Positions 1 through 64,000 of a stretch of DNA of 64,000 nt are shown piece after piece. Below the pieces are notes generated by a model. The model worked only from the letters and a program-made list of their open reading frames with translations, had not been told where the DNA came from and ran no database searches. The DNA comes from Solirubrobacter pauli (GTDB lineage Bacteria; Actinomycetota; Thermoleophilia; Solirubrobacterales; Solirubrobacteraceae). Where the stretch lies: positions 1,411,426-1,475,425 of the forward strand of contig NZ_RBIL01000001.1 in assembly GCF_003633755.1 (NCBI RefSeq), in the 5' to 3' direction. How positions within the stretch are numbered: the first letter of the stretch is position 1; each line of letters begins with the position of its first letter. The position numbers were made by a program, and so were the translations under genes.

Positions 1-1666
1 TGGTCACGGCGAACGTGCAGGTGCGTGTCGGCGGCTCCACGCGCACGCCGCGCCGCGCCGGTCCGGCGCCCTCGAGCGAGCGGACCGCCAGCGTGTAGCG
101 CAGGACGCCGTCGGCGTCGGTGCGCTTGCCGATGACGTAGAAGTGCAGCCGGTTGGCCGCGTCGACGTACTCGAACCGCGTGCCCGTCCCCAGGCCGGCG
201 TCGAACGCGGCGTCGTCGAGCTGGCGCTCGTCGCCGGGACCGACCTTGATCGCCGTCCCGTCCGGGCGCACGAAGTCCACCTGGTCGAGGTCACGCGGGT
301 TCGCGTCGACGTACCAGAGGAAGCACGTGTAGCTCCCGCACGAGGACGACCGGTCCTTGGCCTTGGCGATCAGCACGCCCTCGCCCGGCAGGAACGAGTC
401 CGACCCGATCCGCTGGACGACCTCGAGCGTGTAGCGGTCGTAGCCGCCGCCGTCGCACAGCGGGTTGGACTCGACGTTGCACGGCGCGGACTGGTCGCCG
501 CCGCCGCCGTCGAGCGCGACGTCGATCCCGATCCGGTCACCGTCCGGCGCCACCTCGCGCGCCTTGACCTCGACCACGACGAGCCCGGTCGCGGCCAGCT
601 CGCTCCGGCGCAGGCGCAGCACGTCGCCGCCGGACAGGAAGCCGAGCGCGCGCTTGTTGTGCACCGCGTGCTGCGCGCCGAGCGCGCCGCCCTGCGTCGG
701 CGGGACAAGCCAGCGCGTGTGTGGGCCGCCGGGCCCGTTGGAGGAGCCGCGGCCCATCATGTCCCAGTTGCCGCCGGCGGATCGCTGGACGGGCGTGCCG
801 AACGGGTTGTTGTAGTTGTCGTCGAGCCCGAGGTTGTGCGAGAGCTCGTGCGCGTAGCCGCCCATCCCGGTGCTCTCGGCGGCGGTCGCGGTGTCGCCGG
901 ACGCGGTCGGCCAGATGCTCGCCGCCGACGCCCAGGCGGTCCACGGCGTGAAGCGCGTCTGCGCCCAGTTGGCGGTCATCGAGGTGTCGTAGGCACCCGG
1001 ACCGAAGCGGGCGGGGATCGCCTCCGGGCTCGCATAGCGCATCTCGCCGAACTCGCGCCAGGTGTCGGCCTCCGAGACGCCCGCGGCGACGTAGAAGACG
1101 TTGTCGAACCCGTTCGCCACCTTCGCTCCGACGTCGGCCTCCCACGCGGCGCGCAGGTCGGCGCGGAAGCGCTCGTGGCACGGGGTGCGCGCGGGCGTCG
1201 GGCACGAGTCGGCGAGCCGGGTGTGCTGGCGCAGGAAGTACTGGTACGCGCGGTGGGGCAGCCGATAGGGGCCGAACGGGACGAGCTCGACGCCGTACCG
1301 CCCGTAGGAGTTCTCCATCCAGTAGCGGTTGATCGTCTGGTACCGGTTCAAAGGCTGCGGCCGGTTGAGGAAGTCGGCGTAGAACCGCGGCACCTCGGCG
1401 CGCGGGATGCCGTGCGCCTCGACCGTCGGCGTGCCCCAGATCGTCGAGCTCTCCGACTGCGAGACGATGAACTCGCGGTCCGGGAAGTCGGCCAGCACGA
1501 TCGCCACCTTCCACTGCTTGACGGACGGCCGGACGCTCGGGTCCGCGTAGTTCGGGCCCGGGATCGGGGTATAGCCATCCCAGCCGCCCGCGGAGGCACC
1601 CGGCGTGGCCACGAGCATCAAGAGGACCACCGCCGCCAGCACCATCCGCATACCACGACGGAGCAT
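1..1666 (-). CDS. Secreted M6-family zinc metalloprotease (partial, C-terminus off the left edge)
   Basis: About 555 codons are visible, read on the minus strand. The N-terminus (MLRRGMRMVLAAVVLLM, ending near ASAGG) is a Sec-type signal peptide, so the enzyme should be exported. Residues about 273-281 carry HELSHNLGLDD, an HExxHxxGxxD zinc site as in M6 (immune inhibitor A-like) proteases; His273 and His277 would bind zinc and Glu274 would be catalytic. The region after it is Gly/Asn/Asp-rich, like a calcium-binding shell. I took the upstream ATG at 1666; in-frame ATGs at 1651 and 1645 also leave a signal peptide. The gene diverges from the nucleoside-transport operon with a 54-base gap. Family assignment rests on the motif and overall look; substrate unknown. 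Confidence 0.8.
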   Translation of the reverse strand, partial: MLRRGMRMVLAAVVLLMLVATPGASAGGWDGYTPIPGPNYADPSVRPSVKQWKVAIVLADFPDREFIVSQSESSTIWGTPTVEAHGIPRAEVPRFYADFLNRPQPLNRYQTINRYWMENSYGRYGVELVPFGPYRLPHRAYQYFLRQHTRLADSCPTPARTPCHERFRADLRAAWEADVGAKVANGFDNVFYVAAGVSEADTWREFGEMRYASPEAIPARFGPGAYDTSMTANWAQTRFTPWTAWASAASIWPTASGDTATAAESTGMGGYAHELSHNLGLDDNYNNPFGTPVQRSAGGNWDMMGRGSSNGPGGPHTRWLVPPTQGGALGAQHAVHNKRALGFLSGGDVLRLRRSELAATGLVVVEVKAREVAPDGDRIGIDVALDGGGGDQSAPCNVESNPLCDGGGYDRYTLEVVQRIGSDSFLPGEGVLIAKAKDRSSSCGSYTCFLWYVDANPRDLDQVDFVRPDGTAIKVGPGDERQLDDAAFDAGLGTGTRFEYVDAANRLHFYVIGKRTDADGVLRYTLAVRSLEGAGPARRGVRVEPPTRTCTFAVT

Positions 1667-1704
1667 ATGACCGACGCGCAAAAACCTGCAATTCCGACCT
1701 GCAT

Positions 1705-1710
1705 TAGTAC
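1705..1710 (+). promoter_or_regulatory. Putative -10 box (TAGTAC) of a leaderless promoter
   Basis: TAGTAC lies 10 bases before the ATG at 1721, in a short AT-richer stretch. No Shine-Dalgarno sequence precedes the ATG, so the transcript probably starts at or near the start codon. Confidence 0.4.
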
Positions 1711-1720
1711 TCTCGGCCGG

Positions 1721-2740
1721 ATGCGAAAGCTCGTGCTTGCGGCGTTCGCCCTGCTGATCGTCGGTTGTGGAGGCTCGGAGTCCGGCTCCGAGACGACCAC
1801 CGGCGGCGGGGCCAAGAAGACCGCCATCTACGTGTCGACGAACCCGCTCGGCACGAACCAGTTCCTCAACCTGATCGCCGACGGCGCGAAGGCCGGCGGC
1901 GCCGAGTGCGGCGTCGACGTGAAGGTCGTGCAGTCCAACGACCCGAACCAGCTCGCCGCCAACCTGCGCGCGGCCGCCCAGGCGAAGCCGGACCTGATCA
2001 TCGCCAACTCGTTCGACTCGGTGCAGACGATCGGCCAGCTGTCCAAGCAGAACGCCGATCAGCGGTGGGCGCTCGTCGACGCCACGGTCGAGAACACGCC
2101 CAACCTGCGCGGGATCCTGTTCAAGGAGAACGAGGGCATGTACCTGATCGGCGCGGCGTACGCGTTGCTCGCGAAGGATGGCGCCGGCGACTTCCCGGCC
2201 TCCAAGTCGATCGGCTTCGTCGGCGCGATCGACAACGCGCTCGTGCGCCGCTGGTACGCGGGCATGGAGCAGGGCGTCAAGGACACCGCGCCGGACATCC
2301 AGGTGCTGCAGGGCTGGGGCAACAGCTACACCGACCCGGCGACCAGCAAGGAGCTCGCGCTCTCCCAGGCGGGCAAGGGCGCCAAGTACATCGCCGCCGT
2401 CGCCGCCGCGGGCAACTCGGGCGTCTTCGAGGCCGCCGCGGAGCGGAACTTCTACACGAGCGGCGTCGACGTGGACGAGCGCCCGAAGGACCCTGACCAC
2501 ATCATCCTGTCGATGGTCAAGCGCTCCGACGAGGCCGTCAAGCAGGCCGTCTGCGACGTCGGCAAGGACACGTTCAAGGGCGGTGACATCGCTCTCGGCG
2601 TCAAGGAGAACGCGGTCGGCCCGGAGTTCCTGACGCTGCCGAACCTGGAGATCCCGTCGAAGCTGCCGCAGGACGTCCAGGACGACTTGAAGGCGCTCAA
2701 GGACCAGATCGTCTCGGGCGAGATCACCGTCAAGCAGTGA
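1721..2740 (+). CDS. BmpA-type nucleoside-binding lipoprotein of an ABC importer
   Basis: A 339-residue protein with a lipoprotein signal (MRKLVLAAFALLIVGCGG, lipid-anchored Cys16), followed by a periplasmic-binding-protein fold of the BMP/PnrA type that captures purine nucleosides outside the membrane. Family-like features are an early NQF-type segment and the A-A-A-G-N-S-G segment around residue 230. The reading frame is open far upstream (to 143), but the lipoprotein signal fixes the start at the ATG at 1721. Its stop overlaps the GTG of the ATPase gene, and two permeases and a nucleoside hydrolase follow, which supports nucleoside uptake. The exact ligand cannot be read from sequence; 5'-methylthioadenosine is a possibility given the neighbours. 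Confidence 0.85.
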   Translation: MRKLVLAAFALLIVGCGGSESGSETTTGGGAKKTAIYVSTNPLGTNQFLNLIADGAKAGGAECGVDVKVVQSNDPNQLAANLRAAAQAKPDLIIANSFDSVQTIGQLSKQNADQRWALVDATVENTPNLRGILFKENEGMYLIGAAYALLAKDGAGDFPASKSIGFVGAIDNALVRRWYAGMEQGVKDTAPDIQVLQGWGNSYTDPATSKELALSQAGKGAKYIAAVAAAGNSGVFEAAAERNFYTSGVDVDERPKDPDHIILSMVKRSDEAVKQAVCDVGKDTFKGGDIALGVKENAVGPEFLTLPNLEIPSKLPQDVQDDLKALKDQIVSGEITVKQ

Positions 2741-4191
2741 TCGCCCTCTCGGGCATCGAGAAGCGGTACGGCGCGGTCACGGCGCTCGGCGGAGTCGACT
2801 TGACCGTCGAGCGCGGGACCGTGCACGCCGTCGTCGGGGAGAACGGCGCGGGCAAGACGACGCTGATGGGCGTGCTCGCGGGGATCGTGGCCCCCGACGC
2901 GGGCACGATCACGCTCGACGGCACGCCGGCGCGGATCGCGTCCGTCGAGGACGCGTACGCGCACGGCATCGGCATGGTCCACCAGCACTTCCGGTTGTTC
3001 CGCCGGCTGACGGTGGCCGAGAACGTCGTGATGGGCCGCGAGCCCAAGCGCCGCGGCGGGTACGACCACGCGGCGGCCGAGGCGCTCGTCGACGAGCTGG
3101 GCCGCCGGCACGGCCTGCGGGTGGACCCGCGGGCGCGCGTCGGTGAGCTGTCGGTCGGCGACCAGCAGCGCGTCGAGCTGCTGCGTGCCCTGCACCGCGC
3201 GGCCGAGGTGCTGATCCTCGACGAGCCGACGGCGGTCCTGACGCCGCAGGAGACCGACGGCCTGTTCAGCGTCATGCGCGACCTGGCCGGGCAGGGGCGC
3301 ACCGTGCTCTTCATCAGCCACAAGCTGCGCGAGGTGCTCGCGGTGTCGGACATGGTCACCGTGCTCCGGCGCGGCGCGGTGACCGGCGTGCGGCGGGCCG
3401 CCGAGACGGACGAGCGCGAGCTCGCGGGCCTGATGGTGGGTCGCGCGATCGACACCGCGCGCGTCGAGGCGCCCACGCCGCCCGGGGAGCCGCTGCTGCA
3501 GCTCGGCGGGTTCGGCGGCCGCGGCCTGGCGCCCACCGACCTGGAGGTGCGCGGCGGCGAGATCGTGGGCGTCGCGGGTGTGGCCGGCAACGGCCAGACC
3601 GAGCTGGCCGAGCTGATCGCCGGGCTGCGGGAGCGCGACGCCGGGACCCTGTGGGTCAACGGGCAGGACGTCAGCGACGCCACCGTCGCCCAGCGCCGCG
3701 CCGCCGGGCTCGCCCACATCCCGGAGGACCGGTACGCGCGTGGGCTGGCCCGGGAGGCGTCGATCGCCGAGAACCTGGAGATGGGACGCCACGGTCGGCG
3801 CTTCCTGCTCGACCGCGGGGGCATGAACCGCCGCGCGCGTGAGCTGGTGAAGGCGTTCGACGTGCGCGCCGGCGACGTCGGCGACCGCGCCGCGACGCTG
3901 TCGGGCGGCAACGCCCAGAAGCTGGTGATCGCCCGCGAGCTGGCCGGCGACCCGGCGGTCGTGCTCGCCGCCCAGCCGACGCGCGGCGTGGACATCGGCG
4001 CCGCCGAGTTCGTCCACGGGCAGCTGCGCGCGGCCCGCGACCGCGGAGCCGCCGTGCTGCTGATCAGCGCCGACCTGGACGAGCTGCTCGCGCTCGCCGA
4101 CCGGATCGTCGTGCTGTACGAGGGCGCGATCGTCGGCGAGAGCCGCGACGAGGCCGAGCTCGGGCTGCTGATGGCGGGCGCGCATGCGTGA
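2737..4191 (+). CDS. Nucleoside ABC importer, duplicated ATP-binding subunit
   Basis: 484 residues with two fused nucleotide-binding domains, the usual form for BmpA-type and ribose-type importers. Domain 1 (about 1-240) has a full Walker A (GENGAGKTT, about 36-44), signature LSVGDQQRVE and Walker B ILDEPT. Domain 2 (about 250-484) has a degenerate Walker A (GVAGNGQTEL) and a signature LSGGNAQK. Its Walker B region reads VVLAAQPTRGVD, lacking the usual acidic pair; this is common in the YufO/NupO branch, where domain 2 is often weak. GTG start at 2737 overlaps the receptor stop (GTGA), and the end overlaps the permease start by 8 bases, so translation is probably coupled. Confidence 0.9.
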   Translation: MIALSGIEKRYGAVTALGGVDLTVERGTVHAVVGENGAGKTTLMGVLAGIVAPDAGTITLDGTPARIASVEDAYAHGIGMVHQHFRLFRRLTVAENVVMGREPKRRGGYDHAAAEALVDELGRRHGLRVDPRARVGELSVGDQQRVELLRALHRAAEVLILDEPTAVLTPQETDGLFSVMRDLAGQGRTVLFISHKLREVLAVSDMVTVLRRGAVTGVRRAAETDERELAGLMVGRAIDTARVEAPTPPGEPLLQLGGFGGRGLAPTDLEVRGGEIVGVAGVAGNGQTELAELIAGLRERDAGTLWVNGQDVSDATVAQRRAAGLAHIPEDRYARGLAREASIAENLEMGRHGRRFLLDRGGMNRRARELVKAFDVRAGDVGDRAATLSGGNAQKLVIARELAGDPAVVLAAQPTRGVDIGAAEFVHGQLRAARDRGAAVLLISADLDELLALADRIVVLYEGAIVGESRDEAELGLLMAGAHA

Positions 4192-5227
4192 GCGCGGGAT
4201 GGTCGCCGCGGAGGCGCTGCTGGCGGTCGCCGTCGCGCTCGCGGTCGGCGCGCTGTTCGTGTTGCTGGCGGACGGCTCGCCCGTGGACGCCTACCGCGCG
4301 CTGTGGAACGGCTCCGTCGGCTCGGTCGACAGCCTCGCGCAGTCGATGACGACCGCGATCCCGATCATCGTCGTCGGCCTCGGCATGGGGCTCGCGTTCC
4401 GCGTCGGGCTGTTCAACCTCGGCGGGGAGGGCCAGATGATCCTCGGGGCACTCGCAACGGCGGTCGTCGGGCACGCGCTCGCACCGCTGCCCGAGGCGAT
4501 CACGTTCGTCCTCGCGGTGCTGTCGGGCTGCGCCGCCGGCGCCCTGTGGGCGATGCTTCCCGCCGTCTGGGAGGCGTTCCTGCGGGTGCCGCTCGTCGTC
4601 ACGACGCTGCTGCTCAACTACGTCGCGGCGCTGCTGGCCACGTACCTCGCCGCCTACCCCCTGCGCGACGAGACCGGCGGCTCGACGCTGGCCCAGACAG
4701 CCGAGATCCCGACGGCGCTGCAACTGCCGATCGTGATCGAGAACACGCCGTTGCACGCGGGCGTGTTCGTCGCCCTGCTCGCGCCGTTCGCGGTGCTGTG
4801 GCTGCTGCAGCGCACGTCGCTGGGCTACGCGATGCGGATGACCGGCCTCAACCGCGACTTCGCCGAGGCCGGTGGCGTGCCGATGAAGCGCACGATCATC
4901 ACGACGATGGCGCTGTCGGGCGCGCTCTGCGGGCTGGCGGGCGCGCTGCTGGTGATGGGCCAGACCTACCGCTACCTGGACGACTCGATCGTGTCGCCGC
5001 AGACGGCGTGGAGCGGGCTCGCGGCGGCGATGCTGGCGGCGTTCAACCCGCTCGCGACGGCCGTGTCCGGCTTCTTCCTGGCCGCGCTGACCACCGGCGG
5101 CACCGGCCTGCAGCTCGCGACCGACGTGCCGCTGCAGCTCGTCAACGTCATCCAGGCCGTGATCATCGCCATGGTCGCCGTGCGGCTGTGGATCGGGCGC
5201 CGGGTCCTGCGGAGGCGGGCGACGTGA
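4184..5227 (+). CDS. Nucleoside ABC importer, permease subunit 1
   Basis: 347-residue polytopic membrane protein of the BPD_transp_2 (RbsC/YufP) type. Hydrophobic segments fill most of its length, with a conserved FNLGGEGQM loop (about residues 80-88) that is diagnostic of the NupP/YufP branch. It overlaps the ATPase gene by 8 bases at its start and the second permease by GTGA at its end. With that subunit it would form the heterodimeric channel. The ATG at 4184 is the earliest start compatible with the membrane topology; the Met at residue 6 is an alternative. Confidence 0.88.
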   Translation: MRERGMVAAEALLAVAVALAVGALFVLLADGSPVDAYRALWNGSVGSVDSLAQSMTTAIPIIVVGLGMGLAFRVGLFNLGGEGQMILGALATAVVGHALAPLPEAITFVLAVLSGCAAGALWAMLPAVWEAFLRVPLVVTTLLLNYVAALLATYLAAYPLRDETGGSTLAQTAEIPTALQLPIVIENTPLHAGVFVALLAPFAVLWLLQRTSLGYAMRMTGLNRDFAEAGGVPMKRTIITTMALSGALCGLAGALLVMGQTYRYLDDSIVSPQTAWSGLAAAMLAAFNPLATAVSGFFLAALTTGGTGLQLATDVPLQLVNVIQAVIIAMVAVRLWIGRRVLRRRAT

Positions 5228-6093
5228 GCGACTTCCTCTCGATCTTCGACTTCGCGCTGATCCTGTCGGCGCTGCGGCTGGCGAGCCCGATCCTGCTGGC
5301 CGCGCTCGGCGGCGTGCTCACCGACCGCGCGGGGATCTTCAACATCGGCCTCGAGGGCCAGATGCTGACCGGCGCCTTCCTCGGCTTCGCCGGCCTGTAC
5401 TGGACGGGCAGCGCGTGGCTCGGCCTGCTGTTCGGCGTTGCCGGCGCGACCACGCTGTCGCTGCTGTTCGGGCTGTGGGTGATCAAGCTCAAGGGCGATC
5501 CGATCATCGTCGGCCTGGCCGTGAACCTGTTCGCGATCGGCCTGACCGCGTACCTGACGATGCCGGTGTTCGGCGTCCAGGGCTCCTACGACGACCCGGC
5601 GCTGGAAGGGCTCCCGCGCCTGTTCGGCTTCTCCCCGCTCGTGTACCTCGCCGCGCTCGCCGTGCCGGCACTCTGGTGGCTGCTGTTCAAGCACCCGTTC
5701 GGGGTGCGCCTGCGTGCGGTCGGCGAGGACGCGGAAGCCGCGTCGGAGGCGGCCATCCGCCCCGCCCGCGTGCAGTTCATGGCGTGTGCCCTGTGCGGCG
5801 TGCTGTGCGGCCTGGCGGGCGCGCAGCTCGCGCTGTCGCTCGTCACCCAGTGGGTGCAGGGGATGACCGCCGGCCGCGGGTTCATCGCGCTCGTGGCGAT
5901 CATGCTCGCGCGCTCGCATCCGGTCGGCGCGGCGGCGGCCGCGCTGCTGTTCGGCCTCGCCTACGCGATGGCCGTGCGCCTGCAGGGCATCGGCATCCCG
6001 CCCCAGTTCGTGTCGATGCTCCCCTACGTCCTGACCATCGCCGTGCTCGTGCTCCTCGCGCGCCGGCTCCGCAACCGCCCGGTGACCACATGA
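5224..6093 (+). CDS. Nucleoside ABC importer, permease subunit 2
   Basis: 289-residue integral membrane protein of the same superfamily as its neighbour, YufQ/NupQ branch, with the matching loop FNIGLEGQM near residue 40. Start is the GTG at 5224 inside the preceding TGA (GTGA); the reading frame is open further upstream, but that part is out of frame with real permease 1 coding. Its stop overlaps the ATG of the nucleoside hydrolase gene, so the importer and the enzyme that would use its cargo are made together. Confidence 0.87.
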   Translation: MSDFLSIFDFALILSALRLASPILLAALGGVLTDRAGIFNIGLEGQMLTGAFLGFAGLYWTGSAWLGLLFGVAGATTLSLLFGLWVIKLKGDPIIVGLAVNLFAIGLTAYLTMPVFGVQGSYDDPALEGLPRLFGFSPLVYLAALAVPALWWLLFKHPFGVRLRAVGEDAEAASEAAIRPARVQFMACALCGVLCGLAGAQLALSLVTQWVQGMTAGRGFIALVAIMLARSHPVGAAAAALLFGLAYAMAVRLQGIGIPPQFVSMLPYVLTIAVLVLLARRLRNRPVTT

Positions 6094-7034
6094 GACGAGT
6101 CGTCCTCGACATGGACGTCGGCATCGACGACGCCATCGCGATCCTCTACCTCGCGGCGCGCGACGACGTCGAGCTCGTCGCGCTCGGCGCGGTGCACGGC
6201 AACTGCACGGCCCCCGACGCGGCGCGCAACGCGCTGACCGTGTTCGAGGCGATCGGCCTCGACGTGCCGGTCGCGCTCGGCGCCACCGACCCGCTCGAGC
6301 GCGAGCTCGAGGTCGCGTCGTTCGTGCACGGCGCCGACGGCCTGGGCGAGGCGGGGCTGCCCGCACCCTCCGGCTCGGTGACCGGCGAGCACGCCGCCGA
6401 TCAGCTGATCCGGCTCTCGCACGAGCACCCCGGCGAGCTGGACCTGCTCGCCGTCGGCCCGCTGACCAACCTCGGCGTGGCGCTGCAGCGCGACCCCGAC
6501 GTGCTCGCCCGGTACCGCAGCGTGGTGATCATGGGCGGGTCCGGCGCCTACCCGCCGGCCGGCACGCTGCGCGAGGTCGACGCCAACATCGACCACGACG
6601 CCGCCGCGGCCGCCCTCGTGTTCGCCGCCCCGCGCCGCGAGCTCGTGATGGTCGGCGTCAACGTCACCACGCCGGCGATCCTCGACGAGGACGCGATCGC
6701 CGCGCTCGCCGCCTCCGACACGCCCGCGGCCCGGCTCGCGACCGCGATCCTCCCCTTCTACCTGGGCTTCTACAAGCACAAGTGGGGACGGCTGATCTGC
6801 TCGATGCACGACCCGCTCGCCGCCGGCATCCTCGTCGACCCGACCTACGCCACCGCCTGGCGGGAGGGGCCGGTGAACGTGATCTCCGACGGCTATCTGG
6901 CCCGCGCGTGGCTGATGGAGCGCGAGGACGGCGGCCCGCTCGGGCTTCCCGTGACCCCCGCACCACCCACTCGGGTGGTTGACGCGGCGGACTCGCAGCG
7001 CTTCCAAGAAGAGCTCGTTCGACTTCTCGTATAA
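6090..7034 (+). CDS. Nucleoside hydrolase (ribohydrolase family)
   Basis: 314-residue cytosolic enzyme expected to split an N-glycosidic bond and release a free base plus ribose (or a modified ribose). The calcium/ribose site is seen as DMDVGIDDA at residues 7-15 (DxDxGxDDA, usually DTDPGIDDA) and the distal Asp in SMHDPLAAG near residue 255. The active-site VGPLTNLG and IMGG segments of the family are also present. ATG at 6090 overlaps the permease stop (ATGA), making it the last gene of the importer operon. Specificity (inosine/uridine type or otherwise) cannot be decided here. Cleavage of 5'-methylthioadenosine would link it to the MtnK/MtnA genes downstream, which is inference. Confidence 0.88.
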   Translation: MRRVVLDMDVGIDDAIAILYLAARDDVELVALGAVHGNCTAPDAARNALTVFEAIGLDVPVALGATDPLERELEVASFVHGADGLGEAGLPAPSGSVTGEHAADQLIRLSHEHPGELDLLAVGPLTNLGVALQRDPDVLARYRSVVIMGGSGAYPPAGTLREVDANIDHDAAAAALVFAAPRRELVMVGVNVTTPAILDEDAIAALAASDTPAARLATAILPFYLGFYKHKWGRLICSMHDPLAAGILVDPTYATAWREGPVNVISDGYLARAWLMEREDGGPLGLPVTPAPPTRVVDAADSQRFQEELVRLLV

Positions 7035-7051
7035 CGGTTAACGACACCCTG

Positions 7052-7073
7052 TCCTAATAGATCCAAATAGGAT
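7052..7073. promoter_or_regulatory. Imperfect inverted repeat upstream of the MetN-like gene
   Basis: TCCTAAT (7052-7058) and ATAGGA(T) (7067-7073) form diverging half-sites just upstream of the -10 box. The same half-sites occur, converging, in the palindrome at 10700-10720. A shared regulator is possible. Confidence 0.35.
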
Positions 7074-7090
7074 CGGAGTTCAGGTGTTTC

Positions 7091-7096
7091 TATCCT
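7091..7096 (+). promoter_or_regulatory. Putative -10 box (TATCCT) for the MetNIQ-type operon
   Basis: TATCCT ends 10 bases before the ATG at 7107, with no Shine-Dalgarno sequence between, as expected for a leaderless transcript. The identical hexamer serves the cupin gene at 10715. Confidence 0.45.
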
Positions 7097-7106
7097 CCGC
7101 GTCTCG

Positions 7107-8012
7107 ATGCTTGAGATCAGCGGCTTACGCAAGACCTTCCCGAACGGCGTCGTCGCGCTCGACGGCGTCGATCTCGTCGTGCCGAAGGGCGAGATCGTCG
7201 GCGTCATCGGTCGCAGCGGCACCGGCAAGAGCACGCTGATCCGCTGCGTCAACCGGCTCGAGGAGCCGACCGCCGGCACGATCCACCTCGAAGGCGAGGA
7301 GATCACCCGGATGCGCGGCCCGCAGCTGCGCGCCGCCCGCCGGCGGATCGGGATGATCTTCCAGCAGTTCAACCTGCTCACCTCGCGCACCGCGGCCGAG
7401 AACGTCGCGCTGCCGTTGGAGATCGCCGGCGTCGGTCGCGCCGAGCGCCGTCGCCGCGCGCTCGAGCTGCTCGACCTCGTCGGGCTCGGCGACCGGGGTG
7501 CGTCCCATCCGTCGCAGCTCTCGGGCGGGCAGAAGCAGCGCGTCGGCATCGCCCGCGCGCTCGCCTCCGAGCCCGCGCTGCTGCTCTCGGACGAGGCGAC
7601 GTCCGCGCTGGACGCCGAGACCACGAACTCGGTGCTCGACCTGCTGCGCACGATCAACGCCGAGCTCGGGCTGACCGTGCTGCTGATCACGCACGAGATG
7701 GACGTCGTGCGCGCCGCGTGTGACAGGGTCGCGTTGCTGGATGCAGGGAAGGTCGTGGAGCACGGGCCGCTCGGCGAGGTCGTCGCGCGCCCCGAGTCGC
7801 GCCTCGCCCAGGGCCTGCTGCCGCAGTTCGGACGCGTTGAAGTCGCCGACCACGAGCACGCCCGCGAGCTCGTGCTGTTCGACGACGCCGACGAGCGCCT
7901 CGCCGCCGAGGTCGCAGCCGGCGCACGGATCGAAGCGCGCTCGACCGAGCGCATCGGCGACCGGCGCGTCACCCGCGCGCTGGTCGTGAGCCCCAGCGAG
8001 GTGACGGTATGA
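7107..8012 (+). CDS. metN: Methionine-type ABC importer, ATP-binding protein (MetN-like)
   Basis: 301 residues. The ABC domain occupies about 1-240: Walker A GRSGTGKST (about 36-44), Q-loop FQQFN, signature LSGGQKQRV, Walker B LLSDEATSALD and H-loop LLITHE. The last 60 residues (from about FGRVEVADHE) resemble a shortened NIL/ACT-like domain, the methionine-sensing tail of MetN; in E. coli MetN this tail allows inhibition by internal methionine. Start ATG at 7107 is leaderless with TATCCT 10 bases upstream. The stop overlaps the permease ATG. Gene order N-I-Q supports a methionine or methionine-derivative importer, but related systems import other D/L-amino acids. Confidence 0.88.
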   Translation: MLEISGLRKTFPNGVVALDGVDLVVPKGEIVGVIGRSGTGKSTLIRCVNRLEEPTAGTIHLEGEEITRMRGPQLRAARRRIGMIFQQFNLLTSRTAAENVALPLEIAGVGRAERRRRALELLDLVGLGDRGASHPSQLSGGQKQRVGIARALASEPALLLSDEATSALDAETTNSVLDLLRTINAELGLTVLLITHEMDVVRAACDRVALLDAGKVVEHGPLGEVVARPESRLAQGLLPQFGRVEVADHEHARELVLFDDADERLAAEVAAGARIEARSTERIGDRRVTRALVVSPSEVTV

Positions 8013-8671
8013 ACGACGGCTGGAGCGAGTGGGCTCCCCTGCTCTGGACGGCGACGCGCGAGACGCTCGTGATGGTCGGCGTGGCGATGCTCGTCACGAT
8101 CCCGTTCGGCCTGCTGCTCGGCGTCCTGCTGCTGATCACCGGCAAGGGCGGCATCCTCGAGCAGCCGATCGCGAACAAGATCCTGGGCGCGGTCGTCAAC
8201 GTCGGGCGCTCGGTCCCGTTCATCATCCTGCTCGTCGCCGTGATCCCGCTCACGCGGGCGCTCGTCGGCACCACCATCGGCACCACCGCGGCCATCGTGC
8301 CGCTGGCGCTCGCGACGATCCCGTTCTTCGCGCGGATCGTCGAGACCGCACTCCGGGAAGTGCCGGGCGGTCTCGTCGAGGCCGCCACCGCGGCCGGCGC
8401 GCGGCGCCGCGAGATCGTCTCCAAGGTCCTGATCCCCGAGGCGCTCCCCAGCCTCGTGTCCGGGGTCACCATCACCACGATCGGCGTCATCGGCTACTCC
8501 GCGATGGCCGGCGCCGTCGGCGGCGGAGGCCTCGGCGACGTGGCCATCCGCTACGGCTACCAGCGCTACGAGACCGAGGTGACGATCGCCACCGTGGTCG
8601 TCCTCGTCGTGCTGGTGCAGCTCCTGCAATGGGCGGGCGACTGGTTCGCCCGCCGCCTCTCTCACGCGTAG
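8009..8671 (+). CDS. metI: Methionine-type ABC importer, permease (MetI-like)
   Basis: 220-residue membrane protein with five predicted helices and the EAA-type coupling loop EAATAAGARRREIVSKVLIPEALPS (about residues 130-154, quoted in part), where the ATPase docks. The Ala/Gly-rich GYSAMAGAVGGGGLGD segment near residue 165 is typical of MetI. ATG at 8009 overlaps the MetN-like stop by four bases; 25 bases separate its stop from the receptor gene. Confidence 0.9.
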   Translation: MNDGWSEWAPLLWTATRETLVMVGVAMLVTIPFGLLLGVLLLITGKGGILEQPIANKILGAVVNVGRSVPFIILLVAVIPLTRALVGTTIGTTAAIVPLALATIPFFARIVETALREVPGGLVEAATAAGARRREIVSKVLIPEALPSLVSGVTITTIGVIGYSAMAGAVGGGGLGDVAIRYGYQRYETEVTIATVVVLVVLVQLLQWAGDWFARRLSHA

Positions 8672-8696
8672 CACCTCTCCCCACGAAAGGAAGCCG

Positions 8697-9527
8697 ATGC
8701 GCCGCATCGCACTTGCCCTGACCGCCGCCGCCCTCGCCGTCGGTGTGGTCGCCTGCGGCGACGACGAGCCCGCTCCCGCGAGCGGCGCGTCCGCCGACAC
8801 GTCCAAGCCGCTCGTCGTCGGCGCCTCCCCAGTCCCGCACGCCGAGATCCTCGACTTCATCAAGGACAACCTCGCCGAGAAGGCCGGCCTCAAGCTCGAG
8901 GTCAAGGAGTTCACGGACTACGTCCTGCCGAACACCGCGCTGATCGACGGCCAGCTCGACGCCAACTACTTCCAGACGCCGGCGTACCTCGCCGACCAGG
9001 AGAAGGCGCGCAAGTTCAAGGCGCAGTCGATCGTCGGCGTCCACATCGAGCCGCTCGGCCTGTACTCGAAGAAGGTCAAGGACATCAACGCGATCCCGAA
9101 CGGCGCGCAGATCGCGATCCCGAACGATCCGACCAACGAGGCCCGCGCGCTGCGCCTGCTCGCGGCGAACCAGCTGATCACGCTGGACGACAACGAGTCG
9201 ACGACGGCGACGATCCGCAACATCACGGACAACCCGAAGGACATCGAGTTCGCCGAGGTCGAGGCGGCCCAGACGCCGCGCTCGCTCGACGACGCCGACC
9301 TCGCCGTGATCAACGGCAACTACGCGATCGAGGCCGGCCTCACCCCGAGCGAGGACGCACTCGTGCTCGAGCAGGCCGAGGGCAACCCGAACGCCAACCT
9401 GCTCGTGACGCTGCCCGACGAGGCCAACGATCCGCGCGTGAAGAAGCTCGCCGAGCTGCTCACCTCGCCCGAGGTCAAGCAGTTCATCGACGAGAAGTAC
9501 AAGGGCGCGGTGCTCGCCGCCTTCTAG
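8697..9527 (+). CDS. metQ: Methionine-type ABC importer, substrate-binding lipoprotein (MetQ/NlpA-like)
   Basis: 276 residues. Lipoprotein signal with Cys20 (LAVGVVAC), then the NlpA/MetQ fold: VGASPVPHAEIL, the FTDYVLPN segment, the family hallmark QLDANYFQT (about 84-92), IAIPNDPTNEARAL and INGNYAIEAGL. Unlike the operon's first gene it has a clear ribosome binding site (AAAGGA, 5-6 bases before the ATG), as expected for an internal gene that needs independent re-initiation and high expression of the receptor. Confidence 0.92.
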   Translation: MRRIALALTAAALAVGVVACGDDEPAPASGASADTSKPLVVGASPVPHAEILDFIKDNLAEKAGLKLEVKEFTDYVLPNTALIDGQLDANYFQTPAYLADQEKARKFKAQSIVGVHIEPLGLYSKKVKDINAIPNGAQIAIPNDPTNEARALRLLAANQLITLDDNESTTATIRNITDNPKDIEFAEVEAAQTPRSLDDADLAVINGNYAIEAGLTPSEDALVLEQAEGNPNANLLVTLPDEANDPRVKKLAELLTSPEVKQFIDEKYKGAVLAAF

Positions 9528-9540
9528 CGGCGAGCCCCGT

Positions 9541-10680
9541 CTAGCGCCGCCGGGCGAGTCGCTCGGCGGCGCGCTGCACGTCCAACGCCTGCAGGCCCAG
9601 CGTGAGCTGCGCCTGCCCGGCCGGCGTCTGCGGGTCGTGGCCCGTGAGCAGGCGGACGCGGTCCAGCCGGTTGCCGATCGTGTGCCGGTGGGCGAACACG
9701 GCCTCGGCCGTCGCGTTCATGTTCGCGCCGTGGGCGAAGTACGCCCGCAGCGTGTCGTGCTGCTCGGGTGCCGGGCCGACGGTCGAGTCGACGAGCGCCG
9801 CCAGCGCCGCGGGGTTCGTCGCGCCCGTGCCGAGCAGCAGCCGCCAGCTGCCGCCGAGCAGCTCGTCGCCGCCGTCGAGCTCCAGTGCGAGCGCGGCGAT
9901 CTTCAACGCGGTCGCGAACCGGCTGGGGTCGACCTCGTGCGGCGAGATCCCCGCCGGCATCGTCGCCTTCAGGCGCCGGACGAGCCGGGCGGGCGACCCG
10001 GGGGCGAGCGCCTCGACGAAGTCGCCGCGTGCGGCGGCGAGCGCGCCGGGGAGCTCCTGCGCGATCGTGGCCAGCACGCGGTCGGTGTGCCCGGCGGGCG
10101 GGCGCGCGACCAACGCGCTCACGCCCTGGGACAGGTCGGCGCCGAGCCGCTGCGCGCGGGCGAGCACCTCCGGACCGGCGAGGCGGTCCAGCTCGTCGAA
10201 CAGCGCCGCCGCCGCCCGTCGCTGGGACACGCGCTGGTCGCGGAGCGTCACCGCGGTCAGCGCCGCGAGCGCGGCCAGCTCGAGCACCTCGTGCGCGCCG
10301 CCGTGCTCGCGGCCCAGCAGCAGGACCGCGCCCAGCGGCTCGTCACCCGAGCGCACCTGCACCTCGGCGACCACGCCCGCGGGCACCTTGACCGGCCCGC
10401 CCTTGAGCCGCTCGGCGACGTAGCGCTCGAGCGCGGGCAGCCGCTCGCTGTCGGGTGCGGCGGCGGCGATGTCCGCCGCCGGCAGGACGATCGCGACCGT
10501 CCCGTCGAGCTGGTCGGCGGCCAGCGCCGCCACCGGGGCGATGCCGCCACCGGCGAGCACCGCGTCGATCATGCCGAGGTGGATCTGACGCAGCGCGGCT
10601 ACGTGAGCGGGGGCCGGCCCCACCTGGGGGTCAGCGAGCACGGACAAAGGGACCTCCATCGCATGCACGGACCGTACCAT
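9541..10680 (-). CDS. PucR/CdaR-family transcriptional regulator
   Basis: 379 residues. The first two thirds look like a GAF-like sensor and a CdaR-type middle domain with no obvious ligand motif. The C-terminal 60 residues (from about TLRAYFAHGANMNATAEAVFAHRHTI, quoted in part: A-E-A-V-F-A-H-R-H-T-I-G-N-R-L) are the PucR-type helix-turn-helix. It points towards MetQ and diverges from the cupin gene; the 47-base divergent region holds a palindrome (10700-10720), so it probably controls the cupin and itself. The start could be the ATG at 10680, or 10664 or 10659; for 10659, a TACGGT hexamer 11 bases upstream suggests a leaderless start. Confidence 0.8.
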   Translation of the reverse strand: MVRSVHAMEVPLSVLADPQVGPAPAHVAALRQIHLGMIDAVLAGGGIAPVAALAADQLDGTVAIVLPAADIAAAAPDSERLPALERYVAERLKGGPVKVPAGVVAEVQVRSGDEPLGAVLLLGREHGGAHEVLELAALAALTAVTLRDQRVSQRRAAAALFDELDRLAGPEVLARAQRLGADLSQGVSALVARPPAGHTDRVLATIAQELPGALAAARGDFVEALAPGSPARLVRRLKATMPAGISPHEVDPSRFATALKIAALALELDGGDELLGGSWRLLLGTGATNPAALAALVDSTVGPAPEQHDTLRAYFAHGANMNATAEAVFAHRHTIGNRLDRVRLLTGHDPQTPAGQAQLTLGLQALDVQRAAERLARRR

Positions 10681-10699
10681 AAATACCTATAAGCCGATC

Positions 10700-10720
10700 A
10701 GGATTAGGAGCTCCTATCCT
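10700..10720. promoter_or_regulatory. Palindromic operator candidate between PucR-like and cupin genes
   Basis: The core TAGGAGCTCCTA is a perfect 12-bp palindrome, with near-symmetric AGGAT and TCCT flanks. It overlaps the cupin -10 box, so a protein bound here should block that promoter. Confidence 0.5.
10715..10720 (+). promoter_or_regulatory. Putative -10 box (TATCCT) of the cupin gene
   Basis: TATCCT ends 7 bases before the GTG at 10728, which fits a leaderless transcript. Confidence 0.45.
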
Positions 10721-10727
10721 GGGACGG

Positions 10728-11186
10728 GTGAGACGTGCAGCCTTCGACCCCACCGCCTTCCGCTGGGACGGCGTCACCGCCCGCGCCTACAAGGACGACC
10801 CGGGCACCGCCCGCGGCATGGCCTGGCAGGGCCTCTCCCGTCACACACTGGTGCGGTCGGAGGAGGCGGGCGTCAGCTTCGAGGTCCGCTACTTCGAGAT
10901 CGCGCCCGGCGGCTACTCGAGCCTGGAGAAGCATGAGCACGTCCACGTCGTCTTCGCCGCCCGCGGCGCGGGCCAGGCCCTGATCGGCGACCAGGTCGTC
11001 GACCTCAACCACCTGGACCTCGTGGAGACCCCGCCGTGGGCCCCGCACCGCTGGATCAACCCGTCTGACGAGCCGTTCGGCTTCATCTGCACGGTCGAGG
11101 GCGCGCGCGACAAGCCGCAGCCCATCTCGGACGAGGAGTGGAGCGCCCTGCTCGCCGACCCGCGCACCGCGCCGTTCGCTCACTGA
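10728..11186 (+). CDS. Single-domain cupin protein
   Basis: 152-residue small beta-barrel protein. Cupin motif 1 is seen around residues 65-85 (SLEKHEHVHVVFAARGAG, with His-x-His metal ligands and a Gly-rich turn), motif 2 around 105-115 (ETPPWAPHRWIN, with the third His). Such proteins bind a divalent metal and may be dioxygenases, isomerases or simple binding proteins; nothing here decides which. GTG start at 10728 is supported by the promoter spacing. It diverges from the PucR-like regulator, its likely controller. Confidence 0.75.
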   Translation: MRRAAFDPTAFRWDGVTARAYKDDPGTARGMAWQGLSRHTLVRSEEAGVSFEVRYFEIAPGGYSSLEKHEHVHVVFAARGAGQALIGDQVVDLNHLDLVETPPWAPHRWINPSDEPFGFICTVEGARDKPQPISDEEWSALLADPRTAPFAH

Positions 11187-11196
11187 TCTGCCGCCG

Positions 11197-11508
11197 ATGT
11201 GGCGGCTCGTCCTCCTGCTGGCGCTGGTCCTCGTCGCCTGCGGCAGTGAGCGCCAGGACGACGGCGACGAGCTCCTGAACGCGATCGAGCCCGGCCGAAG
11301 TCGACGTCGAGACGCCGGTCACCCATGCGTCGCTGGCGGCGTTCGTCAGCGAGTACCGGCGCTTCGGCTTCTTCGACGGCGTCCCATCGCACGCCCTCGC
11401 TCGCGCCTACGAGCGCGAGTACGGGGAGCCGCCGGCCTCGAGCTCGACGCCGGCCTCGGCCAGGTCGCGTGGCAGGTCTACGAGGAGGGCTCGACCGCGG
11501 CCTGCTAG
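11197..11508 (+). pseudogene. Small lipoprotein gene with two compensating frame shifts
   Basis: The ATG at 11197 opens a lipoprotein signal (MWRLVLLLALVLVACGSE, Cys15). Codons have strong GC third positions in this frame up to about 11290. From about 11292 to 11430 the coding-like pattern moves to the next frame, giving AEVDVETPVTHASLAAFV and then EYRRFGFFDGVPSHALAR. From about 11432 it returns to the first frame (GLELDAGLGQVAWQVYEE, stop at 11506-11508). One extra base near CCCGG at 11290-11294 and one missing base near 11431-11434 would restore a single protein of about 103 residues. Either the gene is damaged or two sequencing errors in GC runs are present. No family recognised. Its TAG overlaps the TAG of the convergent dehydrogenase gene in one CTAG. 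Confidence 0.6.
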
Positions 11509-12506
11509 ACGACGACGCGGTACTTGGCCGGCTGCGGGCCGTGCAGGCGGCCGAGCAGCGCGTCGGGCAGCTGGTCGAGCGTGATCTCCGGGCCGAGGAG
11601 CTCCGCCCACGGGTACTCGTCCGCGGCGAGGACGTCGAGCGCGCGCGCCAGGTAGCGCGGCGCGTGGTGGTAGGTGCCGAGGAGCGTGACCTCCTCGTAG
11701 TGCACGCGCGCGGTGCCGACCGTGAAGGTCGTGTCGCGGGCGCAGCCGCCGAACAGGTTCACGGTGCCGCCGGGCGCGGCCATGGCGACCGCGAGCTCCC
11801 ACGCCTCGGGCCGGCCGACCGCTTCGATCACGAGGTCCGCGTCGCCGCCCGCCGCGACGTCCTCAGGCCCGCGCGTGGCGATCACGGTCCGGTGCGCGCC
11901 GAAGCGCTTGGCCAGCTCGAGCCGCTCCGGATGCGGGTCGAGCACGGTCGGCCGCCCACCGGCGCTCGCGACCAGCGCGGAGAGCATCAACCCGAGCGAG
12001 CCGCCGCCGAGGATCGTCACCCGCTCCGGCACTTCGACCACGTCGAGCGCGTGCACGGCGCAGGCGAGCGGCTCTGCGACCGGTGCCAGCGCCAGCGGCA
12101 CGCCGGCGGGGATCCGGTGCAGGTTCGTGCGCACGAGCCGCTCGGGCAGCAGGACCTTCTCGGCGAAGCCGCCGAGCACGTACAGCAGGTCCTGGCAGAG
12201 CGACTCGCGCCCACGCCGGCACGGGCGGCACTCCCCGCACGGCGCGGAGTTGCCGCTGAAGACGACGTCGCCGACCGCCACGTTCGCCACACCTGTCCCC
12301 ACGCTCTCGATCGTGCCCGCGAACTCGTGGCCCAGCCGAGCCGGGAACGGGCCGAGCGACGGGTGGCCGCGCAGGAGCGACTTGACGTCGGTGTGGCAGG
12401 TCGCCGCCGCGCCGACGCGCAGGACGGCCTCGCCCGGGCCGGCGACGGGATCGGCGACGTCCTCCACGCGCAGGTCGCCCGGCGCGTAGATCAACGCCGC
12501 CTTCAC
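11505..12506 (-). CDS. Zinc-dependent alcohol dehydrogenase (MDR family), second of a pair
   Basis: 333 residues, last gene of the minus-strand string. Catalytic zinc ligands are Cys in ATCHTDV (about residue 37) and His-Glu in LGHEFAG (about 60). Four structural-zinc cysteines lie in CGECRPCRRGRESLC (about 90-104). The NAD(P) Rossmann motif is GGGSLGLM (about 165). It should oxidise or reduce an alcohol/aldehyde or polyol/ketose; closest in style to sorbitol/threonine dehydrogenases. GTG start at 12506 overlaps the stop of the preceding dehydrogenase (GTGA). A second dehydrogenase in tandem suggests two successive oxidations or two related substrates. Substrate inferred only from context. 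Confidence 0.85.
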   Translation of the reverse strand: MKAALIYAPGDLRVEDVADPVAGPGEAVLRVGAAATCHTDVKSLLRGHPSLGPFPARLGHEFAGTIESVGTGVANVAVGDVVFSGNSAPCGECRPCRRGRESLCQDLLYVLGGFAEKVLLPERLVRTNLHRIPAGVPLALAPVAEPLACAVHALDVVEVPERVTILGGGSLGLMLSALVASAGGRPTVLDPHPERLELAKRFGAHRTVIATRGPEDVAAGGDADLVIEAVGRPEAWELAVAMAAPGGTVNLFGGCARDTTFTVGTARVHYEEVTLLGTYHHAPRYLARALDVLAADEYPWAELLGPEITLDQLPDALLGRLHGPQPAKYRVVV

Positions 12507-13486
12507 GCCGACGTCACCACGACCTTGATGCCCTCCTTGCTGCGCGCCGCGGCCAGCGCCGCCTCGGTCTCCTCGAGCGGGAACCGGTGCGTGATCAGCT
12601 TGTCGGCGGAGATGTGGCCGTCGGCGATCAGCGCGAGCGCCGCGCGCGTGTCGCGCGGGCCGGCCGAGTAGGACGCCTGGATCTCCAGCTCGCGGAAGAA
12701 CAGGTCGTCGACGCCGAAGTCGCGCCGCTCGCCGGGCCCGCTCGGCGCGAACAGCTGGATGATGCCGCCGCGGTCGGCGCTCGCCAGCGCGAGCGCCCAC
12801 GCCGCGGCCGCGCCCGTCGCCAGCATCACGACCGTGGGCGAGCCGACGGCCTCGGCGGTCGGCTCGACGCCCCGCGCGCCGAGCGACGTGGCCAGCGCCC
12901 GCCGGTCCTCGCGCGGCTCGGCGACCGTCACCTCGGCGCCACGCGCCAGCGCCGCCTCGGCGATCAGCAGCCCCATCTGCCCGCCGCCGATCACGAGCAG
13001 CCGCGTGGTGTCGTCGACCCGTGCGCGGTCCAGCCCGCGCACGCAGCACGCGAGCGGCTCGATCAGCGTCGCGGCCTCGTCGCTCACGTGGTCGGGCAGC
13101 GTCAGCAGGTCCAGCGCAGCGTTCAAGGCCGGCACCAGGATCAGCTCGCTGAACCCACCCGGCTCGATCCGCGTCGCCTTGAAGGTGTCGCACAGCGTCT
13201 CGTGCCCGCGCCGGCAGTACTCGCAGGCGCCGCACGGCACGTGGTGGTGGATGAACACGCGCGTGCCCGGCTGGGGAAGCTCGTCGCCCGCCGCTTCCAG
13301 CACCACGCCGACCGGCTCGTGCCCGAGCACCACGGGCGCGCGCGGGTCCTGGTACCACTGCATGAGGTCCGAGCCGCAGATGCCGCACGCGCGCATCGCC
13401 ACCAGCACCTCGCCCGGGCCGGGCCGCGGCACCTCGCGCTCCTCGATCCGCACGGCGCCCTCGCCGAGGTAGACCGCCGCCCTCAC
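12503..13486 (-). CDS. Zinc-dependent alcohol dehydrogenase (MDR family), first of a pair
   Basis: 327 residues with the same architecture as its downstream neighbour: catalytic zinc Cys in CGICGSDLMQW (about 36), His-Glu in LGHEPVG (about 54), structural-zinc cysteines in CGACEYCRRGHETLC (about 82-96), cofactor motif IGGGQMGLL (about 160). The pair is similar but not a recent duplicate; residues differ throughout the substrate half. GTG at 13486 overlaps the stop of the MtnA-like gene (GTGA). In the known DHAP shunt an alcohol dehydrogenase reduces 2-methylthioacetaldehyde; a role of that kind, or polyol oxidation before the kinase step, would both fit. Confidence 0.85.
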   Translation of the reverse strand: MRAAVYLGEGAVRIEEREVPRPGPGEVLVAMRACGICGSDLMQWYQDPRAPVVLGHEPVGVVLEAAGDELPQPGTRVFIHHHVPCGACEYCRRGHETLCDTFKATRIEPGGFSELILVPALNAALDLLTLPDHVSDEAATLIEPLACCVRGLDRARVDDTTRLLVIGGGQMGLLIAEAALARGAEVTVAEPREDRRALATSLGARGVEPTAEAVGSPTVVMLATGAAAAWALALASADRGGIIQLFAPSGPGERRDFGVDDLFFRELEIQASYSAGPRDTRAALALIADGHISADKLITHRFPLEETEAALAAARSKEGIKVVVTSA

Positions 13487-14439
13487 GACAGCACGCCTTC
13501 GATCGCCGGCCCGAACGGCGCGCGCAGCACGCCCGCGTCCGTGATCAGGCCGGTGATGAGCGAGGCGGGCGTCACGTCGAAGGCCGGGTTCCACACGCGC
13601 GTGGACTCCTCGAGCCCGGCGATCGAGCGGATCTCGCTGCCGTCGCGCTCCTCGATCTCGATCACGGCGCCGTGGGGCGTCGCGGGGTCGAGCGTGGAGC
13701 GCGGCGCGGCCACGTAGAACGGCACGCCGTGATGGCGGGCGGCGATGGCCAGCGCGTAGGTGCCGATCTTGTTGGCCGTGTCGCCGTTGGCGGCGATCCG
13801 ATCCGCGCCGACGATCACGGCGTCGATCTGGCCGCCCGCGAGCAGCGCGGGCGCCGCGCCGTCCGGCAGCACCGTGACGGGGATGCCGGCGTCGTCGAGC
13901 TCCCACGCCGTCAGCCGCGCGCCCTGCAGGAGCGGGCGCGTCTCGCACGCGAACACCTCGACCGGCTCGCCCGCCTCCTGCTTGGCGTAGACGACGCCGA
14001 GCGCCGTCCCCCAGCCCGCGGTCGCCAGCCGGCCCGTGTTGCAGACCGTGAGGATCTTGGACGCCTCCGGCAGCTCGGCGCGACCGTAGGAGCCGATCGC
14101 GCGGCACGCGGCCACGTCCTCCTCGAGGATCGCGAGCGCCTCCGCCTTGCGGTCGGAGGCGGCGAGCACGCGCTCGACCGCCCAGCGCAGGTTCACGGCC
14201 GTCGGCCGCGCCGACGCGATCCGCTCCGCCTCGGCGTCGTCGTCCCCCGCCAGCAGGACGCCCAGCGCGCCCGTCACGCCGATCGCGGGCGCGCCGCGCA
14301 CGGCGAGCCGCTGGATCGCGTCCACCACCTCGTCCACCGTCGAGAGACGGATGATCCGCTCCTCGGCCGGCAACAACGTCTGGTCGATGATCTCGATCGC
14401 GTCCCCGGTCCAGCCCACCGCGGTCCGCACGGCCATCAT
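13483..14439 (-). CDS. Methylthioribose-1-phosphate isomerase-like protein (MtnA family)
   Basis: 318 residues of the eIF2B-like aldose-1-phosphate isomerase family, converting an aldose 1-phosphate to a ketose 1-phosphate. Cys133 (in TVCNTGRLATAGWG) and Asp213 (in VGADRIAANGD) are 80 residues apart, the same spacing as the Cys160/Asp240 catalytic pair of B. subtilis MtnA. RGAPAIGV (about 49-56) and the GDTANKIGTY segment are family hallmarks. The residue before Cys-Asn is Val, where I recall His in most MtnA, and the protein is shorter than the usual 340-350, so a changed substrate such as 5-deoxyribose 1-phosphate is possible. ATG at 14439 overlaps the kinase stop. No MtnB, MtnC, MtnD or aldolase follows. 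Confidence 0.85.
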   Translation of the reverse strand: MMAVRTAVGWTGDAIEIIDQTLLPAEERIIRLSTVDEVVDAIQRLAVRGAPAIGVTGALGVLLAGDDDAEAERIASARPTAVNLRWAVERVLAASDRKAEALAILEEDVAACRAIGSYGRAELPEASKILTVCNTGRLATAGWGTALGVVYAKQEAGEPVEVFACETRPLLQGARLTAWELDDAGIPVTVLPDGAAPALLAGGQIDAVIVGADRIAANGDTANKIGTYALAIAARHHGVPFYVAAPRSTLDPATPHGAVIEIEERDGSEIRSIAGLEESTRVWNPAFDVTPASLITGLITDAGVLRAPFGPAIEGVLS

Positions 14440-15623
14440 CCTCGTGCCACCTCCTCGCGCGCTACGGCGCTCACTTCCGCGGCCGTCTCCGGCCGATCCA
14501 GCAGGAGCCGCTTGACCGTCTCGATCACGGCGCGGCCGGCGACCGCCCGCGGCTCCGGATCCAACGCCTCGAGGTCCGGCGCGTGCGCCAGCCCGACGAT
14601 CCGGCGCGCGGCCTCGGTGGCCGCGAACGCCGCGGTGTCGCGCTGCGTCTGCGCGAGCCAGCGCTCGAGGAACAGCTCGTTGTAGACACGCGGGTCGACG
14701 ACGTTCGGCCACAGCGAGCGGAACTCCGCCTCGAAGGCGTCCCACAGCTCCTCGAACAGCGTCGCCGCCCAGGCGCCGTGCTCGTCACGGCCGAGCACCG
14801 CGTCGCGCGCCATCGTCACCACGAAGTTCGACCACGGCAGCGCGAGGTCGAACGCGATCGGCCCGTAGAACGCGAACTCGGAGTCGAACGCGCGCGTGGA
14901 GCCCTCGCGCACCATGACGCTGCCCGTGTGCAGGTCGCCGTGCAGGAGCGCCTCGGCGCGGGTCATGAACGCGTACTTGAGCTCGCCCGCCGCCGCCTTG
15001 AGCTCCGGCGTCTGCAGCGACCGCGCGGCGTCCTCGAGCTCGTCCTGGTACCAGTTGCGCTCGGCGCCGCTGAACGGCTCCGTGAGCACCAGGTCCTCGG
15101 TGATCTCGCACAGCTCGGGTGAGATCGCGCCGGCCACGAGCGCCTTGAGCGCCTTCGCCTCCACGCCGAACACGCCGGTGTGGAACGCGACCCGCGCGAC
15201 GTAGCGGCCGATGTCCGCGGCCGCGCCGTCGTGGCGCTCGCCATCGGTGAGCGCGCCGCGCCACACGCGGTGGTCGGTCAGGTCCTCCATCGCGAGGATG
15301 TAGCGGGCCGCGTCGAAGCCGTAGAAGGCCGGCAGGTACTCGGCGGCGAAGCGGCCGTGGACCTCGTAGGCGCGCGCCTCGGCGACCGCGCGCTTGGGCG
15401 TGAACGGCCACGACGGGCCGACCAGCCGCACGTACGGCAGCGCCTGCTTGAGGACGAGGCCGCGGCCGGAGCCGTCCTGGCAGACGAACACCAGGTTCAG
15501 GTTGCCGTCGCCGACCTCCGTCACGTCGAGCGTGGACGTGTCGACGCGCGCGGCGAGGTCCGGGTGCGCGTCGATGTACGCCGCGACCTTCTCGGGCTCC
15601 AGGAGCTCGTACTGCTCCGTCAT
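14436..15623 (-). CDS. 5-Methylthioribose kinase-like protein (MtnK family)
   Basis: 395 residues, matching the usual MtnK length of about 400. It should phosphorylate the anomeric hydroxyl of 5-methylthioribose or a close 5-substituted ribose with ATP. The nucleotide loop GDGNLNLVFV lies at 38-47, the catalytic HGDLHTGS at 228-235 (a hallmark that separates MtnK from other choline-kinase-fold enzymes) and the metal-binding segment DSEFAFYGP at 247-255. ATG at 15623 overlaps the stop of the ribose-type permease, and the MtnA-like isomerase follows with ATGA overlap. Direct coupling to an importer suggests that the sugar is taken up rather than made from internal methylthioadenosine. Confidence 0.88.
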   Translation of the reverse strand: MTEQYELLEPEKVAAYIDAHPDLAARVDTSTLDVTEVGDGNLNLVFVCQDGSGRGLVLKQALPYVRLVGPSWPFTPKRAVAEARAYEVHGRFAAEYLPAFYGFDAARYILAMEDLTDHRVWRGALTDGERHDGAAADIGRYVARVAFHTGVFGVEAKALKALVAGAISPELCEITEDLVLTEPFSGAERNWYQDELEDAARSLQTPELKAAAGELKYAFMTRAEALLHGDLHTGSVMVREGSTRAFDSEFAFYGPIAFDLALPWSNFVVTMARDAVLGRDEHGAWAATLFEELWDAFEAEFRSLWPNVVDPRVYNELFLERWLAQTQRDTAAFAATEAARRIVGLAHAPDLEALDPEPRAVAGRAVIETVKRLLLDRPETAAEVSAVAREEVARG

Positions 15624-16639
15624 CGAAGCCTCCGCACGCCGAACGTGAGCAGCAGCGCGACCATGAGGACGACCCCCTTGACGAAGTCCTGCGTGTAGTA
15701 CGGGAAGTTCTTGATCGTGAGCCCGTTGAGCATGATCCCGAGGAACACGGCGCCGATCGTGGTGCCGAGGATGTTCGGCCGGTTGACCGCAAGCACGGCG
15801 TACCCGACGAGCGCCGCCGCCACCGCGTCGAGCAGGAACGGGCTGCCCGCGCCGACGTCGCCCTCGCCGATGCGCGCGGCGAGGATGATGCCGCCGAGCG
15901 ACGCGAGCACGCCGCTGACGATGTAGGCGATCATCCGCACGCGGTCGACGCGGATGCCGGCCAGCCGGGCCGCCTCGAGGTTGCCGCCGACGGCGTACAG
16001 CTGGCGGCCCCAGCGCGTCTTCTCCAGCACGACCCAGAGCGCGATCGCGCACGCCGCGAAGATGATGATCGGGAACGGGATCTCGCCGAACAGGCGGCCG
16101 CGCCCGATGTAGAGGAAGGCCTCGGTGAAGATGCCGTCGTACTCCTTGCCGTCGAGCACGAGGCCGGACGAGATCGACTGGCCCTGCGACGGCAGCAGCT
16201 GCACGCCCTGGAGCACGAACAGCATGCCGAGCGTGGCCAGCAGGTCCGGCACCTTCAGGCGGACGATCAGCGCGCCGTTGAGCGCGCCGATCAGCAGCCC
16301 GCCGAGCAGCGCGACCGGCACGACCGCGACCGTCGGCCACGCGAACATCACCAGGCAGATCGCGCACAGCATCACGGTGAAGCCCGCGTTGGCCCCGATC
16401 GAGAGGTCGAACCCGCCGACCACCATCGACACGGTCACGCCGAGGCCGATGATGCCGACGGTCGAGACCGACTGCAGGATCGAGACGATGTTGTTGAAGG
16501 AGCGGAAGCTCGGCTCCGACAACGCGAAGTACAGCGTCACGCCGGCGAACAGCGCGAGCAGGCCGTAGCGGAGGATGTGCCGTTCGAGCCCCTGGGAGGC
16601 GCCGACCTGGATGGGTGCGGGTTGCTCTGTCGTGCTCAT
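15620..16639 (-). CDS. Ribose-type ABC importer, permease (RbsC-like)
   Basis: 339-residue membrane protein of the BPD_transp_2 family with 8-10 hydrophobic segments. The family segments GGFDLSIGAN (about 75-84) and LLATLGMLFVLQG (about 135-147) are visible. ATG at 16639 overlaps the ATPase stop; its own stop overlaps the kinase ATG. This places importer and kinase in one translation-coupled unit and argues for a pentose-like cargo. Confidence 0.9.
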   Translation of the reverse strand: MSTTEQPAPIQVGASQGLERHILRYGLLALFAGVTLYFALSEPSFRSFNNIVSILQSVSTVGIIGLGVTVSMVVGGFDLSIGANAGFTVMLCAICLVMFAWPTVAVVPVALLGGLLIGALNGALIVRLKVPDLLATLGMLFVLQGVQLLPSQGQSISSGLVLDGKEYDGIFTEAFLYIGRGRLFGEIPFPIIIFAACAIALWVVLEKTRWGRQLYAVGGNLEAARLAGIRVDRVRMIAYIVSGVLASLGGIILAARIGEGDVGAGSPFLLDAVAAALVGYAVLAVNRPNILGTTIGAVFLGIMLNGLTIKNFPYYTQDFVKGVVLMVALLLTFGVRRLR

Positions 16640-18111
16640 GCGTTCATCGCCAGCGTCAGGTCCTCACGCGTCGCGTCCTTCGCGAGCACGTCCTGCACGA
16701 CCGAGCCGTGCGAGAGGACCACGATACGGTCGGCCACCTCGAGCACCTCGTCGACGTCGGCGCTGGCCACCACGATCGCGGCGCCCGCGGCCAGTTCCCT
16801 GACCTTCGCGGCGATGTCGCGGCGCGCGCCGAGGTCGACGCCGCGGAACGGCTCGTCGAGCGCCAGCACCCGCGCCGGCTCGAGCAGCCAGCGGCCCACG
16901 ACCACCTTCTGCTGGTTGCCGCCCGACAGCGACTCGATCGGCGCCTCCGGGCCGGCGGTCCTGACCCGCAGGTCTCCGATGAGGTCGATCACGCGCGTCC
17001 TTTCGCGGCCGATCTGGGTGAAGAAACGCCGGGCGAGCGCGAGCGTGGCGTTGCCGCGCACGGACCAGCCCGGGATCAGCGCCTGCGTGGCGCGGTCCTC
17101 GGGGACGAGGTGCACGCCGTGGGCGATCGCCTCGGAGGGGTGGCGCGGGCGGATCGGCGTGCCGTCGAGCGCGATCGTGCCCTCGGGCAGCGGGCGCAGG
17201 CCGAACAGCGCGCCGAGCAGCTCGGACTTGCCGGCGCCGATCAGGCCGGTCAGGCCCAGCACCTCGCCCTCGCGGAGCTGCAGGTCGAACGGGGTGCTGT
17301 CCGCGAACAGCCGCGCGCCGCTGATCTCCACCACCGGGTTCCCGGCGACGTGGCCGGAGGGGCGCTGGATCTCCTCCGCCAGCTCGCCGAGCATCGCGTT
17401 GACGACGTCCTCGCGCGTGAACGGCTTCGCGAACGTGGCGACGAGCAGGCCGTCGCGCATCACCGCGACGCGGTCGGCGAGCGCGTCGACCTCGCCGAGC
17501 CGGTGCGAGACGTAGAGGATCGCGACGCCCTGCTCGCGCAGGGAGCGCACGATCGCGAACAGGCGGTCGGCCTCGGCCGCGCTCAGCGCGGACGTCGGCT
17601 CGTCGAGGATCAGCAGCCGCGGCCGCTGGGACAGCGAGCGCGCGACCGCGATCAGCTGGCGCTCGGAGACGCCGAGCCGGGCCACGTCGTCCAGCAGCGC
17701 GGCGGTCGACAGGTGCAGGCCGAGCCCCTCGGCCACCTCGCGCGCCTTGGGCAGCAGCCGGCGCGGCGAGGCCCAGGCGCCGTCCTCCCCGGTCGCGAGC
17801 CGGTCGAGCACGAGGTTCTCCGCCGTGCTGAGGCCGGGGATCGTCCAGTCGGACGCGTGCTGGTGCACGGTCTCCACCCCGGCGCGGCGCGCGTCGAGCG
17901 GGGAGTTGAAGTGCACGGGGGCGCCGTCGACCAGGACCTCGCCCGTGTCGGGCGCGAGCGCGCCCGACAGGAGCTTGTTCAGCGTCGACTTCCCCGCGCC
18001 GTTGGCGCCGACGACGGCCAGCACCTCACCCGCGGCCGGCTCCAGGCTGACGCCGCGAAGCGCCTGCGTGGAGCCGAACGACTTCGTGACTGCGTTGAGG
18101 GCGACGCCCAC
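16636..18111 (-). CDS. Ribose-type ABC importer, duplicated ATP-binding subunit (RbsA-like)
   Basis: 491 residues with two fused ATP-binding domains. Domain 1 has Walker A GANGAGKST (about 34-42) and Walker B LLILDEPTSAL, but its signature reads LGVSERQLIAVA in place of LSxGxxQ. Domain 2 has an intact-looking Walker A GLIGAGKSE, signature LSGGNQQKVV and Walker B ALDEPFRGVD. It powers import of the sugar bound by the lipoprotein encoded just upstream. GTG start at 18111 sits directly before the receptor stop codon (18112-18114, minus strand), with no intergenic space. Confidence 0.9.
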   Translation of the reverse strand: MGVALNAVTKSFGSTQALRGVSLEPAAGEVLAVVGANGAGKSTLNKLLSGALAPDTGEVLVDGAPVHFNSPLDARRAGVETVHQHASDWTIPGLSTAENLVLDRLATGEDGAWASPRRLLPKAREVAEGLGLHLSTAALLDDVARLGVSERQLIAVARSLSQRPRLLILDEPTSALSAAEADRLFAIVRSLREQGVAILYVSHRLGEVDALADRVAVMRDGLLVATFAKPFTREDVVNAMLGELAEEIQRPSGHVAGNPVVEISGARLFADSTPFDLQLREGEVLGLTGLIGAGKSELLGALFGLRPLPEGTIALDGTPIRPRHPSEAIAHGVHLVPEDRATQALIPGWSVRGNATLALARRFFTQIGRERTRVIDLIGDLRVRTAGPEAPIESLSGGNQQKVVVGRWLLEPARVLALDEPFRGVDLGARRDIAAKVRELAAGAAIVVASADVDEVLEVADRIVVLSHGSVVQDVLAKDATREDLTLAMNA

Positions 18112-19185
18112 TTAGCTCTTGGGAATCCAGTCGGCCGTGGCCGTGTCCTGCGTGTTGAGGTCCGGCAGCTTCGCGCGCAGGTCCTCGAGCGTCTTGATCG
18201 AGTTCTCCTTGAGGAAGTCCTGCGTGATGATCGACGGCGGGATCAGCACCTCGCGGTCGATCGCGTCGCCGTTGACCTTCAGCGCGGCGGCGCGCACGGC
18301 GACGCGGCCGACGTTGGCCGGGTCGGTGGCGATCGTCGCGACCCACGGGCTGCCCTCCTTGGTCATGACGCCGATGTCCGGGGTGGAGATGTCGGCGCCG
18401 TAGACCTTCACGTCGGTCTTGTTGGCCTGCTCGAGCGCGTTGACGACGCCCTTGGCGAACTCGTCGTAGGGCGCGAGCACGGCCTTCAGGTCCGGGTTGG
18501 CGGTGATGACCGCGTTGGCCTGCTCCTGCGTGTCGTTCGCCGTCGAGTCCGAGACCTTGCCGAACTTCGCGACCTGCTTGACGCCGGCGTTGGCCTGCTT
18601 GACCTCGTCCCAGCCGCGGTTGCGGCGGTCCAGCGGCGCGAAGCCCGCGACGTACACGTAGCCGACGTCGCCGGAGCCGCCGATGCCCTTGACGAGCTCC
18701 TCGCCGATCCGCTTGCCGGCGTCCTCGTCGGACTGCTGGATCGAGATGACCTCGGGGTTCTCGGTCTCGACGTCGAAGGCCACGACGGGGATGCCCGCCT
18801 CGACGGCCTTGTCGATCAGCGGGCTGACCGTGGCGGCGAGGCCGTGGTCGACGATGATCGCGTCCGGCTTCTGGTCGATCGCGCGCTGCAGGTCGGTCGC
18901 CTGCTGGTCGTTGTTGTTGCGCGCGTCGGAGATCCGCAGGTCGACGTTGAGCGCCTTCGCCTGCTCCTGCGCGCCCAGCAGCCACTGCTGGAAGAAGTCG
19001 CCCGACGCCAGCTGGCGCACGAGCGCCACCTTCACGCCGGTCTCGAACTTCGCGGGCAGCTTCGCCGCCTCCTGCGTCGCTGCGGGCGTAGCCTCGCTCT
19101 CGGACTCCGACGATGACCCGCCGGTGTTGTCGCCACAGGCCGCGAACACGAGCAGCGCGGACAGGGCGGCGAGGGATTTGCGCAT
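18112..19185 (-). CDS. Ribose-type periplasmic-binding lipoprotein
   Basis: 357 residues. Lipoprotein signal (MRKSLAALSALLVFAAC, Cys17), a Ser/Glu-rich linker, then a class I (RbsB-like) sugar-binding fold with DARNNNDQQATDLQRAI and DAIIVDHG segments and the hinge-region GADIS. It is the first gene of the transport/catabolic block and has a GGAGG ribosome binding site about 11 bases before the ATG at 19185. The frame is open further upstream but that would remove the signal. A perfect palindrome lies 36 bases upstream, so transcription is likely controlled here. Ligand probably methylthioribose, 5-deoxyribose or a similar sugar, by context only. Confidence 0.87.
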   Translation of the reverse strand: MRKSLAALSALLVFAACGDNTGGSSSESESEATPAATQEAAKLPAKFETGVKVALVRQLASGDFFQQWLLGAQEQAKALNVDLRISDARNNNDQQATDLQRAIDQKPDAIIVDHGLAATVSPLIDKAVEAGIPVVAFDVETENPEVISIQQSDEDAGKRIGEELVKGIGGSGDVGYVYVAGFAPLDRRNRGWDEVKQANAGVKQVAKFGKVSDSTANDTQEQANAVITANPDLKAVLAPYDEFAKGVVNALEQANKTDVKVYGADISTPDIGVMTKEGSPWVATIATDPANVGRVAVRAAALKVNGDAIDREVLIPPSIITQDFLKENSIKTLEDLRAKLPDLNTQDTATADWIPKS

Positions 19186-19220
19186 TGCGAGGAAGACCTC
19201 CGGGCGGGGAGCTAAAGGCT

Positions 19221-19240
19221 GGAAAGCCGATCGGCTTTCC
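19221..19240. promoter_or_regulatory. Perfect 20-bp palindrome, operator candidate for the sugar operon
   Basis: Each half is GGAAAGCCGA. It lies in the 65-base gap between the Rrf2 regulator gene and the receptor gene, upstream of the latter's ribosome binding site. No run of T follows on the minus strand, which favours a protein-binding site over an intrinsic terminator; an 8-bp hairpin with GATC loop in the RNA is the alternative. Confidence 0.6.
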
Positions 19241-19250
19241 CCGCAGCAGT

Positions 19251-19712
19251 CTATCTCGTGGTCCACGCCTCCGGATCGTCCGCGAGCGCGTTGACGCCCT
19301 CCGGCAACGCGCCCGTGGCGAGGTCGGCGAGCGTCACCTGCTCGACGACGTCGCGCAGGTTCTTGCGCACCGCGATCCACACGCGCTGCAGCGGCTCCGC
19401 CGGGCCGTCGTAGGTGACCGACTCCGGTCGCTCGCCGCGCACGGCGGCGAGCGGGCCGTCGACGGCGCGGATGATGTCGGCGACGCTGACCTCCTCCGCC
19501 GGCCGGTTCAGGCGGTGGCCGCCCTCCGCCCCGCGCTGGCTCTGCACGAGTCCGGCGTGGCGCAGGTCGGAGAGGATGTTCTCCAGGAACCGCTGCGGGA
19601 TGCCCTGCGCGGTCGCGATCTTCTCGGCGCGGACGAGCGCGCCGGTGGGTTGGGCGGCGGCGAGCTCGGCGGCGGCGCGCACCGCGTAGTCGGCCTTGGC
19701 GGAGACCTTCAC
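19251..19712 (-). CDS. Rrf2-family transcriptional regulator without Fe-S cysteines
   Basis: 153 residues. The winged helix lies at about 1-80: MKVSAKADYAVRAAAELA start, recognition helix in IPQRFLENILSDLRHAG, wing GLVQSQRGAEGGHRL. There is no cysteine anywhere, so unlike IscR or NsrR it cannot hold an Fe-S cluster; that resembles CymR, the sulphur-metabolism regulator of Bacillus. GTG start at 19712 overlaps the phosphatase stop. It directly precedes the importer-MtnK-MtnA block, so it is the natural candidate to bind the palindrome at 19221. A sulphur-linked signal would fit a methylthioribose role, as inference. Confidence 0.85.
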   Translation of the reverse strand: MKVSAKADYAVRAAAELAAAQPTGALVRAEKIATAQGIPQRFLENILSDLRHAGLVQSQRGAEGGHRLNRPAEEVSVADIIRAVDGPLAAVRGERPESVTYDGPAEPLQRVWIAVRKNLRDVVEQVTLADLATGALPEGVNALADDPEAWTTR

Positions 19713-20263
19713 GTCGCCATTGTGACGTTCCAGCGTGAGATCACGCGGGTCTCACGCTCGAAGCCCAGCTCGGAGACGGCCGCGGTGTCGAGCTTCAGGC
19801 TCGCGCCGCGCTCGGCGGGCAGGTCGATCCAGCGGGCGGCGAAGATGCGGATGATGTGGCCGTGGGCGAAGGCGATCGTGTCGGTGTCGGCCTGCAGCGC
19901 ACGGGCGATCACGCGGTCCACGCGCGCGCCGGCCTGCGCCGGCGTCTCCCCGCTCGGCGAGCCGTCGGTCCACGTCCAGCCGGGGCGCTCCTCGCGGATG
20001 TCCTTGGTCGTGCGGCCTTCGTAGTCGCCGTAGTCGAGCTCGACGAGATCGAGCTCCAGCTCGGGCTCGAAGCCCGCGAGCCGGGCCGTCTGGACGGCGC
20101 GCTCGCGCGGTGACGCGAGCACGAGGCCGAAGTCGCCGAGCCGGCCCGCGAGGGCGGTCGCCGCCTCCCGGCCTCGGTCGGTGAGCGGCAGGTCCGTGAC
20201 CGACGTGTGCTTGCCGGACGCGCTCCACTCGGTCTCGCCGTGGCGGACGAGGACGATCCTCAC
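19709..20263 (-). CDS. Histidine phosphatase family protein (phosphoglycerate mutase-like)
   Basis: 184 residues. The catalytic RHGE motif (VRHGETEW, His8) is at the N-terminus, the second active-site Arg in SPRERAVQTA (about 50), and the second catalytic His in AFAHGHIIR (about 133). It would dephosphorylate a small metabolite; the family is too broad to name the substrate. GTG at 20263 overlaps the stop of the M14 peptidase gene, and its stop overlaps the Rrf2 start, so it is probably transcribed with both. Confidence 0.85.
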   Translation of the reverse strand: MRIVLVRHGETEWSASGKHTSVTDLPLTDRGREAATALAGRLGDFGLVLASPRERAVQTARLAGFEPELELDLVELDYGDYEGRTTKDIREERPGWTWTDGSPSGETPAQAGARVDRVIARALQADTDTIAFAHGHIIRIFAARWIDLPAERGASLKLDTAAVSELGFERETRVISRWNVTMAT

Positions 20264-20904
20264 TGGACGTAGCTCCTGGCGGCGGCGAGCACCGCGTCGA
20301 CGTGGCGTTTGACGGGTGCCCGACCGGCCTTGAGCTCGACGACGAACGCCGTGCCGTCCGCGATCAGGTGGTTCTGCCAGCCGATCGCGGTGCCGTGGTA
20401 GTTCGGCAGGCTGCGCAGCGGGAGGCCGGTGCGGCGCGCATAGCCGCGCTGGACGGCGGCGTCGACGCCGCGGGCTCGGACGGTGATCCCCATGTGCTGG
20501 TGGTAGTAGATGCCCAGCTGGGGGCGCACCTGACGCACGAGCTTCATCAGCGCCTTCGTCTCCGGCTCCGAGCCCGCCTTCGGTCCCGGGTAGTACGTGC
20601 CCTGCGCGCCGGTCGCCCAGCGGTAGGGGAAGTTGCGGTTGAGGTCGACGCCGCGCGCGTTCTGACGGGTGCGCGCGGCCCGGCCGTCCGGGTTCGCGGT
20701 GCGGACGAGCCAGAACTGCACGCCGTCGACGCGCTTGGCCCGCAACGCACGCACGATCGCCTCGCCCGCGGGCTCGTCGCCGTGCACGTCACCGACGACG
20801 AGCACCTTCACCGGGGCCTGCTCGTCACCGACGCGGGTGGCGCGGATCTCGCGGCCCTCCGCCGAATGGCCGATCACGAGCGTGGCAAGCGCAGCGGCGA
20901 GCAC
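20260..20904 (-). CDS. Exported M14-family zinc carboxypeptidase (MpaA-like)
   Basis: 214 residues from a GTG at 20904. A short hydrophobic N-terminus (VLAAALATLVIGHSAEG) looks like a signal peptide. Zinc ligands are His and Glu in GDVHGDEPAG, and a His in YYHQH. Substrate-binding Arg/Asn lie in GVDLNRNFPYRW, and the catalytic Glu in FVVELKAG. This is the M14 carboxypeptidase/murein-peptide amidase pattern in a compact form. A longer frame reaches 20979 but would run into the divergent oxidase gene. It heads the ten-gene minus-strand string, though its link to sugar uptake is unclear. Confidence 0.82.
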   Translation of the reverse strand: MLAAALATLVIGHSAEGREIRATRVGDEQAPVKVLVVGDVHGDEPAGEAIVRALRAKRVDGVQFWLVRTANPDGRAARTRQNARGVDLNRNFPYRWATGAQGTYYPGPKAGSEPETKALMKLVRQVRPQLGIYYHQHMGITVRARGVDAAVQRGYARRTGLPLRSLPNYHGTAIGWQNHLIADGTAFVVELKAGRAPVKRHVDAVLAAARSYVQ

Positions 20905-20914
20905 CGTCTCTTTG

Positions 20915-20920
20915 TACCGT
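20915..20920 (+). promoter_or_regulatory. Putative -10 box (TACCGT) of the oxidase gene
   Basis: TACCGT ends 7 bases before the GTG at 20928 with no Shine-Dalgarno sequence. The divergent peptidase promoter must overlap this 23-base gap. Confidence 0.4.
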
Positions 20921-20927
20921 CTCGACC

Positions 20928-22037
20928 GTGGAGCGCGTCGTGATCGTGGGCGCCGGAACCTTCGGCGCATCGTTGGCATGGTGGCTGGCCGGGCGCGGCG
21001 ACGAGGTCGTGCTCGTCGACCAGTTCGAGCCGGGGGACGCCCGCGCCACGTCCGGCGGCGAGACGCGGCTGATCCGCTGCTCGCACGGCCCGGACGCCGA
21101 CTACACGGCGATGGCGCGCCGCGCGCGCACGCTGTGGCGCGAGCTGGAGGCCGAGACCGGCGCCTCCCTGTTGACCGAATGCGGCGTCTCCTGGTTCGCC
21201 CATGGCGACGACGGCTGGGAGGCGGCGTCGGAGGCGACGCTGCGCACGCTCGGCATCCCCGTCGTGCATCAGGACGTGCGCGAGGCCGCCGCGCAGTTCC
21301 CGTCCTTCAACGGCGACGACCTCGCGTGGGTGCTCCACGAGCCCGAGGCCGGCGTGCTGCGCGCGCAGCTCGGCGTGCAGACGCTCGCCAGCGCCGCCGC
21401 GGCGCGAGGCGCCCGGATCGTGCGAGGCGTCGCGCGGCCGGACGGCGACCGCGTGGTCGTCGGCGACGAGGTGCTGGCGGCCGACCGCGTCGTCTGGAGC
21501 TGCGGTGGCTGGTTGGCCAAGCTGTTCGGAGGGCTGGTCGAGCTGCGCGTAACGCGCCAGGAGCTGTTCTTCTTCGCCGGCGGGCCGGGCTGGGACCGCA
21601 GTCCCGGCTGGGTCGACTACGACCGCGCCGTCTACGGCACCGGCGACCTCGACGCGCTCGGCGTGAAGGTCGCGTGGGACATGGAGGGCCCGGCGCTCGA
21701 CCCCGACGCGGACCTGCCCCCGGCCACCGACGAGACGGAGCGGCTCACCCGCGGGTACGCCGCGGACCGCTTCCCGGCGCTCGCGCAGGCGCGGCTCGTC
21801 GGGTCCAAGACCTGCCGCTACGAGATCTCGCCCGACTCGCAGTTCATCGCCGCGCCGCATCCCGAGCACCCGTCCGTGTGGATCGTCGGCGGCGGCTCCG
21901 GCCACGGCTTCAAGCACGGCCCGGCGATGGCCGAGCGGATCGTCTCGTCGTGGCACGGCGGCGAGCCGCTCCCGCGGCGCTTCGGCCTTCACAAGCGCGA
22001 GCGCGGCACGTCGCTGCGGAGTGCCGGCTCGAACTGA
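20928..22037 (+). CDS. FAD-dependent amine/amino-acid oxidase, monomeric sarcosine oxidase type
   Basis: 369 residues of the DAO superfamily. The FAD dinucleotide motif GAGTFGASLA is at 8-17, and SGGETRLIRCSHG (about 42-54) is the family's flavin-contact loop. KTCRYEISPD (about 289-298) matches the region where the sarcosine-oxidase family attaches FAD covalently to Cys. The C-terminal GGGSGHGFKHGP holds the active-site Lys region. It should oxidise an N-methylated or secondary amine (sarcosine, pipecolate or similar), giving H2O2. GTG start supported by the -10 box spacing and the FAD motif position. Confidence 0.85.
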   Translation: MERVVIVGAGTFGASLAWWLAGRGDEVVLVDQFEPGDARATSGGETRLIRCSHGPDADYTAMARRARTLWRELEAETGASLLTECGVSWFAHGDDGWEAASEATLRTLGIPVVHQDVREAAAQFPSFNGDDLAWVLHEPEAGVLRAQLGVQTLASAAAARGARIVRGVARPDGDRVVVGDEVLAADRVVWSCGGWLAKLFGGLVELRVTRQELFFFAGGPGWDRSPGWVDYDRAVYGTGDLDALGVKVAWDMEGPALDPDADLPPATDETERLTRGYAADRFPALAQARLVGSKTCRYEISPDSQFIAAPHPEHPSVWIVGGGSGHGFKHGPAMAERIVSSWHGGEPLPRRFGLHKRERGTSLRSAGSN

Positions 22038-22041
22038 CCGG

Positions 22042-22047
22042 TAGCGT
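22042..22047 (+). promoter_or_regulatory. Putative -10 box (TAGCGT) of the HAD gene
   Basis: TAGCGT ends 10 bases before the ATG at 22058, consistent with its own leaderless transcript despite the 20-base gap to the oxidase gene. Confidence 0.35.
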
Positions 22048-22057
22048 GACGGGCGAG

Positions 22058-22720
22058 ATGCCCGCCTTGATCTTCGACCTCGACGGCACGCTCGTCGACA
22101 CCGTGTACGCGCACGTGTTCGCGTGGCAGAAGGCCATGCAGGAGAGCGGGCTGGCCGTCGACGGCTGGCGCATCCACCGCAAGATCGGCATGAGCGGCGG
22201 CCTGTTCACGCGCGCCGTCGGCCGGGAGATCGGCCACGAGCTCACCGACGAGGAGGCCGAGGCGCTGCAGGTCATCCACGACCGCCTGTTCCGTGAGCTG
22301 CTGCCGGCGGACGAGCGCCGCCCGCTGCCGGGCGCGAAGGACCTGCTGGCCGAGCTGCGCGAGCGTGGCGTCGTGCACGGCATCGCGACGAGCGGCCGCC
22401 GCCCGAGCATCGACGCGTCGCTGGACGCGCTCGGCATCCCGGAGGGCACCGTGGTCGTCGAGCGCGGCGACGTCGCCCGCGCCAAGCCCGAACCCGACCT
22501 CTTCCTCGAGTGCGCGCGCCGCCTCGACGCCCAACCGGAGGACTGCTACGTCGTCGGCGACGCGGTCTGGGACCTGCTCGCCGCCCGCCGCGCGCGGATG
22601 CTCAGCATCGGGCTCCTGAGCGGCGGCTACGGCGCCGACGAGCTGCAGGGCTCAGGCGCCTTCCGCGTCTACCGCGATGCGGCCGAGCTGCACGCCTCGC
22701 TCGACGAGCTGGGCGTGTAG
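22058..22720 (+). CDS. HAD-family phosphatase (phosphoglycolate phosphatase-like)
   Basis: 220 residues. Motif I is FDLDGTLVDT (nucleophile Asp7), motif II is ATSGRR (about 108), motif III Lys lies in RAKPEPD (about 144), motif IV in VVGDAVWD (about 167). A helical cap follows motif I, as in subfamily I beta-phosphoglucomutase/phosphoglycolate phosphatase types. Cytosolic small-molecule phosphatase; substrate unknown. An in-frame GTG at 22046 is a possible alternative start, but it overlaps the promoter box. Confidence 0.85.
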   Translation: MPALIFDLDGTLVDTVYAHVFAWQKAMQESGLAVDGWRIHRKIGMSGGLFTRAVGREIGHELTDEEAEALQVIHDRLFRELLPADERRPLPGAKDLLAELRERGVVHGIATSGRRPSIDASLDALGIPEGTVVVERGDVARAKPEPDLFLECARRLDAQPEDCYVVGDAVWDLLAARRARMLSIGLLSGGYGADELQGSGAFRVYRDAAELHASLDELGV

Positions 22721-22721
22721 C

Positions 22722-24548
22722 TCACGCGCACATCAGCGTGATGCGCATCGCGCCGGAGCCGCCCGAGCCCTTGGTCGGGCCGAGGCCGGCGTTGGCGCCG
22801 TCGCCGCGGGAGACGAGCGTGGTCGTGCCGGCCTCGAGGTCCCGCACGAAGATCCCGCGGGCCGGGTTGCACTTGGCCGGCGAGAGGTTCCAGGCGTCCG
22901 AGGTGAAGGCCACGCGCCGACCGTCGGCGGAGATCGAGGGGCGCGCGCTCGCGCCCATCGCGGGCACGCCGGCCGAGCTGCGGGACACGAGCTCGGTCGC
23001 GCCGGTCTCCAGGTCGCGCACGTAGACGGCGGTGGACTCCGAGCCCGCGCCGCGCGCCGTGAAGGCGACGCGCCGGCCGTCCTCGGACAGCGTCGGCTCC
23101 GACAGCGCCGCGCCCGCCAGCTCGACCTGCGCGCTGCGCGCGCCGGCCACGACGATCTTGGCGCCCTGCGTGAACGCCACCACGCGTCCGCCGCGGCTGA
23201 CGACCGGCTCCCACGCCTCGCCGCCGGACGAGACCGCGCGGGTCGTGCCGCGGCGGAGGTCGCGCAGGAACACCTGCGAACCGGCGCCGGTGAAGACCAG
23301 ATAGCGGCCGTCGGCCGACAGCGCGGGCTCGTAGATGTCGTCGCCGATGTGCTCGGAGCGCAGCGTCTCGAGGTTCGTCACCCAGACGGCGAGCGCGCCG
23401 CGCTCGGACTCGGACGTCTCGTAGGCGACGATCCGCCCGTCGCCCGAGAGGGTCGGGTTGTAGGCCGAGAACGGCACCCTGAGCGTGCTGCGGGAGGCGG
23501 CGATGGCGACCCCGCGCCGCGTGTCGTGCACCCACACGGCCATCTGGCCGTAGCGCTTGGCGAAGTTGTAGTTGCCCTCGGCCGACTCGAACGCGACGAA
23601 GCGGCCGTCGGCGCTCACGGCCGGGTTGTAGGCCGACGCGGGGCCACGGCCGGGGCGCCGCAGCCGCTTGCCCGACCCATCCAGCGCACCGGCGACGACG
23701 CCGATCTCGCCCTTGGTCTTCGCGACCGCGAGCTTGGCCTCGTAGGACTCGAACGCGACCTGGCGGCCGTTGCCGGCGAGCACGGCGTTGTTGGAGTAGT
23801 TGGACGCGGTCGCGATCGACCCGCGCGGCTGCTTGAGCGGCGGCGGGCCGTTGTAGCGCGTCTGCTGGAGCCAGCGCGGGACCTGCCGCAGCTGCCGGGC
23901 GAGCAGCCGCTGCGCCTGCGTGGCGGGCATCGCCTGCCCATTGACGCCGCGCGCCGCCATCCGGCGCAACGTCCGCTCCGCCGCGGTCTGCGCGTGATCG
24001 CGCGAGAGCCCGCTCAAGCGGCAGATCATCAGCGGCGACAGCTCGCTGCGGCGCAGGTCACGGAACCGGGTGGTGCTCGTGCCGAAGATCTCCGGCGCGT
24101 TGTCCGGGATCGCGTTCTGGTGCAGCGAGTGGAAGAACATGTGCTGCGAGAGGTGGCCTTGCGTGAGCGTCCGCAGCGCGCGCTTCTCGAGCAACGCCAT
24201 CCGCTCGGGCTCGCGCAGCCGCCCCTGCCACGGCGCCACCAGCTCGCGCGCGAGCACGTGCGGGTCGGGATAGCCGTGCAGCGCCGCGAGCCCGGCGAGG
24301 TTGCGCGTGTCGTCGCGCAGCCAGCGCCAGATCTCCCCGCGCGTGACGCCCATCAGCGCGTACAGCCGCGTCTCGTCGTAGGGCAGCCAGTGCTGCATCA
24401 CCCACGTCTCGTCCGGCAGCCAGTGCGGCGGCGAGCCGGGCGGCGCCTCCGAGTCCAGCGACTTCGTCTGCGGCTTCGCGAACTGCGCGTGCGCAGGCGC
24501 GGCCAACGCCCCCGCCAGCACCACCGCGATCAGCCCCGAGCGCAGCAC
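22722..24548 (-). CDS. Secreted protein with PD40/TolB-like beta-propeller repeats
   Basis: 608 residues with a signal peptide (MLRSGLIAVVLAGALAAPAHA). The first 230 residues are helical and unrecognised, containing MMFFHSLHQ-like and RFRDLRRSEL segments. From about residue 250 on there are repeated blades of the form SADGRFVAFES / SGDGRIVAYET / SADGRYLVFTG / SEDGRRVAFTA / SADGRRVAFTS, the PD40 pattern, each followed by a V-W-V-x-D/N or similar strand. Probably an extracellular binding or scaffold protein. GTG at 24548 sits 7 bases after a TAGTGT hexamer. Confidence 0.75.
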   Translation of the reverse strand: MLRSGLIAVVLAGALAAPAHAQFAKPQTKSLDSEAPPGSPPHWLPDETWVMQHWLPYDETRLYALMGVTRGEIWRWLRDDTRNLAGLAALHGYPDPHVLARELVAPWQGRLREPERMALLEKRALRTLTQGHLSQHMFFHSLHQNAIPDNAPEIFGTSTTRFRDLRRSELSPLMICRLSGLSRDHAQTAAERTLRRMAARGVNGQAMPATQAQRLLARQLRQVPRWLQQTRYNGPPPLKQPRGSIATASNYSNNAVLAGNGRQVAFESYEAKLAVAKTKGEIGVVAGALDGSGKRLRRPGRGPASAYNPAVSADGRFVAFESAEGNYNFAKRYGQMAVWVHDTRRGVAIAASRSTLRVPFSAYNPTLSGDGRIVAYETSESERGALAVWVTNLETLRSEHIGDDIYEPALSADGRYLVFTGAGSQVFLRDLRRGTTRAVSSGGEAWEPVVSRGGRVVAFTQGAKIVVAGARSAQVELAGAALSEPTLSEDGRRVAFTARGAGSESTAVYVRDLETGATELVSRSSAGVPAMGASARPSISADGRRVAFTSDAWNLSPAKCNPARGIFVRDLEAGTTTLVSRGDGANAGLGPTKGSGGSGAMRITLMCA

Positions 24549-24555
24549 GCCGCGG

Positions 24556-24561
24556 ACACTA
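24556..24561 (-). promoter_or_regulatory. Putative -10 box (TAGTGT) of the PD40 protein gene
   Basis: On the minus strand TAGTGT ends 7 bases before the GTG at 24548. Its TAG is also the stop codon of the upstream MFS gene. Confidence 0.35.
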
Positions 24562-25953
24562 CCGGCTCACGGCGACGAGATCACGGGGGCGGATCAGCAC
24601 GGCCGCGAACGCCGCGGCGACGAAGGCCACGAGCGCGACGATCAGCAGCAGCTCGTCGAGGCCGGAGGCGAACGACCCGGCGCTCGCCCCGCGCTGGTGC
24701 GCCGCGAGGATCGAGCCCAGCGCGGCCACGCTGGCCGCGATGCCCACCTGCCGCGCCGTCGTGTTGATGCCCGACGCCATCCCCGCGAACCGCGGCTGGA
24801 CCACGCCGACCGCGGTCGACGCGAGCGTCGGGTTCACGAGCCCGCTGCCGAGCCCGGCGACGACGAAGCCCGGGATCAGGTGCGTCCAGCTCGTGTCCGC
24901 GTCAAGACCCCGCATCAGCAGCAGCCCCGCGCCGACGAGCGCGAGCCCGGGCGCGATCAGCAGTCGCGGGTAGCGGTCGGCGAGGCGTCCCGCCGGGATC
25001 GCGGTCAGCAGCGTCGCGCCGGTGATCAGCATGATCCGCAGCCCGGTCTCCAGCGCCGTGTAGCCGAGCTGGTCCTGCAGGTACAGGACGAGGTAGAGCA
25101 TGATCGCGAACAGCGAGCCGTTCATGCCGAACGCGGCCACGAGCCCGCCGACGAACGTCGGCTTGCGGAACAGCGCGAGGTCGAGCATCGGGTGCGGCAC
25201 GGCACGCTCGACCAGCGGGAACGCCGCGAGCAGCACCATCGCCCCGACCAGGCAGCCGACCACGAGCCCGTCCGTCCAGCCGTGGTCGCTCGCGCGGATG
25301 AGCCCGTAGACGAGGCTCAGCAGGCCCGCGGTGAAGACGGCGACGCCCGGGACGTCGATCCGGCGCGCGTGCTCGGGGCGCACCTCCTCGACCGCACGCA
25401 GGGTGATGATGATCGCGGCGATCCCGACCGGCAGGTTGACGAGGAAGATCCAGTGCCAGCTGAGCCCGCTCGTGAGCACTCCGCCGAGCACCGGTCCGAG
25501 CGCGGTGCTGATGCCGGTGACCGCGCCCCAGATGCCGAACGCGGTCCCGCGCTCACGGCCGTGGAAGGTCTGCGCGAGCAGCGCGAGCGCGGTGGAGAAC
25601 ATGACCGCGCCGCCGACGCCCTGGACGGCGCGGGAGAGGATCAGCATCAGCGGCGACTGGGCGAGCCCGCACAGCGCTGAAGCCGCGGTGAAGAGGGCGA
25701 GCCCGGCGACGTAGACGCGGCGGCGGCCGAGCAGGTCCGCGAGCGACCCGGCGGTCAGCAGCAGCGCCGCGAGCGAGAGCGCGTACGCGTCGACGATCCA
25801 CTGGACGTCGGATACGCGGGCGCCGAGGTCGGTGCGGATGTCGGGCAACGCGACGATCACGATCGTCACGTCCAGCAGCAGCATGAACGTGCCCAGGCAG
25901 ACGGCGACCAGGGTCCACCACTTACGTTGAGATCCCAACATGTTGTGAGCCAT
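24559..25953 (-). CDS. MFS drug-efflux transporter (DHA2/EmrB-QacA type)
   Basis: 464 residues with about 14 hydrophobic segments. DHA2 landmarks are the first-helix LDVTIVIVALPDI (about 28-40), the motif A-like loop GSLADLLGRRRVYV (about 71-84), and motif C in GPVLGGVLTSGLSWHWIFLVN (about 147-167, read in part). It should export drugs or toxic compounds using proton exchange. Start ATG at 25953 (MAHNMLG) is preferred over a longer frame that would run through the divergent marR promoter. One copy of the CAACATGTTG palindrome lies inside codons 3-6. Confidence 0.88.
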   Translation of the reverse strand: MAHNMLGSQRKWWTLVAVCLGTFMLLLDVTIVIVALPDIRTDLGARVSDVQWIVDAYALSLAALLLTAGSLADLLGRRRVYVAGLALFTAASALCGLAQSPLMLILSRAVQGVGGAVMFSTALALLAQTFHGRERGTAFGIWGAVTGISTALGPVLGGVLTSGLSWHWIFLVNLPVGIAAIIITLRAVEEVRPEHARRIDVPGVAVFTAGLLSLVYGLIRASDHGWTDGLVVGCLVGAMVLLAAFPLVERAVPHPMLDLALFRKPTFVGGLVAAFGMNGSLFAIMLYLVLYLQDQLGYTALETGLRIMLITGATLLTAIPAGRLADRYPRLLIAPGLALVGAGLLLMRGLDADTSWTHLIPGFVVAGLGSGLVNPTLASTAVGVVQPRFAGMASGINTTARQVGIAASVAALGSILAAHQRGASAGSFASGLDELLLIVALVAFVAAAFAAVLIRPRDLVAVSR

Positions 25954-25997
25954 GACGCGGAAGGTAACAACATGTTGTGAGAACGCAAGGTTGTTAC
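25936..25997. promoter_or_regulatory. Repeated palindromic operators between MFS and MarR genes
   Basis: CAACATGTTG occurs at 25936-25945 and, extended to ACAACATGTTGT, at 25967-25978. GTAACAAC (25964-25971) and its complement GTTGTTAC (25990-25997) add a further inverted pair. They cover both divergent -10 regions, a classical MarR-type arrangement. Confidence 0.65.
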
Positions 25998-26000
25998 GAT
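25995..26000 (+). promoter_or_regulatory. Putative -10 box (TACGAT) of the marR-type gene
   Basis: TACGAT ends 8 bases before the ATG at 26009 and overlaps the right-hand operator half-site, so repression would be autoregulatory. Confidence 0.45.
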
Positions 26001-26008
26001 CGGCCGCG

Positions 26009-26458
26009 ATGCCGAAGGTGGAGCGCACGTTCGAGGACGCGGGGCGCGTGGGGCATCTGCTGTGGGAGACGTCGGCCCGGTCGCAGCTGCTCAGCGAGGC
26101 CGCGCTCGCCGACACGCCGCTGACCCCGACGACCGCCGGCGTGCTCGACGTGATCGCCGCGAACCCCGGCACGTCGATCGCCGCCATCGCCCGCGTGCTG
26201 CCGACGAGCCAGCAGGGCATCAGCCGGACGGTCGCCCGGCTGCAGGAGCTCGGCTTCCTCGAGCGCGGGCTCGGCGCGCGTGGCTACGGCGTCGCCCTGC
26301 ACGTGACGGAAGCGGGCGAGGCGGCGCGACAGGACGCGAACGAGCGTCAGGTCGCGCTCGAGCGGCGCCTGCGCGACGCGCTCGGCCCTGAGGAGCACGC
26401 CGCGCTGGCCGAGGCGCTCGACCGGCTGCGCGTCGTGCTCGAGGACCTCAGCGGCTGA
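26009..26458 (+). CDS. MarR-family transcriptional regulator
   Basis: 149 residues with the MarR layout: N-terminal helix for dimerisation, winged helix around 40-100 (SIAAIARVLPTSQQGISRTVARLQELGFLER, quoted in pieces: P-T-S-Q-Q-G-I-S-R-T-V recognition helix; wing GARGYGVALHVT), and C-terminal dimer helices. It diverges from the efflux gene with palindromes in between, so it most likely represses both until a drug-like ligand binds. The ATG at 26009 fits the leaderless box. Its end overlaps the convergent glycosylase gene by 11 bases. Confidence 0.88.
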   Translation: MPKVERTFEDAGRVGHLLWETSARSQLLSEAALADTPLTPTTAGVLDVIAANPGTSIAAIARVLPTSQQGISRTVARLQELGFLERGLGARGYGVALHVTEAGEAARQDANERQVALERRLRDALGPEEHAALAEALDRLRVVLEDLSG

Positions 26459-26972
26459 GCAGCGCGCCGAGGGCGCGCGCGTCCTCGAACAGCGTCGCCT
26501 TCAGCGTCTGGTTGTACATCGCCGCGGCCGGGTGGTACAGCGGGAACAGCCGCTCCTCGAGCAGCGTCCCGTGCACCTCGCCGATCTTCGCGGCCGGCGC
26601 GAAGTGCTTGAGCGCGTGGCGGCCCAGCGGCACGATCAGCTGCGGCCGGATGAGCTCGATCTCCCGTTCGAGCACCGGCATCCAGTGGGCGATCTCCGGC
26701 GCCTTCGGGTCGCGGTTCTTCGGCGGGCGCGCCTTGACGACGTTCGTGATCCAGACGTCGCCGCGCACCACGCCGGCCTCGGCCAGCAGCTCGTCGAGCA
26801 GCTTTCCCGCCCGGCCGACGAACGGGCGCCCGAGCTCGTCCTCGTTCTTGCCGGGCGCCTCGCCCACGAAGACGACCGCCGCCTCCGGGTTCCCCTCGCC
26901 CGGGACGGTCCGCGTAGCCGTCTCGCACGGCTCGTAGCCGCAGCCGGAGTGCGCGACGATCTCGTCGCGCAA
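26448..26972 (-). CDS. Uracil-DNA glycosylase family 4-like, lacking Fe-S cysteines
   Basis: 174 residues from a TTG at 26972, 5 bases after the response-regulator stop. Motif 1 is GEAPGKNEDELGRPFVG (about 37-53), then WITNVVKARPPKNRDP and a motif-2-like YHPAAAMYN. In family 4 enzymes such as that of Thermotoga four Cys hold a 4Fe-4S cluster, one in VVKCRPP and one after NRxP; here these positions are Ala and His/Trp. Only Cys11 and Cys16 remain, spaced Cx4C instead of Cx2C. So it probably folds without the cluster, or belongs to a cluster-free subclade. Removal of uracil from DNA is the expected role. Placement at the end of an envelope-stress operon is unusual. Confidence 0.8.
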   Translation of the reverse strand: MRDEIVAHSGCGYEPCETATRTVPGEGNPEAAVVFVGEAPGKNEDELGRPFVGRAGKLLDELLAEAGVVRGDVWITNVVKARPPKNRDPKAPEIAHWMPVLEREIELIRPQLIVPLGRHALKHFAPAAKIGEVHGTLLEERLFPLYHPAAAMYNQTLKATLFEDARALGALLSR

Positions 26973-26977
26973 TGCCG

Positions 26978-27616
26978 CTAGTCCACCAACCGGCGCTGGA
27001 CGGCCCAACGGGACAGCTCGTGGCGGGAGGACAGCTGCAACTTCCGGAGTACGGCGCTCACGTGCGCCTCGACCGTCTTGGTCGAGATGTTCAGCCGCGC
27101 GGCGATCTCCTTGTAGAGGTAGCCGCGGGCGATGTGGCGCAGGACCTCGCGCTCGCGGGTCGTGAGCTGCTCGAGCTCGTCGTCCACCTCGACGGGCGCG
27201 GACCCGGCGGCGAACGCGTCGAGCACGAACCCGGCCAGCCGGGGCGAGAAGACGGCGTCGCCGTCGGAGATGCGGCGGACGGCGTCCGCGAGCTCCTCGC
27301 CGCTGATCGTCTTGGTCACGTAGCCGCGCGCGCCGGCGCGGATGATCGCGATCACGTCCTCGGGCGCGTCGGACACGCTCAGCGCGAGGAAGCGCTGCGC
27401 GGGCCGCTTCTCGGCCACCTGGCGGAGCACCTCGAGCCCGCCACCGCCGGGCATGTGCACGTCCAGCAGCACCACGTCGGGCTCGAGCGCGACGACGCAC
27501 GCGACGGCTTCCTCGACGGTCGAGGCGTCGCCGATCACGTCCACCAGGCCGTCGAGCTCCGCGCGCACGCCGGCGCGGAACAGCGAGTGGTCGTCGACGA
27601 TCACGACAGTGGTCAT
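26978..27616 (-). CDS. NarL/LuxR-type response regulator
   Basis: 212 residues. Receiver domain about 1-120: acidic pair in IVDDHSLF (Asp8/9), phosphoacceptor Asp in VVLLDVHMPG (about 51), Thr/Ser in LSVSD and Lys in GYVTKTIS. C-terminal LuxR-type helix-turn-helix from about 148: LTTREREVLRHIARG, then KEIAARLNISTKTVEAHVS. ATG at 27616 overlaps the kinase stop (ATGA), so it is the partner of that kinase. Probable control of the PspC/LiaF operon itself. Confidence 0.92.
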   Translation of the reverse strand: MTTVVIVDDHSLFRAGVRAELDGLVDVIGDASTVEEAVACVVALEPDVVLLDVHMPGGGGLEVLRQVAEKRPAQRFLALSVSDAPEDVIAIIRAGARGYVTKTISGEELADAVRRISDGDAVFSPRLAGFVLDAFAAGSAPVEVDDELEQLTTREREVLRHIARGYLYKEIAARLNISTKTVEAHVSAVLRKLQLSSRHELSRWAVQRRLVD

Positions 27617-28791
27617 GGCTCGATCACCAGCTCGACCTCGGTTCCGTGGCCGGGCGTCGAGTGCACCGTCGCGCGGCCTCCATGGCGCTCCATGCGACCG
27701 ACAATAGAGTCACGCACGCCGCGCCGGTCGCTGGGCACGTCGTCGACGGCGAAGCCGGGCCCGCGATCGCGCACGAACACCTCGGCACGATCGTCGGCCA
27801 CCTCGGCGTAGAGCGAGATCGGCTCCGGGCCGGCGAACTTGGACGCGTTCACGAGCGCCTCGCGCGCGGCCGCGACGAGCGCGGCGGCCCGCTCGTCCAG
27901 CGGCCCGTCGCCGACGGTGACGACGTCGATCGGCACGTGATGGTCGGCCTCGACCTCGGCGGCGGCGGCTTCGAGCGCGCTCGCCAGCGTCACCTCGCCG
28001 GACGGCCGTGTGTTGTTCAGCCACGCACGCAGCTCGCGCTCCTGGCGGCGGGCGAGCGCGGCGACCTCGCGCGGGTCGTCGGCGCGCTTCTGGACGAGGG
28101 CGAGCGTCTGCAGGACCGAGTCGTGCAGGTGCGCGGCGACCTCGGCCCGCTCCTGCGAGCGGATGCGCGCGTCCCGCTCGTCGGCGAGGCCGCGCACGAG
28201 CCGGATCCACCAGGGGGCGAGGATGATCGCGACGGCCACCAGGATCACCAGGACCGGCAGGACGACGTCCCGCGCCGGCGCGAGCGCGTCGTTGACGTAG
28301 AGGAAGATCAGCGCGCCGCCGACCACGAGCGCGGCGCCCGCGGTCGCGCGGTTGACGGTCTGGCGCGGGAGGCGCGCCCGCTCCGCCACGCGTTCCGGCG
28401 CGGTCTGCGACTGGCGCCAGATCAGCGCGCCGCCGGTCGCCGCGATCACGGCGGGCCAGAGGAACCGATCGTCGACGAACCACACGTCCCAGGCGCGCAG
28501 GAGCAGCAGCCCGGCGGCGGTCAGGCAGCCCATCCCGGCCGCCACCAGCCACGTGTCCGAGCGGGTCAGCAGCCGCTGCACCGATGGCCGCTCGGGACCT
28601 TCGGCCGGGATCAGCACCCAGGCGAGCGCGTACAGCGGGATCGCCACGCCGCCGAGCGCGACCGCGGCGATGAACCCGATCCGGATCAGCAGCGGGTCGA
28701 TCCCGACGCGGGCGGCGAAGCCGGCGCACACGCCGCCGAGGTAGCCGTGCTGCGGGTCCCGCCGCACAGCCACGGGAGCGGCGCTGCTCAT
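27613..28791 (-). CDS. PspC-domain sensor histidine kinase
   Basis: 392 residues. A PspC domain occupies about 8-65 (HGYLGGVCAGFAARVGID, then membrane segment IGFIAAVALGGVAIPLYALAWVLIP in part). Three more membrane segments lie at about 80-97, 110-125 and 150-195. The HisKA_3 dimer/phosphoacceptor region has ERAEVAAHLHDSVLQ with His223, and the HATPase has an N-box (EALVNASKFAG) and G-box (RDRGPGF). It should sense membrane or envelope state through PspC and phosphorylate the adjacent regulator. Overlaps both neighbours by four bases. Confidence 0.9.
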   Translation of the reverse strand: MSSAAPVAVRRDPQHGYLGGVCAGFAARVGIDPLLIRIGFIAAVALGGVAIPLYALAWVLIPAEGPERPSVQRLLTRSDTWLVAAGMGCLTAAGLLLLRAWDVWFVDDRFLWPAVIAATGGALIWRQSQTAPERVAERARLPRQTVNRATAGAALVVGGALIFLYVNDALAPARDVVLPVLVILVAVAIILAPWWIRLVRGLADERDARIRSQERAEVAAHLHDSVLQTLALVQKRADDPREVAALARRQERELRAWLNNTRPSGEVTLASALEAAAAEVEADHHVPIDVVTVGDGPLDERAAALVAAAREALVNASKFAGPEPISLYAEVADDRAEVFVRDRGPGFAVDDVPSDRRGVRDSIVGRMERHGGRATVHSTPGHGTEVELVIEP

Positions 28792-28961
28792 GACAGCCCC
28801 GCCGAGATGAGCACGATGCCGATCGCGGCCAGGATCGCCGGCGCGAGGTAGTCGAAGCGCAGGTCGATCGAGCCGAGCCGGTCGAGCAGGAGCAACGCGC
28901 CCAGCGCGATGGTCGCGAGCCCCGCGACGACGAGCGTGCGATCGACACGGCCGCGCCTCAT
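28788..28961 (-). CDS. Small membrane protein of the PspC/LiaF operon
   Basis: 57 residues: a short basic N-terminus (MRRGRVDRT), helix LVVAGLATIALGALLLLD, a short loop and a second helix (YLAPAILAAIGIVLISAG). This resembles the two-helix LiaF/DUF5668-type membrane unit without its outer domain. Overlaps the kinase start and the PspC/LiaF-like stop by four bases each, so it is embedded in the operon. No enzymatic residues; perhaps a membrane accessory of the sensor. Confidence 0.65.
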   Translation of the reverse strand: MRRGRVDRTLVVAGLATIALGALLLLDRLGSIDLRFDYLAPAILAAIGIVLISAGLS

Positions 28962-29941
28962 GCGCAGGCGTCGCGGTTCCGGTCGACTTGGAGGTGGCCG
29001 ACGCCGAGGTCGGCGTTGATCACGAGCTGCTTCGGCTGCTCGCGGATGGCGATGTCCGGGCCCTCGTCCACGCGGTTGGGCACGTCGGCCGCGCCGACGC
29101 CGATGTCGCCGTCGATCGAGGCGCACACGTCCTTCGGGACGAGGATCCGCGCCTCGCCGATGCCGACGCGCACGTTCACGCGGGTCTGGCCGGGCGGCAG
29201 CTGGAGGTCACGCAGGTCGACGAGCATCTCGCCGACGCCCACGCGGTACTCCGGGCGGATCTGGTCGACGGTCTGCGGGGTGAAGCGCTTCTTGCCCAGG
29301 CCGCCCTCGAGGTCGAGGTCAGCGGCGGAGACGACGGCGAGCGGCACGACGAGCACGAGGACGGGAAGGATGAGCCATCGCGGTCCGCCGAGCAGCCCGG
29401 CGACGATCAGGCCCAGCCCGGCGACCATGGAGACGATCGCCACCGCCACGCCCCCACCGAGCGCGACGACGAAGCCGACGCCGACCGCCGCGAGCAGCGC
29501 GGCGCCGAGCGCGACGAGCCACAGCACGATCTTGGCCACCAGGCGCGCCGGGTCCTCCCGGGCCTGCCGGCCGATCGCCCGGTAGCCGGCGACGCCCACC
29601 AAGGTGAGCACGGCGATGCCGAACAGGCCGGGCCCGAGGATGAAGCCGGGCGGTGACAGCGTCGTGATGCCGGCGACCGCGAGCCCGATGATGATGACCG
29701 TCGACCCGACGCGGCCCTTGCTCTCGATCCAGGCCGGCTTGCCGTCGTCTGAAGCGAGGAAGGCGGCGAACGCGAGGTAGGCGACGATGCCGATCCCGCC
29801 GAACACGACGGACACGCCGAACGCCACCCGGAACAGCATCGGGTCCACGCCGAAGTAGCGGCCGAGGCCGCCGCCGACGCCCCACACGTGCTTGTCGGTC
29901 GTCGAGAGGGTGAGCTTGCGAGTGGGGGCGTCGGTGTCCAT
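28958..29941 (-). CDS. PspC-LiaF-like membrane protein, first gene of the envelope-stress operon
   Basis: 327 residues. PspC domain about 10-70 (VWGVGGGLGRYFGVDPMLFR), then four or five further helices (about 80-205). A soluble C-terminal beta-rich domain (about 225-327) has the repeated pattern YRVGVGEMLVDLRDL / VNVRVGIGEARILVP / DGDIGVGAADV / INADLGVGHLQVD, as in LiaF/toastrack domains. In Firmicutes LiaF holds the LiaRS system off. Here gene order (LiaF-like, small protein, kinase, regulator) suggests the same type of circuit. The 9-7-9 inverted repeat at 29965-29989 lies just upstream. Confidence 0.85.
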   Translation of the reverse strand: MDTDAPTRKLTLSTTDKHVWGVGGGLGRYFGVDPMLFRVAFGVSVVFGGIGIVAYLAFAAFLASDDGKPAWIESKGRVGSTVIIIGLAVAGITTLSPPGFILGPGLFGIAVLTLVGVAGYRAIGRQAREDPARLVAKIVLWLVALGAALLAAVGVGFVVALGGGVAVAIVSMVAGLGLIVAGLLGGPRWLILPVLVLVVPLAVVSAADLDLEGGLGKKRFTPQTVDQIRPEYRVGVGEMLVDLRDLQLPPGQTRVNVRVGIGEARILVPKDVCASIDGDIGVGAADVPNRVDEGPDIAIREQPKQLVINADLGVGHLQVDRNRDACA

Positions 29942-29964
29942 GACGCAGAGGCTGCCGTCCAGGC

Positions 29965-29989
29965 GGTGATCCCGCCATTGGGGATCACC
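29965..29989. promoter_or_regulatory. 9-7-9 inverted repeat upstream of the PspC/LiaF operon
   Basis: GGTGATCCC and GGGATCACC are exact complements separated by seven bases. The repeat lies 24 bases upstream of the operon's first ATG, with two CCTAGG elements beside it (about 29990 and 30011). Likely the binding site of the operon's own NarL-type regulator. Confidence 0.55.
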
Positions 29990-30023
29990 CTAGGGAACCC
30001 CGAGACGATCCCTAGGCCGAACC

Positions 30024-30042
30024 TAAACGTCCTGGACGTTTA
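30024..30042 (-). terminator. Near-loopless inverted repeat after the aldehyde dehydrogenase gene
   Basis: TAAACGTCC and GGACGTTTA flank a single base, 3 bases past the dehydrogenase stop. It might end transcription or be a protein site; there is no T-run, and a one-base loop is poor for a hairpin. Confidence 0.35.
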
Positions 30043-30045
30043 ACT

Positions 30046-31305
30046 TCACGCGAGGTGGACGACCTTGGTGCGCGTGACGGCGTCCAGCAGCTCTGGCTCG
30101 CCGCCGCCGCGCGGCGTCTGGAAGACCGCGTTGACGCTGACCGTGCGGGCGGGAAGCGCGCGCCAGGCGCGCTGGGCGTGGTCGTGGAGGGCGGTGAGGA
30201 CGGACGCGATGCCGATCCGCTCGCCGCCGATCAGCGCCTCGTCGAAGGAGTCGACGATCCGCACGGAGACGACCGGACCGCGGGTCTCGCCGCAGATGAC
30301 CAGCGCGTCGTCCGGTGCGCCGACGAGCACGGTCGGCGGGTAGAAGAAGCCGGCGCCGTACAGCGGATCGCCGCCCGCGAGCAGCTCGGCGCCCTCGTAG
30401 ACGGCGTCCTGCACCTGGCGGTGCACCCACAGGCGCTGGTCGGCGTCGATCAGCGGGCCCATCTCGGTGTCGGGCGACAGGCCCGGGCCGATCCGCAGGG
30501 ACCGCGCGCGCCGCACGAGCGCCTGCAGGAACGGCTCGGCCACCGCGCGGTGCACGTGCACGCGCTCCACCGACCCGCACGACTGCCCCGCGCCGGAGAA
30601 CGCGCTCGCGGCGACCTCGGCGGCCGCCCAGTCGGTGTCCACCCCGGCGTCGACGACCACGAGGTGGCTGCCCGCGGCCTCCTCGCCCGGACGGATCACG
30701 AGGTCCACGCCCGGGTGCGTGGCGAGCGGCCGCGCGGCGCGCTCGTCGCCGTGCAAGAGCATCAGGACGTCGCCGAGGTCGAGCAGCTCGACCACCCGCT
30801 CGGTGGCGAGCGGTGCCTTCTCGGACGGCTTGAGCACGACCGTGTTGCCCGCCACCAGCGCTGCGGCGAGCGCGCTGCAGGAGGCGGCCAGCGGGTCGCT
30901 CCACGGCATCAGGATCGCGACGACGCCGCGCGGCTCGCGCAGCACGAGGTCGCCGCGCGGGGCGGGCCGGCGGTCGAGCGGGCCGAGCTCCGCGTAGGCC
31001 TCGATCGCTCCGATCCCCGCGTGCACGCCGCCGAGTGAGTGCGACAGCGGCGTGCCGGTCTCGCGCGTCTGCAGCTCGGCGAGCTCACGCGCGTGCTCGC
31101 GCAGGCGCCGCGCCGCGGCCTTGAGCAGCGAGCCGCGTGCCTCGGCGGCCGTGCGCGCCCACGCCGTGCGCGCGGTCCGCGCGGCCGTGACCGCGTCGTG
31201 CGCCTCGGGCGCACCGCCCGCCGGCACGTGACCGATCGCCTCACCGGTCGCCGGATCGATCACCGCGAGCTCTGGGACGCGGCGGGAGACACCGAGATCG
31301 AGCAT
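30046..31305 (-). CDS. Aldehyde dehydrogenase-like protein lacking the catalytic Glu segment
   Basis: 419 residues against the usual 480-500. N-terminal cofactor half is recognisable (PWSDPLAASCSALAAALVAGNTVVLKPSEK). The catalytic Cys loop is present (GAGQSCGSVERVHV), as is the C-terminal half with ETRGPVVSV. Between them, HPGVDLVIRPGEEAAGSH replaces the stretch that normally reads FTGST...ELGGK, so about 35 residues including the general-base Glu are missing. It may be inactive, or use another base. ATG at 31305 is chosen because AGGAAG lies six bases upstream; Mets further up have no such site. It is divergent from a small unknown gene. Confidence 0.7.
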   Translation of the reverse strand: MLDLGVSRRVPELAVIDPATGEAIGHVPAGGAPEAHDAVTAARTARTAWARTAAEARGSLLKAAARRLREHARELAELQTRETGTPLSHSLGGVHAGIGAIEAYAELGPLDRRPAPRGDLVLREPRGVVAILMPWSDPLAASCSALAAALVAGNTVVLKPSEKAPLATERVVELLDLGDVLMLLHGDERAARPLATHPGVDLVIRPGEEAAGSHLVVVDAGVDTDWAAAEVAASAFSGAGQSCGSVERVHVHRAVAEPFLQALVRRARSLRIGPGLSPDTEMGPLIDADQRLWVHRQVQDAVYEGAELLAGGDPLYGAGFFYPPTVLVGAPDDALVICGETRGPVVSVRIVDSFDEALIGGERIGIASVLTALHDHAQRAWRALPARTVSVNAVFQTPRGGGEPELLDAVTRTKVVHLA

Positions 31306-31439
31306 GCCCATCTTCCTGTGCGACGTGTACCCGCGACCCGGGGCCTCGAACACTCGTTGGGTTAGGAGCTTGACGACCAGTTCCTGCGTTCAAGTTCGTT
31401 GTTGGAGTGACGAAGACTCCGAGCAGGAGACCACGTGTC

Positions 31440-31727
31440 ATGACCAACGAACGCACACAGGCCTACGGGCGCGTTGTACAGACACTCGCCGAGCTGGGGC
31501 CCACGAAGCTCCTGCCGGGCGAGCAGGCTCGCATCCGCGACGCCGCAGACACCCTCATCTTCGCGGCCACGCTCGAGGAGGCCCGCGACTCGCTGCGCGA
31601 CATGGGCGCCCTCGCCGAGCACCTGCTCAAGAGCGGGCGCTGGCTCGAGGAGCGCGTAGACACGCTCGTCGCGGACCTGCTCGCGTGCGGGCCGACGGCG
31701 GTCCCGACCGCGGCGCTCGCCGCCTAG
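31440..31727 (+). CDS. Small helical protein of unknown function
   Basis: 95 residues, soluble, mostly helical by composition (RVVQTLAELGPTKLLPGE, EEARDSLRDMGALAEHLL), with one Cys near the end. I do not recognise a family. A ribosome binding site (AGGAGA) lies 9 bases before the ATG at 31440; an in-frame ATG at 31407 is possible but has no such site. Its TAG shares the CTAG at 31724-31727 with the stop of the convergent transporter gene. GC-rich third positions support coding. Confidence 0.6.
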   Translation: MTNERTQAYGRVVQTLAELGPTKLLPGEQARIRDAADTLIFAATLEEARDSLRDMGALAEHLLKSGRWLEERVDTLVADLLACGPTAVPTAALAA

Positions 31728-33157
31728 GTCTCCTCCGACAGCGGCGGGGCGATCTCCTCGAGCGACTGCTGCTCCGCGTCGACCCCCAACACCACTTCCA
31801 CGATCGCGGCGAGGGCCATCAACCCCGCCGCGATCCAGTAGCCGACGGCGACGCCCGTCGGGTCGTCGCCGCCCAGCAGCTTCCCGAACAGCAGCGGCCC
31901 GACCGCACCGCCGATGCCGGTGGAGATCGCGTAGAAGAACGCGATCGCCATCGCGCGGATCTCGAGCGGGAACGTCTCGCTGACCGTCAGATACCCCGCC
32001 GACGCGGCGGCCGACGCCACGAAGAACGCGATGCACAGCAGCACCATGTAGCCGGTCAGGCCGAGCGAGCCGCCGGCCAGCAGCGCCGCGAGCACGGCCA
32101 GCACCACGGCGGCGATGAAGTACGTGCTCGAGATCATGATCCGCCGCCCGACCGTGTCGAAGAGCCGGCCGAGCAGCAGCGCGCCGAGGAAGTTGGCGAT
32201 CCCGAACGGGATCAGGTACAGGCCCGCGACCCCTGAGTCGACGTCGAAGACGTTCGTCAGGATCAGCGAGAACGTGAAGATCACGGCGTTGTAGACGAAC
32301 GCCTGCGTGGCCAGCAGCGTGAAGCCGAGGATCGACCGGCGCTTGTAGTCGCGGAACAGCGTGCGCGCGATCTCGACGAACCCGGTCGAGTGCCGCTGGC
32401 GGATCTCGATCTCGTCGTCGGGCCCGACCTCGCTGAGCGTCTGGCCCGTGCGCCGCGACACCTCCTCCTCGATCTCGCCGACGAGCTGCTCCGCCTCGTC
32501 GTTGCGGTAGTGGATCATCAGCCAGCGCGGCGACTCCGGCACGTGCCGGCGGACGAGCATGATCGCCACGGCGAGGATCGCGCCGAGGAAGAACGCGAGC
32601 CGCCAGCCGAGGTCCGCGCCGAACAGGTCCTTGTCGAGCAGCACGCCCGACAACGCGGCGCCGAACGCCGCGCCCAGCCAGTAGGAGCCGTTGATGGCGA
32701 GGTCCACCCAGCCGCGGGCCCGTGCCGGGATCAGCTCGTCGATCGCGGAGTTGATCGCCGCGTACTCACCGCCGATGCCGAGCCCGGTGAAGAAGCGGAA
32801 GATCCAGAACGAGTACGCGCTCCAGGTGAAGCCGGTGGCGATGGTCGCCACCAGGTACAGCCCGAGGCTCGCCAGGAACAGCTTCTTGCGGCCCAATCGA
32901 TCGGTCAGATAGCCGAAGCCGAGCGCTCCGGTCGCCGCGCCGAGGATGTAGAAGGTGCCGCCGACCGCCACCTGGTACTCGCTGATGCCGAGCGCGTCCT
33001 CCTCGGACAGCCGGCTGGCGATCGCGCCGACGATCGTCACCTCGAGGCCGTCGAGGATCCACACCGTGCCGAGGCCGAGCACGACGAGCCAGTGCCAGCC
33101 GCTCCACGGCAGGCGGTCCATGCGAGCGGGGATGCGGGTCTTCACGGTCTCAGGCAC
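31724..33157 (-). CDS. MFS transporter, sugar/metabolite:H+ symporter type
   Basis: 477 residues, 12 hydrophobic segments. Motif A copies are GYLTDRLGRKKLF (about 80-92) and LLLGRLFDTVGRRIMI (about 330-345). The HVPESPRWLMIHYR segment (about 205-218) is the PESPR signature after helix 6 of the sugar-porter/AAHS families. A long cytoplasmic loop with many acidic residues follows. Imports an organic acid, aromatic or sugar; cannot tell which. Start is uncertain: GTG at 33157 is used, GTG at 33166 and ATG at 33121 also fit. Confidence 0.82.
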   Translation of the reverse strand: MPETVKTRIPARMDRLPWSGWHWLVVLGLGTVWILDGLEVTIVGAIASRLSEEDALGISEYQVAVGGTFYILGAATGALGFGYLTDRLGRKKLFLASLGLYLVATIATGFTWSAYSFWIFRFFTGLGIGGEYAAINSAIDELIPARARGWVDLAINGSYWLGAAFGAALSGVLLDKDLFGADLGWRLAFFLGAILAVAIMLVRRHVPESPRWLMIHYRNDEAEQLVGEIEEEVSRRTGQTLSEVGPDDEIEIRQRHSTGFVEIARTLFRDYKRRSILGFTLLATQAFVYNAVIFTFSLILTNVFDVDSGVAGLYLIPFGIANFLGALLLGRLFDTVGRRIMISSTYFIAAVVLAVLAALLAGGSLGLTGYMVLLCIAFFVASAAASAGYLTVSETFPLEIRAMAIAFFYAISTGIGGAVGPLLFGKLLGGDDPTGVAVGYWIAAGLMALAAIVEVVLGVDAEQQSLEEIAPPLSEET

Positions 33158-33201
33158 GCCGCCCACTTTCTCCCGTTCGACCGGCTTCGAAACAGCCCAG
33201 C

Positions 33202-33207
33202 TAGCAT
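33202..33207 (+). promoter_or_regulatory. Putative -10 box (TAGCAT) of the nitroreductase gene
   Basis: TAGCAT ends 8 bases before the GTG at 33216; no Shine-Dalgarno sequence is seen. Confidence 0.45.
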
Positions 33208-33215
33208 CGCCGCAC

Positions 33216-33713
33216 GTGGTTGACGACCTGATCCGCTCCCGCCGCACGCACAAGGCGTACGGCCCCGATCCCGTCCCGCGCGAGACGCTCCTCGAGCTGT
33301 TCGAGCTCGCGCGCTGGGCGCCGAACCACCACCTCACGAACCCGTGGCGGTTCCGCGTGATCGGCCCGCGGGCGTTGGAGACGCTCAAGCAGGCCGCCGA
33401 GGCGCACAAGCCCGGCTCGGCCACCAAGCTCGACCGCGCGCCCACGCTCGTCGCCGTCACCGCCAAGCAGACCGGCGACGCCGAGCAGGATCACGAGGAC
33501 CTGCTCGCGACCGCGGTCGCCGCCTACATCGTGCTGCTCGGCGCGCACGCCCGTGGCCTCGCCGCCTACTGGCGCACCGTGCCCGTGCTCGGGGCGCTCG
33601 GCCTGCCGGACGACGAGCGGCCGATCGGCCTGCTCTACCTCGGCACGCCGCGCCAGGAGCAGCGGGTGCCCGAGCGCGCGCCGGTCGAGGAGATCGCGTT
33701 CTTCCTGGACTAG
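33216..33713 (+). CDS. Nitroreductase-family flavoprotein
   Basis: 165 residues, compact nitroreductase fold. FMN-binding RSRRTHKAYGPDPVPRE (about 7-23) and RWAPNHHLTNPWRF (about 33-46) match the YdjA-like branch. AAYIVLLGAHARGLAAYWRT (about 99-118) is the usual helix contacting flavin in the dimer. It reduces nitro compounds, quinones or similar with NAD(P)H; substrate unknown. Short gap (22 bases) to the Ku genes, which have their own promoter-like box. Confidence 0.85.
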   Translation: MVDDLIRSRRTHKAYGPDPVPRETLLELFELARWAPNHHLTNPWRFRVIGPRALETLKQAAEAHKPGSATKLDRAPTLVAVTAKQTGDAEQDHEDLLATAVAAYIVLLGAHARGLAAYWRTVPVLGALGLPDDERPIGLLYLGTPRQEQRVPERAPVEEIAFFLD

Positions 33714-33721
33714 GAGCCGGG

Positions 33722-33727
33722 TAGGAC
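33722..33727 (+). promoter_or_regulatory. Putative -10 box (TAGGAC) of the first Ku gene
   Basis: TAGGAC ends 8 bases before the ATG at 33736. Confidence 0.35.
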
Positions 33728-33735
33728 ACCCGGCG

Positions 33736-34506
33736 ATGGCTTCTGGACCACGCTCGCTCTGGAACGGCACGCTCACCTTCGGGCTCGTGAACGTGCCCGT
33801 GAAGGTGTTCACGGCGCAGGAGTCCAAGAGCATCCACTTCCACCAGGTGCACCTGAAGGACGGGGCGCGGATCGAGCACCGCAAGGTGTGCCCCAAGGAG
33901 GACAAAGAGGTCCCCAACGACGAGATCGTCAAGGGCTACGAGCTCTCGGACGGCGGGATCGTCGAGCTGACCAAGGACGAGATCGCAGCCGCCGCCGGTG
34001 AGAACGCGAAGCTGATCGACGTCGAGCAGTTCGTCCCCGCCGACGCGATCGACCCGATCTTCTACGACAAGACCTACTACCTCGGCGCGGGCGACGACGG
34101 CGAGGACGCGTACCGGCTGCTGCGGGCGGCGCTGGAGAAGACCGACAAGGCCGCGATCGGCCGCTGGGTCTTCCACGACCGCGAGCGGCTCGTGGCCGTC
34201 AAACCGCTCGACAAGCTGCTCGCGCTCCACGTCATGAACTTCCACGACGAGGTCGTCGAGCCGGACGACCTGGACCTGCCGAGCCCGCAGAAGAACCCGA
34301 CCGACCGCGAGCTGCAGATGGCCGGCAAGCTCGTCAAGAGCCTGCAGGCCAAGTTCGAGCCGCACAAGTACAAGGACTCCTATCGCGAGGCCGTGCTCGC
34401 CGTGATCGAGCGCAAGCGCAAGGGCGAGGACATCGAGGTGCAGGCGCCCGAGCCCAAGGAGGAGACGGACGACCTGATGAAGGCGCTGGAGGCGAGCCTT
34501 GGCTAG
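33736..34506 (+). CDS. ku1: Ku protein (NHEJ DNA end-binding), first copy
   Basis: 256 residues, typical for bacterial Ku. N-terminal hallmark LWNGTLTFGLVNVPVKVF (about 8-25), then VHLKDGARIEHRKVCP and IDPIFYDKTYYL (beta-barrel core encircling DNA). The C-terminus ends in a short acidic tail (EPKEETDDLMKALEASLG) following a KRKRKGED basic patch, so the long lysine-rich extension of some Ku proteins is absent. Bacterial Ku binds broken ends and recruits LigD; no LigD lies in the window. The next Ku gene overlaps by 8 bases. Confidence 0.95.
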   Translation: MASGPRSLWNGTLTFGLVNVPVKVFTAQESKSIHFHQVHLKDGARIEHRKVCPKEDKEVPNDEIVKGYELSDGGIVELTKDEIAAAAGENAKLIDVEQFVPADAIDPIFYDKTYYLGAGDDGEDAYRLLRAALEKTDKAAIGRWVFHDRERLVAVKPLDKLLALHVMNFHDEVVEPDDLDLPSPQKNPTDRELQMAGKLVKSLQAKFEPHKYKDSYREAVLAVIERKRKGEDIEVQAPEPKEETDDLMKALEASLG

Positions 34507-35263
34507 AGCGCTGTGGACCGGATCGCTGTCGTTCGGGCTCGTCAACGTGCCCGTGCAGCTCGTCAGCGCCGTGCGCGACCTGGACCTGCACTTCCGCCAG
34601 ATCCACCAGTCCGACGACACGCCGATCGAGACCCGGCGCGTGTGCTCGAAGGACGGCGAGGAGGTCGACTACGAGGACATCGGCAGCGAGTACGAGGACG
34701 TGATCCTCACCGACGAGGAGCTCAGCGCCGCGGACCCCGCCCGCACGCGCACGATCGACATCGAGTCGTTCGTCAAGCTCGACGAGATCGACCCGATCTA
34801 CTACGACCACCCGTACTACCTCGTGCCGGCCGGCGAGACCGACGGCACCATCCGCGCGTATAGGCTGCTGGCCGGCGTGATGGAGCAGAGCGAGCGGGTC
34901 GCGCTCGGCCGCTTCGTGCTGCGGACGAAGGAGTACCTGGTCGCCATCCGCGTGCGCGACAAGGCGCTCACGCTCTCCACCATGCGCTTCGCCGACGAGG
35001 TGCGCGACCCGAAGGGCATCCCCGGCGCCGGCGGGCGCACGAAGCCCAACGAGGTCAAGGAGGCCGTGAAGCTGATCGAGGCCCTCTCCGCCGACTGGGA
35101 CCCGACGGCGTTCGAGGACGAGTACCGCAAGCGCCTGCAGGCGATCGTCCGCAAGAAGCGCAAGGGCGGGGAGATCAAGCTGCCCGAGGCCGATCCTGAG
35201 CGCACCCAGGCGGTGCCGGACCTGATGAAAGCGCTCGAGGAGTCGCTGGCCCTACACGGGTAG
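34499..35263 (+). CDS. ku2: Ku protein (NHEJ DNA end-binding), second copy
   Basis: 254 residues from a TTG start inside the first Ku gene. Core motifs are repeated (LWTGSLSFGLVNVPVQLV, IETRRVCSKDGEEVDYED, IDPIYYDHPYYLVPAG), and again a short acidic tail (DLMKALEESLALHG) after KKRKGGE. The shared DLMKALE tail suggests that both copies contact the same partner. The two proteins differ over most positions, so this is an old duplication and may give a heterodimer. Its last 12 bases overlap the end of the convergent Crp-like gene. Confidence 0.95.
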   Translation: MARALWTGSLSFGLVNVPVQLVSAVRDLDLHFRQIHQSDDTPIETRRVCSKDGEEVDYEDIGSEYEDVILTDEELSAADPARTRTIDIESFVKLDEIDPIYYDHPYYLVPAGETDGTIRAYRLLAGVMEQSERVALGRFVLRTKEYLVAIRVRDKALTLSTMRFADEVRDPKGIPGAGGRTKPNEVKEAVKLIEALSADWDPTAFEDEYRKRLQAIVRKKRKGGEIKLPEADPERTQAVPDLMKALEESLALHG

Positions 35264-35959
35264 CGGCTCGGCGACCGGCCGCTCGCCCGACAGGACCCAG
35301 TGGCGACCGGAGCGCATCAGCCGCCCGTCCTGCGCGAGCCGGGTCAACGCGCCGGACACCGACGGCCGGCGCGCGCCCGCGAGGTGGCTGAGCACCTCGT
35401 GGGTGAGCGGCAGCTCCAGGTGGATGCCGTCCGGGTGGACCTTGCCGTAGCGGTCGGCGAGCTCCCAGAAGAGCATCCACAGGCGCACGTCGAGCTTGGG
35501 CTGCTGGGAGATCGCCATCGACGTGACGAGCCGGACGGCGCGGGACATCGCGCGGCCCGCGAGCTCGGCGCCGAGCTGCGGCCAGTGCGCGGCGCGGTTC
35601 GTCCAGCGCTGGTCGAGCACGGCGATCCGCGTCGGCGCGACCACCCGCCAGGTCCACTCGGCGTCGATCGTCGTCTCCGCGTCGTACTGCCACGGGCGCA
35701 GCAGGTCGCCCGGGCCGAGCAGCTCGGCCGCATGCCGCCCGCCGACGCCGACGCGCCGCAGCAGCAGCCCGTCGACGACGAGCATCCCGTAGCCGCCCTT
35801 CGCCCGCTCGAGGTTCTCGGGCTCCGGCTCACGCCACGGCCCGGTGCCGAAGCGCAGGATCGTGGCCCCGGTCGCCTGGCGCGCCTGCTGGCGCTGCTCC
35901 GCGGGGACCAGCTCCGCCAGCCCTGGATCGACGTCGAGCACGCTCACCTGGTCGCTCAC
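35252..35959 (-). CDS. Crp/Fnr-family transcriptional regulator
   Basis: 235 residues. Cyclic-nucleotide-binding-like beta roll about 40-130 (ELLGPGDLLRPW corresponds to the usual GE-x-F-G segment), a long dimer helix, then a Crp-type winged helix (LPLTHEVLSHLAGARRPSVSGALTRL, cited in pieces: T-H-E-V-L-S-H-L-A-G, R-P-S-V-S-G-A-L). The phosphate-cassette Arg-Ser of true CRP is not evident, so the ligand is unclear. GTG at 35959 chosen because TATCAC precedes it by 8 bases; the frame is open upstream but would cross the divergent exporter gene. Confidence 0.82.
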   Translation of the reverse strand: MSDQVSVLDVDPGLAELVPAEQRQQARQATGATILRFGTGPWREPEPENLERAKGGYGMLVVDGLLLRRVGVGGRHAAELLGPGDLLRPWQYDAETTIDAEWTWRVVAPTRIAVLDQRWTNRAAHWPQLGAELAGRAMSRAVRLVTSMAISQQPKLDVRLWMLFWELADRYGKVHPDGIHLELPLTHEVLSHLAGARRPSVSGALTRLAQDGRLMRSGRHWVLSGERPVAEPLPV

Positions 35960-35967
35960 GGTTTCCG

Positions 35968-35973
35968 GTGATA
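35968..35973 (-). promoter_or_regulatory. Putative -10 box (TATCAC) of the Crp-like gene
   Basis: On the minus strand TATCAC ends 8 bases before the GTG at 35959; the 40-base divergent region also serves the EamA gene. Confidence 0.3.
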
Positions 35974-35999
35974 GCAGGACCGATCGCCACAATGCCGCG

Positions 36000-36962
36000 G
36001 TGCGCAACCCCCGCCTCGGCTACATCTTGACGGTCGCGTCCGCTTCTTGCTCGGCCCTGAACGGCTCCCTGGCGCGGTATCTGCTCGACGACGGGATGTC
36101 CCCCACGCGGCTCTCGGAGCTGCGGTCCGCGATCTCCGCCCTACTCCTGCTCGGAGCCCTCGCCGCCTTTTCCCCCCGACGTCTGAAGATCGCCCGCGCC
36201 GACATCCTGCCGCTGGCGTGGCTGGGCATCGCCGGCATCGCGCTCGTGCACGCGAGCTACTTCCTCGCGATCTCGCGGATGGACATCGGCGTGGCGCTCG
36301 TGATCCAGTACCTCGCGCCCGCGCTGCTGCTGATCTGGGCGAGCGTCGTGCAGCGGATCCACCCGCCGAAGTCGCTGTGGGGCGCGGTGGCGCTGTCGAT
36401 CGCGGGCTGCGCGCTCGTCGTCGACGCGCCCGCCGGCACCGACAACCTGGACGCGGTCGGCGTGCTCGCCGCGCTGGCGGGGGCGGTCACGCTCGCGATC
36501 TACCTGACGTCGTCGCAGCGCGCCGGCGAGCGCTACGACGCGTTCACCACGCTCACGTGGGGCTTCGGCTTCGCGACGCTCTTCTGGCTGATCGTGAACC
36601 CGCTCTGGACGTTCCCGTGGCACCTGCTGGACTCGGCCCGCAACGTCGCGCTCGCGCTCGGCGTCGGCGTGATCGGCACGCTCGTCCCGTTCCTGCTGAT
36701 CGTGACCGCGCTGCGGCACCTGCCCGCGGCGAACGTGGCCGTGGTGGCGACGCTCGAGCCCGTCCTGGCGTCGATCATCGCCTGGGTCCTGCTCGACCAG
36801 GCGCTGTCGGCGACGCAGATCGCGGGCGGAATCGTGGTGCTTGCGGCGGTCACCTGGGTACGGCGCACTCCATGGACGTCCTCGTCGCCGGAGGGCACGG
36901 GCAGATCGCCCGCCGACTCCTCCGAATCCTCGCCGCCAACGGTCACCACGCCCGCGGGCTGA
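36000..36962 (+). CDS. EamA/DMT-family metabolite exporter
   Basis: 320 residues, ten hydrophobic segments arranged as two EamA repeats (about 5-140 and 150-285), each ending with a short helix such as LLLIWASVVQRIHPP and LASIIAWVLLDQALS. Exports amino acids or other small molecules; cargo unknown. GTG start at 36000. The last 30 residues are polar (Ser/Pro/Thr) and lie over the start of the next gene in another frame, an overlap of 91 bases that looks like a stop codon lost and read-on rather than a functional tail. Confidence 0.8.
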   Translation: MRNPRLGYILTVASASCSALNGSLARYLLDDGMSPTRLSELRSAISALLLLGALAAFSPRRLKIARADILPLAWLGIAGIALVHASYFLAISRMDIGVALVIQYLAPALLLIWASVVQRIHPPKSLWGAVALSIAGCALVVDAPAGTDNLDAVGVLAALAGAVTLAIYLTSSQRAGERYDAFTTLTWGFGFATLFWLIVNPLWTFPWHLLDSARNVALALGVGVIGTLVPFLLIVTALRHLPAANVAVVATLEPVLASIIAWVLLDQALSATQIAGGIVVLAAVTWVRRTPWTSSSPEGTGRSPADSSESSPPTVTTPAG

Positions 36963-37537
36963 TCCGCAACCCCGACCACGCCGCCGACCTCGAGGCCGAC
37001 GGCGCCCATCCCGTGCTGTGCGACCTCGAGCACGACGAGCTGACCCCGCACATCGGCGGCGCGCAGGCGATCGTGTTCGCCGCGGGCGCCGGGCCGGGCA
37101 GCGGTCCCGAGCGCAAGCAGACGGTCGACTACGGCGCGGCCGTGAAGTGCATCGAGGCCGCGCAGGCCACCGGTGTCGACCGCTTCGTGATCGTGTCCTC
37201 GATCGGCATCCAGGACGCCGTCCACGCCGGCCCGATGCGGGCGTACCTGGAGGCGAAGGGCGCCGCGGACGACGCGCTGCGCACGAGCGGCCTGAGCTGG
37301 ACGATCGTCAAGCCCGGCGTGCTGACGGACGAGCCGGGCAGCGGCACGGTCGACCTGTCGGTCGGGCCGGCGCGCCGCGACCCGGTCAGCCGCGACAACG
37401 TCGCGCTCGTCCTCTACCACGTGCTGCTCGCCGACAACACGATCCGCGCGGAGTTCGAGCTCTTCGACGGGCCGACGCCGGTCCGCGCCGCCGTCGAAGC
37501 GCTACAACCGGGCTCCGGGCCGGTTAACGTCGTGTGA
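36872..37537 (+). CDS. NAD(P)-binding atypical SDR (NAD(P)H-azoreductase/YwnB type)
   Basis: 221 residues. Rossmann motif VAGGHGQIARRLL (about 4-16), then IRNPDHAADLEADG, VFAAGAGPGSG, a VSSIG segment (about 108) and the WTIVKPGVLTDEPG segment characteristic of atypical SDRs. The catalytic Tyr-x3-Lys is seen as YLEAK (about 128). A likely reductase or redox sensor. The ATG at 36872 lies within the exporter frame; TACGGC just upstream is a weak promoter-like box. Confidence 0.8.
   Translation: MDVLVAGGHGQIARRLLRILAANGHHARGLIRNPDHAADLEADGAHPVLCDLEHDELTPHIGGAQAIVFAAGAGPGSGPERKQTVDYGAAVKCIEAAQATGVDRFVIVSSIGIQDAVHAGPMRAYLEAKGAADDALRTSGLSWTIVKPGVLTDEPGSGTVDLSVGPARRDPVSRDNVALVLYHVLLADNTIRAEFELFDGPTPVRAAVEALQPGSGPVNVV
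37525..37530 (+). promoter_or_regulatory. Putative -10 box (TAACGT) of the lipase gene
   Basis: TAACGT ends 9 bases before the ATG at 37540, inside the last codons of the preceding gene. Confidence 0.4.
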
Positions 37538-37539
37538 CC

Positions 37540-38706
37540 ATGCGCAACACGCTCTTCGCCGGGCTCGCGGCCGCTCTGCTCCTCGCGGCCCCCGCCCAGG
37601 CGGCCGACATCAAGAAGGGCCCCGCCGGGGCCGCCTTCTACACCCCGCCGAAGACGATGCCCAAGGGCACGCACGGCACGCCGATCTGGGTCCGGAGCCT
37701 CACCGGCAAGGCCAAGCTCACGAGCGCGAAGAGCAACCGCCTGCTGCTCTACCTGGGGCAGGACACGACCAACCACGACACCGCCATCTCCGGCACGGTG
37801 CACGTGCCCAAGGGCAAGGCGCCCAAGGCCGGCTGGCCGATCGTGACGTGGGCGCACGGGACGAGCGGCATCGCCGACGCGTGCGCGCCGTCGAAGATCG
37901 GCATGCCCGCGCAGTACGACCAGAAGCTGCTGAACCAGTGGCTGAAGGCGGGCTACGCGGTCGTGCGCACGGACTACGAAGGCCTCGGCACACCGTCGAC
38001 GCATCCGTACCTGGTCGGCGTCTCCGAGGGCCGCTCCGTGCTGGACATGGTCCGCGCGGCGCGCAAGCTGGACCGCTCGCTGGGCAAGAAGATCGTGATC
38101 GCCGGCCACTCGCAGGGTGGGCACGCGGCGTTGTGGGCCGCGTCGCTGGCCGGCAAGTGGACGCCGGAGCTGAGCGTCCGCGGGACGCTCGCGCTCGCGC
38201 CGGTGAGCCACCTCGGCGAGCAGGCGCAGGCGCTCAGCCTGCTGACGACCCCCGGCGACCTCACGGGTCTCGCGGCGCTGATCGTCCGCGGCATCGACGT
38301 CGCCGACCCGAAGCTGGACGTCGGCGCGCTGCTCTCCGACCGGGCCCGCGCGCTCTACCCGCAGACGGACGCCGTCTGCCTCGGCGACCTGCGCGAGGCC
38401 AGCTCGTTCGGCGGCCTCGCCCCGGCCGAGCTGTTCAAGCCCGGAGCCGACATCGCCCCGCTGGTGGGTGCGCTGAACGAGAACGACCCGGAGACGTTGC
38501 GGGTCCGTCAGCCCGTGCAGATCCAGCAGGGCGCCGCCGACACCACCGTCTTCAAGAGCTTCACCGACCAGCTCGTGCCCGAGCTCCAGGCCAAGGGCGG
38601 GAAGGTGACGTACAAGACCTACGACGGCGTCGACCACGCGGGCGCGGTGCTGAACGCCAAGTCCGCCGCGGACGCGACGAAGTTCGTCCGCGCACGCCTC
38701 AGATGA
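37540..38706 (+). CDS. Secreted alpha/beta-hydrolase, LIP-type lipase/esterase
   Basis: 388 residues with a signal peptide (MRNTLFAGLAAALLLAAPAQA). Nucleophile elbow GHSQGG with Ser191; oxyanion region AHGTSG near 107; DYEGLGTPSTHPYLVG segment and late DGVDHAG with the catalytic His, preceded by GAADTTV with the likely Asp. This matches the secretory lipase (LIP) family of actinobacteria and fungi. Acts outside the cell on esters or lipids. An in-frame GTG two codons earlier (37534) is possible. Confidence 0.85.
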   Translation: MRNTLFAGLAAALLLAAPAQAADIKKGPAGAAFYTPPKTMPKGTHGTPIWVRSLTGKAKLTSAKSNRLLLYLGQDTTNHDTAISGTVHVPKGKAPKAGWPIVTWAHGTSGIADACAPSKIGMPAQYDQKLLNQWLKAGYAVVRTDYEGLGTPSTHPYLVGVSEGRSVLDMVRAARKLDRSLGKKIVIAGHSQGGHAALWAASLAGKWTPELSVRGTLALAPVSHLGEQAQALSLLTTPGDLTGLAALIVRGIDVADPKLDVGALLSDRARALYPQTDAVCLGDLREASSFGGLAPAELFKPGADIAPLVGALNENDPETLRVRQPVQIQQGAADTTVFKSFTDQLVPELQAKGGKVTYKTYDGVDHAGAVLNAKSAADATKFVRARLR

Positions 38707-38746
38707 GGTCGGATGATCGGGGTGGGGCGGAGGGGATGCCCCGACT

Positions 38747-39574
38747 TCAGATGCCGGCCGCTTTGGCGACGGCCTTGAGGTAGCCCGCCGCGCTGGCGGG
38801 GCGGTCTTCCGGCTCCTTCTCGAGGGCCCGGTTGATCGCCTTCGCCGCGGCGGGGTCGATGCCCGCCTCCGACAGGTCCGGCGGGGCCTCTTGCAGATGG
38901 GCGAAGAGCACGCGCATCGACGGGCGGCCACCGAACGGCGGCGTGCCCGTGAGGCACTCGTGGATGACGCAGCCGAGCGCGTAGATGTCGGTCGCGGCGC
39001 TCACGTCCTCGCCGCGGATCTGCTCGGGTGCCATGTAGTCGAGCGAGCCGAGCGCCTGGCCCGGGCGGGTCAGGTTCGAGGCCTGCGAGTCCTTGGCGAG
39101 GCCGAAGTCGGTCACGTAGGCGTGGTCGCCGTCGAGCAGGATGTTCGCGGGCTTGATGTCGCGGTGGACGAGCCCGGAGCCGTGCAGCGCGTCGATGCCC
39201 TCGGCCGGGCCGGTGAGCAGGCGCACGGTCGTCGCCAGGTCCAGCGTCCCGGAGCCCTCGATGCGCTCGTGCAGCGAGCCGCCCGGGATCAGCTCCTGGA
39301 CGAGGTAGGGCAGGCCGCCCGACTCGCCCGCGTCCAGCACCGGGACCACGTGCGGGTGGGAGATCTTCTGGGCCGCGGCGACCTCACGCTGGAAGCGACG
39401 GACGAACACCTCGTCCTGCGAGAGCTCGGTCGTCACGACCTTGACCGCGACGGGTCCGCCGCCGTCGGCGACCCCTTCGAAGACGATGCCCATCCGGCCG
39501 CGCCCGATCGTCCGCGTGATCCGGTAGGGACCGACGGAATCGCCCGGCCTGGGCTCGAGTGCGATCTCAGGCAT
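38747..39574 (-). CDS. Serine/threonine protein kinase (minimal, soluble)
   Basis: 275 residues, little beyond a Hanks-type kinase domain. Gly loop IGRGRMGIVFEG (about 21-32), AVKVV Lys, catalytic loop VHRDIKPANILL (about 138), DFGLA (about 156), activation-segment end MAPEQIRG, and DIYALG. No membrane segment or PASTA domain, so unlike PknB it is cytosolic. ATG at 39574 is supported by TAGACT 11 bases upstream; an open upstream extension would cross the promoter of the divergent kinase. It faces away from two other kinase genes. Confidence 0.93.
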   Translation of the reverse strand: MPEIALEPRPGDSVGPYRITRTIGRGRMGIVFEGVADGGGPVAVKVVTTELSQDEVFVRRFQREVAAAQKISHPHVVPVLDAGESGGLPYLVQELIPGGSLHERIEGSGTLDLATTVRLLTGPAEGIDALHGSGLVHRDIKPANILLDGDHAYVTDFGLAKDSQASNLTRPGQALGSLDYMAPEQIRGEDVSAATDIYALGCVIHECLTGTPPFGGRPSMRVLFAHLQEAPPDLSEAGIDPAAAKAINRALEKEPEDRPASAAGYLKAVAKAAGI

Positions 39575-39585
39575 ACGGGGGCGCG

Positions 39586-39591
39586 AGTCTA
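39586..39591 (-). promoter_or_regulatory. Putative -10 box (TAGACT) of the minus-strand kinase gene
   Basis: TAGACT ends 11 bases before the ATG at 39574 on the minus strand. Confidence 0.35.
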
Positions 39592-39671
39592 TCGGCTTAC
39601 CGACGGTCCAGCGCCATGCCCGGACTTCCGGACAGCCGCGACTTGCGCCTCGCCCGCCGAGCCGGGACACT

Positions 39672-39677
39672 TAGGTC
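39672..39677 (+). promoter_or_regulatory. Putative -10 box (TAGGTC) of the plus-strand kinase genes
   Basis: TAGGTC ends 10 bases before the ATG at 39688. Confidence 0.35.
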
Positions 39678-39687
39678 CGATCTCGCT

Positions 39688-40527
39688 ATGGACAAGCCAG
39701 TGCTCGGTGACTACAGGATCGAGGGGATCGTCGGGGTGGGGCGCATGGGCGTCGTTTATCTTGCGATCGACCGCATCACGGGACGCGCAGTCGCGTTGAA
39801 GGTGCTGCGTGATGACGTCGGCGTCGATCCTGTGTACCGCGCGCGCTTCCGGCGCGAGGGTGAGCTGCTCGCCCAGCTCAACCACCCGCACATCATCCCG
39901 ATCCACGGGATGGGCGAGGTCGACGGCGAGCTCTACATGGCCAGCCGCCTCGTCTCGAGCACGCTGCGCAACCTCATCCTCGCCGGTCCGATCTCCGTGG
40001 ACGACGCGATGACGATCCTCACCGCGCTGGCCACGGCGCTGGACGCCGCGCACGCCGTCGGCGTCGTGCACCGGGACGTCAAGCCCGCGAACGTGCTGAT
40101 CGACCCCGGGCCCGACGTCTACCTGGGCGACTTCGGCCTCGCGCGGGACCACGAGGGCAGCCAGCTGACCCTGCCGGGCCAGGTCCTGGGCACGATCGAC
40201 TACATGGCGCCGGAGCTGCTGGACGGCGAGCGCGTGGGCGCCGCGACCGACATATACGGACTGGCCTGTCTCGCCTGCGAGACGCTGACCGGTACCGTCC
40301 CCTATGTGCGCGAGACTGACGCCGCGACCATGTACGCCCACATCGTGGAGCCGCCCCCGAGCGTGTCCGAGCGCCGGCCCGAGTTGCCGGCGGCGCTCGA
40401 CGCCGTGCTCGCGGCGGGCATGGCGAAGGATCCCGAGGACCGGCCGGCGTCGGCGGGCGCGCTCGTCGTGGACATGCTGGGTGCGCTGGGCCGGCCCGCT
40501 CCCGCCTGCCTGGCCGAGGCGGCGTGA
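39688..40527 (+). CDS. Serine/threonine protein kinase (minimal, soluble)
   Basis: 279 residues. Gly loop VGVGRMGVVYLA (about 16-27), ALKVL Lys, HRDVKPANVLI (about 128), DFGLARD (about 147), MAPELLDGERVG and DIYGLA. Like its divergent neighbour it lacks membrane and sensor domains; the two share the unusual Gly-Arg-Met-Gly in the loop and a PEDRPASA end, suggesting a local duplication. The next kinase gene begins about 14 bases after its stop, so they are probably co-transcribed. Confidence 0.93.
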   Translation: MDKPVLGDYRIEGIVGVGRMGVVYLAIDRITGRAVALKVLRDDVGVDPVYRARFRREGELLAQLNHPHIIPIHGMGEVDGELYMASRLVSSTLRNLILAGPISVDDAMTILTALATALDAAHAVGVVHRDVKPANVLIDPGPDVYLGDFGLARDHEGSQLTLPGQVLGTIDYMAPELLDGERVGAATDIYGLACLACETLTGTVPYVRETDAATMYAHIVEPPPSVSERRPELPAALDAVLAAGMAKDPEDRPASAGALVVDMLGALGRPAPACLAEAA

Positions 40528-40540
40528 GGGACGTGATCCA

Positions 40541-41848
40541 CTGACCCGCCCTGACCAGCAGGCAACAGCCGTCGGGGGAGAGGCGCTCAACGGGCGCTAT
40601 GAGATCGTGGCGCCCATCTCCAGCGGGGCGATGGGTGCGGTGTACCGTGCCATCGACCGCGAGACGGGCTCGGACGTCGCCGTCAAGCGCCTGCTCGACG
40701 TGCGGCACGCGGCCCGCTTCGAGATCGAGGCGCGGCTGCTCGCGAGCCTCAGCCACCCGCGCGTGGTCAAGGTGCTCGACCACTCGAGCGACGAGCAGGG
40801 CCTGTACATCGTCATGGACCTCGTCCACGGGGTGGACCTCGGCGCGATCCTCAAGCGCAGCGGCAGCCCCGGGCTGACGCTCGGCGACGCGATCGAGTAC
40901 GTCCGCCACGGCTGCGAGGCGCTCTCGTACGTGCACTCCCAGCAGATCGTGCACCGCGACGTCAAGCCGCAGAACATGATCCACGGCGAGGACGGCGTGG
41001 TGCTGGTGGACTTCGGCGTCGCCCGCGCGCTGGGCAGCGAGGAGGACCAGGGCACGATCGCGGTCGGCACGCCGCGCTACATGGCGCCCGAGGTGTTCGC
41101 GGGCGGCACGGTCAGCGCCGCGAGCGACATCTTCAGCCTCGCCGCGACGCTGTGGACGCTGCTGATCGGCACCCCGCCCCGCTACGGCGACGTCCTCAAG
41201 CTCGACAAGCTCGCGCCCGACCTCCCGCCGGAGCTCCAGACCGCCCTCGCCGGCGGCCTCGAGATGTTGCCCGAGCAGCGGATCGCGACCGCCGCGGCGT
41301 TCGCGGACGCGATCGGCGTGCCCCTCACCGGCGACCGCGGCCACTCGCTCGCGCAGTCCCTCGGCCGGCCGACCACGCGGCGCAAGGTCATGGAGGCGAT
41401 CGTCCGCACCGCCGCCGGCATGTTCGAGGCGGCCGCCTGCTCGATCGCGCTGACCGACCCGTCGAACGGCGAGCTCGTCTACGAGGCCGCCTGGGGCGCC
41501 GGCGCGTCCGAGGTGGTCGGCATGCGCCTCCCGCCCGGCGTCGGCATCGCGGGCGCGGTCGTTGCGTCCGGGGACGGCGTCTTCGTGCCCGAGTGCCGCA
41601 AGGACCCGCGCTTCGCCCGCCAGGTCGCGGCGGGCACCGGCTACGTGCCCTACACGATGGTGGTCGCACCGCTCGTCCGCGAGGGCAAGACGATCGGCGT
41701 CCTGTCCGTGCTGGACCGCCGCGACGGCGGCCCCTACCTGCGCGAGGACCTCGGCAAGGTCGCCCTGTTCGCCGACCTCGCCGTCGTCGCGCTGGACCTC
41801 GACACGTTCCCGCTCTCCTCGAGCGGCGGGCGCACGCTGCTCGCGTAA
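40541..41848 (+). CDS. Serine/threonine kinase with C-terminal GAF domain, probable CTG start
   Basis: 435 residues if read from the CTG at 40541. Kinase domain about 18-275: ISSGAMGAVYRA, AVKRL, HRDVKPQNMI, DFGVARAL, MAPEVFAG. GAF domain about 285-425 (RRKVMEAIVRTAAGMFEA to the YVPYTMVVAPLVREGKTIGVLSV core, in pieces), a likely ligand or redox sensor. Between the preceding stop and the kinase fold there is no in-frame ATG, GTG or TTG. The first GTG falls inside the kinase N-lobe, and earlier starts lie out of frame within the previous gene. CTG preceded by GAGGGA at 9 bases is the best start; read-through from the previous kinase gene is the alternative. Confidence 0.8.
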   Translation: MTRPDQQATAVGGEALNGRYEIVAPISSGAMGAVYRAIDRETGSDVAVKRLLDVRHAARFEIEARLLASLSHPRVVKVLDHSSDEQGLYIVMDLVHGVDLGAILKRSGSPGLTLGDAIEYVRHGCEALSYVHSQQIVHRDVKPQNMIHGEDGVVLVDFGVARALGSEEDQGTIAVGTPRYMAPEVFAGGTVSAASDIFSLAATLWTLLIGTPPRYGDVLKLDKLAPDLPPELQTALAGGLEMLPEQRIATAAAFADAIGVPLTGDRGHSLAQSLGRPTTRRKVMEAIVRTAAGMFEAAACSIALTDPSNGELVYEAAWGAGASEVVGMRLPPGVGIAGAVVASGDGVFVPECRKDPRFARQVAAGTGYVPYTMVVAPLVREGKTIGVLSVLDRRDGGPYLREDLGKVALFADLAVVALDLDTFPLSSSGGRTLLA

Positions 41849-41865
41849 ACGGGCCGCCGTGGCGC

Positions 41866-42969
41866 TCAGCGCGCCTTGATCGACTCCGCGATCGCCTTCG
41901 CCGCGTCGAGGCGCTCGCCCTTGGTGGCGTTGACGGTGATCGCGATGCCGCCCCAGGCGGGGTCGTTGAGCAGCAGGTCGCCGCAGCGGCGGGACGCGCA
42001 TTCCGGGACGCCGTAGTTCTCGACGATCGCGAGGTTGGACTCCTTCGCCGCCGACTCGAGGGGCTGCAGCTTGCCGACCTGGAACGAGCCCGGGTTCGCG
42101 TCCTCCTCCGGCGTGTGGAAGATGCGGATGACGAGGCCGTCGTCGCCGCGCAGGGTGCGCGCGAGCAGGCGGCCGCCGCTCTGGCGCTCGACGCCGCTGA
42201 TCTTGAAGGCGCGCGGCGCGCGGCCCTCCCAGCCGGGGCCGGAGATGCGGCGGAACGGGTCCTGGGTCGGCTCGGCGCCGGCCTCGGCCGTCGCGGTGGG
42301 CGTCGGCTTGGGCTTGGGCTCCTCCTCGTCGCCACCGAGCAGCAGGACCGCGCCGACGATCAGCAGCAGGAGCAACAGCAGCAGGAGGGCGAGGATCAGC
42401 CACTTCTTCGACTTGGGCTTCTCGCCGAGGTACTTGCCGCAGTGCGGGCAGATCTCGGTGCCCTTGTCGATCTCGCCGAAGCAGTACGGGCACTGCTCGG
42501 CCTCGGGCGGCAGCTCGGCGGTCGCGACCATGTCGAGCTTCTCGGGGCGCAGCGTGTCCGCGTAGGTCGTCGGGACGTCCATCGTGCCCGCGTAGCGGCG
42601 GACGCGCACGTTCAGCGGGTTGTCGCAGTCGATCCACAGGGTCACCGCGTCGACCTGGACGTCGACCTCGGCCACACCGCCCGCGCGCCGGCGCGGGATG
42701 ATCTGGTGCTGGACCTCCGTGCCGCCCCAGACGAGCACGACCCGGTCCTGGAGCACGAGCGACGCGCCGGGCTCCCATTTGCCGAGCCACACCTGCAGCG
42801 GGACGAACAGCTCACCGGTGTCGTAGCGGCCGACGTGGGAGGCGACGTCGGGCGCGAAGTACTCGATCGCCTCGTCGACGTCCGCGGCGAAGCGCGGATC
42901 GGTCACCGCGGCGCGGGTGCGGGCGGCGGCGTCGTAGAGGGTCTGGGTCTGATCCTGGCCCGTCGTCAC
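41866..42969 (-). CDS. Zinc-ribbon, single-pass membrane protein of unknown function
   Basis: 367 residues. The N-terminal 150 form an unrecognised domain (beta-rich, DRVVLVWGGTEVQHQ). A zinc ribbon lies about 159-177 (CPYCFGEIDKG then CPHCGKYLG). A basic KPKSKK segment precedes a leucine-only-like membrane helix (LILALLLLLLLLLIVGAVLLL in part, about 190-210). A Pro/Thr/Glu linker leads to an outer domain with two Cys close together (PECASRRCGD). The arrangement, next to Ser/Thr kinases, suggests a regulated membrane protein. GTG at 42969 fits a TACCGT box; a longer frame would run into the divergent oxidoreductase gene. Confidence 0.65.
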   Translation of the reverse strand: MTTGQDQTQTLYDAAARTRAAVTDPRFAADVDEAIEYFAPDVASHVGRYDTGELFVPLQVWLGKWEPGASLVLQDRVVLVWGGTEVQHQIIPRRRAGGVAEVDVQVDAVTLWIDCDNPLNVRVRRYAGTMDVPTTYADTLRPEKLDMVATAELPPEAEQCPYCFGEIDKGTEICPHCGKYLGEKPKSKKWLILALLLLLLLLLIVGAVLLLGGDEEEPKPKPTPTATAEAGAEPTQDPFRRISGPGWEGRAPRAFKISGVERQSGGRLLARTLRGDDGLVIRIFHTPEEDANPGSFQVGKLQPLESAAKESNLAIVENYGVPECASRRCGDLLLNDPAWGGIAITVNATKGERLDAAKAIAESIKAR

Positions 42970-42976
42970 TGGACGG

Positions 42977-42982
42977 ACGGTA
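42977..42982 (-). promoter_or_regulatory. Putative -10 box (TACCGT) of the zinc-ribbon protein gene
   Basis: TACCGT ends 7 bases before the GTG at 42969 on the minus strand. Confidence 0.4.
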
Positions 42983-43007
42983 CTTGCTCTCGCGGACCAG
43001 CGCCGGT

Positions 43008-43013
43008 TAGCGT
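43008..43013 (+). promoter_or_regulatory. Putative -10 box (TAGCGT) of the GMC oxidoreductase gene
   Basis: TAGCGT ends 9 bases before the TTG at 43023; no Shine-Dalgarno sequence is present. Confidence 0.4.
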
Positions 43014-43022
43014 TGGGCCACA

Positions 43023-44720
43023 TTGAGTCCTGACACGCATTTCGACGCGATCGTCGTCGGCTCCGGGTTCGGCGGAGCGGTGACCGCCTACCGGCTGGCC
43101 GAGGCGGGCAAGCGCGCCCTGGTCCTCGAGCGGGGCCGGCCGTATCCCCCGGGCTCGTTCACGCGCAGCCCGTACCGCGCCCGCGAGAGCTTCTGGGACC
43201 CGCCGCGCGGCCTGACGGGCATGTACCACTACTGGTCCTTCAAGGGCATCGACGCGCTCGTCTCCGCCGGCCTGGGCGGCGGCTCGCTGATCTACGCGAA
43301 CGTCTTCATCCGCAAGGACGAGCGCTGGTTCGTGCATGAGGACCTCAACGACGGCGGGTACGAGCACTGGCCCGTCGACCGCGCGACGCTCGACCCGCAC
43401 TACGACCGCGTCGAGCGGATGATCGGCTTCCAGCGCTTCCCGGTCGAGCACGAGCCGTACGCGTCGACGCCGAAGACGCTCGCCTTCAAGGAGGCCGCGA
43501 CCGCGCTCGGGCTCGAGCACTACCACCCGCCGCTGGCGGTCACGTTCGCCAACGAGGGCCGCCCGCCCGTGCCCGGCGAGGCGATCGTCGAGGAGCTCCC
43601 GAACCTGCACGGGCGCACGCGCACGACCTGCCAGATGTGCGGCGAGTGCGACGTCGGCTGCAACTTCGGCGCCAAGAACACGCTCGACTACAACTACCTC
43701 ACGCACGCCCAGCACCAGGGCGCGGAGATCCGCACGCTCGCGGACGTGCGCCGCTTCGAGCCGCGCGCCGGCGGCGGCTACACCGTCCACTACGCGGACC
43801 TGGACGCCGGCGCGCCCGAGGCTCCGCCGACGGTCACGCTGACGTGCGACCACCTGATCCTGTCGGCGGGCACGCTCGGCACGACCAACCTGCTGCTGCG
43901 CAACCGGTCCGCGCTGCCCGGGCTGAGCAAGAAGATCGGCACGCGCTTCTGCGGCAACGGCGACCTGCTCACGCTCATCCTCAACACCAGCAAGGTCACC
44001 GACGGCAAGCGCGAGCCGCGGATCGTCGACCCGGGCTACGGCCCGGTCATCACGACGACCGCACGCATCCCGGGCGCCGAGGACGGCGGCGAGGGCCGCG
44101 GCTTCTACCTCCAGGACGCGGGCTACCCGCAGCACCTGGCCTGGATCCTGCACGTGCTCTCCGCCCCTGTGCAGCTGTGGCGCTGGCGCACGGGCGCGAC
44201 GCACCTGGTCAAGAACTGGCTCAAGGGCTCGCCGGACACCGACGTCACCGCCCACCTCGCCGACCTGATGCTGCCGAGCGAGCTCTCCTCGGGCGGCCTG
44301 CCGCTCCTGAGCATGGGTCGCGACATCCCCGACGGGCGGATGCACCTCAGGAACGGCCGCTTGGACCTGGACTGGAACCGCAAGGCGTCCGAGGACTACT
44401 TCTCGCGCGTGCGCACGATCTCCCGCGACATGGCGGGCGTACTCGGCGGGCGCTTCGCCGACAACCCGATCTGGTTCCTCAAGCGCGTGATCACCGTGCA
44501 CCCGCTGGGCGGCGCGCCGATGGGCCGCACGCGCGAGGAGGGCGTCGTCGACGCGTTCGGCAACGTCTTCGGCCAGCCCGGCCTGCACGTCGCCGACGGC
44601 TCGGTCATGCCCGGCCCGACCGGCCCCAACCCCAGCTTCACGATCGCGGCGCTCGCGGACCGCTTCGCCGACCAGATCATCGACCCCGACCGGAGAGCCG
44701 CGGAGGCGGCGGCCAGATGA
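43023..44720 (+). CDS. GMC-family FAD oxidoreductase, cholesterol-oxidase-like
   Basis: 565 residues from a TTG start. FAD motif VVGSGFGGAVTAYRLAEAG (about 11-29), GLGGGSLIYANVFIR (flavin contact, about 83-97), and the C-terminal active-site segment HPLGGAPMG with His493. A Cys-rich insert CQMCGECDVGCNFGAKNT (about 205-222) looks like a ferredoxin-type loop and is usual in this bacterial branch. It should oxidise a sterol or other hydroxyl, giving H2O2 or passing electrons on. Its stop overlaps the ATG of the next gene. Cholesterol itself is only the best-known family substrate. Confidence 0.88.
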   Translation: MSPDTHFDAIVVGSGFGGAVTAYRLAEAGKRALVLERGRPYPPGSFTRSPYRARESFWDPPRGLTGMYHYWSFKGIDALVSAGLGGGSLIYANVFIRKDERWFVHEDLNDGGYEHWPVDRATLDPHYDRVERMIGFQRFPVEHEPYASTPKTLAFKEAATALGLEHYHPPLAVTFANEGRPPVPGEAIVEELPNLHGRTRTTCQMCGECDVGCNFGAKNTLDYNYLTHAQHQGAEIRTLADVRRFEPRAGGGYTVHYADLDAGAPEAPPTVTLTCDHLILSAGTLGTTNLLLRNRSALPGLSKKIGTRFCGNGDLLTLILNTSKVTDGKREPRIVDPGYGPVITTTARIPGAEDGGEGRGFYLQDAGYPQHLAWILHVLSAPVQLWRWRTGATHLVKNWLKGSPDTDVTAHLADLMLPSELSSGGLPLLSMGRDIPDGRMHLRNGRLDLDWNRKASEDYFSRVRTISRDMAGVLGGRFADNPIWFLKRVITVHPLGGAPMGRTREEGVVDAFGNVFGQPGLHVADGSVMPGPTGPNPSFTIAALADRFADQIIDPDRRAAEAAAR

Positions 44721-45352
44721 GCGCAACCGTTCGCTTCACCGAGGAGATGCTCGGCCACGTCACGTTCGGCGAGACCGACTACGCGCGTGGCGCGCAGCCG
44801 GACCGCGACGGCTCGGCCGCGTTCATGTTCCACCTCACGATCGAGGTGGCCGACATCGACGCCTTCAGCCAGGACCCGCTGCGGCCCGCGGACGCGCGCG
44901 GCTACGTGCACTGCGACGCGCTGGGCGGCCGGCTGCCCGTCGTCGCCGGGTTCTTCAACCTGTTCGTGGACCAGGAGCCGGGCGTCAAGCACATGCTCTA
45001 CCGGCTGCACTTCTACGACGGCGTCGGGCACCCGCTGACGATGATCGGCCACAAGGTGGTGGAGAACGACGCGGGGTTCGACCTGTGGAAGGACACGACC
45101 ACGCTGTTCACGCGCGTGCTCCGCGGCCACGTCGCCGAGGGGGAGGACGAGGGCGCGGAGGTGGTCGGCTCCGGGATCATCATCATCCGGATGCGAGACT
45201 TCGCCAAGCAGCTCACGACGTTCCGGTCCTCGGGACCGGGCCTCGGCGCGCAGCTCGGCGCGCTCGTCAAGTTCGGGGTGATCTTCGTCCAGCAGCTCGC
45301 CCAGGTGTACCTACGCAGGGGGTCAAAGCAGCGTGTCGCCGCGCAAGGCTAA
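44717..45352 (+). CDS. Unknown protein coupled to the GMC oxidoreductase
   Basis: 211 residues, soluble, mostly beta strands (VRFTEEMLGHVTFGE, FMFHLTIEVADIDAF, HVLYRLHFYDG-like, GSGIIIIRMRDFAKQL) with an amphipathic C-terminal helix. The start overlaps the oxidoreductase stop (ATGA). I recall this domain fused between a GMC oxidoreductase and an alpha/beta hydrolase in other bacteria, which would link it to the hydrolase gene at 53446; this should be checked. No catalytic motif seen. Confidence 0.65.
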   Translation: MSATVRFTEEMLGHVTFGETDYARGAQPDRDGSAAFMFHLTIEVADIDAFSQDPLRPADARGYVHCDALGGRLPVVAGFFNLFVDQEPGVKHMLYRLHFYDGVGHPLTMIGHKVVENDAGFDLWKDTTTLFTRVLRGHVAEGEDEGAEVVGSGIIIIRMRDFAKQLTTFRSSGPGLGAQLGALVKFGVIFVQQLAQVYLRRGSKQRVAAQG

Positions 45353-46070
45353 GCGGCTCAAGGCCGCCGAGGCGGTCAGAACGAGGTCCAGTGGCCGCAC
45401 GCACGTGCTCGGCTTCCTCGCCGGCGGCGCGGTGCTGACCGTGTTCGGCGCCGAGCTCACGCGCGTGTGGCGGCTCGGCACGCTCCCGCGCTCCCGCCAG
45501 ATCCACTCCGAGGAGGAGCGGCGCTCGAAGCCCGTCGAGGCGCTGATGACGCTGCGCGAGGGCTACGCCGTCTCCCGCACGCGCGAGAACGCGCTGTTCA
45601 ACATGCTCGCCTCCTTCACGGTCGCGTTCGGGATCACGCGCGGCATCACGTGGACGATCCGCGAGAAGGGCGGGTTCGGCCCGATCAAGGACGTCGTGGT
45701 CGGCGACCGCCACATCCACCACTTCCTGCCGGGCGGGATCCTCGCGCTCGCGGCCGGCGGCGTCGCCATCGGCACGAAGGGCGAGCAGCTCGACAAGTAC
45801 CTCGCGTTCCCGTTCGGGGTGGGCGTCGCCCTCGTGCTCGACGAGTCCGCGTTGCTGCTCGAGCTCGACGACGTCTACTGGACCGAGGAGGGCGTGCTGA
45901 GCGTCCAGATCGCGTTCGCGGCGATCGCGATGCTGTCCGCGATGGCGTACCTCATCCGCATGCTGCGCAACCCGGAGACGCAGGACTCCGAGTCCGACTG
46001 GGAGCTGGCCGCCAAGGCCTGGGACGACCTCCAGATGAGCTCCGGAGGCGTCCCGGGAATCGGGATCTAG
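45333..46070 (+). CDS. Membrane protein with HIHHF motif, unknown function
   Basis: 245 residues from a GTG at 45333, overlapping the previous gene by 20 bases. Basic N-terminus, a first hydrophobic stretch (about 24-45), then a membrane domain about 90-215 with four helices. GDRHIHHFLPGGILAL (about 125-140) puts three His at a membrane boundary and could bind a metal; LVLDESALLLELDDVYW adds acidic residues inside a helix region. Co-transcription with the oxidoreductase points to the same pathway. Its TAG shares CTAG at 46067-46070 with the convergent gene's stop. Confidence 0.6.
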   Translation: MSPRKAKRLKAAEAVRTRSSGRTHVLGFLAGGAVLTVFGAELTRVWRLGTLPRSRQIHSEEERRSKPVEALMTLREGYAVSRTRENALFNMLASFTVAFGITRGITWTIREKGGFGPIKDVVVGDRHIHHFLPGGILALAAGGVAIGTKGEQLDKYLAFPFGVGVALVLDESALLLELDDVYWTEEGVLSVQIAFAAIAMLSAMAYLIRMLRNPETQDSESDWELAAKAWDDLQMSSGGVPGIGI

Positions 46071-47269
46071 TTCGACTCGGCGTCGACGAGCCGCGGGCCG
46101 TAGGCCGGCGGCGCGATCAGGAAGGCGACGCCGAAGCCGCTCATCACGCCGACCATCAGGGCGCCCACCCACAGGGTGGGCTCCCAGCCGATGCCCTTGT
46201 CGAGCGCGAGGATGCCGTAGTAGGAGATCCACAGCACGGCGGCCGCGATCGGGCCCGCGGTGCGGATGCCGCCGAGCGTCAGCCGCTGTCCGGCGGGCGC
46301 GCGGCTCTGCAGCACGTCGATCGCGAGGCCGGTGAGGATCAGCGGGAAGATCAGCGGCCAGTCGCGGTACTCGGTCATGATGCTCACCAGCAGGCCGTAG
46401 CCGGTGAAGATCAGCGTCATCGCGCCGAACGGGATGCGCCAGCGGCGCAGGAGCAGCAGCGCCGGGCCGAGCAGGATCAGCGTCGTGATGATCATCGACG
46501 CGATGCCGTGGCTGGCGGAGTAGTAGTAGAACGGCCACTGGTCGTCGCCGTAGCCGGTCAGCCCCGCGTTCAGCGACTGCGTCTGGTCGGTGAAGTCGTC
46601 CTTGAAGTTCGCCTGGTAGTCGGCGACGAAGTCGCTCGTCGGCGTGACGTTGGTCATGAACGCAGACAGGTACATCGTGATGAAGCCGGAGACGCCGATG
46701 AACAGCATCGTGCTCAGCAGCACCGGCGCGAAGCCCTTGAAGTCCAGCGCGATGTCCTGCTTGGCCCACATCGACCGGATGCCGGTGGAGCTCACCAGCA
46801 GACCGCCGAAGAACAGCAGCAGGTGCGGCGGCGAGTAGATCGCGTCCACGCCGACCTCGAAGCCGTAGGCGGAGTGCCAGATGAAGTCGGTCGGGCCGCC
46901 GAGGCCGAGCGTGATCAGGCCGAGGATGGCGACGCCGTACCCGACCGGGATGGCTTTGAGGTCCGGGATCAGCGACTTGCGCGGATCAGCGCCGGCGGCG
47001 AGCTGGTACTTCGTGACGAGCAGGCCCACCCACACGCCGATCACGGTCATGCCGGCGTACAGGAACAGGTGCGGCAGCGACCAGAAGGACTCCTGGCCCG
47101 TCTTGTTGTTGTGGCCGCGGCCGTCGAAGAACATCGCGACGATCGGCCACACCGTGAGGGCGGCGGTGATCAGGTCCTCGCGGTACGTGGTCACGGGGCG
47201 CTCGCCGCGCGCCGCCGACGGGGCGCTGCGCGCCATCTGAGTCAGGCCTGCTGCCATGGCGCTGATCAT
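46067..47269 (-). CDS. Polytopic membrane protein, unknown function
   Basis: 400 residues with about nine hydrophobic segments. Two similar boundary motifs occur, SFWSLPHLFLYAGM (about 61-74) and AIYSPPHLLLFFGG (about 141-154), the second shortly after GGPTDFIWH; conserved His beside Pro in both suggests an internal repeat and metal or heme contact. A large outer loop (about 215-245) is rich in Asp and Asn. I do not recognise the family. It lies 34 bases after the flavoprotein gene, so probably in the same operon. Start ATG 47269; ATG 47257 is an alternative. Confidence 0.6.
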   Translation of the reverse strand: MISAMAAGLTQMARSAPSAARGERPVTTYREDLITAALTVWPIVAMFFDGRGHNNKTGQESFWSLPHLFLYAGMTVIGVWVGLLVTKYQLAAGADPRKSLIPDLKAIPVGYGVAILGLITLGLGGPTDFIWHSAYGFEVGVDAIYSPPHLLLFFGGLLVSSTGIRSMWAKQDIALDFKGFAPVLLSTMLFIGVSGFITMYLSAFMTNVTPTSDFVADYQANFKDDFTDQTQSLNAGLTGYGDDQWPFYYYSASHGIASMIITTLILLGPALLLLRRWRIPFGAMTLIFTGYGLLVSIMTEYRDWPLIFPLILTGLAIDVLQSRAPAGQRLTLGGIRTAGPIAAAVLWISYYGILALDKGIGWEPTLWVGALMVGVMSGFGVAFLIAPPAYGPRLVDAESN

Positions 47270-47303
47270 CTTCCGAACGCGCGGAAAAAGCGAGTCCGAA
47301 AGG

Positions 47304-48308
47304 TCAGGTGGCGGCGGCGATGTGCCGCGCCACGAGCGTCGCGGCCGCGGGCGCGCCGCGCACGAAGCCGAAGAACGGCCCGAAGTCGGCGGTCGCGGTG
47401 AAGCCCGGCAGGTACAGGCCGGGGCGCGCGACGGACTGCATGTGCTCGTCGAGCGCGGCGGTCGCGAGCGGCGGGAGGTACGGCACGCGGGCCAGATCGG
47501 CGGCGTAGCCGGTGGCGAGCACGATCCGGTCGGGGCGCAGGCGAGCGCCGTCGCTGAGCTCGACGTGTCCGCTTGCGGACACCACCTCGCCGATGTGGAC
47601 GTGCGCGTCCACGATCCGCGGGGCGAGCCACGGCTCGAGCGTGAGCCGCCCGACCTCCCAGAACCGTCGTGCGATCGCCGTGCGGTCGGCCTCCGGCAGC
47701 GTGCGCCAGTAGTCGGGCACGTCGAGCGTGCGCCGGACGTGCTCGTCCACGAACGCCCAGCTCGTCTCGGCGAAGCGCGGCTGCGCGTGGCGGTGGACGA
47801 CGTCCACGCGCGCGGCGCCGTGCTCGAGCAGCAGCGCGGCGGTCTCGTAGGCCGACTGGCGCCCGCCGACGATCAGGTACTCGGCGCCGGACGCGTCCGC
47901 GAAGTCGACGTAGTCGACGGTGTGGGCCTCGTCGGTGGCCCACCCGGGCCGGTGCTGGAAGTACGCGACGCCGGGCGCGGCGACCACGAACGGCGCGTCG
48001 GGCAGCGCGGTCAGCTGCTCCTCCACCACCTCGATGCCGGCCTCGTCCTGGAACCAGGCGGCGTAGTCGAGGAACAGCGGCAGCGGGATCGGGTCGGGCG
48101 GGTCGGGGCAGAACGCGAGGAACGTCAGCTCACCCGCGTGGTCCATGTGCCAGTCGGGCCCGCTGCGCAGGAGCATCCCGGCCGGCATGTGGTCGCGCCA
48201 GAAGCCCATCGGCCGGCCGTACACCGTCACGGACAGCCCGCGGTCGCGCAGCGCCTTGGCCGTCGCGAGCCCGTACGGCCCGGCCCCGATGACGGCGACG
48301 TCGGTCAT
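47304..48308 (-). CDS. FAD-dependent NAD(P)-binding oxidoreductase (flavin monooxygenase-like)
   Basis: 334 residues. FAD motif VIGAGPYGLATAKALRDRG (about 5-23), second nucleotide motif LIVGGRQSAYETA (about 144-156), and LATGYAADL near the C-terminus, typical of FMO-like and lysine-hydroxylase-type flavoproteins. It is shorter than full FMO enzymes (450+). Likely hydroxylates or reduces a small substrate with NADPH. ATG at 48308 overlaps the thiolase stop (ATGA). Confidence 0.82.
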   Translation of the reverse strand: MTDVAVIGAGPYGLATAKALRDRGLSVTVYGRPMGFWRDHMPAGMLLRSGPDWHMDHAGELTFLAFCPDPPDPIPLPLFLDYAAWFQDEAGIEVVEEQLTALPDAPFVVAAPGVAYFQHRPGWATDEAHTVDYVDFADASGAEYLIVGGRQSAYETAALLLEHGAARVDVVHRHAQPRFAETSWAFVDEHVRRTLDVPDYWRTLPEADRTAIARRFWEVGRLTLEPWLAPRIVDAHVHIGEVVSASGHVELSDGARLRPDRIVLATGYAADLARVPYLPPLATAALDEHMQSVARPGLYLPGFTATADFGPFFGFVRGAPAAATLVARHIAAAT

Positions 48309-49429
48309 GCGCGCAGCAGGATCGCCTCACCCTGGCCGCCACCGCCGCACAGCGTCGCGACGCCGACGCCTCCCCCACGTCGGCGCAGCTCGTACGCCAG
48401 CGTGAGCACGAGGCGCAGGCCGGAGCCCGCGAGCGGGTGGCCGATCGCGACCGCGCCGCCGTTGACGTTCACGCGGTCCAGGTCGATCGCGAGCGCGTCG
48501 GCGGAGGCGATGACGACGCCGGCGAACGCCTCGTTGATCTCCCACAGGTCGACATCGGCCGCGCTGAGGCCGTGACGCTCGAGCACGAGCCGCGACGCCT
48601 CGGCCGGCCGCAGGTGCAGCGTCGAGTCGGGGCCGGCCACCACCGCGCGCCCGACGACCTCCGCCAGCGGGTCGCTCGCCCGGTCGGCCGTGGTGATGAT
48701 CGCGGCGGCCGCGCCGTCGGAGACCTGCGACGCGTTGCCCGCGGTGATCGTGCCGTCGGCGGTGAACGCGGGCGCCAGATCCGCGAGGGTCTCGTAGGCG
48801 GTCTCGCGCACGCCCTCGTCGTGCGTCAGGTCGCCGATCGGGGCGATCTCGTCGGCGAGCCGGCCTCGGCCCGCGAGCGCCCGCGCGTGCGACGCGGCCG
48901 CGAGCCGGTCCTGCGCCTCGCGGGTGACGCCGAGCCGCACGTTCTCGGCGTCCGACATCGCGCCCATGCCCTCGCCCGCGATCGAGCAGTGCAGGCCGTC
49001 GTGGACCATCACGTCGGTCATGGCCCGCGCGCCCATCTTCGTGCCCGGCCGCAGGTGGATCGCGTGCGGCGCCCGGGTCATCGAGTCGAACCCGCCCGCG
49101 AGCACCGTCGTCGCCTCCCCGGCCCGGATCATCGCGGCGGCCATCGCCACCGCGCTCATCGACGCCAGGCACACGTCGTTGAGCGTGATCCCCGGCACCG
49201 TCCGCCCGACCCCGCCGGCCAGCGCGGCCCGCCGCCCGGGGTTCTGCCCGTTCGCGGCCTGCAGGACGTTGCCGACGGCGATGTAGTCGGGCCGCAGGTC
49301 CGTGCGCTCGAGCGCCGCCCGCACGGCGTGCGCGCCCAGCTCGACCGCGTCGATCGCCGACAGCGCGCCGTTGAGCTTGCCGACCGGGGTCCGCGCTCCC
49401 GCGGCGATCACGACTGGCTGCGTGCCCAT
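48305..49429 (-). CDS. Acetyl-CoA acetyltransferase (thiolase)
   Basis: 374 residues. Thiolase catalytic residues are visible: acylated Cys in NDVCLASMSAV (about 88), His in the NGGAVAIGHPLAGSG segment (about 328) and Cys in ATLCGGGGQG (about 358); NEAFA lies near 298. It condenses or cleaves acyl-CoA, here probably in fatty-acid or sterol side-chain breakdown. ATG at 49429; a TTG one codon upstream is an alternative. First gene of a three-gene minus-strand operon. Confidence 0.9.
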   Translation of the reverse strand: MGTQPVVIAAGARTPVGKLNGALSAIDAVELGAHAVRAALERTDLRPDYIAVGNVLQAANGQNPGRRAALAGGVGRTVPGITLNDVCLASMSAVAMAAAMIRAGEATTVLAGGFDSMTRAPHAIHLRPGTKMGARAMTDVMVHDGLHCSIAGEGMGAMSDAENVRLGVTREAQDRLAAASHARALAGRGRLADEIAPIGDLTHDEGVRETAYETLADLAPAFTADGTITAGNASQVSDGAAAAIITTADRASDPLAEVVGRAVVAGPDSTLHLRPAEASRLVLERHGLSAADVDLWEINEAFAGVVIASADALAIDLDRVNVNGGAVAIGHPLAGSGLRLVLTLAYELRRRGGGVGVATLCGGGGQGEAILLRA

Positions 49430-49451
49430 CAAGTGTGAGATGGTCGCACGT

Positions 49452-50327
49452 ATGAAGCGGCTCCTGACCCTGACGCGCCTGATGCTCCTCTCCCGCCGTG
49501 AGCCCGTGTCACGGACGCCCGCGGAAGTGGGGCTCGACTACGAGCCGGTCGCGTTCCCGGCGTCCGACGGCGTCGGCATCAAGGGCTGGTTCGTGCCCGC
49601 CGCGGGCGAGGGTCCCAAGCCGACGATCGTGTTCGTGCACGGGTGGATGTGGAACCGGCTCGGCAACGTCGCCGGCCGCGCGCCGATCGACGACCGCGAC
49701 GTGGACTTCCTGCCCGCCACGAAGGCGCTGCACGACGCGGGCTACAGCGTGCTGCTGTACGACGTCCGCCGCCACGGCGAGAGCCAGAAGGGCAAGGGGC
49801 TCGTGTCGTTCGGGCCGCTGGAGAAGAACGACTTCGTCGGCGCGGTCAACTACCTGCGCACGCGGGCGGACGTGGACGGCGAGCGGATCGGGTCGATCGG
49901 GATCTCGATGGGCGGCACGATCGCGCTCTACGGCGCCCCGGAGTGCCAGCCGATCAAGGCGATCCTGGCGGTCCAGCCGGCCAAGGTCACGACCTTCAAC
50001 AACAACTTCGCGCTCGACCAGTTCGGGATCTTCGGGCCGCTGATCGTCGCGCCGATCGAGCTGATCTACCGGGCGACCAAGACGCCGCCACCGAGCGTGC
50101 AGGATCCGGGTGAGCCGGCCAAGCGGCTCGACGGGACCGTCGTCAAGTACGTGCAGGGCACGGGCGACCGCTGGGGCACGATGGTCGACGTCCTGGGCTT
50201 CGCGGAGGGCACGCCGACCCTGGACGGGCCGGTCGTGCACTACCCCTCGAGCGGCCGCTACGACGGCTACCGCTACGTGTCGGCCGAGACCGAGGACATC
50301 GTCGACTTCTTCCAGCGGCGGCTGTAG
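49452..50327 (+). CDS. Alpha/beta-hydrolase (serine esterase type)
   Basis: 291 residues, no convincing signal peptide but a basic-hydrophobic N-terminus (MKRLLTLTRLMLLSRRE). Oxyanion region VFVHGWMW (about 58), DVRRHGES, nucleophile GISMGG with Ser152. The expected Asp and His near the C-terminus are not clear (DGYRYVSAETED), so activity is less certain. Divergent from the thiolase gene with only 22 bases between starts, so both transcripts are probably leaderless. Confidence 0.78.
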   Translation: MKRLLTLTRLMLLSRREPVSRTPAEVGLDYEPVAFPASDGVGIKGWFVPAAGEGPKPTIVFVHGWMWNRLGNVAGRAPIDDRDVDFLPATKALHDAGYSVLLYDVRRHGESQKGKGLVSFGPLEKNDFVGAVNYLRTRADVDGERIGSIGISMGGTIALYGAPECQPIKAILAVQPAKVTTFNNNFALDQFGIFGPLIVAPIELIYRATKTPPPSVQDPGEPAKRLDGTVVKYVQGTGDRWGTMVDVLGFAEGTPTLDGPVVHYPSSGRYDGYRYVSAETEDIVDFFQRRL

Positions 50328-50335
50328 GAAGCTCC

Positions 50336-51160
50336 TTAAGGCTTCGGCTTGGGCATCTGCGAACGCAACAGCGCGTCGAAGCCCGCGTCCGGCAGCACCT
50401 TGCGCAGCGACATGAACAGCCCGGCGGACGGCGCCACGCGGTAGCGGGCGCGCGGCTTGTCGGACGTCAGCGCCTTGAGGATCGTCTCGCCGACGGCCTC
50501 GGCGCTGCACGCCAGCATCCCGAGCGCGCCCGTCGTGTAGCTCGACGTGACCTCGGCCACCTCGTCGTTGAAGCTCGCGTACGGGCCCGGCTCCTGCACG
50601 CGCCGGCCGACCGCGGTCTTGCCCAGCGGCGTCTTGACGAAGCCGGGCTCGACCAGCACGGTCTTGACGCCGAACGGCCGCGTCTCGTAGCGCAGCGCGT
50701 CGCTGATCGCCTCCAGCGCGTGCTTGGTGCCGCAGTAATAGCCCGTGCCCGGCCAGGTGAACTTGCCGTTCATCGAGCCGACCGTGACGATCGTGCCGGC
50801 CCGCCGCTCGCGCATCTGGGGCAGCACGAGCTGCGTCAGCCGCACCGGGCCGAAGACGTTGGTCTCGAACAGCCCGCGGACGCGGTCCATCGGGACCGAC
50901 TCGATCGCCCCGACCTCCTGGATGCCGGCGTTGTTGACCAGCGCGTCGATGCCCTGCGGGATCGCGGCGACGGCCGCGGCCATCGACTCCTCGCTCGTGA
51001 CGTCGAGCGCCAGCGTCTTGCAGCCGTCCGCTTCGAGGTCGGCGATCGACTCCGTCCGGCGCGCGGTCGCGTACACCTCGAACCCGTTCTTCGCCAGCAC
51101 CTGCGCCGTGGCGCGGCCGATGCCCGACGAGCACCCGGTGATCAGCACGGTCTTGGTCAT
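50336..51160 (-). CDS. Short-chain dehydrogenase/reductase
   Basis: 274 residues. Classical SDR features: cofactor loop ITGCSSGIGRAT (about 6-17), LDVTSEES, NNAGI (about 78), Ser in GSMNGK (about 127) and YxxxK in YYCGTKHAL (about 142). Probably NADP-linked given Arg residues after the second strand (ATARRTE). ATG at 51160 overlaps the MMPL gene stop. Lipid or sterol alcohol/ketone oxidation would suit the region. Confidence 0.88.
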   Translation of the reverse strand: MTKTVLITGCSSGIGRATAQVLAKNGFEVYATARRTESIADLEADGCKTLALDVTSEESMAAAVAAIPQGIDALVNNAGIQEVGAIESVPMDRVRGLFETNVFGPVRLTQLVLPQMRERRAGTIVTVGSMNGKFTWPGTGYYCGTKHALEAISDALRYETRPFGVKTVLVEPGFVKTPLGKTAVGRRVQEPGPYASFNDEVAEVTSSYTTGALGMLACSAEAVGETILKALTSDKPRARYRVAPSAGLFMSLRKVLPDAGFDALLRSQMPKPKP

Positions 51161-53346
51161 GCGGTCGTAGCCACCTCTTGTTCGGCCTTCTTCGTCACGG
51201 GAGTCTCGGAGGACTCGAAGTCCATGTTCGGCAGCACCCGGTCCAGCCACTTCGGGATCCACCAGTTCTTGTCGCCCATCAGCTCCATCGTCGTCGGCAC
51301 GAGGACGAGGCGCACGATCGTCGCGTCGAGCGCGATCGCCACGGCCAGGCCGACGCCGATCTCCTTGACCTGCGGCACGCCCGTGCCGGCGAAGATCGCG
51401 AACACCGCGACCATGATCAGCGCCGCGCTGGAGATCGTCTTGGCGCTCGCGGCCAGGCCCTGGGCGACGGCCTGCTGCGTGTCGTGCGTCGCGTGGTAGC
51501 GCTCCTTGATGCGCGAGAGCATGAAGACCTCGTAGTCCATGCTCAAGCCGAACACGACGGCCAGCAGCAGCGCGGGCGTGATCGCCTGCACGTAGCCGAG
51601 CGACTCGAAGCCGGTGACGGAGTCGAACCAGCCCCACTGGAAGACCATCACGAGCACGCCGTAGGACGCGGCGACCGACAGCGCGTTCATCAGCACCGCC
51701 TTGATCGGCAGCACGACGCTGCGCAGCACGACCAGCAGCACGAGGAAGCTCAGCACCACCACGAACAGGCCGACCTTCCACAGCGACCCGGAGATGACCG
51801 CGGTGTCGTCGAGGTTCTGCGCGGTCGGACCGCCGACGTGCAGCGTGCCGCCCGTCGGGGGCAGCAGGCCGCGCAGGCGCTTGACCAGCGCCACCGTCGC
51901 CTCGCTCTCGGGCGACTGCTCGGGCGTGACGAGGATCAGCGCCTTCTGGCCGTCCTCGGAGATCACCGGATCCTGCACCGCGCGCACGTTCTCCAGCCGC
52001 TCGAGGTCACCCTTGAACGAGGACAGCGCCGTCTGGTCGACCGGCCCGCGGAAGTCCGCGACCAGCTCCACCATCCCGAGCGAGCCCGGCCCGCCGAGCT
52101 GCTCGGACGCGAGCTCGAACCCGACGCGCGTCTCGAAGTCCTTCGGGAACATCGCGATCGCCGCCGTGTTCTCCTTCATCACGAGCGCGGGTGACGCGAT
52201 CGCGAGCATGATGGCCGTCGCCGCGAGCGCGAACGGCAGCGGGCGGCGCATCAGCATCGCCGTCCAGCGCTCCCAGAAGGTCGGCCCGGTCCGCGGCGGG
52301 CGGCGCCGCTTCAAGCGGCCGATCAGCTTCCCCGGCTCGGACACGCGGTGCCCGAGCGCGGCGATCAGCGCCGGCAGCAGCGTGACCGCCGCCAGCACGG
52401 CGATGCCGACGACCACGATCGCGCCGACCGCCATCGAGCGCACGACGGTCGCGTCGATCAGGAACAGCCCGGCCAGCGCGACGATCACCGTCACGCCGCT
52501 GAACGCCACCGCCATGCCGGAGGTGCGCAGCGCCACGGCCCGGGCGTCGTCGGCCGAGTGGCCCGCGCCCAGCTCCTCGCGGTAGCGGGCGAGGATGAAC
52601 AGCGAGTAGTCCACCGCCACGCCGATGCCGAGCATCGACGCCATGTTGGTCACGAAGGTCGACATGCCGTAGACCTGCGAGAGGAAGAAGATGATCGCGC
52701 CGGTGACGACGACCGCGGCGACGCCGAGCGCGAGCGGCAGCGCGGCCGCCGCGAGCGAGCCGAAGACGATCAGCAGGATGATCAGCACGATCGGCAGCCC
52801 GAAGAGCTCCGCCTGCTCGAGGTCCTCCTTGGACAGCTCCTGGATGCCCGCCCACAACGCGCTCTGCCCGACGAGGTGGACCGCGAGGTCGTCGCCCGCC
52901 TCCCCCGCGTGCAGGTTCTCCCGCATGACCGTGGCCGCGTCGACGGCCTCGTCGCGGTCGCCCTCGACGACGAGCGGCATGATCACCACCGGGTCCGTCG
53001 ACGCCCGCGCGGCGTCGGCGGCCTGCGGGTCGAGCCGGACCGCGTCGACGTCCTTGAAGCCGTCACGCTCGACGCGGTCGACCGCCGCGGCGAGCTTCGC
53101 CGCGTCGCCCGAGCGGTTGTCGAAGACCACCGACAGCATCTCGGCCGGCCGGCCGAAGTCCCGGCCGAGCGCCTCGGACACGACCTGCGAGCCCGAGCCG
53201 GCGCTCTCGAAGCCGCCGCCCGTCAGGTTCTCGGTCTGCCGCCCGGCGAACGGAATCGAGACCACGACGATGGCCAACCAGATGATCAGGACGATTCGGC
53301 GACGCCGAGCGATGAAGCGCTCGAGTCGGTCCATGGCGGCTTGCAT
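51157..53346 (-). CDS. MMPL/RND-family transporter
   Basis: 729 residues, two repeats of a large outer domain followed by a six-helix block. Membrane helix 1 lies at about 17-34. The MMPL signature GIGVAVDYSLFILARYREEL (about 242-261) and its second copy VVFGLSMDYEVFMLSRIKERY (in part, near 600) carry the Asp-Tyr pair used in proton relay. It should export lipids, siderophores or drugs across the membrane. The start is ATG 53346 (TAGAAA box 6 bases upstream) or ATG 53334. Followed by the SDR gene with ATGA overlap; divergent from the hydrolase operon. Confidence 0.9.
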   Translation of the reverse strand: MQAAMDRLERFIARRRRIVLIIWLAIVVVSIPFAGRQTENLTGGGFESAGSGSQVVSEALGRDFGRPAEMLSVVFDNRSGDAAKLAAAVDRVERDGFKDVDAVRLDPQAADAARASTDPVVIMPLVVEGDRDEAVDAATVMRENLHAGEAGDDLAVHLVGQSALWAGIQELSKEDLEQAELFGLPIVLIILLIVFGSLAAAALPLALGVAAVVVTGAIIFFLSQVYGMSTFVTNMASMLGIGVAVDYSLFILARYREELGAGHSADDARAVALRTSGMAVAFSGVTVIVALAGLFLIDATVVRSMAVGAIVVVGIAVLAAVTLLPALIAALGHRVSEPGKLIGRLKRRRPPRTGPTFWERWTAMLMRRPLPFALAATAIMLAIASPALVMKENTAAIAMFPKDFETRVGFELASEQLGGPGSLGMVELVADFRGPVDQTALSSFKGDLERLENVRAVQDPVISEDGQKALILVTPEQSPESEATVALVKRLRGLLPPTGGTLHVGGPTAQNLDDTAVISGSLWKVGLFVVVLSFLVLLVVLRSVVLPIKAVLMNALSVAASYGVLVMVFQWGWFDSVTGFESLGYVQAITPALLLAVVFGLSMDYEVFMLSRIKERYHATHDTQQAVAQGLAASAKTISSAALIMVAVFAIFAGTGVPQVKEIGVGLAVAIALDATIVRLVLVPTTMELMGDKNWWIPKWLDRVLPNMDFESSETPVTKKAEQEVATTA

Positions 53347-53352
53347 TGGGAG

Positions 53353-53358
53353 TTTCTA
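53353..53358 (-). promoter_or_regulatory. Putative -10 box (TAGAAA) of the MMPL gene
   Basis: TAGAAA within CGGATAGAAA ends 6 bases before the ATG at 53346. The divergent operon has a near-identical CGGATAGAAC box. Confidence 0.4.
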
Positions 53359-53429
53359 TCCGAGTCCGGCGTGCCTGTGGGAATACCGCCCTGACCGTTC
53401 GGCGCTTGCATTCGCCCGCCGAGCGCGGA

Positions 53430-53435
53430 TAGAAC
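53430..53435 (+). promoter_or_regulatory. Putative -10 box (TAGAAC) of the hydrolase-DyP operon
   Basis: TAGAAC within CGGATAGAAC ends 10 bases before the TTG at 53446. The shared CGGATAGAA element with the MMPL promoter hints at common control. Confidence 0.4.
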
Positions 53436-53445
53436 ACGCACACCC

Positions 53446-54450
53446 TTGACCGAGACACATCCCGTTTCCACCTCCGACGGCACCGAGATCCGTCTGACCC
53501 GCCACCAGTTCGGCAACAAGGGTCCGATCGTCCTGGCGCCGGGCTACGGCAACGCCGCGAGCGCGTTCGCCATCGACACCGTGCCGAAGAACTGGGTCCA
53601 GTACCTGGGCGAGCACGGCTACGACGTCTGGCTGCTGGACTACCGCGCCAGCCCCGAGCTGCCGGCGAGCCGCACGCAGTTCACCGTCGACGACATCGCG
53701 CTGCGCGACTGGCCCGCGGCGGTGGACACGGTCCGCGAGCGGACCGGCGAGGACACCGTCCAGGTCTTCGGGCACTGCGTCGGCGGGCTGTCGCTGTTCA
53801 TGGCGATGGGCGCCGGCATGGAAGGTGTCCGCAGCGCGACCTTCTCCAGCCTCGCCGGCAACCCGATCCCGACCCCCGGCAACCAGGCCCGCGCCTGGGC
53901 GCGGATGGCGACGCTGTTCAAGCTGCTCGGGATCAAGTTCCTCGACGTCGAGTACGACCCGAAGCGCTGGGACGGCAAGGCGATCGAGGCCGTGATGCGG
54001 CTCGTGCCCTTCAAGCACATCTACAACACGCCGATCGCGCGCCGGATCTACTTCATCTACGGCGACGTCTACGACTACGAGAACATCAACCGCCCGACGA
54101 TGGAGCAGGCGGTGCCCGGCTTCTTCGGCGGCGGCAACCTGACGTTCTTCGAGCACATCTCGCTGATGATCCGCGCCAGCGAGGCGCGCGACGCCGGCGG
54201 CAAGGACGCCTACTGGGCCAACCTCGAGAACTTCAAGGTCCCGATCAACTTCATCACCGGCGAGCACAACAAGATGTTCGTCCCGAAGGGCCTGCAGCGC
54301 TCGTATGACACGCTGCGCAAGGCCCACGGCAACAGCCTGTACTCCCACGACGTGATCTCCGGCTACGCGCACCTGGATCTGTGGCTGGGCTCGAACGCCG
54401 AGCGCGACGTGTGGCCGACCGCCCTTGCCGAGCTGGAGAAGCACAACTAG
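53446..54450 (+). CDS. Alpha/beta-hydrolase with Cys in the nucleophile position
   Basis: 334 residues from a TTG. Fold landmarks: LAPGYGNAASAF oxyanion region (about 30-41), LLDYRASPELP, nucleophile elbow GHCVGG with Cys111 where Ser is usual, and a late GEHNKMF (Asp/Glu region) and SGYAHLDLW with the likely catalytic His. Cys nucleophiles are known in dienelactone hydrolases; I also recall this branch fused to GMC oxidoreductases. It starts a five-gene operon with gaps of -20 to +4 bases ending in a DyP peroxidase. Substrate probably an ester, lactone or acyl group. Confidence 0.82.
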   Translation: MTETHPVSTSDGTEIRLTRHQFGNKGPIVLAPGYGNAASAFAIDTVPKNWVQYLGEHGYDVWLLDYRASPELPASRTQFTVDDIALRDWPAAVDTVRERTGEDTVQVFGHCVGGLSLFMAMGAGMEGVRSATFSSLAGNPIPTPGNQARAWARMATLFKLLGIKFLDVEYDPKRWDGKAIEAVMRLVPFKHIYNTPIARRIYFIYGDVYDYENINRPTMEQAVPGFFGGGNLTFFEHISLMIRASEARDAGGKDAYWANLENFKVPINFITGEHNKMFVPKGLQRSYDTLRKAHGNSLYSHDVISGYAHLDLWLGSNAERDVWPTALAELEKHN

Positions 54451-54452
54451 CC

Positions 54453-55904
54453 ATGAGCGCCACCGAGGACCAGCCGCGGACCGGCCATGCCGGTCTGGAC
54501 GACTTCTTCGCCTACCCCTTCGCGCAGGCGATCCAGGACCGGCGGACGCGCCGCGTGGCGCAGGGCACGTCGCTGCCGCACGGCGCGCAGCCGTACGAGT
54601 CCAGCAACGCGCCGTCGCCGCTGTCGCCGCTGGAGGAAGCGATCCTGATCGCCTCCACCAGCGTCACCGGCGCGGTCATGCACGACGGGCCGACGAAGAA
54701 GACGGACGGCTCGCCGGAGCTCGGGACGATGTTCCTCGAGGTCGCCGGCCGGGCCGCGTCGAGCGCCGACAACGCGCAGGCGACGTCGTTCTTCATGACC
54801 AACGACGAGGGCGTCTTCCTGATCGAGCGCCCGCGCGGCCAGCAGGCGCTGGACCTGTTCAAGGAGATCCCGCCGCGGTGGGAGGACCGCACGGAGGACG
54901 ACTGGCTGTCGTTCGCCAACGCGGTCAAGCGCAAGGTGTACGACGGACGCTTCTCGATGCCCGAGAAGCAGTGGCCGTACTTCCTCGGCTGGAACGGCCA
55001 GATGACCAACGCCCCCGGCACGACCCAGTTCCTGCCGGTGGTCGACAACACGCGCCAGTACATCAACGTGCTGCTGATCCTGCTCAGCGAGCCGCACGGC
55101 AAGGTGCCGCTGTTCATCGACGACTGGCAGCCGTTCCGGCCGAAGAACGCCATGGAGTGGGCGGCGTGGGCGGCGTCCAAGCTCGGCCTCGTGGACACGA
55201 TCCCCTACCAGCCCATCGGCGGGCTCAAGCGCGCGCGAGGCGGGTTCGCGTCCCTGGACGTGCCGGCGCCGCTCGGGTCGATCACGACCGTGCGCACGGA
55301 CTACGAGGCGCACTTCTTGTTCCAGAACCTGATGCTCACGGCCGAGGCGCTGCGCCTGGGCGCGTGGGTGCACGGCGCGCCGATGATCCCGCACGTGTGG
55401 CAGCGCGACCCCGCCAAGGGCATCCTCGGCCTCGGCTTCCGCGAGTACCAGGCGAAGACGTTCGACAGCCGCTGGAAGCGCTGGCCGCCGGTGCCCGCCT
55501 CCCAGCCCGCCTACGTCGGCATCGACGGCGTGCTCGAAGGGCTCTGCCCGCCGTACGTGAACGACATGGACGCGGCCGTCGACCAGGTGCTCGAGGAGAA
55601 GTTCGGGCCGGGCGGCACGTACGCGAACGCCGACGTGTTCGCCCAGTCCTACCGCGACAAGGCGACGGCCGAGACCTACATGAAGGCCGCCGGCCATCCG
55701 CCGCACGAGGCGATCGAGTACACGAAGGAGATCTGCCGCTACCTGGTGGAGACCTACGGCCGCTTCCCGGCGCACACGGATCCGTTCCACCTGCCCGGCA
55801 TCTGGCTGCAGTGCTCGCACCTGGAGATCGAGTACTACGAGCAGTACGCGAACCCCCGCCACGTCGCGCGACAGGCCGAGGGCCGGGAGATCTGGAAGCG
55901 GTAG
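54453..55904 (+). CDS. Unknown protein, possibly nitroreductase-superfamily
   Basis: 483 residues, soluble. SPLEEAILIASTSVTG (about 52-67) and especially EAHFLFQNLMLTAEALRLGAWVHG (about 287-310, in part) resemble the two FMN-contacting helices of nitroreductase-fold proteins, but no firm flavin motif can be assigned and the protein is more than twice the usual length. Many Trp/Tyr/Pro residues and a His/Cys-containing tail (HLPGIWLQCSHLEIEYYE in part). The ATG at 54453 follows the hydrolase stop after two bases. Function unknown; context implies oxidation of a hydrophobic substrate. Confidence 0.6.
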   Translation: MSATEDQPRTGHAGLDDFFAYPFAQAIQDRRTRRVAQGTSLPHGAQPYESSNAPSPLSPLEEAILIASTSVTGAVMHDGPTKKTDGSPELGTMFLEVAGRAASSADNAQATSFFMTNDEGVFLIERPRGQQALDLFKEIPPRWEDRTEDDWLSFANAVKRKVYDGRFSMPEKQWPYFLGWNGQMTNAPGTTQFLPVVDNTRQYINVLLILLSEPHGKVPLFIDDWQPFRPKNAMEWAAWAASKLGLVDTIPYQPIGGLKRARGGFASLDVPAPLGSITTVRTDYEAHFLFQNLMLTAEALRLGAWVHGAPMIPHVWQRDPAKGILGLGFREYQAKTFDSRWKRWPPVPASQPAYVGIDGVLEGLCPPYVNDMDAAVDQVLEEKFGPGGTYANADVFAQSYRDKATAETYMKAAGHPPHEAIEYTKEICRYLVETYGRFPAHTDPFHLPGIWLQCSHLEIEYYEQYANPRHVARQAEGREIWKR

Positions 55905-55908
55905 CGAG

Positions 55909-56439
55909 ATGGGGAACGTCCACGGCCGGATGACCGGCCTGACGCTCTTCACGCCCATCCGGCCACAGTGGGTGTGGTTCCTGAAGATCGGCCTGCCGCT
56001 CACCCGGCACCTGCCGTTCATGGCGCGCCACATCCTGCAGTTCAACTTCATCAAGTTCGTGCGCTGGACGATCGTGCCCGGGCTCGACGGCGAGCGGCTC
56101 AACTACCGGTACCTGTACTTCGAGAGCAACTTCGACGGGCCCTGGCAGCACTACATCGACGCGTTCGCCTACGTGATCCCGCTCGACATCCGCGTCACCT
56201 GGGGACGCGGGCCGGGCTTCCCGGCGCCGCCGCCCGCCGAGCCGCTGAAGGCGTGGATCGCCATGAACTCGATGGACGGCGGCACCTACTACTGCGCGCA
56301 CGCGGACGAGTCGACGCGGATGGTCAACAACGCGCTGGCCGTGAAGGAGCGCTTCGACGCGCTCGACCGCGACGTGCCGCCCGACGAGTTCCAGGCCGCG
56401 TGGGAGCGGTTCCTGAGCGATGCGCAGGCGCATCTCTGA
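55909..56439 (+). CDS. Unknown protein of the hydrolase-DyP operon (a)
   Basis: 176 residues. A hydrophobic patch (PQWVWFLKIGLPLTRHLPFMARH in part) near the N-terminus could associate with membrane; the rest is mixed alpha/beta with FESNFDGPWQHYIDAF (about 72-87), YVIPLDIRVTWG and MNSMDGGTYYCAHADES. I do not recognise the family. It starts four bases after the previous gene and overlaps the next by 20 bases, so it is clearly an operon member. Confidence 0.55.
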   Translation: MGNVHGRMTGLTLFTPIRPQWVWFLKIGLPLTRHLPFMARHILQFNFIKFVRWTIVPGLDGERLNYRYLYFESNFDGPWQHYIDAFAYVIPLDIRVTWGRGPGFPAPPPAEPLKAWIAMNSMDGGTYYCAHADESTRMVNNALAVKERFDALDRDVPPDEFQAAWERFLSDAQAHL

Positions 56440-56974
56440 GCGCGGCCACCGGGTCGGCGGCGCCTACGCGCTGACGACGTTCGCGCGCGTGCTGCCCGGC
56501 CGCGAGGACGAGCTCGAGGCCTACCTGGAGGCGCTGCCGACCGGCGCCGACAGCCCGTTCGCGCGGATCGACACCCTGCACATCGCCCGCGTGCAGCTGT
56601 TCCGCGCGCTCGTGCACCAGGGCCCGAAGCAGCGCAAGACGGACACGCTGCGGCACGCGCACCTGGTCTTCACGAGCACGATCGACGGCGACCTCGAGCC
56701 GTACCTGGACTGGCTCGCCGCGCTCGTCCCCGAGTGCGACGAGTGGTGGGGCCGCTGCGTCGGCTACCCCGGCCGGCACGACCGCGGGGCGTTCCACGCG
56801 TGGGTGCGCTCGATCCAGGCGCGGCCCGGGCTGTTCCGCTCGGCGATGCCGGACGCGTCCGTGGTCGAAGTGCGCGAGGCGCTCGCCCTGCGGGAGCGCG
56901 TGATCGACTTCGCGGTCGAGGCGCAGGGCCTGTCCGCCGAGGCGCTGCAAGCGCGTTTCCGGGAGCGCTTCTAG
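56420..56974 (+). CDS. Unknown protein of the hydrolase-DyP operon (b), ferredoxin-like fold suspected
   Basis: 184 residues. The beginning (GGAYALTTFARVLPGREDELEAYLEAL, in pieces) has the look of a dimeric alpha/beta-barrel (monooxygenase-type) unit, and HAHLVFTSTIDGDLEPYLDWL could be a second one. DyP peroxidases share that fold, so this may be a domain that is fused to or partners the peroxidase. It overlaps the previous gene by 20 bases and its TAG overlaps the peroxidase GTG by one base. Conserved Cys/Trp cluster PECDEWWGRCVGYPG. Confidence 0.55.
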   Translation: MRRRISERGHRVGGAYALTTFARVLPGREDELEAYLEALPTGADSPFARIDTLHIARVQLFRALVHQGPKQRKTDTLRHAHLVFTSTIDGDLEPYLDWLAALVPECDEWWGRCVGYPGRHDRGAFHAWVRSIQARPGLFRSAMPDASVVEVREALALRERVIDFAVEAQGLSAEALQARFRERF

Positions 56975-58350
56975 TGCTCGGCCGTCCGCCCAACGTGCCC
57001 CGCCGCGCGCCGAAGGCGTCGCACATCGACCTCGGCGACATCCAGGGCAACGTCCTGCGCGGGTACACGCACCCGGCGGCGGCGTACCTGTTCCTGCGGA
57101 TCGTCGACGCAGGCGCCGCGCGCGCGTTGATGCGGCGGATGCTGCCGCAGGTCGCGACCGCCGCGCCGTGGGCCGACGGTGCACCGGCGACCGCCATGAA
57201 CGTCGCGTTCACGTTCGCCGGGCTGCAGGCGCTCGGGCTGCCGGACGCGGTGCTCGCGTCCTTCCCCGAGGCGTTCCGGGACGGCATGGCGACGCGCGCC
57301 GGCCGGCTCGGCGACCGTGGGCCGAGCGCGCCCGAGGCGTGGGAGGACGGGCTCGGCACGGGCGAGGCGCACGTGCTGGTCACGGTCTACGCCGTCGACC
57401 GGGAGCACCTGACCGCGGCGGTGGCGAAGATCATCGGGGAGGACGCGGACTCCAACGCGGTCTCGCTCGTCAACCTGCAGCGCGCGGAGGCGCTGGCGGG
57501 CGGCCGCGACCACTTCGGCTTCTTCGACGGGATCGCCCAGCCCGCCGTGCGCGGCGCGGGCGTCGAGCCCCGGCCCGGCGACGGCCAGCCGGACGGGGCC
57601 GGCGGCTGGCGCGAGCTCGCCACCGGGGAGGTCCTGCTCGGCTACGAGGACGAGGACGGCACGCTGCCCAAGGCGCCGCTCGCCCCGTTCGACCGCAACG
57701 GGACGTTCGTCGTCTACCGCAAGCTCGCGATGGACCCGGCGGCCTTCCGGCGCTTCATGGCGGCACAGGACTACCCGGGCGGCGCGCAGGCGCTGGCCGC
57801 GAAGATCGTCGGCCGCTGGCCCGACGGCACGCCGCTCGCGCTCTCCCCCGACACCCCCGACGCGTCCGTCTCCTCCGACCCCGCCCGGATCAACCACTTC
57901 GGCTACGCCGACGACCCGACCGGCCTCAAGTGCCCGCTGGGCGCGCACATCCGCCGCGCGAACCCGCGCGAGGCGCACGGCTTCTTCGACGGCCGGCTGA
58001 CCAACCGCCACCGGATCGTCCGCCGCGGCCGGGCCTACGGCGCGCCGCTCGCGCCCGGCGCGCTCGAGGACGACGGCGTCGACCGGGGCCTGGTGTTCGT
58101 GTGCTTCCAGGCCGACATCTGGCGCCAGTTCGAGACGATCCAGGCGCTGTGGATCGACGACGGCGACCCGTTCGGGCTGGGCCGCGACAAGGACTTCCTG
58201 GTGGGCGAGCCGCACGGCACCGCCGGGAAGATGACGATCCAAGGCCATCCGCCGCACTTCCTCAAGCCGCAGCCGCGCTTCGTGACGCTCCGCGGCGGCG
58301 AGTACCTGTTCCAGCCGTCGATGCGGGCGCTGCGCGAGCTCAGCGCCTGA
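56974..58350 (+). CDS. DyP-type heme peroxidase
   Basis: 458 residues from the GTG at 56974. DyP hallmarks: distal GFFDGI with Asp185 (GxxDG) and proximal heme ligand His325 in CPLGAHIRRANPRE. Further family segments are IQGNVLRGYTHP near the N-terminus and FVCFQADIWRQFETIQ near 375. No signal peptide or Tat motif, so it is cytosolic or carried by a partner. It uses H2O2, which the GMC oxidoreductase 12 kb upstream could make. Its tail overlaps the convergent MocA-family gene by 11 bases. Confidence 0.93.
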   Translation: MLGRPPNVPRRAPKASHIDLGDIQGNVLRGYTHPAAAYLFLRIVDAGAARALMRRMLPQVATAAPWADGAPATAMNVAFTFAGLQALGLPDAVLASFPEAFRDGMATRAGRLGDRGPSAPEAWEDGLGTGEAHVLVTVYAVDREHLTAAVAKIIGEDADSNAVSLVNLQRAEALAGGRDHFGFFDGIAQPAVRGAGVEPRPGDGQPDGAGGWRELATGEVLLGYEDEDGTLPKAPLAPFDRNGTFVVYRKLAMDPAAFRRFMAAQDYPGGAQALAAKIVGRWPDGTPLALSPDTPDASVSSDPARINHFGYADDPTGLKCPLGAHIRRANPREAHGFFDGRLTNRHRIVRRGRAYGAPLAPGALEDDGVDRGLVFVCFQADIWRQFETIQALWIDDGDPFGLGRDKDFLVGEPHGTAGKMTIQGHPPHFLKPQPRFVTLRGGEYLFQPSMRALRELSA

Positions 58351-59419
58351 GCGCGACCCGCTGCCCCGTGGCGGCGGAGCGCTGGATCGCGTCCAGCAGC
58401 CGGTGACGCACGACGGCGTGGGCGAACCCGGGGACGACGGCCGTGCCGCTCGCCAGGTCGTCGCGGATCGCGGCGTACGCGTGGGTCAGCGCGTGGATCC
58501 GGTCGTCGACGAGCTGCGGGTAGGCGTCGTAGCCGTCGGGGAGCGCGAGCTCGGCCAGGGCGGCGGACCCGCGTGAGCCGCGGACGGTGACGGGGTTGAC
58601 GTTCGGATGCGAGGGCGCGGTCACCACGAGCGTGCCCTCGGTGCCGTCGACGGTCAGGGAGAACCCCGGGCCCGACACCGTGCCGCCGCGGAAGTGGCCG
58701 GAGAGGATCGCGCCGCCCGCCAGCGTGCCCGACACCGCGACCTGGTCCTCGGCCGTCATCGGGACCAGCTCCGACGTGCCCTCGAGCGGGACCTGGGGGC
58801 GCCGCGTCGCGGTGGTCGCGACCACGTCCTCGAGCTCGCCCACGACCATCGCGACCGAGTCGAGCGCGTGCCCGGCGGCGATCGTCAGCATCGTCGCCCC
58901 GGAGGCGCGGTCGAGCGTGTAGCGGCCGCGCTCGGAGACCGGGCCGCCCCAGCCGGCCGACGCGGACACGACGGTCGCGGACAGCACCTCGCCCACGTAG
59001 CCGTCCGCGACGAGGTCCCGCAGCCAGCGGAACGCCGGCGCGGACCGCCCTTGCAAGCCGATGAACGTGCGCGTGCCGGCGGCGGCGCGCTCCAGCGCCT
59101 CCGCCTCCGCGAGGTCGACCGCGAGCGGCCACTCGCTGAGCACCGGCACGCCCGCCGTCAGCGCGGGGAGGATCAGCTCGCGGTGGCGCGGGACCTTGAC
59201 GGTGACGACCACGAGGTCGACGTCGTCACGCCGCGCGAGCGCCTCGACCGACGTGTGCGCGTCGACCCCGTAGGCCGCGCCCGCCGCGCGGGCCGATGCG
59301 TCCGAGCTGGCCACGAGCGCCCGCAGCTCGATGCCGTCGACGGCCGCGAGCGCGGGCAGGTGCGCCCCGGCCGCCCAGCCGCCGGTCGCGCTCAGTCCCA
59401 CGATGCCGACGCCGATCAT
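58340..59419 (-). CDS. Gfo/Idh/MocA-family oxidoreductase
   Basis: 359 residues. N-terminal Rossmann domain (IGVGIVGLSATGGWAAGAH, about 2-20), VTVKVPRHRELI and SEWPLAVDLAEAEAL (the EKP-like motif reads EWP, lacking the usual Lys). The C-terminal domain has GGATMLTIAAGHALD-like and FSLTVDGTEGTLVV segments. Lys loss suggests that activity may be altered. ATG at 59419 is taken since TACCGT lies 8 bases upstream; a TTG at 59428 overlaps that box. Sugar or related substrate, unknown. Confidence 0.85.
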   Translation of the reverse strand: MIGVGIVGLSATGGWAAGAHLPALAAVDGIELRALVASSDASARAAGAAYGVDAHTSVEALARRDDVDLVVVTVKVPRHRELILPALTAGVPVLSEWPLAVDLAEAEALERAAAGTRTFIGLQGRSAPAFRWLRDLVADGYVGEVLSATVVSASAGWGGPVSERGRYTLDRASGATMLTIAAGHALDSVAMVVGELEDVVATTATRRPQVPLEGTSELVPMTAEDQVAVSGTLAGGAILSGHFRGGTVSGPGFSLTVDGTEGTLVVTAPSHPNVNPVTVRGSRGSAALAELALPDGYDAYPQLVDDRIHALTHAYAAIRDDLASGTAVVPGFAHAVVRHRLLDAIQRSAATGQRVALRR

Positions 59420-59427
59420 GCCCCGCA

Positions 59428-59433
59428 ACGGTA
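59428..59433 (-). promoter_or_regulatory. Putative -10 box (TACCGT) of the MocA-family gene
   Basis: TACCGT ends 8 bases before the ATG at 59419 on the minus strand, immediately after the hairpin of the upstream gene. Confidence 0.4.
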
Positions 59434-59434
59434 C

Positions 59435-59462
59435 CGGCGGGAGGCCGCGTGGCCTCCCGCCG
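59435..59462 (-). terminator. Strong 12-bp hairpin after the Ig-repeat protein gene
   Basis: CGGCGGGAGGCC and GGCCTCCCGCCG pair perfectly around a GCGT loop, 8 bases past the stop codon at 59471. There is no T-run, as is common for actinobacterial terminators. It would insulate the next gene's promoter. Confidence 0.75.
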
Positions 59463-59470
59463 ACGGTGGA

Positions 59471-62400
59471 TCAGTTGTACGCGAAGCCGCGCTGGCGGGC
59501 CCACGACGTGCCGTCCCAGACGTACCACTTGGCGCCGTTGCCCACGCCGATGCACTTCGTCGCGGACGTGCACTCGATGTCGTTGATGACCAGGCCGGCG
59601 ACCGCGGCGGACTTCGTCCACGTCGTGCCGTCCCAGGTGCCGAACGTGCCGCTGCGCCAGAAGCCGGCGCAGAACGTGCCGCCGACGACGCAGTCCACCG
59701 CGTAGCTGACGCTGCCCGCGCCCGTGCTCGTGGGCGCGCCCAACGAGCCGCTCCACCTGACGACGTTGTCGTTGTAGCCGCCGGTGATCATGCACGACGT
59801 CGTCGAGCTGCAGCTGACGCGCGTGTTGTACAGGCCCGTGTTCTGCAGCGCCGACCAGCTGGTGCCGTCGAACGTCGTCAGGCCGTCGCCCGCCTGCACC
59901 GCGGCGCAGAACGTCGCGCTGAGGCAGTCGAACCCGTAGTAGCTGGCGTTCGGCATGCGGACGCTGCGGCCCCAGCTGCCGCTGTCCAGGCGCCAGGAGT
60001 AGCCCTGGTTGACGTTGGAGACCTTCTCGTCGCCGAAGATCTCGCAGCGCGTGGCCGTGAAGCACGAGCCATAGCGGACGGCGGTCGTGGTGCCGCCGTG
60101 CGAGACCGCCGGGCGGCCGATGCTCGTCCACGAGCCGCTGCCGTCCCACGTGTAGGCGTCGCCGCCGCCGGTCATCACGCACCGGGTCGCGCTGAAGCAG
60201 CTCAGGCCCTCGGGGTTGTAGTACGAGACGTCCGCGGACTTGGTCCAGGTCGTGCCGTCGTAGAGGTAGGTGGCGCGGAAGCCGACCGCCATGCACCCGT
60301 TCGCCGACCAGCAGTCGAGCGCCGCCAGGTCGACCGGCGTGCCGGAGGGCTCGGCCGTGACGTCGATCTGCAGCGCTTTGGTGGCCTGCGCGTTGGTCGA
60401 GTCGGTGACCGTGACCGTGAAGGCGAACGTGCCGCCCGCGGTCGTCGTGCCGGTGATCGCGCCCGTCGCCGCGTTCAGGCTCAGGCCGCCCGGCAGCGCG
60501 CCGGCGGTGACGGCCCACGTGTACGGGCCCGTGCCGCCGAGCGCGGTCAGCGTGGCGCTGAACGGGTCGCCCTCGAGCGGCGTCGGGAACGTCGGCGCCG
60601 TGAGGACCATGCCGGGCGGGTAGACCTTCAGCGTGACGGCCTTGGTCGCGCTGTGGCCGGTGGTGTCGGCGACCTTGACCGTGAACGCGTTGTCGCCCTG
60701 AGCGGTCGGGCGGCCCGACAGCTTGCCCGTCGCCGGGTCCAGCGTCACACCGGCCGGCAGCGTGCCGGAGGCCACCGTCCAGGTGTAGGCGCCCTCGCCG
60801 CCCTCGGCCACGAGCGCCTGCTCGTAGAGCACGCCGTCCATGCCGTCCGGCAGCGTCGCTGCGGTGCCGATCACGAGCGGCGGCGCGAGCACCGTCAGCT
60901 TGTACGCGCGGCTGGCGGTCTTGCCGTCGCCGCCGGTGACGGTGACCGTGAAGGCGAACGTGCCGGTCTGCGTCGGGGTGCCGAGCAGCTGGCCGCCGTC
61001 GAACGTCACGCCGCGCGGCAGGTCGCCCTTGAGCGTCCAGGTGTACGGCGTGGTCGAGCCCGTCGCCGTCAGGCCGACGCGGAGCGGGCTGCCGGACTGC
61101 GCGTTCTCCAACGCGGTCGTGGTGAGCGCGAGCGCGGGCGTGCGGATCGTGATCGCGTAGTCCTTGCGGGCGACCTTGCCCTCGCCGTCGACGACGCTGA
61201 TCTGGAAGCTGCTCGTGCCGTGCGCGGTCGGCGTGCCGGTGATCGCGCCGGTGGTGCGGTTGAGCGCGAGGCCAGCGGGCAGCGCGCCGTCGGTCACGTA
61301 GTAGCCCTTGCCGGTGCCGCGCGTGGTCTTGACCTGCGCGGCGTAGGCGACGCCGTTGTCACCGGCCGGGAAGGCCTTGCCGTCGAGCGCGATCGGCGCC
61401 TGCGTCTTGGCCTGCGCGACCGTCCAGTCCTTGGACCAGATGTCGGGCTTGTTGTAGTCGAAGCCGAACTTCCAGACCTTGAAGCGCAGGCCGCCGCCGG
61501 CCTGCAGGCCGCTGGAGAGCCGCCACCACGGCGACTTGTCGGTGTCGGCCTTGAGCTGCATGAAGATGCCGGCGGTCAGGTACGGGCCGGCGACGTCGTA
61601 GAAGTCGAACGCGAGCCGCGGGCCGACCGACGCCTTCAGGTTCATCGAGCCGGCGGGCTCGTAGTACTTGGTCTTGAACTCGGCCTTGGCCTCGCCGTAC
61701 GGGCCGAAGTTGTCGCCGTCGTAGGCCAGGCCGAACGACGTGTTGAGCGACTGGTCGACCTCGATCGCGGTGCTGGCCGCGATCTCCGCCTCGCCGTTGA
61801 TGAGGAAGTTGAGCTTCGGGACGATCACGACCGGCACCGGGCCGACGGTGAACGACCACGGCGTGAAGCGGTAGTCCTCGGGCAGCAGCTCGAGCTCGAG
61901 CTCGCACTTGGCCTCGCCGAACACCTCCACCTTGAGCTTGGCGGCCTGCTTGAGGGTCACGCCGACGTGCGCCTTGATCGTGCCCGGGTGCAGCCAGCCA
62001 CCCCACGCCACGCCGACGGACGTGCCCGCGTCGAAGGAGACGTCGCCGGTGAGCTTGGCGCCGGCGCGGCTCGAGCACTTGAACGGCTTGTCGGCGCCGC
62101 CGTCCTTCTTGGCGTTGAAGGAGCGCAGCCCGTCCGGCAGCTTCTTGAGCGCCGAGCCCTGCTTGAAGGCGCCGGGGTCGGCCTGCGGGTCCGCGTTCGC
62201 GACGCGCGCGAAGTCCTCCGCGGTCATCGACAGCTGCGGCTGGGAGATGATCTCGGCCTGCGGGCCGATCGCGGTCAGCGGCGCGGGGTCGGCCTGCGCG
62301 ATCGCGAGGTCGCCCTGGCGCGTGACCGACTTGACCTCGACGAGCATGCCGCCCGGCGTCTTCGGGCCCACCCCCGCGGTCAGCACCGAGCCGACCTTGA

Positions 62401-62920
62401 TCAGGCCCTGCGGGTCCTGCACCGTGACGGTGCGCGTCCCGTTCGGATCGCCGGTGACCGCCGTGACGGCCGACGGCTGCGCGACGAGCGTGCCCGTGCC
62501 GACCTGCTGGCGGTAGCGCACGCCGACCCAGCCGACCGCGTGCTTGCGCACCTTCGCGACGGTCCTGCGGTAGGTCGCGAACGTCGCCAGGTCCGTGCCC
62601 TTGATCGGCTCGGCGGTGACCACGTAGCGGCCCGGCTTGACGTTGCGGTACGTCTTGGTGGTCGACAGCTTGCGCTTGAAGCCGCCCGGCCCGGTGACCG
62701 TGACCTTCGGCGTGCTGCCCGTCGGCGCGAACTTGACCGAGACGCGCAGCGACGTCGTCTTCTTCGCCTTGGTCTTCGGCTTCAGGACGACCGTGCGGGT
62801 CGAGTCGGTGGCGGTGGCGCAATTGACGGGCGAGCACAGCGGGGCCGCGGCGCTCGCGGCGGCCGGCAACGCGAGTGCGAGCAGCGTCGACGCTGCGAGC
62901 ACCAGGCGGGTGGGGCGCAA
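59471..62920 (-). CDS. Large secreted protein with putative Ig (He_PIG) and propeller-like repeats
   Basis: 1149 residues from a TTG start with GGAG eight bases upstream and a signal peptide (MRPTRLVLAASTLLALALPAAASA). About 30-500 is an unrecognised beta-rich region with few Cys. About 505-900 holds four putative-Ig repeats, each with a LPAGLALNRTTGAITGTPT-like core (also LPRGVTFDGGQLLGTPT, LPAGVTLDPATGKLSGRPT, LPGGLSLNAATGAITGTTT). About 905-1149 holds six or so Cys-paired repeats of the type DCWSANGCMAVG, SCFSATRCVMTGG, DCLSATFCAAVQ with W-D-G-T-x-W strands, likely a disulphide-pinned propeller. Probably a surface adhesin or carbohydrate/cell-wall-binding protein. No catalytic domain seen. 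Confidence 0.8.
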   Translation of the reverse strand: MRPTRLVLAASTLLALALPAAASAAAPLCSPVNCATATDSTRTVVLKPKTKAKKTTSLRVSVKFAPTGSTPKVTVTGPGGFKRKLSTTKTYRNVKPGRYVVTAEPIKGTDLATFATYRRTVAKVRKHAVGWVGVRYRQQVGTGTLVAQPSAVTAVTGDPNGTRTVTVQDPQGLIKVGSVLTAGVGPKTPGGMLVEVKSVTRQGDLAIAQADPAPLTAIGPQAEIISQPQLSMTAEDFARVANADPQADPGAFKQGSALKKLPDGLRSFNAKKDGGADKPFKCSSRAGAKLTGDVSFDAGTSVGVAWGGWLHPGTIKAHVGVTLKQAAKLKVEVFGEAKCELELELLPEDYRFTPWSFTVGPVPVVIVPKLNFLINGEAEIAASTAIEVDQSLNTSFGLAYDGDNFGPYGEAKAEFKTKYYEPAGSMNLKASVGPRLAFDFYDVAGPYLTAGIFMQLKADTDKSPWWRLSSGLQAGGGLRFKVWKFGFDYNKPDIWSKDWTVAQAKTQAPIALDGKAFPAGDNGVAYAAQVKTTRGTGKGYYVTDGALPAGLALNRTTGAITGTPTAHGTSSFQISVVDGEGKVARKDYAITIRTPALALTTTALENAQSGSPLRVGLTATGSTTPYTWTLKGDLPRGVTFDGGQLLGTPTQTGTFAFTVTVTGGDGKTASRAYKLTVLAPPLVIGTAATLPDGMDGVLYEQALVAEGGEGAYTWTVASGTLPAGVTLDPATGKLSGRPTAQGDNAFTVKVADTTGHSATKAVTLKVYPPGMVLTAPTFPTPLEGDPFSATLTALGGTGPYTWAVTAGALPGGLSLNAATGAITGTTTAGGTFAFTVTVTDSTNAQATKALQIDVTAEPSGTPVDLAALDCWSANGCMAVGFRATYLYDGTTWTKSADVSYYNPEGLSCFSATRCVMTGGGDAYTWDGSGSWTSIGRPAVSHGGTTTAVRYGSCFTATRCEIFGDEKVSNVNQGYSWRLDSGSWGRSVRMPNASYYGFDCLSATFCAAVQAGDGLTTFDGTSWSALQNTGLYNTRVSCSSTTSCMITGGYNDNVVRWSGSLGAPTSTGAGSVSYAVDCVVGGTFCAGFWRSGTFGTWDGTTWTKSAAVAGLVINDIECTSATKCIGVGNGAKWYVWDGTSWARQRGFAYN

Positions 62921-62997
62921 GGGGAGGACTCCAGAGGGGTGAGGATCAGTACGTCTCCCCGGTAGTCGTCCGGCGCCCCAGCCGCTTGATCTGACGT

Positions 62998-64000
62998 TTA
63001 ACGCATCACACGTTTGATGGCGTCGTGGACGTCGGTGTTGTCGATCACGCCGTCGAAGGCCTCGCTGCCGGGGCCGCTCGCGGTGATCGGCGTGTCGGCG
63101 CCCGTGTGCTGGCCCGTCGTCCAGTCGGCGAACACCTGCAGCTGCGTGCCCTTGACCGTGAACGGGCCGTCCTCCTTGGACAGCTCCTCGCCGGACTCGT
63201 CCGCGGTGTCGGGGTTCTCGATCGTGAGGCCGCCGGTCTCGTGGTCGCCCTGGACGACGATCAGCGTGCCGGGGTGCGACCGCGCGAAGTCGACGGCCAC
63301 CTTGACGGTCGCGTCGAGCGCCGCGCCGGCCTTGATCATCAGGCCCGCGTTGTTCTCGTGGGCCATCTCGTCGATGCCCTCTTCCTCGATCAGCACGAAG
63401 AACCCGTCACGGTCGCGGGAGAGGACGCTCAGCGCCTTGCTCGCCATCTCGGGAAGCGGGACGGCGGGGTCGTACAGGTCGCCCTTGCCCTCTTCGCGGT
63501 GCTCGAACAGCTCCTCGTTGGCGAACAGCCCGAGCAGCTTCGGCCCGCGGGCCTTGCGCAGCGCGTCGCGGGTGCTCACGTACGTGTAGCCGAGCCCCTT
63601 CGCCTTCTCGACCAGGTTGCCCTTGTCGCCCTTGCTGGCCTCGGACGGGTCGGTCGCCGGGTGGTCGGGCCAGCCGCCCTCGGTCCCGGCCGGGTACCAG
63701 TAGTCCTCGCCGCCGCCGAGGATCACGTCGGGCTTCGACTGCTCCAGGAACTGGCGGGCGATCTCGCTCTGCTGCGCCCGGTCGGACACGTGCGCGGCGT
63801 ACGCGGCCGGCGTCGCGTCCGTGACCTGCGACGTGGTCACGAGCCCGGTGGCCTTGCCCATCCGCCGCGCGTCCTCGAGCAGCGTGCGCACCGGCTTGCC
63901 CTGCGCGTCCACGCCGATCGCGCCGTTGAACGTCTTCACGCCCGTCGCGAACGCGGTCGCGGCCGCCGCGGAGTCGGTCACCGCCTGCTTCGGGTCGGCC
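62998..64000 (-). CDS. Alkaline phosphatase (partial, N-terminus off the right edge)
   Basis: 334 C-terminal codons are visible. The nucleophile Ser lies in TDSAAAATAFATG (DSAAxA motif of PhoA). Zinc-binding segments are VLIEEEGIDEMAHENN (normally EG-x-D-x2-H), GDHETGG and QHTGADTPI. Expected to be an exported phosphomonoesterase for phosphate scavenging, although the signal region is not in view. The stop codon TAA at 62998-63000 falls 77 bases upstream of the Ig-repeat gene on the same strand; nothing like a strong terminator is visible in that gap. Confidence 0.9.
   Translation of the reverse strand, partial: ADPKQAVTDSAAAATAFATGVKTFNGAIGVDAQGKPVRTLLEDARRMGKATGLVTTSQVTDATPAAYAAHVSDRAQQSEIARQFLEQSKPDVILGGGEDYWYPAGTEGGWPDHPATDPSEASKGDKGNLVEKAKGLGYTYVSTRDALRKARGPKLLGLFANEELFEHREEGKGDLYDPAVPLPEMASKALSVLSRDRDGFFVLIEEEGIDEMAHENNAGLMIKAGAALDATVKVAVDFARSHPGTLIVVQGDHETGGLTIENPDTADESGEELSKEDGPFTVKGTQLQVFADWTTGQHTGADTPITASGPGSEAFDGVIDNTDVHDAIKRVMR

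What the first reader, a model, noticed from the sequence alone, without database searches (positions are those of the whole stretch)
43023..58350. Split GMC oxidoreductase-hydrolase-DyP system in a lipid-oxidation region
A cholesterol-oxidase-like GMC enzyme with a coupled beta-rich protein and a His-rich membrane protein lies near a five-gene operon: Cys-type hydrolase, long nitroreductase-like protein, two unknown proteins and a DyP peroxidase. A thiolase/flavoprotein/membrane-protein operon, SDR and MMPL exporter lie between. GMC enzymes give H2O2 and DyP consumes it, and I recall fusions of the GMC, partner and hydrolase parts elsewhere. Together they could oxidise, open and export or take in a sterol-like or terpenoid substrate. 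Four of the proteins have no known function.
Basis: partly seen in the sequence, partly recalled or inferred. Interest (0 to 1): 0.6.

Follow-up and report, generated by a model that had tools for sequence, protein, structure and literature searches.

The report
Split three-part oxidase, substrate unknown
In a genus of soil bacteria, the parts of an uncharacterised three-part alcohol-oxidising enzyme, which some other bacteria make as one long protein, lie in two neighbouring gene groups, one of them beside a peroxidase; the parts belong together in general, but the substrate and the link to the peroxidase are not shown.

Summary
The recalled fusion is confirmed: GMC oxidase, the 44717 'partner' and the Cys-type hydrolase share one open frame (1146-1179 codons) in Rhizobium, Azospirillum, Leptospira and Bernardetia; GMC+partner and partner+hydrolase fusions also exist. 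Of 29 partner loci read outside the genus, 25 carry the GMC, 20 the hydrolase, 17 both. The block is syntenic in 4 of 4 other Solirubrobacter genomes, and the genome holds one convincing hydrolase of this family.

Against one system: the hydrolase groups with the fused proteins, the GMC and partner with unfused actinobacterial relatives, so the hydrolase looks swapped in. Across 396 phylum genomes partner and nitroreductase-like protein do not co-occur beyond chance. The five-gene operon was seen only in Solirubrobacter; in the loci read elsewhere the nitroreductase-like gene sits by a catalase/haem-peroxidase fusion in 5 of 23, and the two small unknowns, which are paralogues, by a DyP in 8 of 8.

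Best reading: a split oxidase-partner-hydrolase enzyme whose hydrolase joined a peroxidase operon. A lipid-like substrate is inferred; nothing shows a sterol or terpenoid.

The parts
43023..44720 (+). GMC-family FAD oxidoreductase, nearest solved relatives cholesterol oxidases; FAD motif GSGFGG, H493/N536 at the places of the GMC active-site pair (role recalled), CxxCGxCxxGC stretch
   Evidence: Pfam, PDB sequence search, alignment of 10 GMC sequences
44717..45352 (+). partner protein, 211 aa, no known family; second part of the three-part enzyme
   Evidence: no family; alignment A1 of 14; fusions
45333..46070 (+). membrane protein with HIHH and LDExALLLxLxDVYW motifs; family common in the phylum
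46067..47269 (-). membrane protein, no family; neighbour in 3 of 4 other Solirubrobacter genomes, role not claimed
47304..48308 (-). FAD/NAD(P) flavoprotein (PF13738)
48305..49432 (-). thiolase
49449..50327 (+). alpha/beta hydrolase of another family (not counted as a part of the system)
50336..51154 (-). short-chain dehydrogenase
51157..53346 (-). MMPL transporter
53446..54450 (+). Cys-type alpha/beta hydrolase, third part of the enzyme; invariant C111, N275, H309; only convincing member of its family in the genome
54453..55904 (+). long protein with nitroreductase-like sequence blocks, 483 aa
55909..56439 (+). small unknown protein 1, paralogue of the next gene; family that travels with DyP
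56420..56974 (+). small unknown protein 2, paralogue of the previous gene
56971..58350 (+). DyP-type peroxidase with GFFDG and HIRRANPR motifs; nearest solved relative 8RE3/8RE2 (Deinococcus radiodurans DyP)

Best explanation
The GMC oxidase, its partner protein and the Cys-type hydrolase are the three parts of one enzyme system that other bacteria encode as adjacent genes or as a single chain. In Solirubrobacter the hydrolase gene stands apart from the GMC-partner group, probably after replacing an older one, and heads a second operon 8.7 kb away with a nitroreductase-like protein, two paralogous small proteins and a DyP peroxidase. Most likely course: the GMC oxidises an alcohol group of a small hydrophobic (lipid-like) molecule to an aldehyde or ketone and makes H2O2; the partner protein holds or passes on the product; the Cys hydrolase attacks it through a covalent Cys adduct, cleaving or transferring an acyl group; the DyP, with its two small companions, uses or removes peroxide; the nitroreductase-like protein, probably a flavoprotein, carries out a further redox step. 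SHOWN: that the three parts belong together in other genomes (fusions, gene order), that the two small proteins go with DyP, and the synteny of the block in the genus. INFERRED: that this hydrolase serves this GMC, that the two operons form one pathway, all chemistry, and the substrate class.
For: Single-frame fusions of all three parts in 4 loci, GMC+partner in 9, partner+hydrolase in 4; of 29 partner loci read 25 with GMC, 20 with hydrolase, 17 with both (62 loci searched). Of these 29, twelve helped to build the partner profile, nine the GMC profile and ten the hydrolase profile, but their gene order was first seen by tblastn with the window proteins. The hydrolase lies within 150 bases of the partner in 12 of the 20 loci, 348-354 bases in 3, 1.8-2.0 kb in 3 (L033, L036-L039, L048-L050, L052, L135, L140, L144, L148 and L149 are at 30-148 bases, i.e. 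14; L145-L147 at 348-354; L051, L137, L138 at 1.8-2.0 kb). Own genome has one strong member of the hydrolase family, that of the second operon (E 4e-118; next hit E 3e-5). Same order in 4 of 4 other Solirubrobacter genomes, GMC-hydrolase gap 12.3-14.6 kb. Hydrolase lineages seem to be exchanged elsewhere too: loci L138/L140 have fusion-type GMC and partner but a hydrolase of another clade. Invariant Cys, Asn and His in 20 of 20 aligned hydrolases. Small proteins with DyP in 8 of 8 loci outside the operon, and no DyP hit in the 52 other loci searched outside S. deserti; in two Microvirga plasmids the small-protein and DyP hits also lie about 140 bases apart. Nitroreductase-like gene beside a catalase-like + An_peroxidase fusion in 5 of 23 loci. 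Partner domain and hydrolase also follow a carrier/thioester-reductase-type stretch in 3 loci (Pfam-tested in L145 only), so the pair goes with enzymes that make an alcohol or aldehyde.
Against: Hydrolase tree puts the window with the fused proteins (support 100/99), GMC and partner trees put it with unfused actinobacterial relatives, so the parts have different histories. Partner and nitroreductase-like families co-occur no more than chance (p 0.29 without the own genome). 0 of 23 nitroreductase-like loci read outside the genus carry hydrolase, DyP, small proteins or partner. 9 of 29 partner loci lack the hydrolase nearby; three of these (L034, L136, L139) are on contigs under 7.1 kb, the other six are not. 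The invariant Asn and the Cys are sequence facts only. No activity data of any kind.
Confidence: 0.45

Rival explanations
1. Two independent neighbours. The GMC-partner pair works without a hydrolase in Solirubrobacter, and the second operon is a separate peroxidase operon that recruited a fusion-type hydrolase for its own substrate. Their closeness is inherited from one ancestor of the genus and has no functional meaning.
For: Discordant trees; no co-occurrence of the families beyond chance; 9 of 29 partner loci without hydrolase nearby; the five-gene operon not seen in the loci read outside the genus.
Against: The genome has no other convincing hydrolase of this family, and 17 of 29 loci elsewhere keep all three parts together; synteny is kept in genomes whose GMC and partner differ by up to 18% and 28%.
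Confidence: 0.4
2. Fatty-acid hydroperoxide (oxylipin) pathway: the second operon is a variant of the catalase-like/haem-peroxidase plus nitroreductase-like operons of rhizobia, with DyP in place of the fused peroxidase, and the hydrolase releases or takes over the fatty acid.
For: Nitroreductase-like gene beside, or two genes after, a catalase-like + An_peroxidase protein in Rhizobium phaseoli, R. jaguaris, Phyllobacterium and Nonomuraea (PF00199 and PF03098 tested in the R. phaseoli and Nonomuraea proteins, 942 and 974 aa), and 2.2 kb from one in L123. Proteins matching the N-terminal part of that peroxidase profile lie near the small-protein/DyP pair in L118 and L119, though Pfam finds no family in the L118 one. 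A catalase-related hydroperoxide lyase fused to a lipoxygenase is described in the abstract of PMC5617202 (listing); the Nostoc dioxygenase/catalase-related pair (Brash and others) is recalled, not read.
Against: Only 5 of 23 nitroreductase-like loci have that peroxidase, four of them used to build its profile; 2 of 23 have a molybdopterin oxidoreductase instead and 16 neither, so the family is not tied to one chemistry. The own genome was not searched for such a peroxidase.
Confidence: 0.2
3. Sterol or hopanoid oxidation: the GMC is a cholesterol-oxidase-like enzyme, the hydrolase opens or cleaves the product, MMPL and thiolase serve transport and side-chain breakdown.
For: Nearest solved relatives of the GMC are cholesterol oxidases (E 6.5e-27); thiolase and MMPL nearby.
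Against: 206.7 bits against the equivalog cut-off of 850; no family that I recognise as sterol-specific among 10 genes flanking module-A relatives in 5 loci. I did not search the genome for sterol-degradation genes.
Confidence: 0.08

Closest known systems
Cholesterol oxidase, GMC type (PDB 1COY, 1B4V)
   Same: FAD motif, HPLGG and NPxxT stretches, best solved-structure match of the window GMC
   Different: only partial sequence match (206.7 bits against 850 needed); comes with a partner protein and a Cys hydrolase, which cholesterol oxidases are not known to have (recalled)
Poly(R)-hydroxyalkanoate synthase (PhaC)
   Same: alpha/beta hydrolase fold with a Cys in the nucleophile elbow; weak family match over the elbow (TIGR01836 33 bits, TIGR01838 32 bits)
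   Different: far below cut-off (365 and 623); invariant Asn at the place where, by recall, an Asp is usual
DyP peroxidase of Deinococcus radiodurans (8RE2/8RE3, PMC10820274, passages read)
   Same: nearest solved DyP over nearly the full length, 273 bits; the paper names 8RE2/8RE3 as this protein and its mutant and places it in class C, new class V
   Different: the Deinococcus enzyme has Met in the fifth place of GXXDG, the window DyP the usual GFFDG and two paralogous small proteins beside it; the words operon, gene cluster and neighbour are absent from that paper's text
Catalase-like + animal haem peroxidase fusion with a nitroreductase-like neighbour (rhizobia, Nonomuraea)
   Same: the neighbour protein is 33-40% identical to the window's 54453 protein
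   Different: the window operon has no such peroxidase; a DyP stands there
Single-chain GMC-partner-hydrolase proteins (e.g. WP_063474201, WP_149201188)
   Same: all three parts, same order; hydrolase part 34-39% identical
   Different: one chain instead of three genes in two groups; annotated only as 'alpha/beta fold hydrolase' or 'GMC oxidoreductase'

Membership tests
GMC oxidoreductase | both GMC domains above Pfam cut-off | tested here: met
   PF05199 63.0 (cut-off 24.6), PF00732 49.6 (23.0)
GMC oxidoreductase | FAD dinucleotide motif and His/Asn active-site pair conserved | tested here: met
   GSGFGG at 13, H493 and N536 invariant in 10 aligned sequences; the role of the pair is recalled
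Cholesterol oxidase (NF058674) | equivalog score of 850 bits | tested here: not met
   206.7 bits
Cholesterol oxidase (NF058674) | activity on 3-beta-hydroxysterols | not testable with these tools
   needs enzyme assay
GMC-partner-Cys hydrolase system (named here) | three parts adjacent or fused in other genomes | tested here: met
   17 of 29 partner loci read have all three; fusions of each neighbouring kind
GMC-partner-Cys hydrolase system (named here) | the window's hydrolase shares the evolutionary history of its GMC and partner | tested here: not met
   discordant trees
PHA synthase | family score above cut-off | tested here: not met
   33.0 against 365.3 and 31.9 against 622.7
PHA synthase | Cys in the nucleophile elbow | tested here: met
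   C111 invariant in 20 of 20; that it acts as nucleophile is inferred
DyP-type peroxidase | DyP family scores above cut-off | tested here: met
   PF21105 53.1 (27.5), PF20628 22.7 (20.0), TIGR01413 103.3 (100.5)
DyP-type peroxidase | haem binding and peroxidase activity | not testable with these tools
   GFFDG and HIRRANPR motifs present
Nitroreductase (PF00881) | Pfam match above cut-off | tested here: not met
   window protein no match at E<=1; 2 of 11 family members match, best E 0.0034
Nitroreductase (PF00881) | profile-profile similarity in the FMN fold | tested here: inconclusive
   three short blocks in the same order, scores 30.0, 20.7 and 14.3; only the first of these exceeds the best of 30 column shuffles by much (17.8) and the unrelated control alignments (up to 22.3); 8 of 8 weak solved-structure hits are of this superfamily; the predicted model failed (pLDDT 31)

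The most novel reading that the evidence does not exclude
An oxidase-coupled acyl-transfer machine: the GMC (or, in the PKS/NRPS-type loci, a thioester reductase) delivers an aldehyde into the partner domain, the hydrolase's Cys captures it as a hemithioacetal, this is oxidised to a thioester, and a Cys-Asn-His alpha/beta hydrolase then transfers the acyl group to an acceptor, with the H2O2 by-product spent by the DyP and its two small companions in the same pathway. That would be a modular enzyme class for which I know of no described member.
Probability: 0.08. Interest if true: 0.75.

Novelty: new variant of a known kind. Interest (0 to 1): 0.45.

Why it matters
The GMC-partner-Cys hydrolase unit was found in Actinomycetota, Pseudomonadota, Spirochaetota and Bacteroidota; the single-chain forms are annotated only by one of their domains, and the window's partner protein matches no Pfam or NCBIfam model. 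Its fusion states give a direct, testable prediction of a multi-part enzyme. The two small proteins, found beside a DyP in 8 of 8 loci read, and the nitroreductase-like protein, beside haem peroxidases in some, offer a handle on the open question of what bacterial DyPs do, which the Deinococcus DyP paper calls unclear (PMC10820274, passages).

Tried and rejected
Structure prediction of one small protein (10-row alignment) and of the nitroreductase-like protein (5-row alignment) gave pLDDT 48 and 31; I drew no fold conclusion and ran no fold search. Profile searches of the partner family (one hit, E 1.2, an SH2-adaptor fragment) and of the small-protein family (no hit at E<=10) against solved structures gave nothing.

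The His-rich membrane protein was considered as a fourth part: its family is in 54 of 396 phylum genomes and does not co-occur with the partner beyond chance (4 shared, expected 2.7), though it lies 1.5 kb from the partner in L035 and near a small-protein/DyP pair in L116; left out. It does co-occur with the nitroreductase-like family (13 shared of 396, expected 3.1, p 6e-7), but 11 of these 13 genomes are of the window's own class and 9 of one family in it (kinship columns), so shared ancestry is the simpler reading; linkage was not tested.

Other co-occurrences: small proteins with nitroreductase-like protein 3 shared, expected 0.4, p 0.005; without the own genome 2 shared, p 0.04, on different contigs in both (G148: C959 and C865; G462: C19 and C14). 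Small proteins with partner 2 shared, expected 0.35, p 0.04; without the own genome 1 shared, p 0.26. These rest on one or two genomes and were not used.

Loci not read: the counts of 29, 23 and 8 loci are of stretches that I fetched. Of the 20 phylum genomes with a partner hit G247 and G480 were not fetched, nor the second-contig hits of G241 and G367; of 10 plasmid records with a partner hit 5 were read; of 19 with a nitroreductase-like hit 6 were read. A weak small-protein hit in Rhizobium rosettiformans (E 3e-3) was not followed.

Paper searches listed no paper that, from title and start of abstract, describes the three-part system; that covers open-licence PubMed Central papers and those terms only, and I read passages of one paper alone.

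Corrections to my own steps: one search used a nitroreductase profile with minus-strand loci misread; it was rebuilt, and only the control scores are cited. The last line printed says 63 loci; the list has 62. The hydrolase alignment, from which the hydrolase profile was made, kept short tails beyond the stop codon in five rows (L033, L036-L039); alignment A4 did not.

Full report
WHAT IS THERE. The window lies in a 7.1-Mb genome. A genome of the same genus (G117) has the same 106,912-base contig as Solirubrobacter deserti, so the window is from Solirubrobacter; in the five named records the nitroreductase-like protein is 86-93% identical. In the first gene group the GMC oxidoreductase (43023-44720), a 211-residue partner protein (44717-45352) and a His-rich membrane protein (45333-46070) overlap by 4 and 20 bases; in the second, hydrolase (53446-54450), nitroreductase-like protein (54453-55904), two small proteins (55909-56439, 56420-56974) and a DyP peroxidase (56971-58350) follow one another with gaps of 2, 4, -20 and -4 bases. 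Between them lie a membrane protein, a flavoprotein, a thiolase, another alpha/beta hydrolase, an SDR and an MMPL transporter.

THE THREE-PART ENZYME. tblastn of the partner protein against plasmid records found 10 records; five were read. In four of them the match lies in a protein of 1120-1169 residues annotated as 'alpha/beta fold hydrolase' or 'GMC oxidoreductase' (Rhizobium leguminosarum, Leptospira borgpetersenii, Azospirillum oryzae, Bernardetia), and all three window proteins align to these single chains in order. In the fifth, a Pseudonocardia plasmid, the hydrolase is divergent to an adjacent GMC-partner pair. In five of eight order-level genomes outside the genus with a partner hit the three parts are neighbours. 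Profile searches of 62 fetched loci (tally) give 29 partner loci outside Solirubrobacter: 25 with GMC, 20 with hydrolase, 17 with both. GMC and partner share one frame in 9, partner and hydrolase in 4, all three in 4. Partner and hydrolase lie 30-148 bases apart in 14 of the 20, 348-354 in 3, and 1.8-2.0 kb in 3. Of the four loci without a GMC one (L034) is a 4.5-kb contig; the other three (L145-L147) have the partner stretch at the end of a protein with carrier and reductase-type sequence, with the hydrolase gene next. In L145, the one tested, Pfam confirms a phosphopantetheine site and a thioester-reductase-type domain (PF07993), and the gene before it is a PKS/NRPS protein. Twelve of the 29 loci were used in the partner profile, nine in the GMC and ten in the hydrolase profile, so matches there are by construction; their gene order was seen first by tblastn.

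THE HYDROLASE. Alignment of 20 members shows invariant Cys (C111 of the window protein, in H-C-x-G), Asn (N275, in G-x-x-N) and His (H309, in H-x-D). A Cys in the nucleophile elbow is known from PHA synthases (recalled), but the family scores are far below cut-off. That the Asn stands where Asp is usual is my recall. The own genome has one strong member, the window's (E 4e-118), and one doubtful hit at E 3e-5.

HISTORY. Maximum-likelihood trees of 20 hydrolases, 19 partners and 18 GMC proteins place the window GMC (inside a 12-row actinobacterial group, 100/100) and partner (13-row group, 100/99) with unfused or two-part actinobacterial relatives, but the window hydrolase with the four fully fused proteins (6-row group, 100/99). 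L138 and L140 show the opposite mismatch: fusion-type GMC and partner, hydrolase of another clade. So hydrolases seem to have been exchanged between lineages of this system, and the Solirubrobacter one is such a case. This is compatible with functional replacement and also with independence of the two operons.

THE SECOND OPERON. The two small proteins are paralogues (E 2e-8). Their family occurs in 7 of 396 phylum genomes. In 8 of 8 loci read outside the window operon, among them a second copy in the own genome (L121) and Granulicella, a DyP lies 38-1269 bases away; none of the other 52 loci searched outside S. deserti has a DyP hit. Two Microvirga plasmids, not fetched, show both hits about 140 bases apart. 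The nitroreductase-like family was found in 23 of 396 phylum genomes and 19 plasmid records. In 23 loci read, 5 have a catalase-like plus animal-haem-peroxidase protein (four used in that profile, one, L123, not), 2 a molybdopterin oxidoreductase directly upstream, 16 neither, and 0 have hydrolase, DyP, small proteins or partner. Its profile finds only nitroreductases and flavin reductases among solved structures, weakly (8 of 8 hits, E 0.07-1.2), and aligns with nitroreductases in three short blocks of the same order, of which one is clearly above shuffled controls. The window protein itself matches no Pfam family.

DO THE OPERONS BELONG TOGETHER? Within the genus the block is kept: in S. deserti, S. 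phytolaccae, S. taibaiensis and S. soli (4 of 4) GMC, partner, His-rich protein, flavoprotein, thiolase, MMPL, hydrolase and nitroreductase-like gene lie in the same order, with 12.3-14.6 kb between GMC and hydrolase, against 8.7 kb in the window. The differences: all four have a second MMPL gene in the stretch, three have the 46067-type membrane protein and S. soli does not show it, and in S. soli the SDR lies elsewhere. Across 396 phylum genomes partner (20) and nitroreductase-like protein (23) share 3 genomes, expected 1.2 (p 0.10), or 2 without the own genome (p 0.29); the genomes are related, so these p-values are rough. In one of these, G019, both families lie on one contig about 80 kb apart.

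MECHANISM. The most likely working model is an oxidase-partner-hydrolase enzyme on a hydrophobic alcohol, with a peroxidase operon attached. Basis: GMC enzymes oxidise alcohols and many reduce O2 to H2O2 (established for the family); the partner-hydrolase pair also follows a thioester-reductase-type enzyme, whose usual products are aldehydes or alcohols (established for that family), so the pair probably acts on such a product (inference). A lipid-like substrate is suggested by the cholesterol-oxidase-like GMC, by the MMPL and thiolase neighbours and by the peroxidase contexts of the nitroreductase-like family; none of these is proof. A hydropathy scan found no 19-residue hydrophobic stretch in GMC, partner, hydrolase, nitroreductase-like protein, small proteins or DyP; together with the lack of any seen leader this suggests a cytoplasmic reaction, but no signal-peptide test was run.

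NOVELTY. The parts fall in known superfamilies except the partner and the two small proteins, for which no Pfam or NCBIfam family was found. I found no description of the three-part unit in the paper listings searched, which is a limited search. I rate it a new variant of a known kind.

Noticed in passing
L145:7853-11481, L146, L147 (genomes G245, G297): Carrier-protein + thioester-reductase-type protein that ends in the partner domain, followed by the Cys hydrolase; in L145 after a PKS/NRPS protein. A possible natural-product release module.
   Followed up: partly
L121:9545-12530 (own genome, about 1.57 Mb from the window): A second small-protein/DyP pair in the own genome, with what looks by eye like a DUF4331-type protein between them (name recalled, not searched).
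   Followed up: partly
L053, L054, L057, L058, L123: Catalase-like + animal haem peroxidase fusion near the nitroreductase-like gene, in three of them (L057, L058, L123) with a thiamine-diphosphate enzyme; looks like a recurrent peroxidase operon.
   Followed up: partly
window 43629-43661 (GMC residues 203-213): CxxCGxCxxGC stretch in the GMC; three of its four Cys are invariant in 10 aligned relatives. It resembles a metal or Fe-S ligand set, not tested.
   Followed up: no
window 32952-33713 (+): Frame with an ordinary short nitroreductase domain at 33231-33644 (PF00881, 73.6 bits), the only match of that model in the own genome; next to it, within 33553-34506, a Ku-like protein (by eye).
   Followed up: no
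window 38747-41848: Three Ser/Thr protein kinase genes in a row, the last with a GAF domain, one gene away from the GMC group.
   Followed up: no
window 45333-46070: His-rich membrane protein family with HIHH and LDExALLLxLxDVYW motifs, in 54 of 396 phylum genomes, no Pfam family; possible metal site in the membrane.
   Followed up: partly
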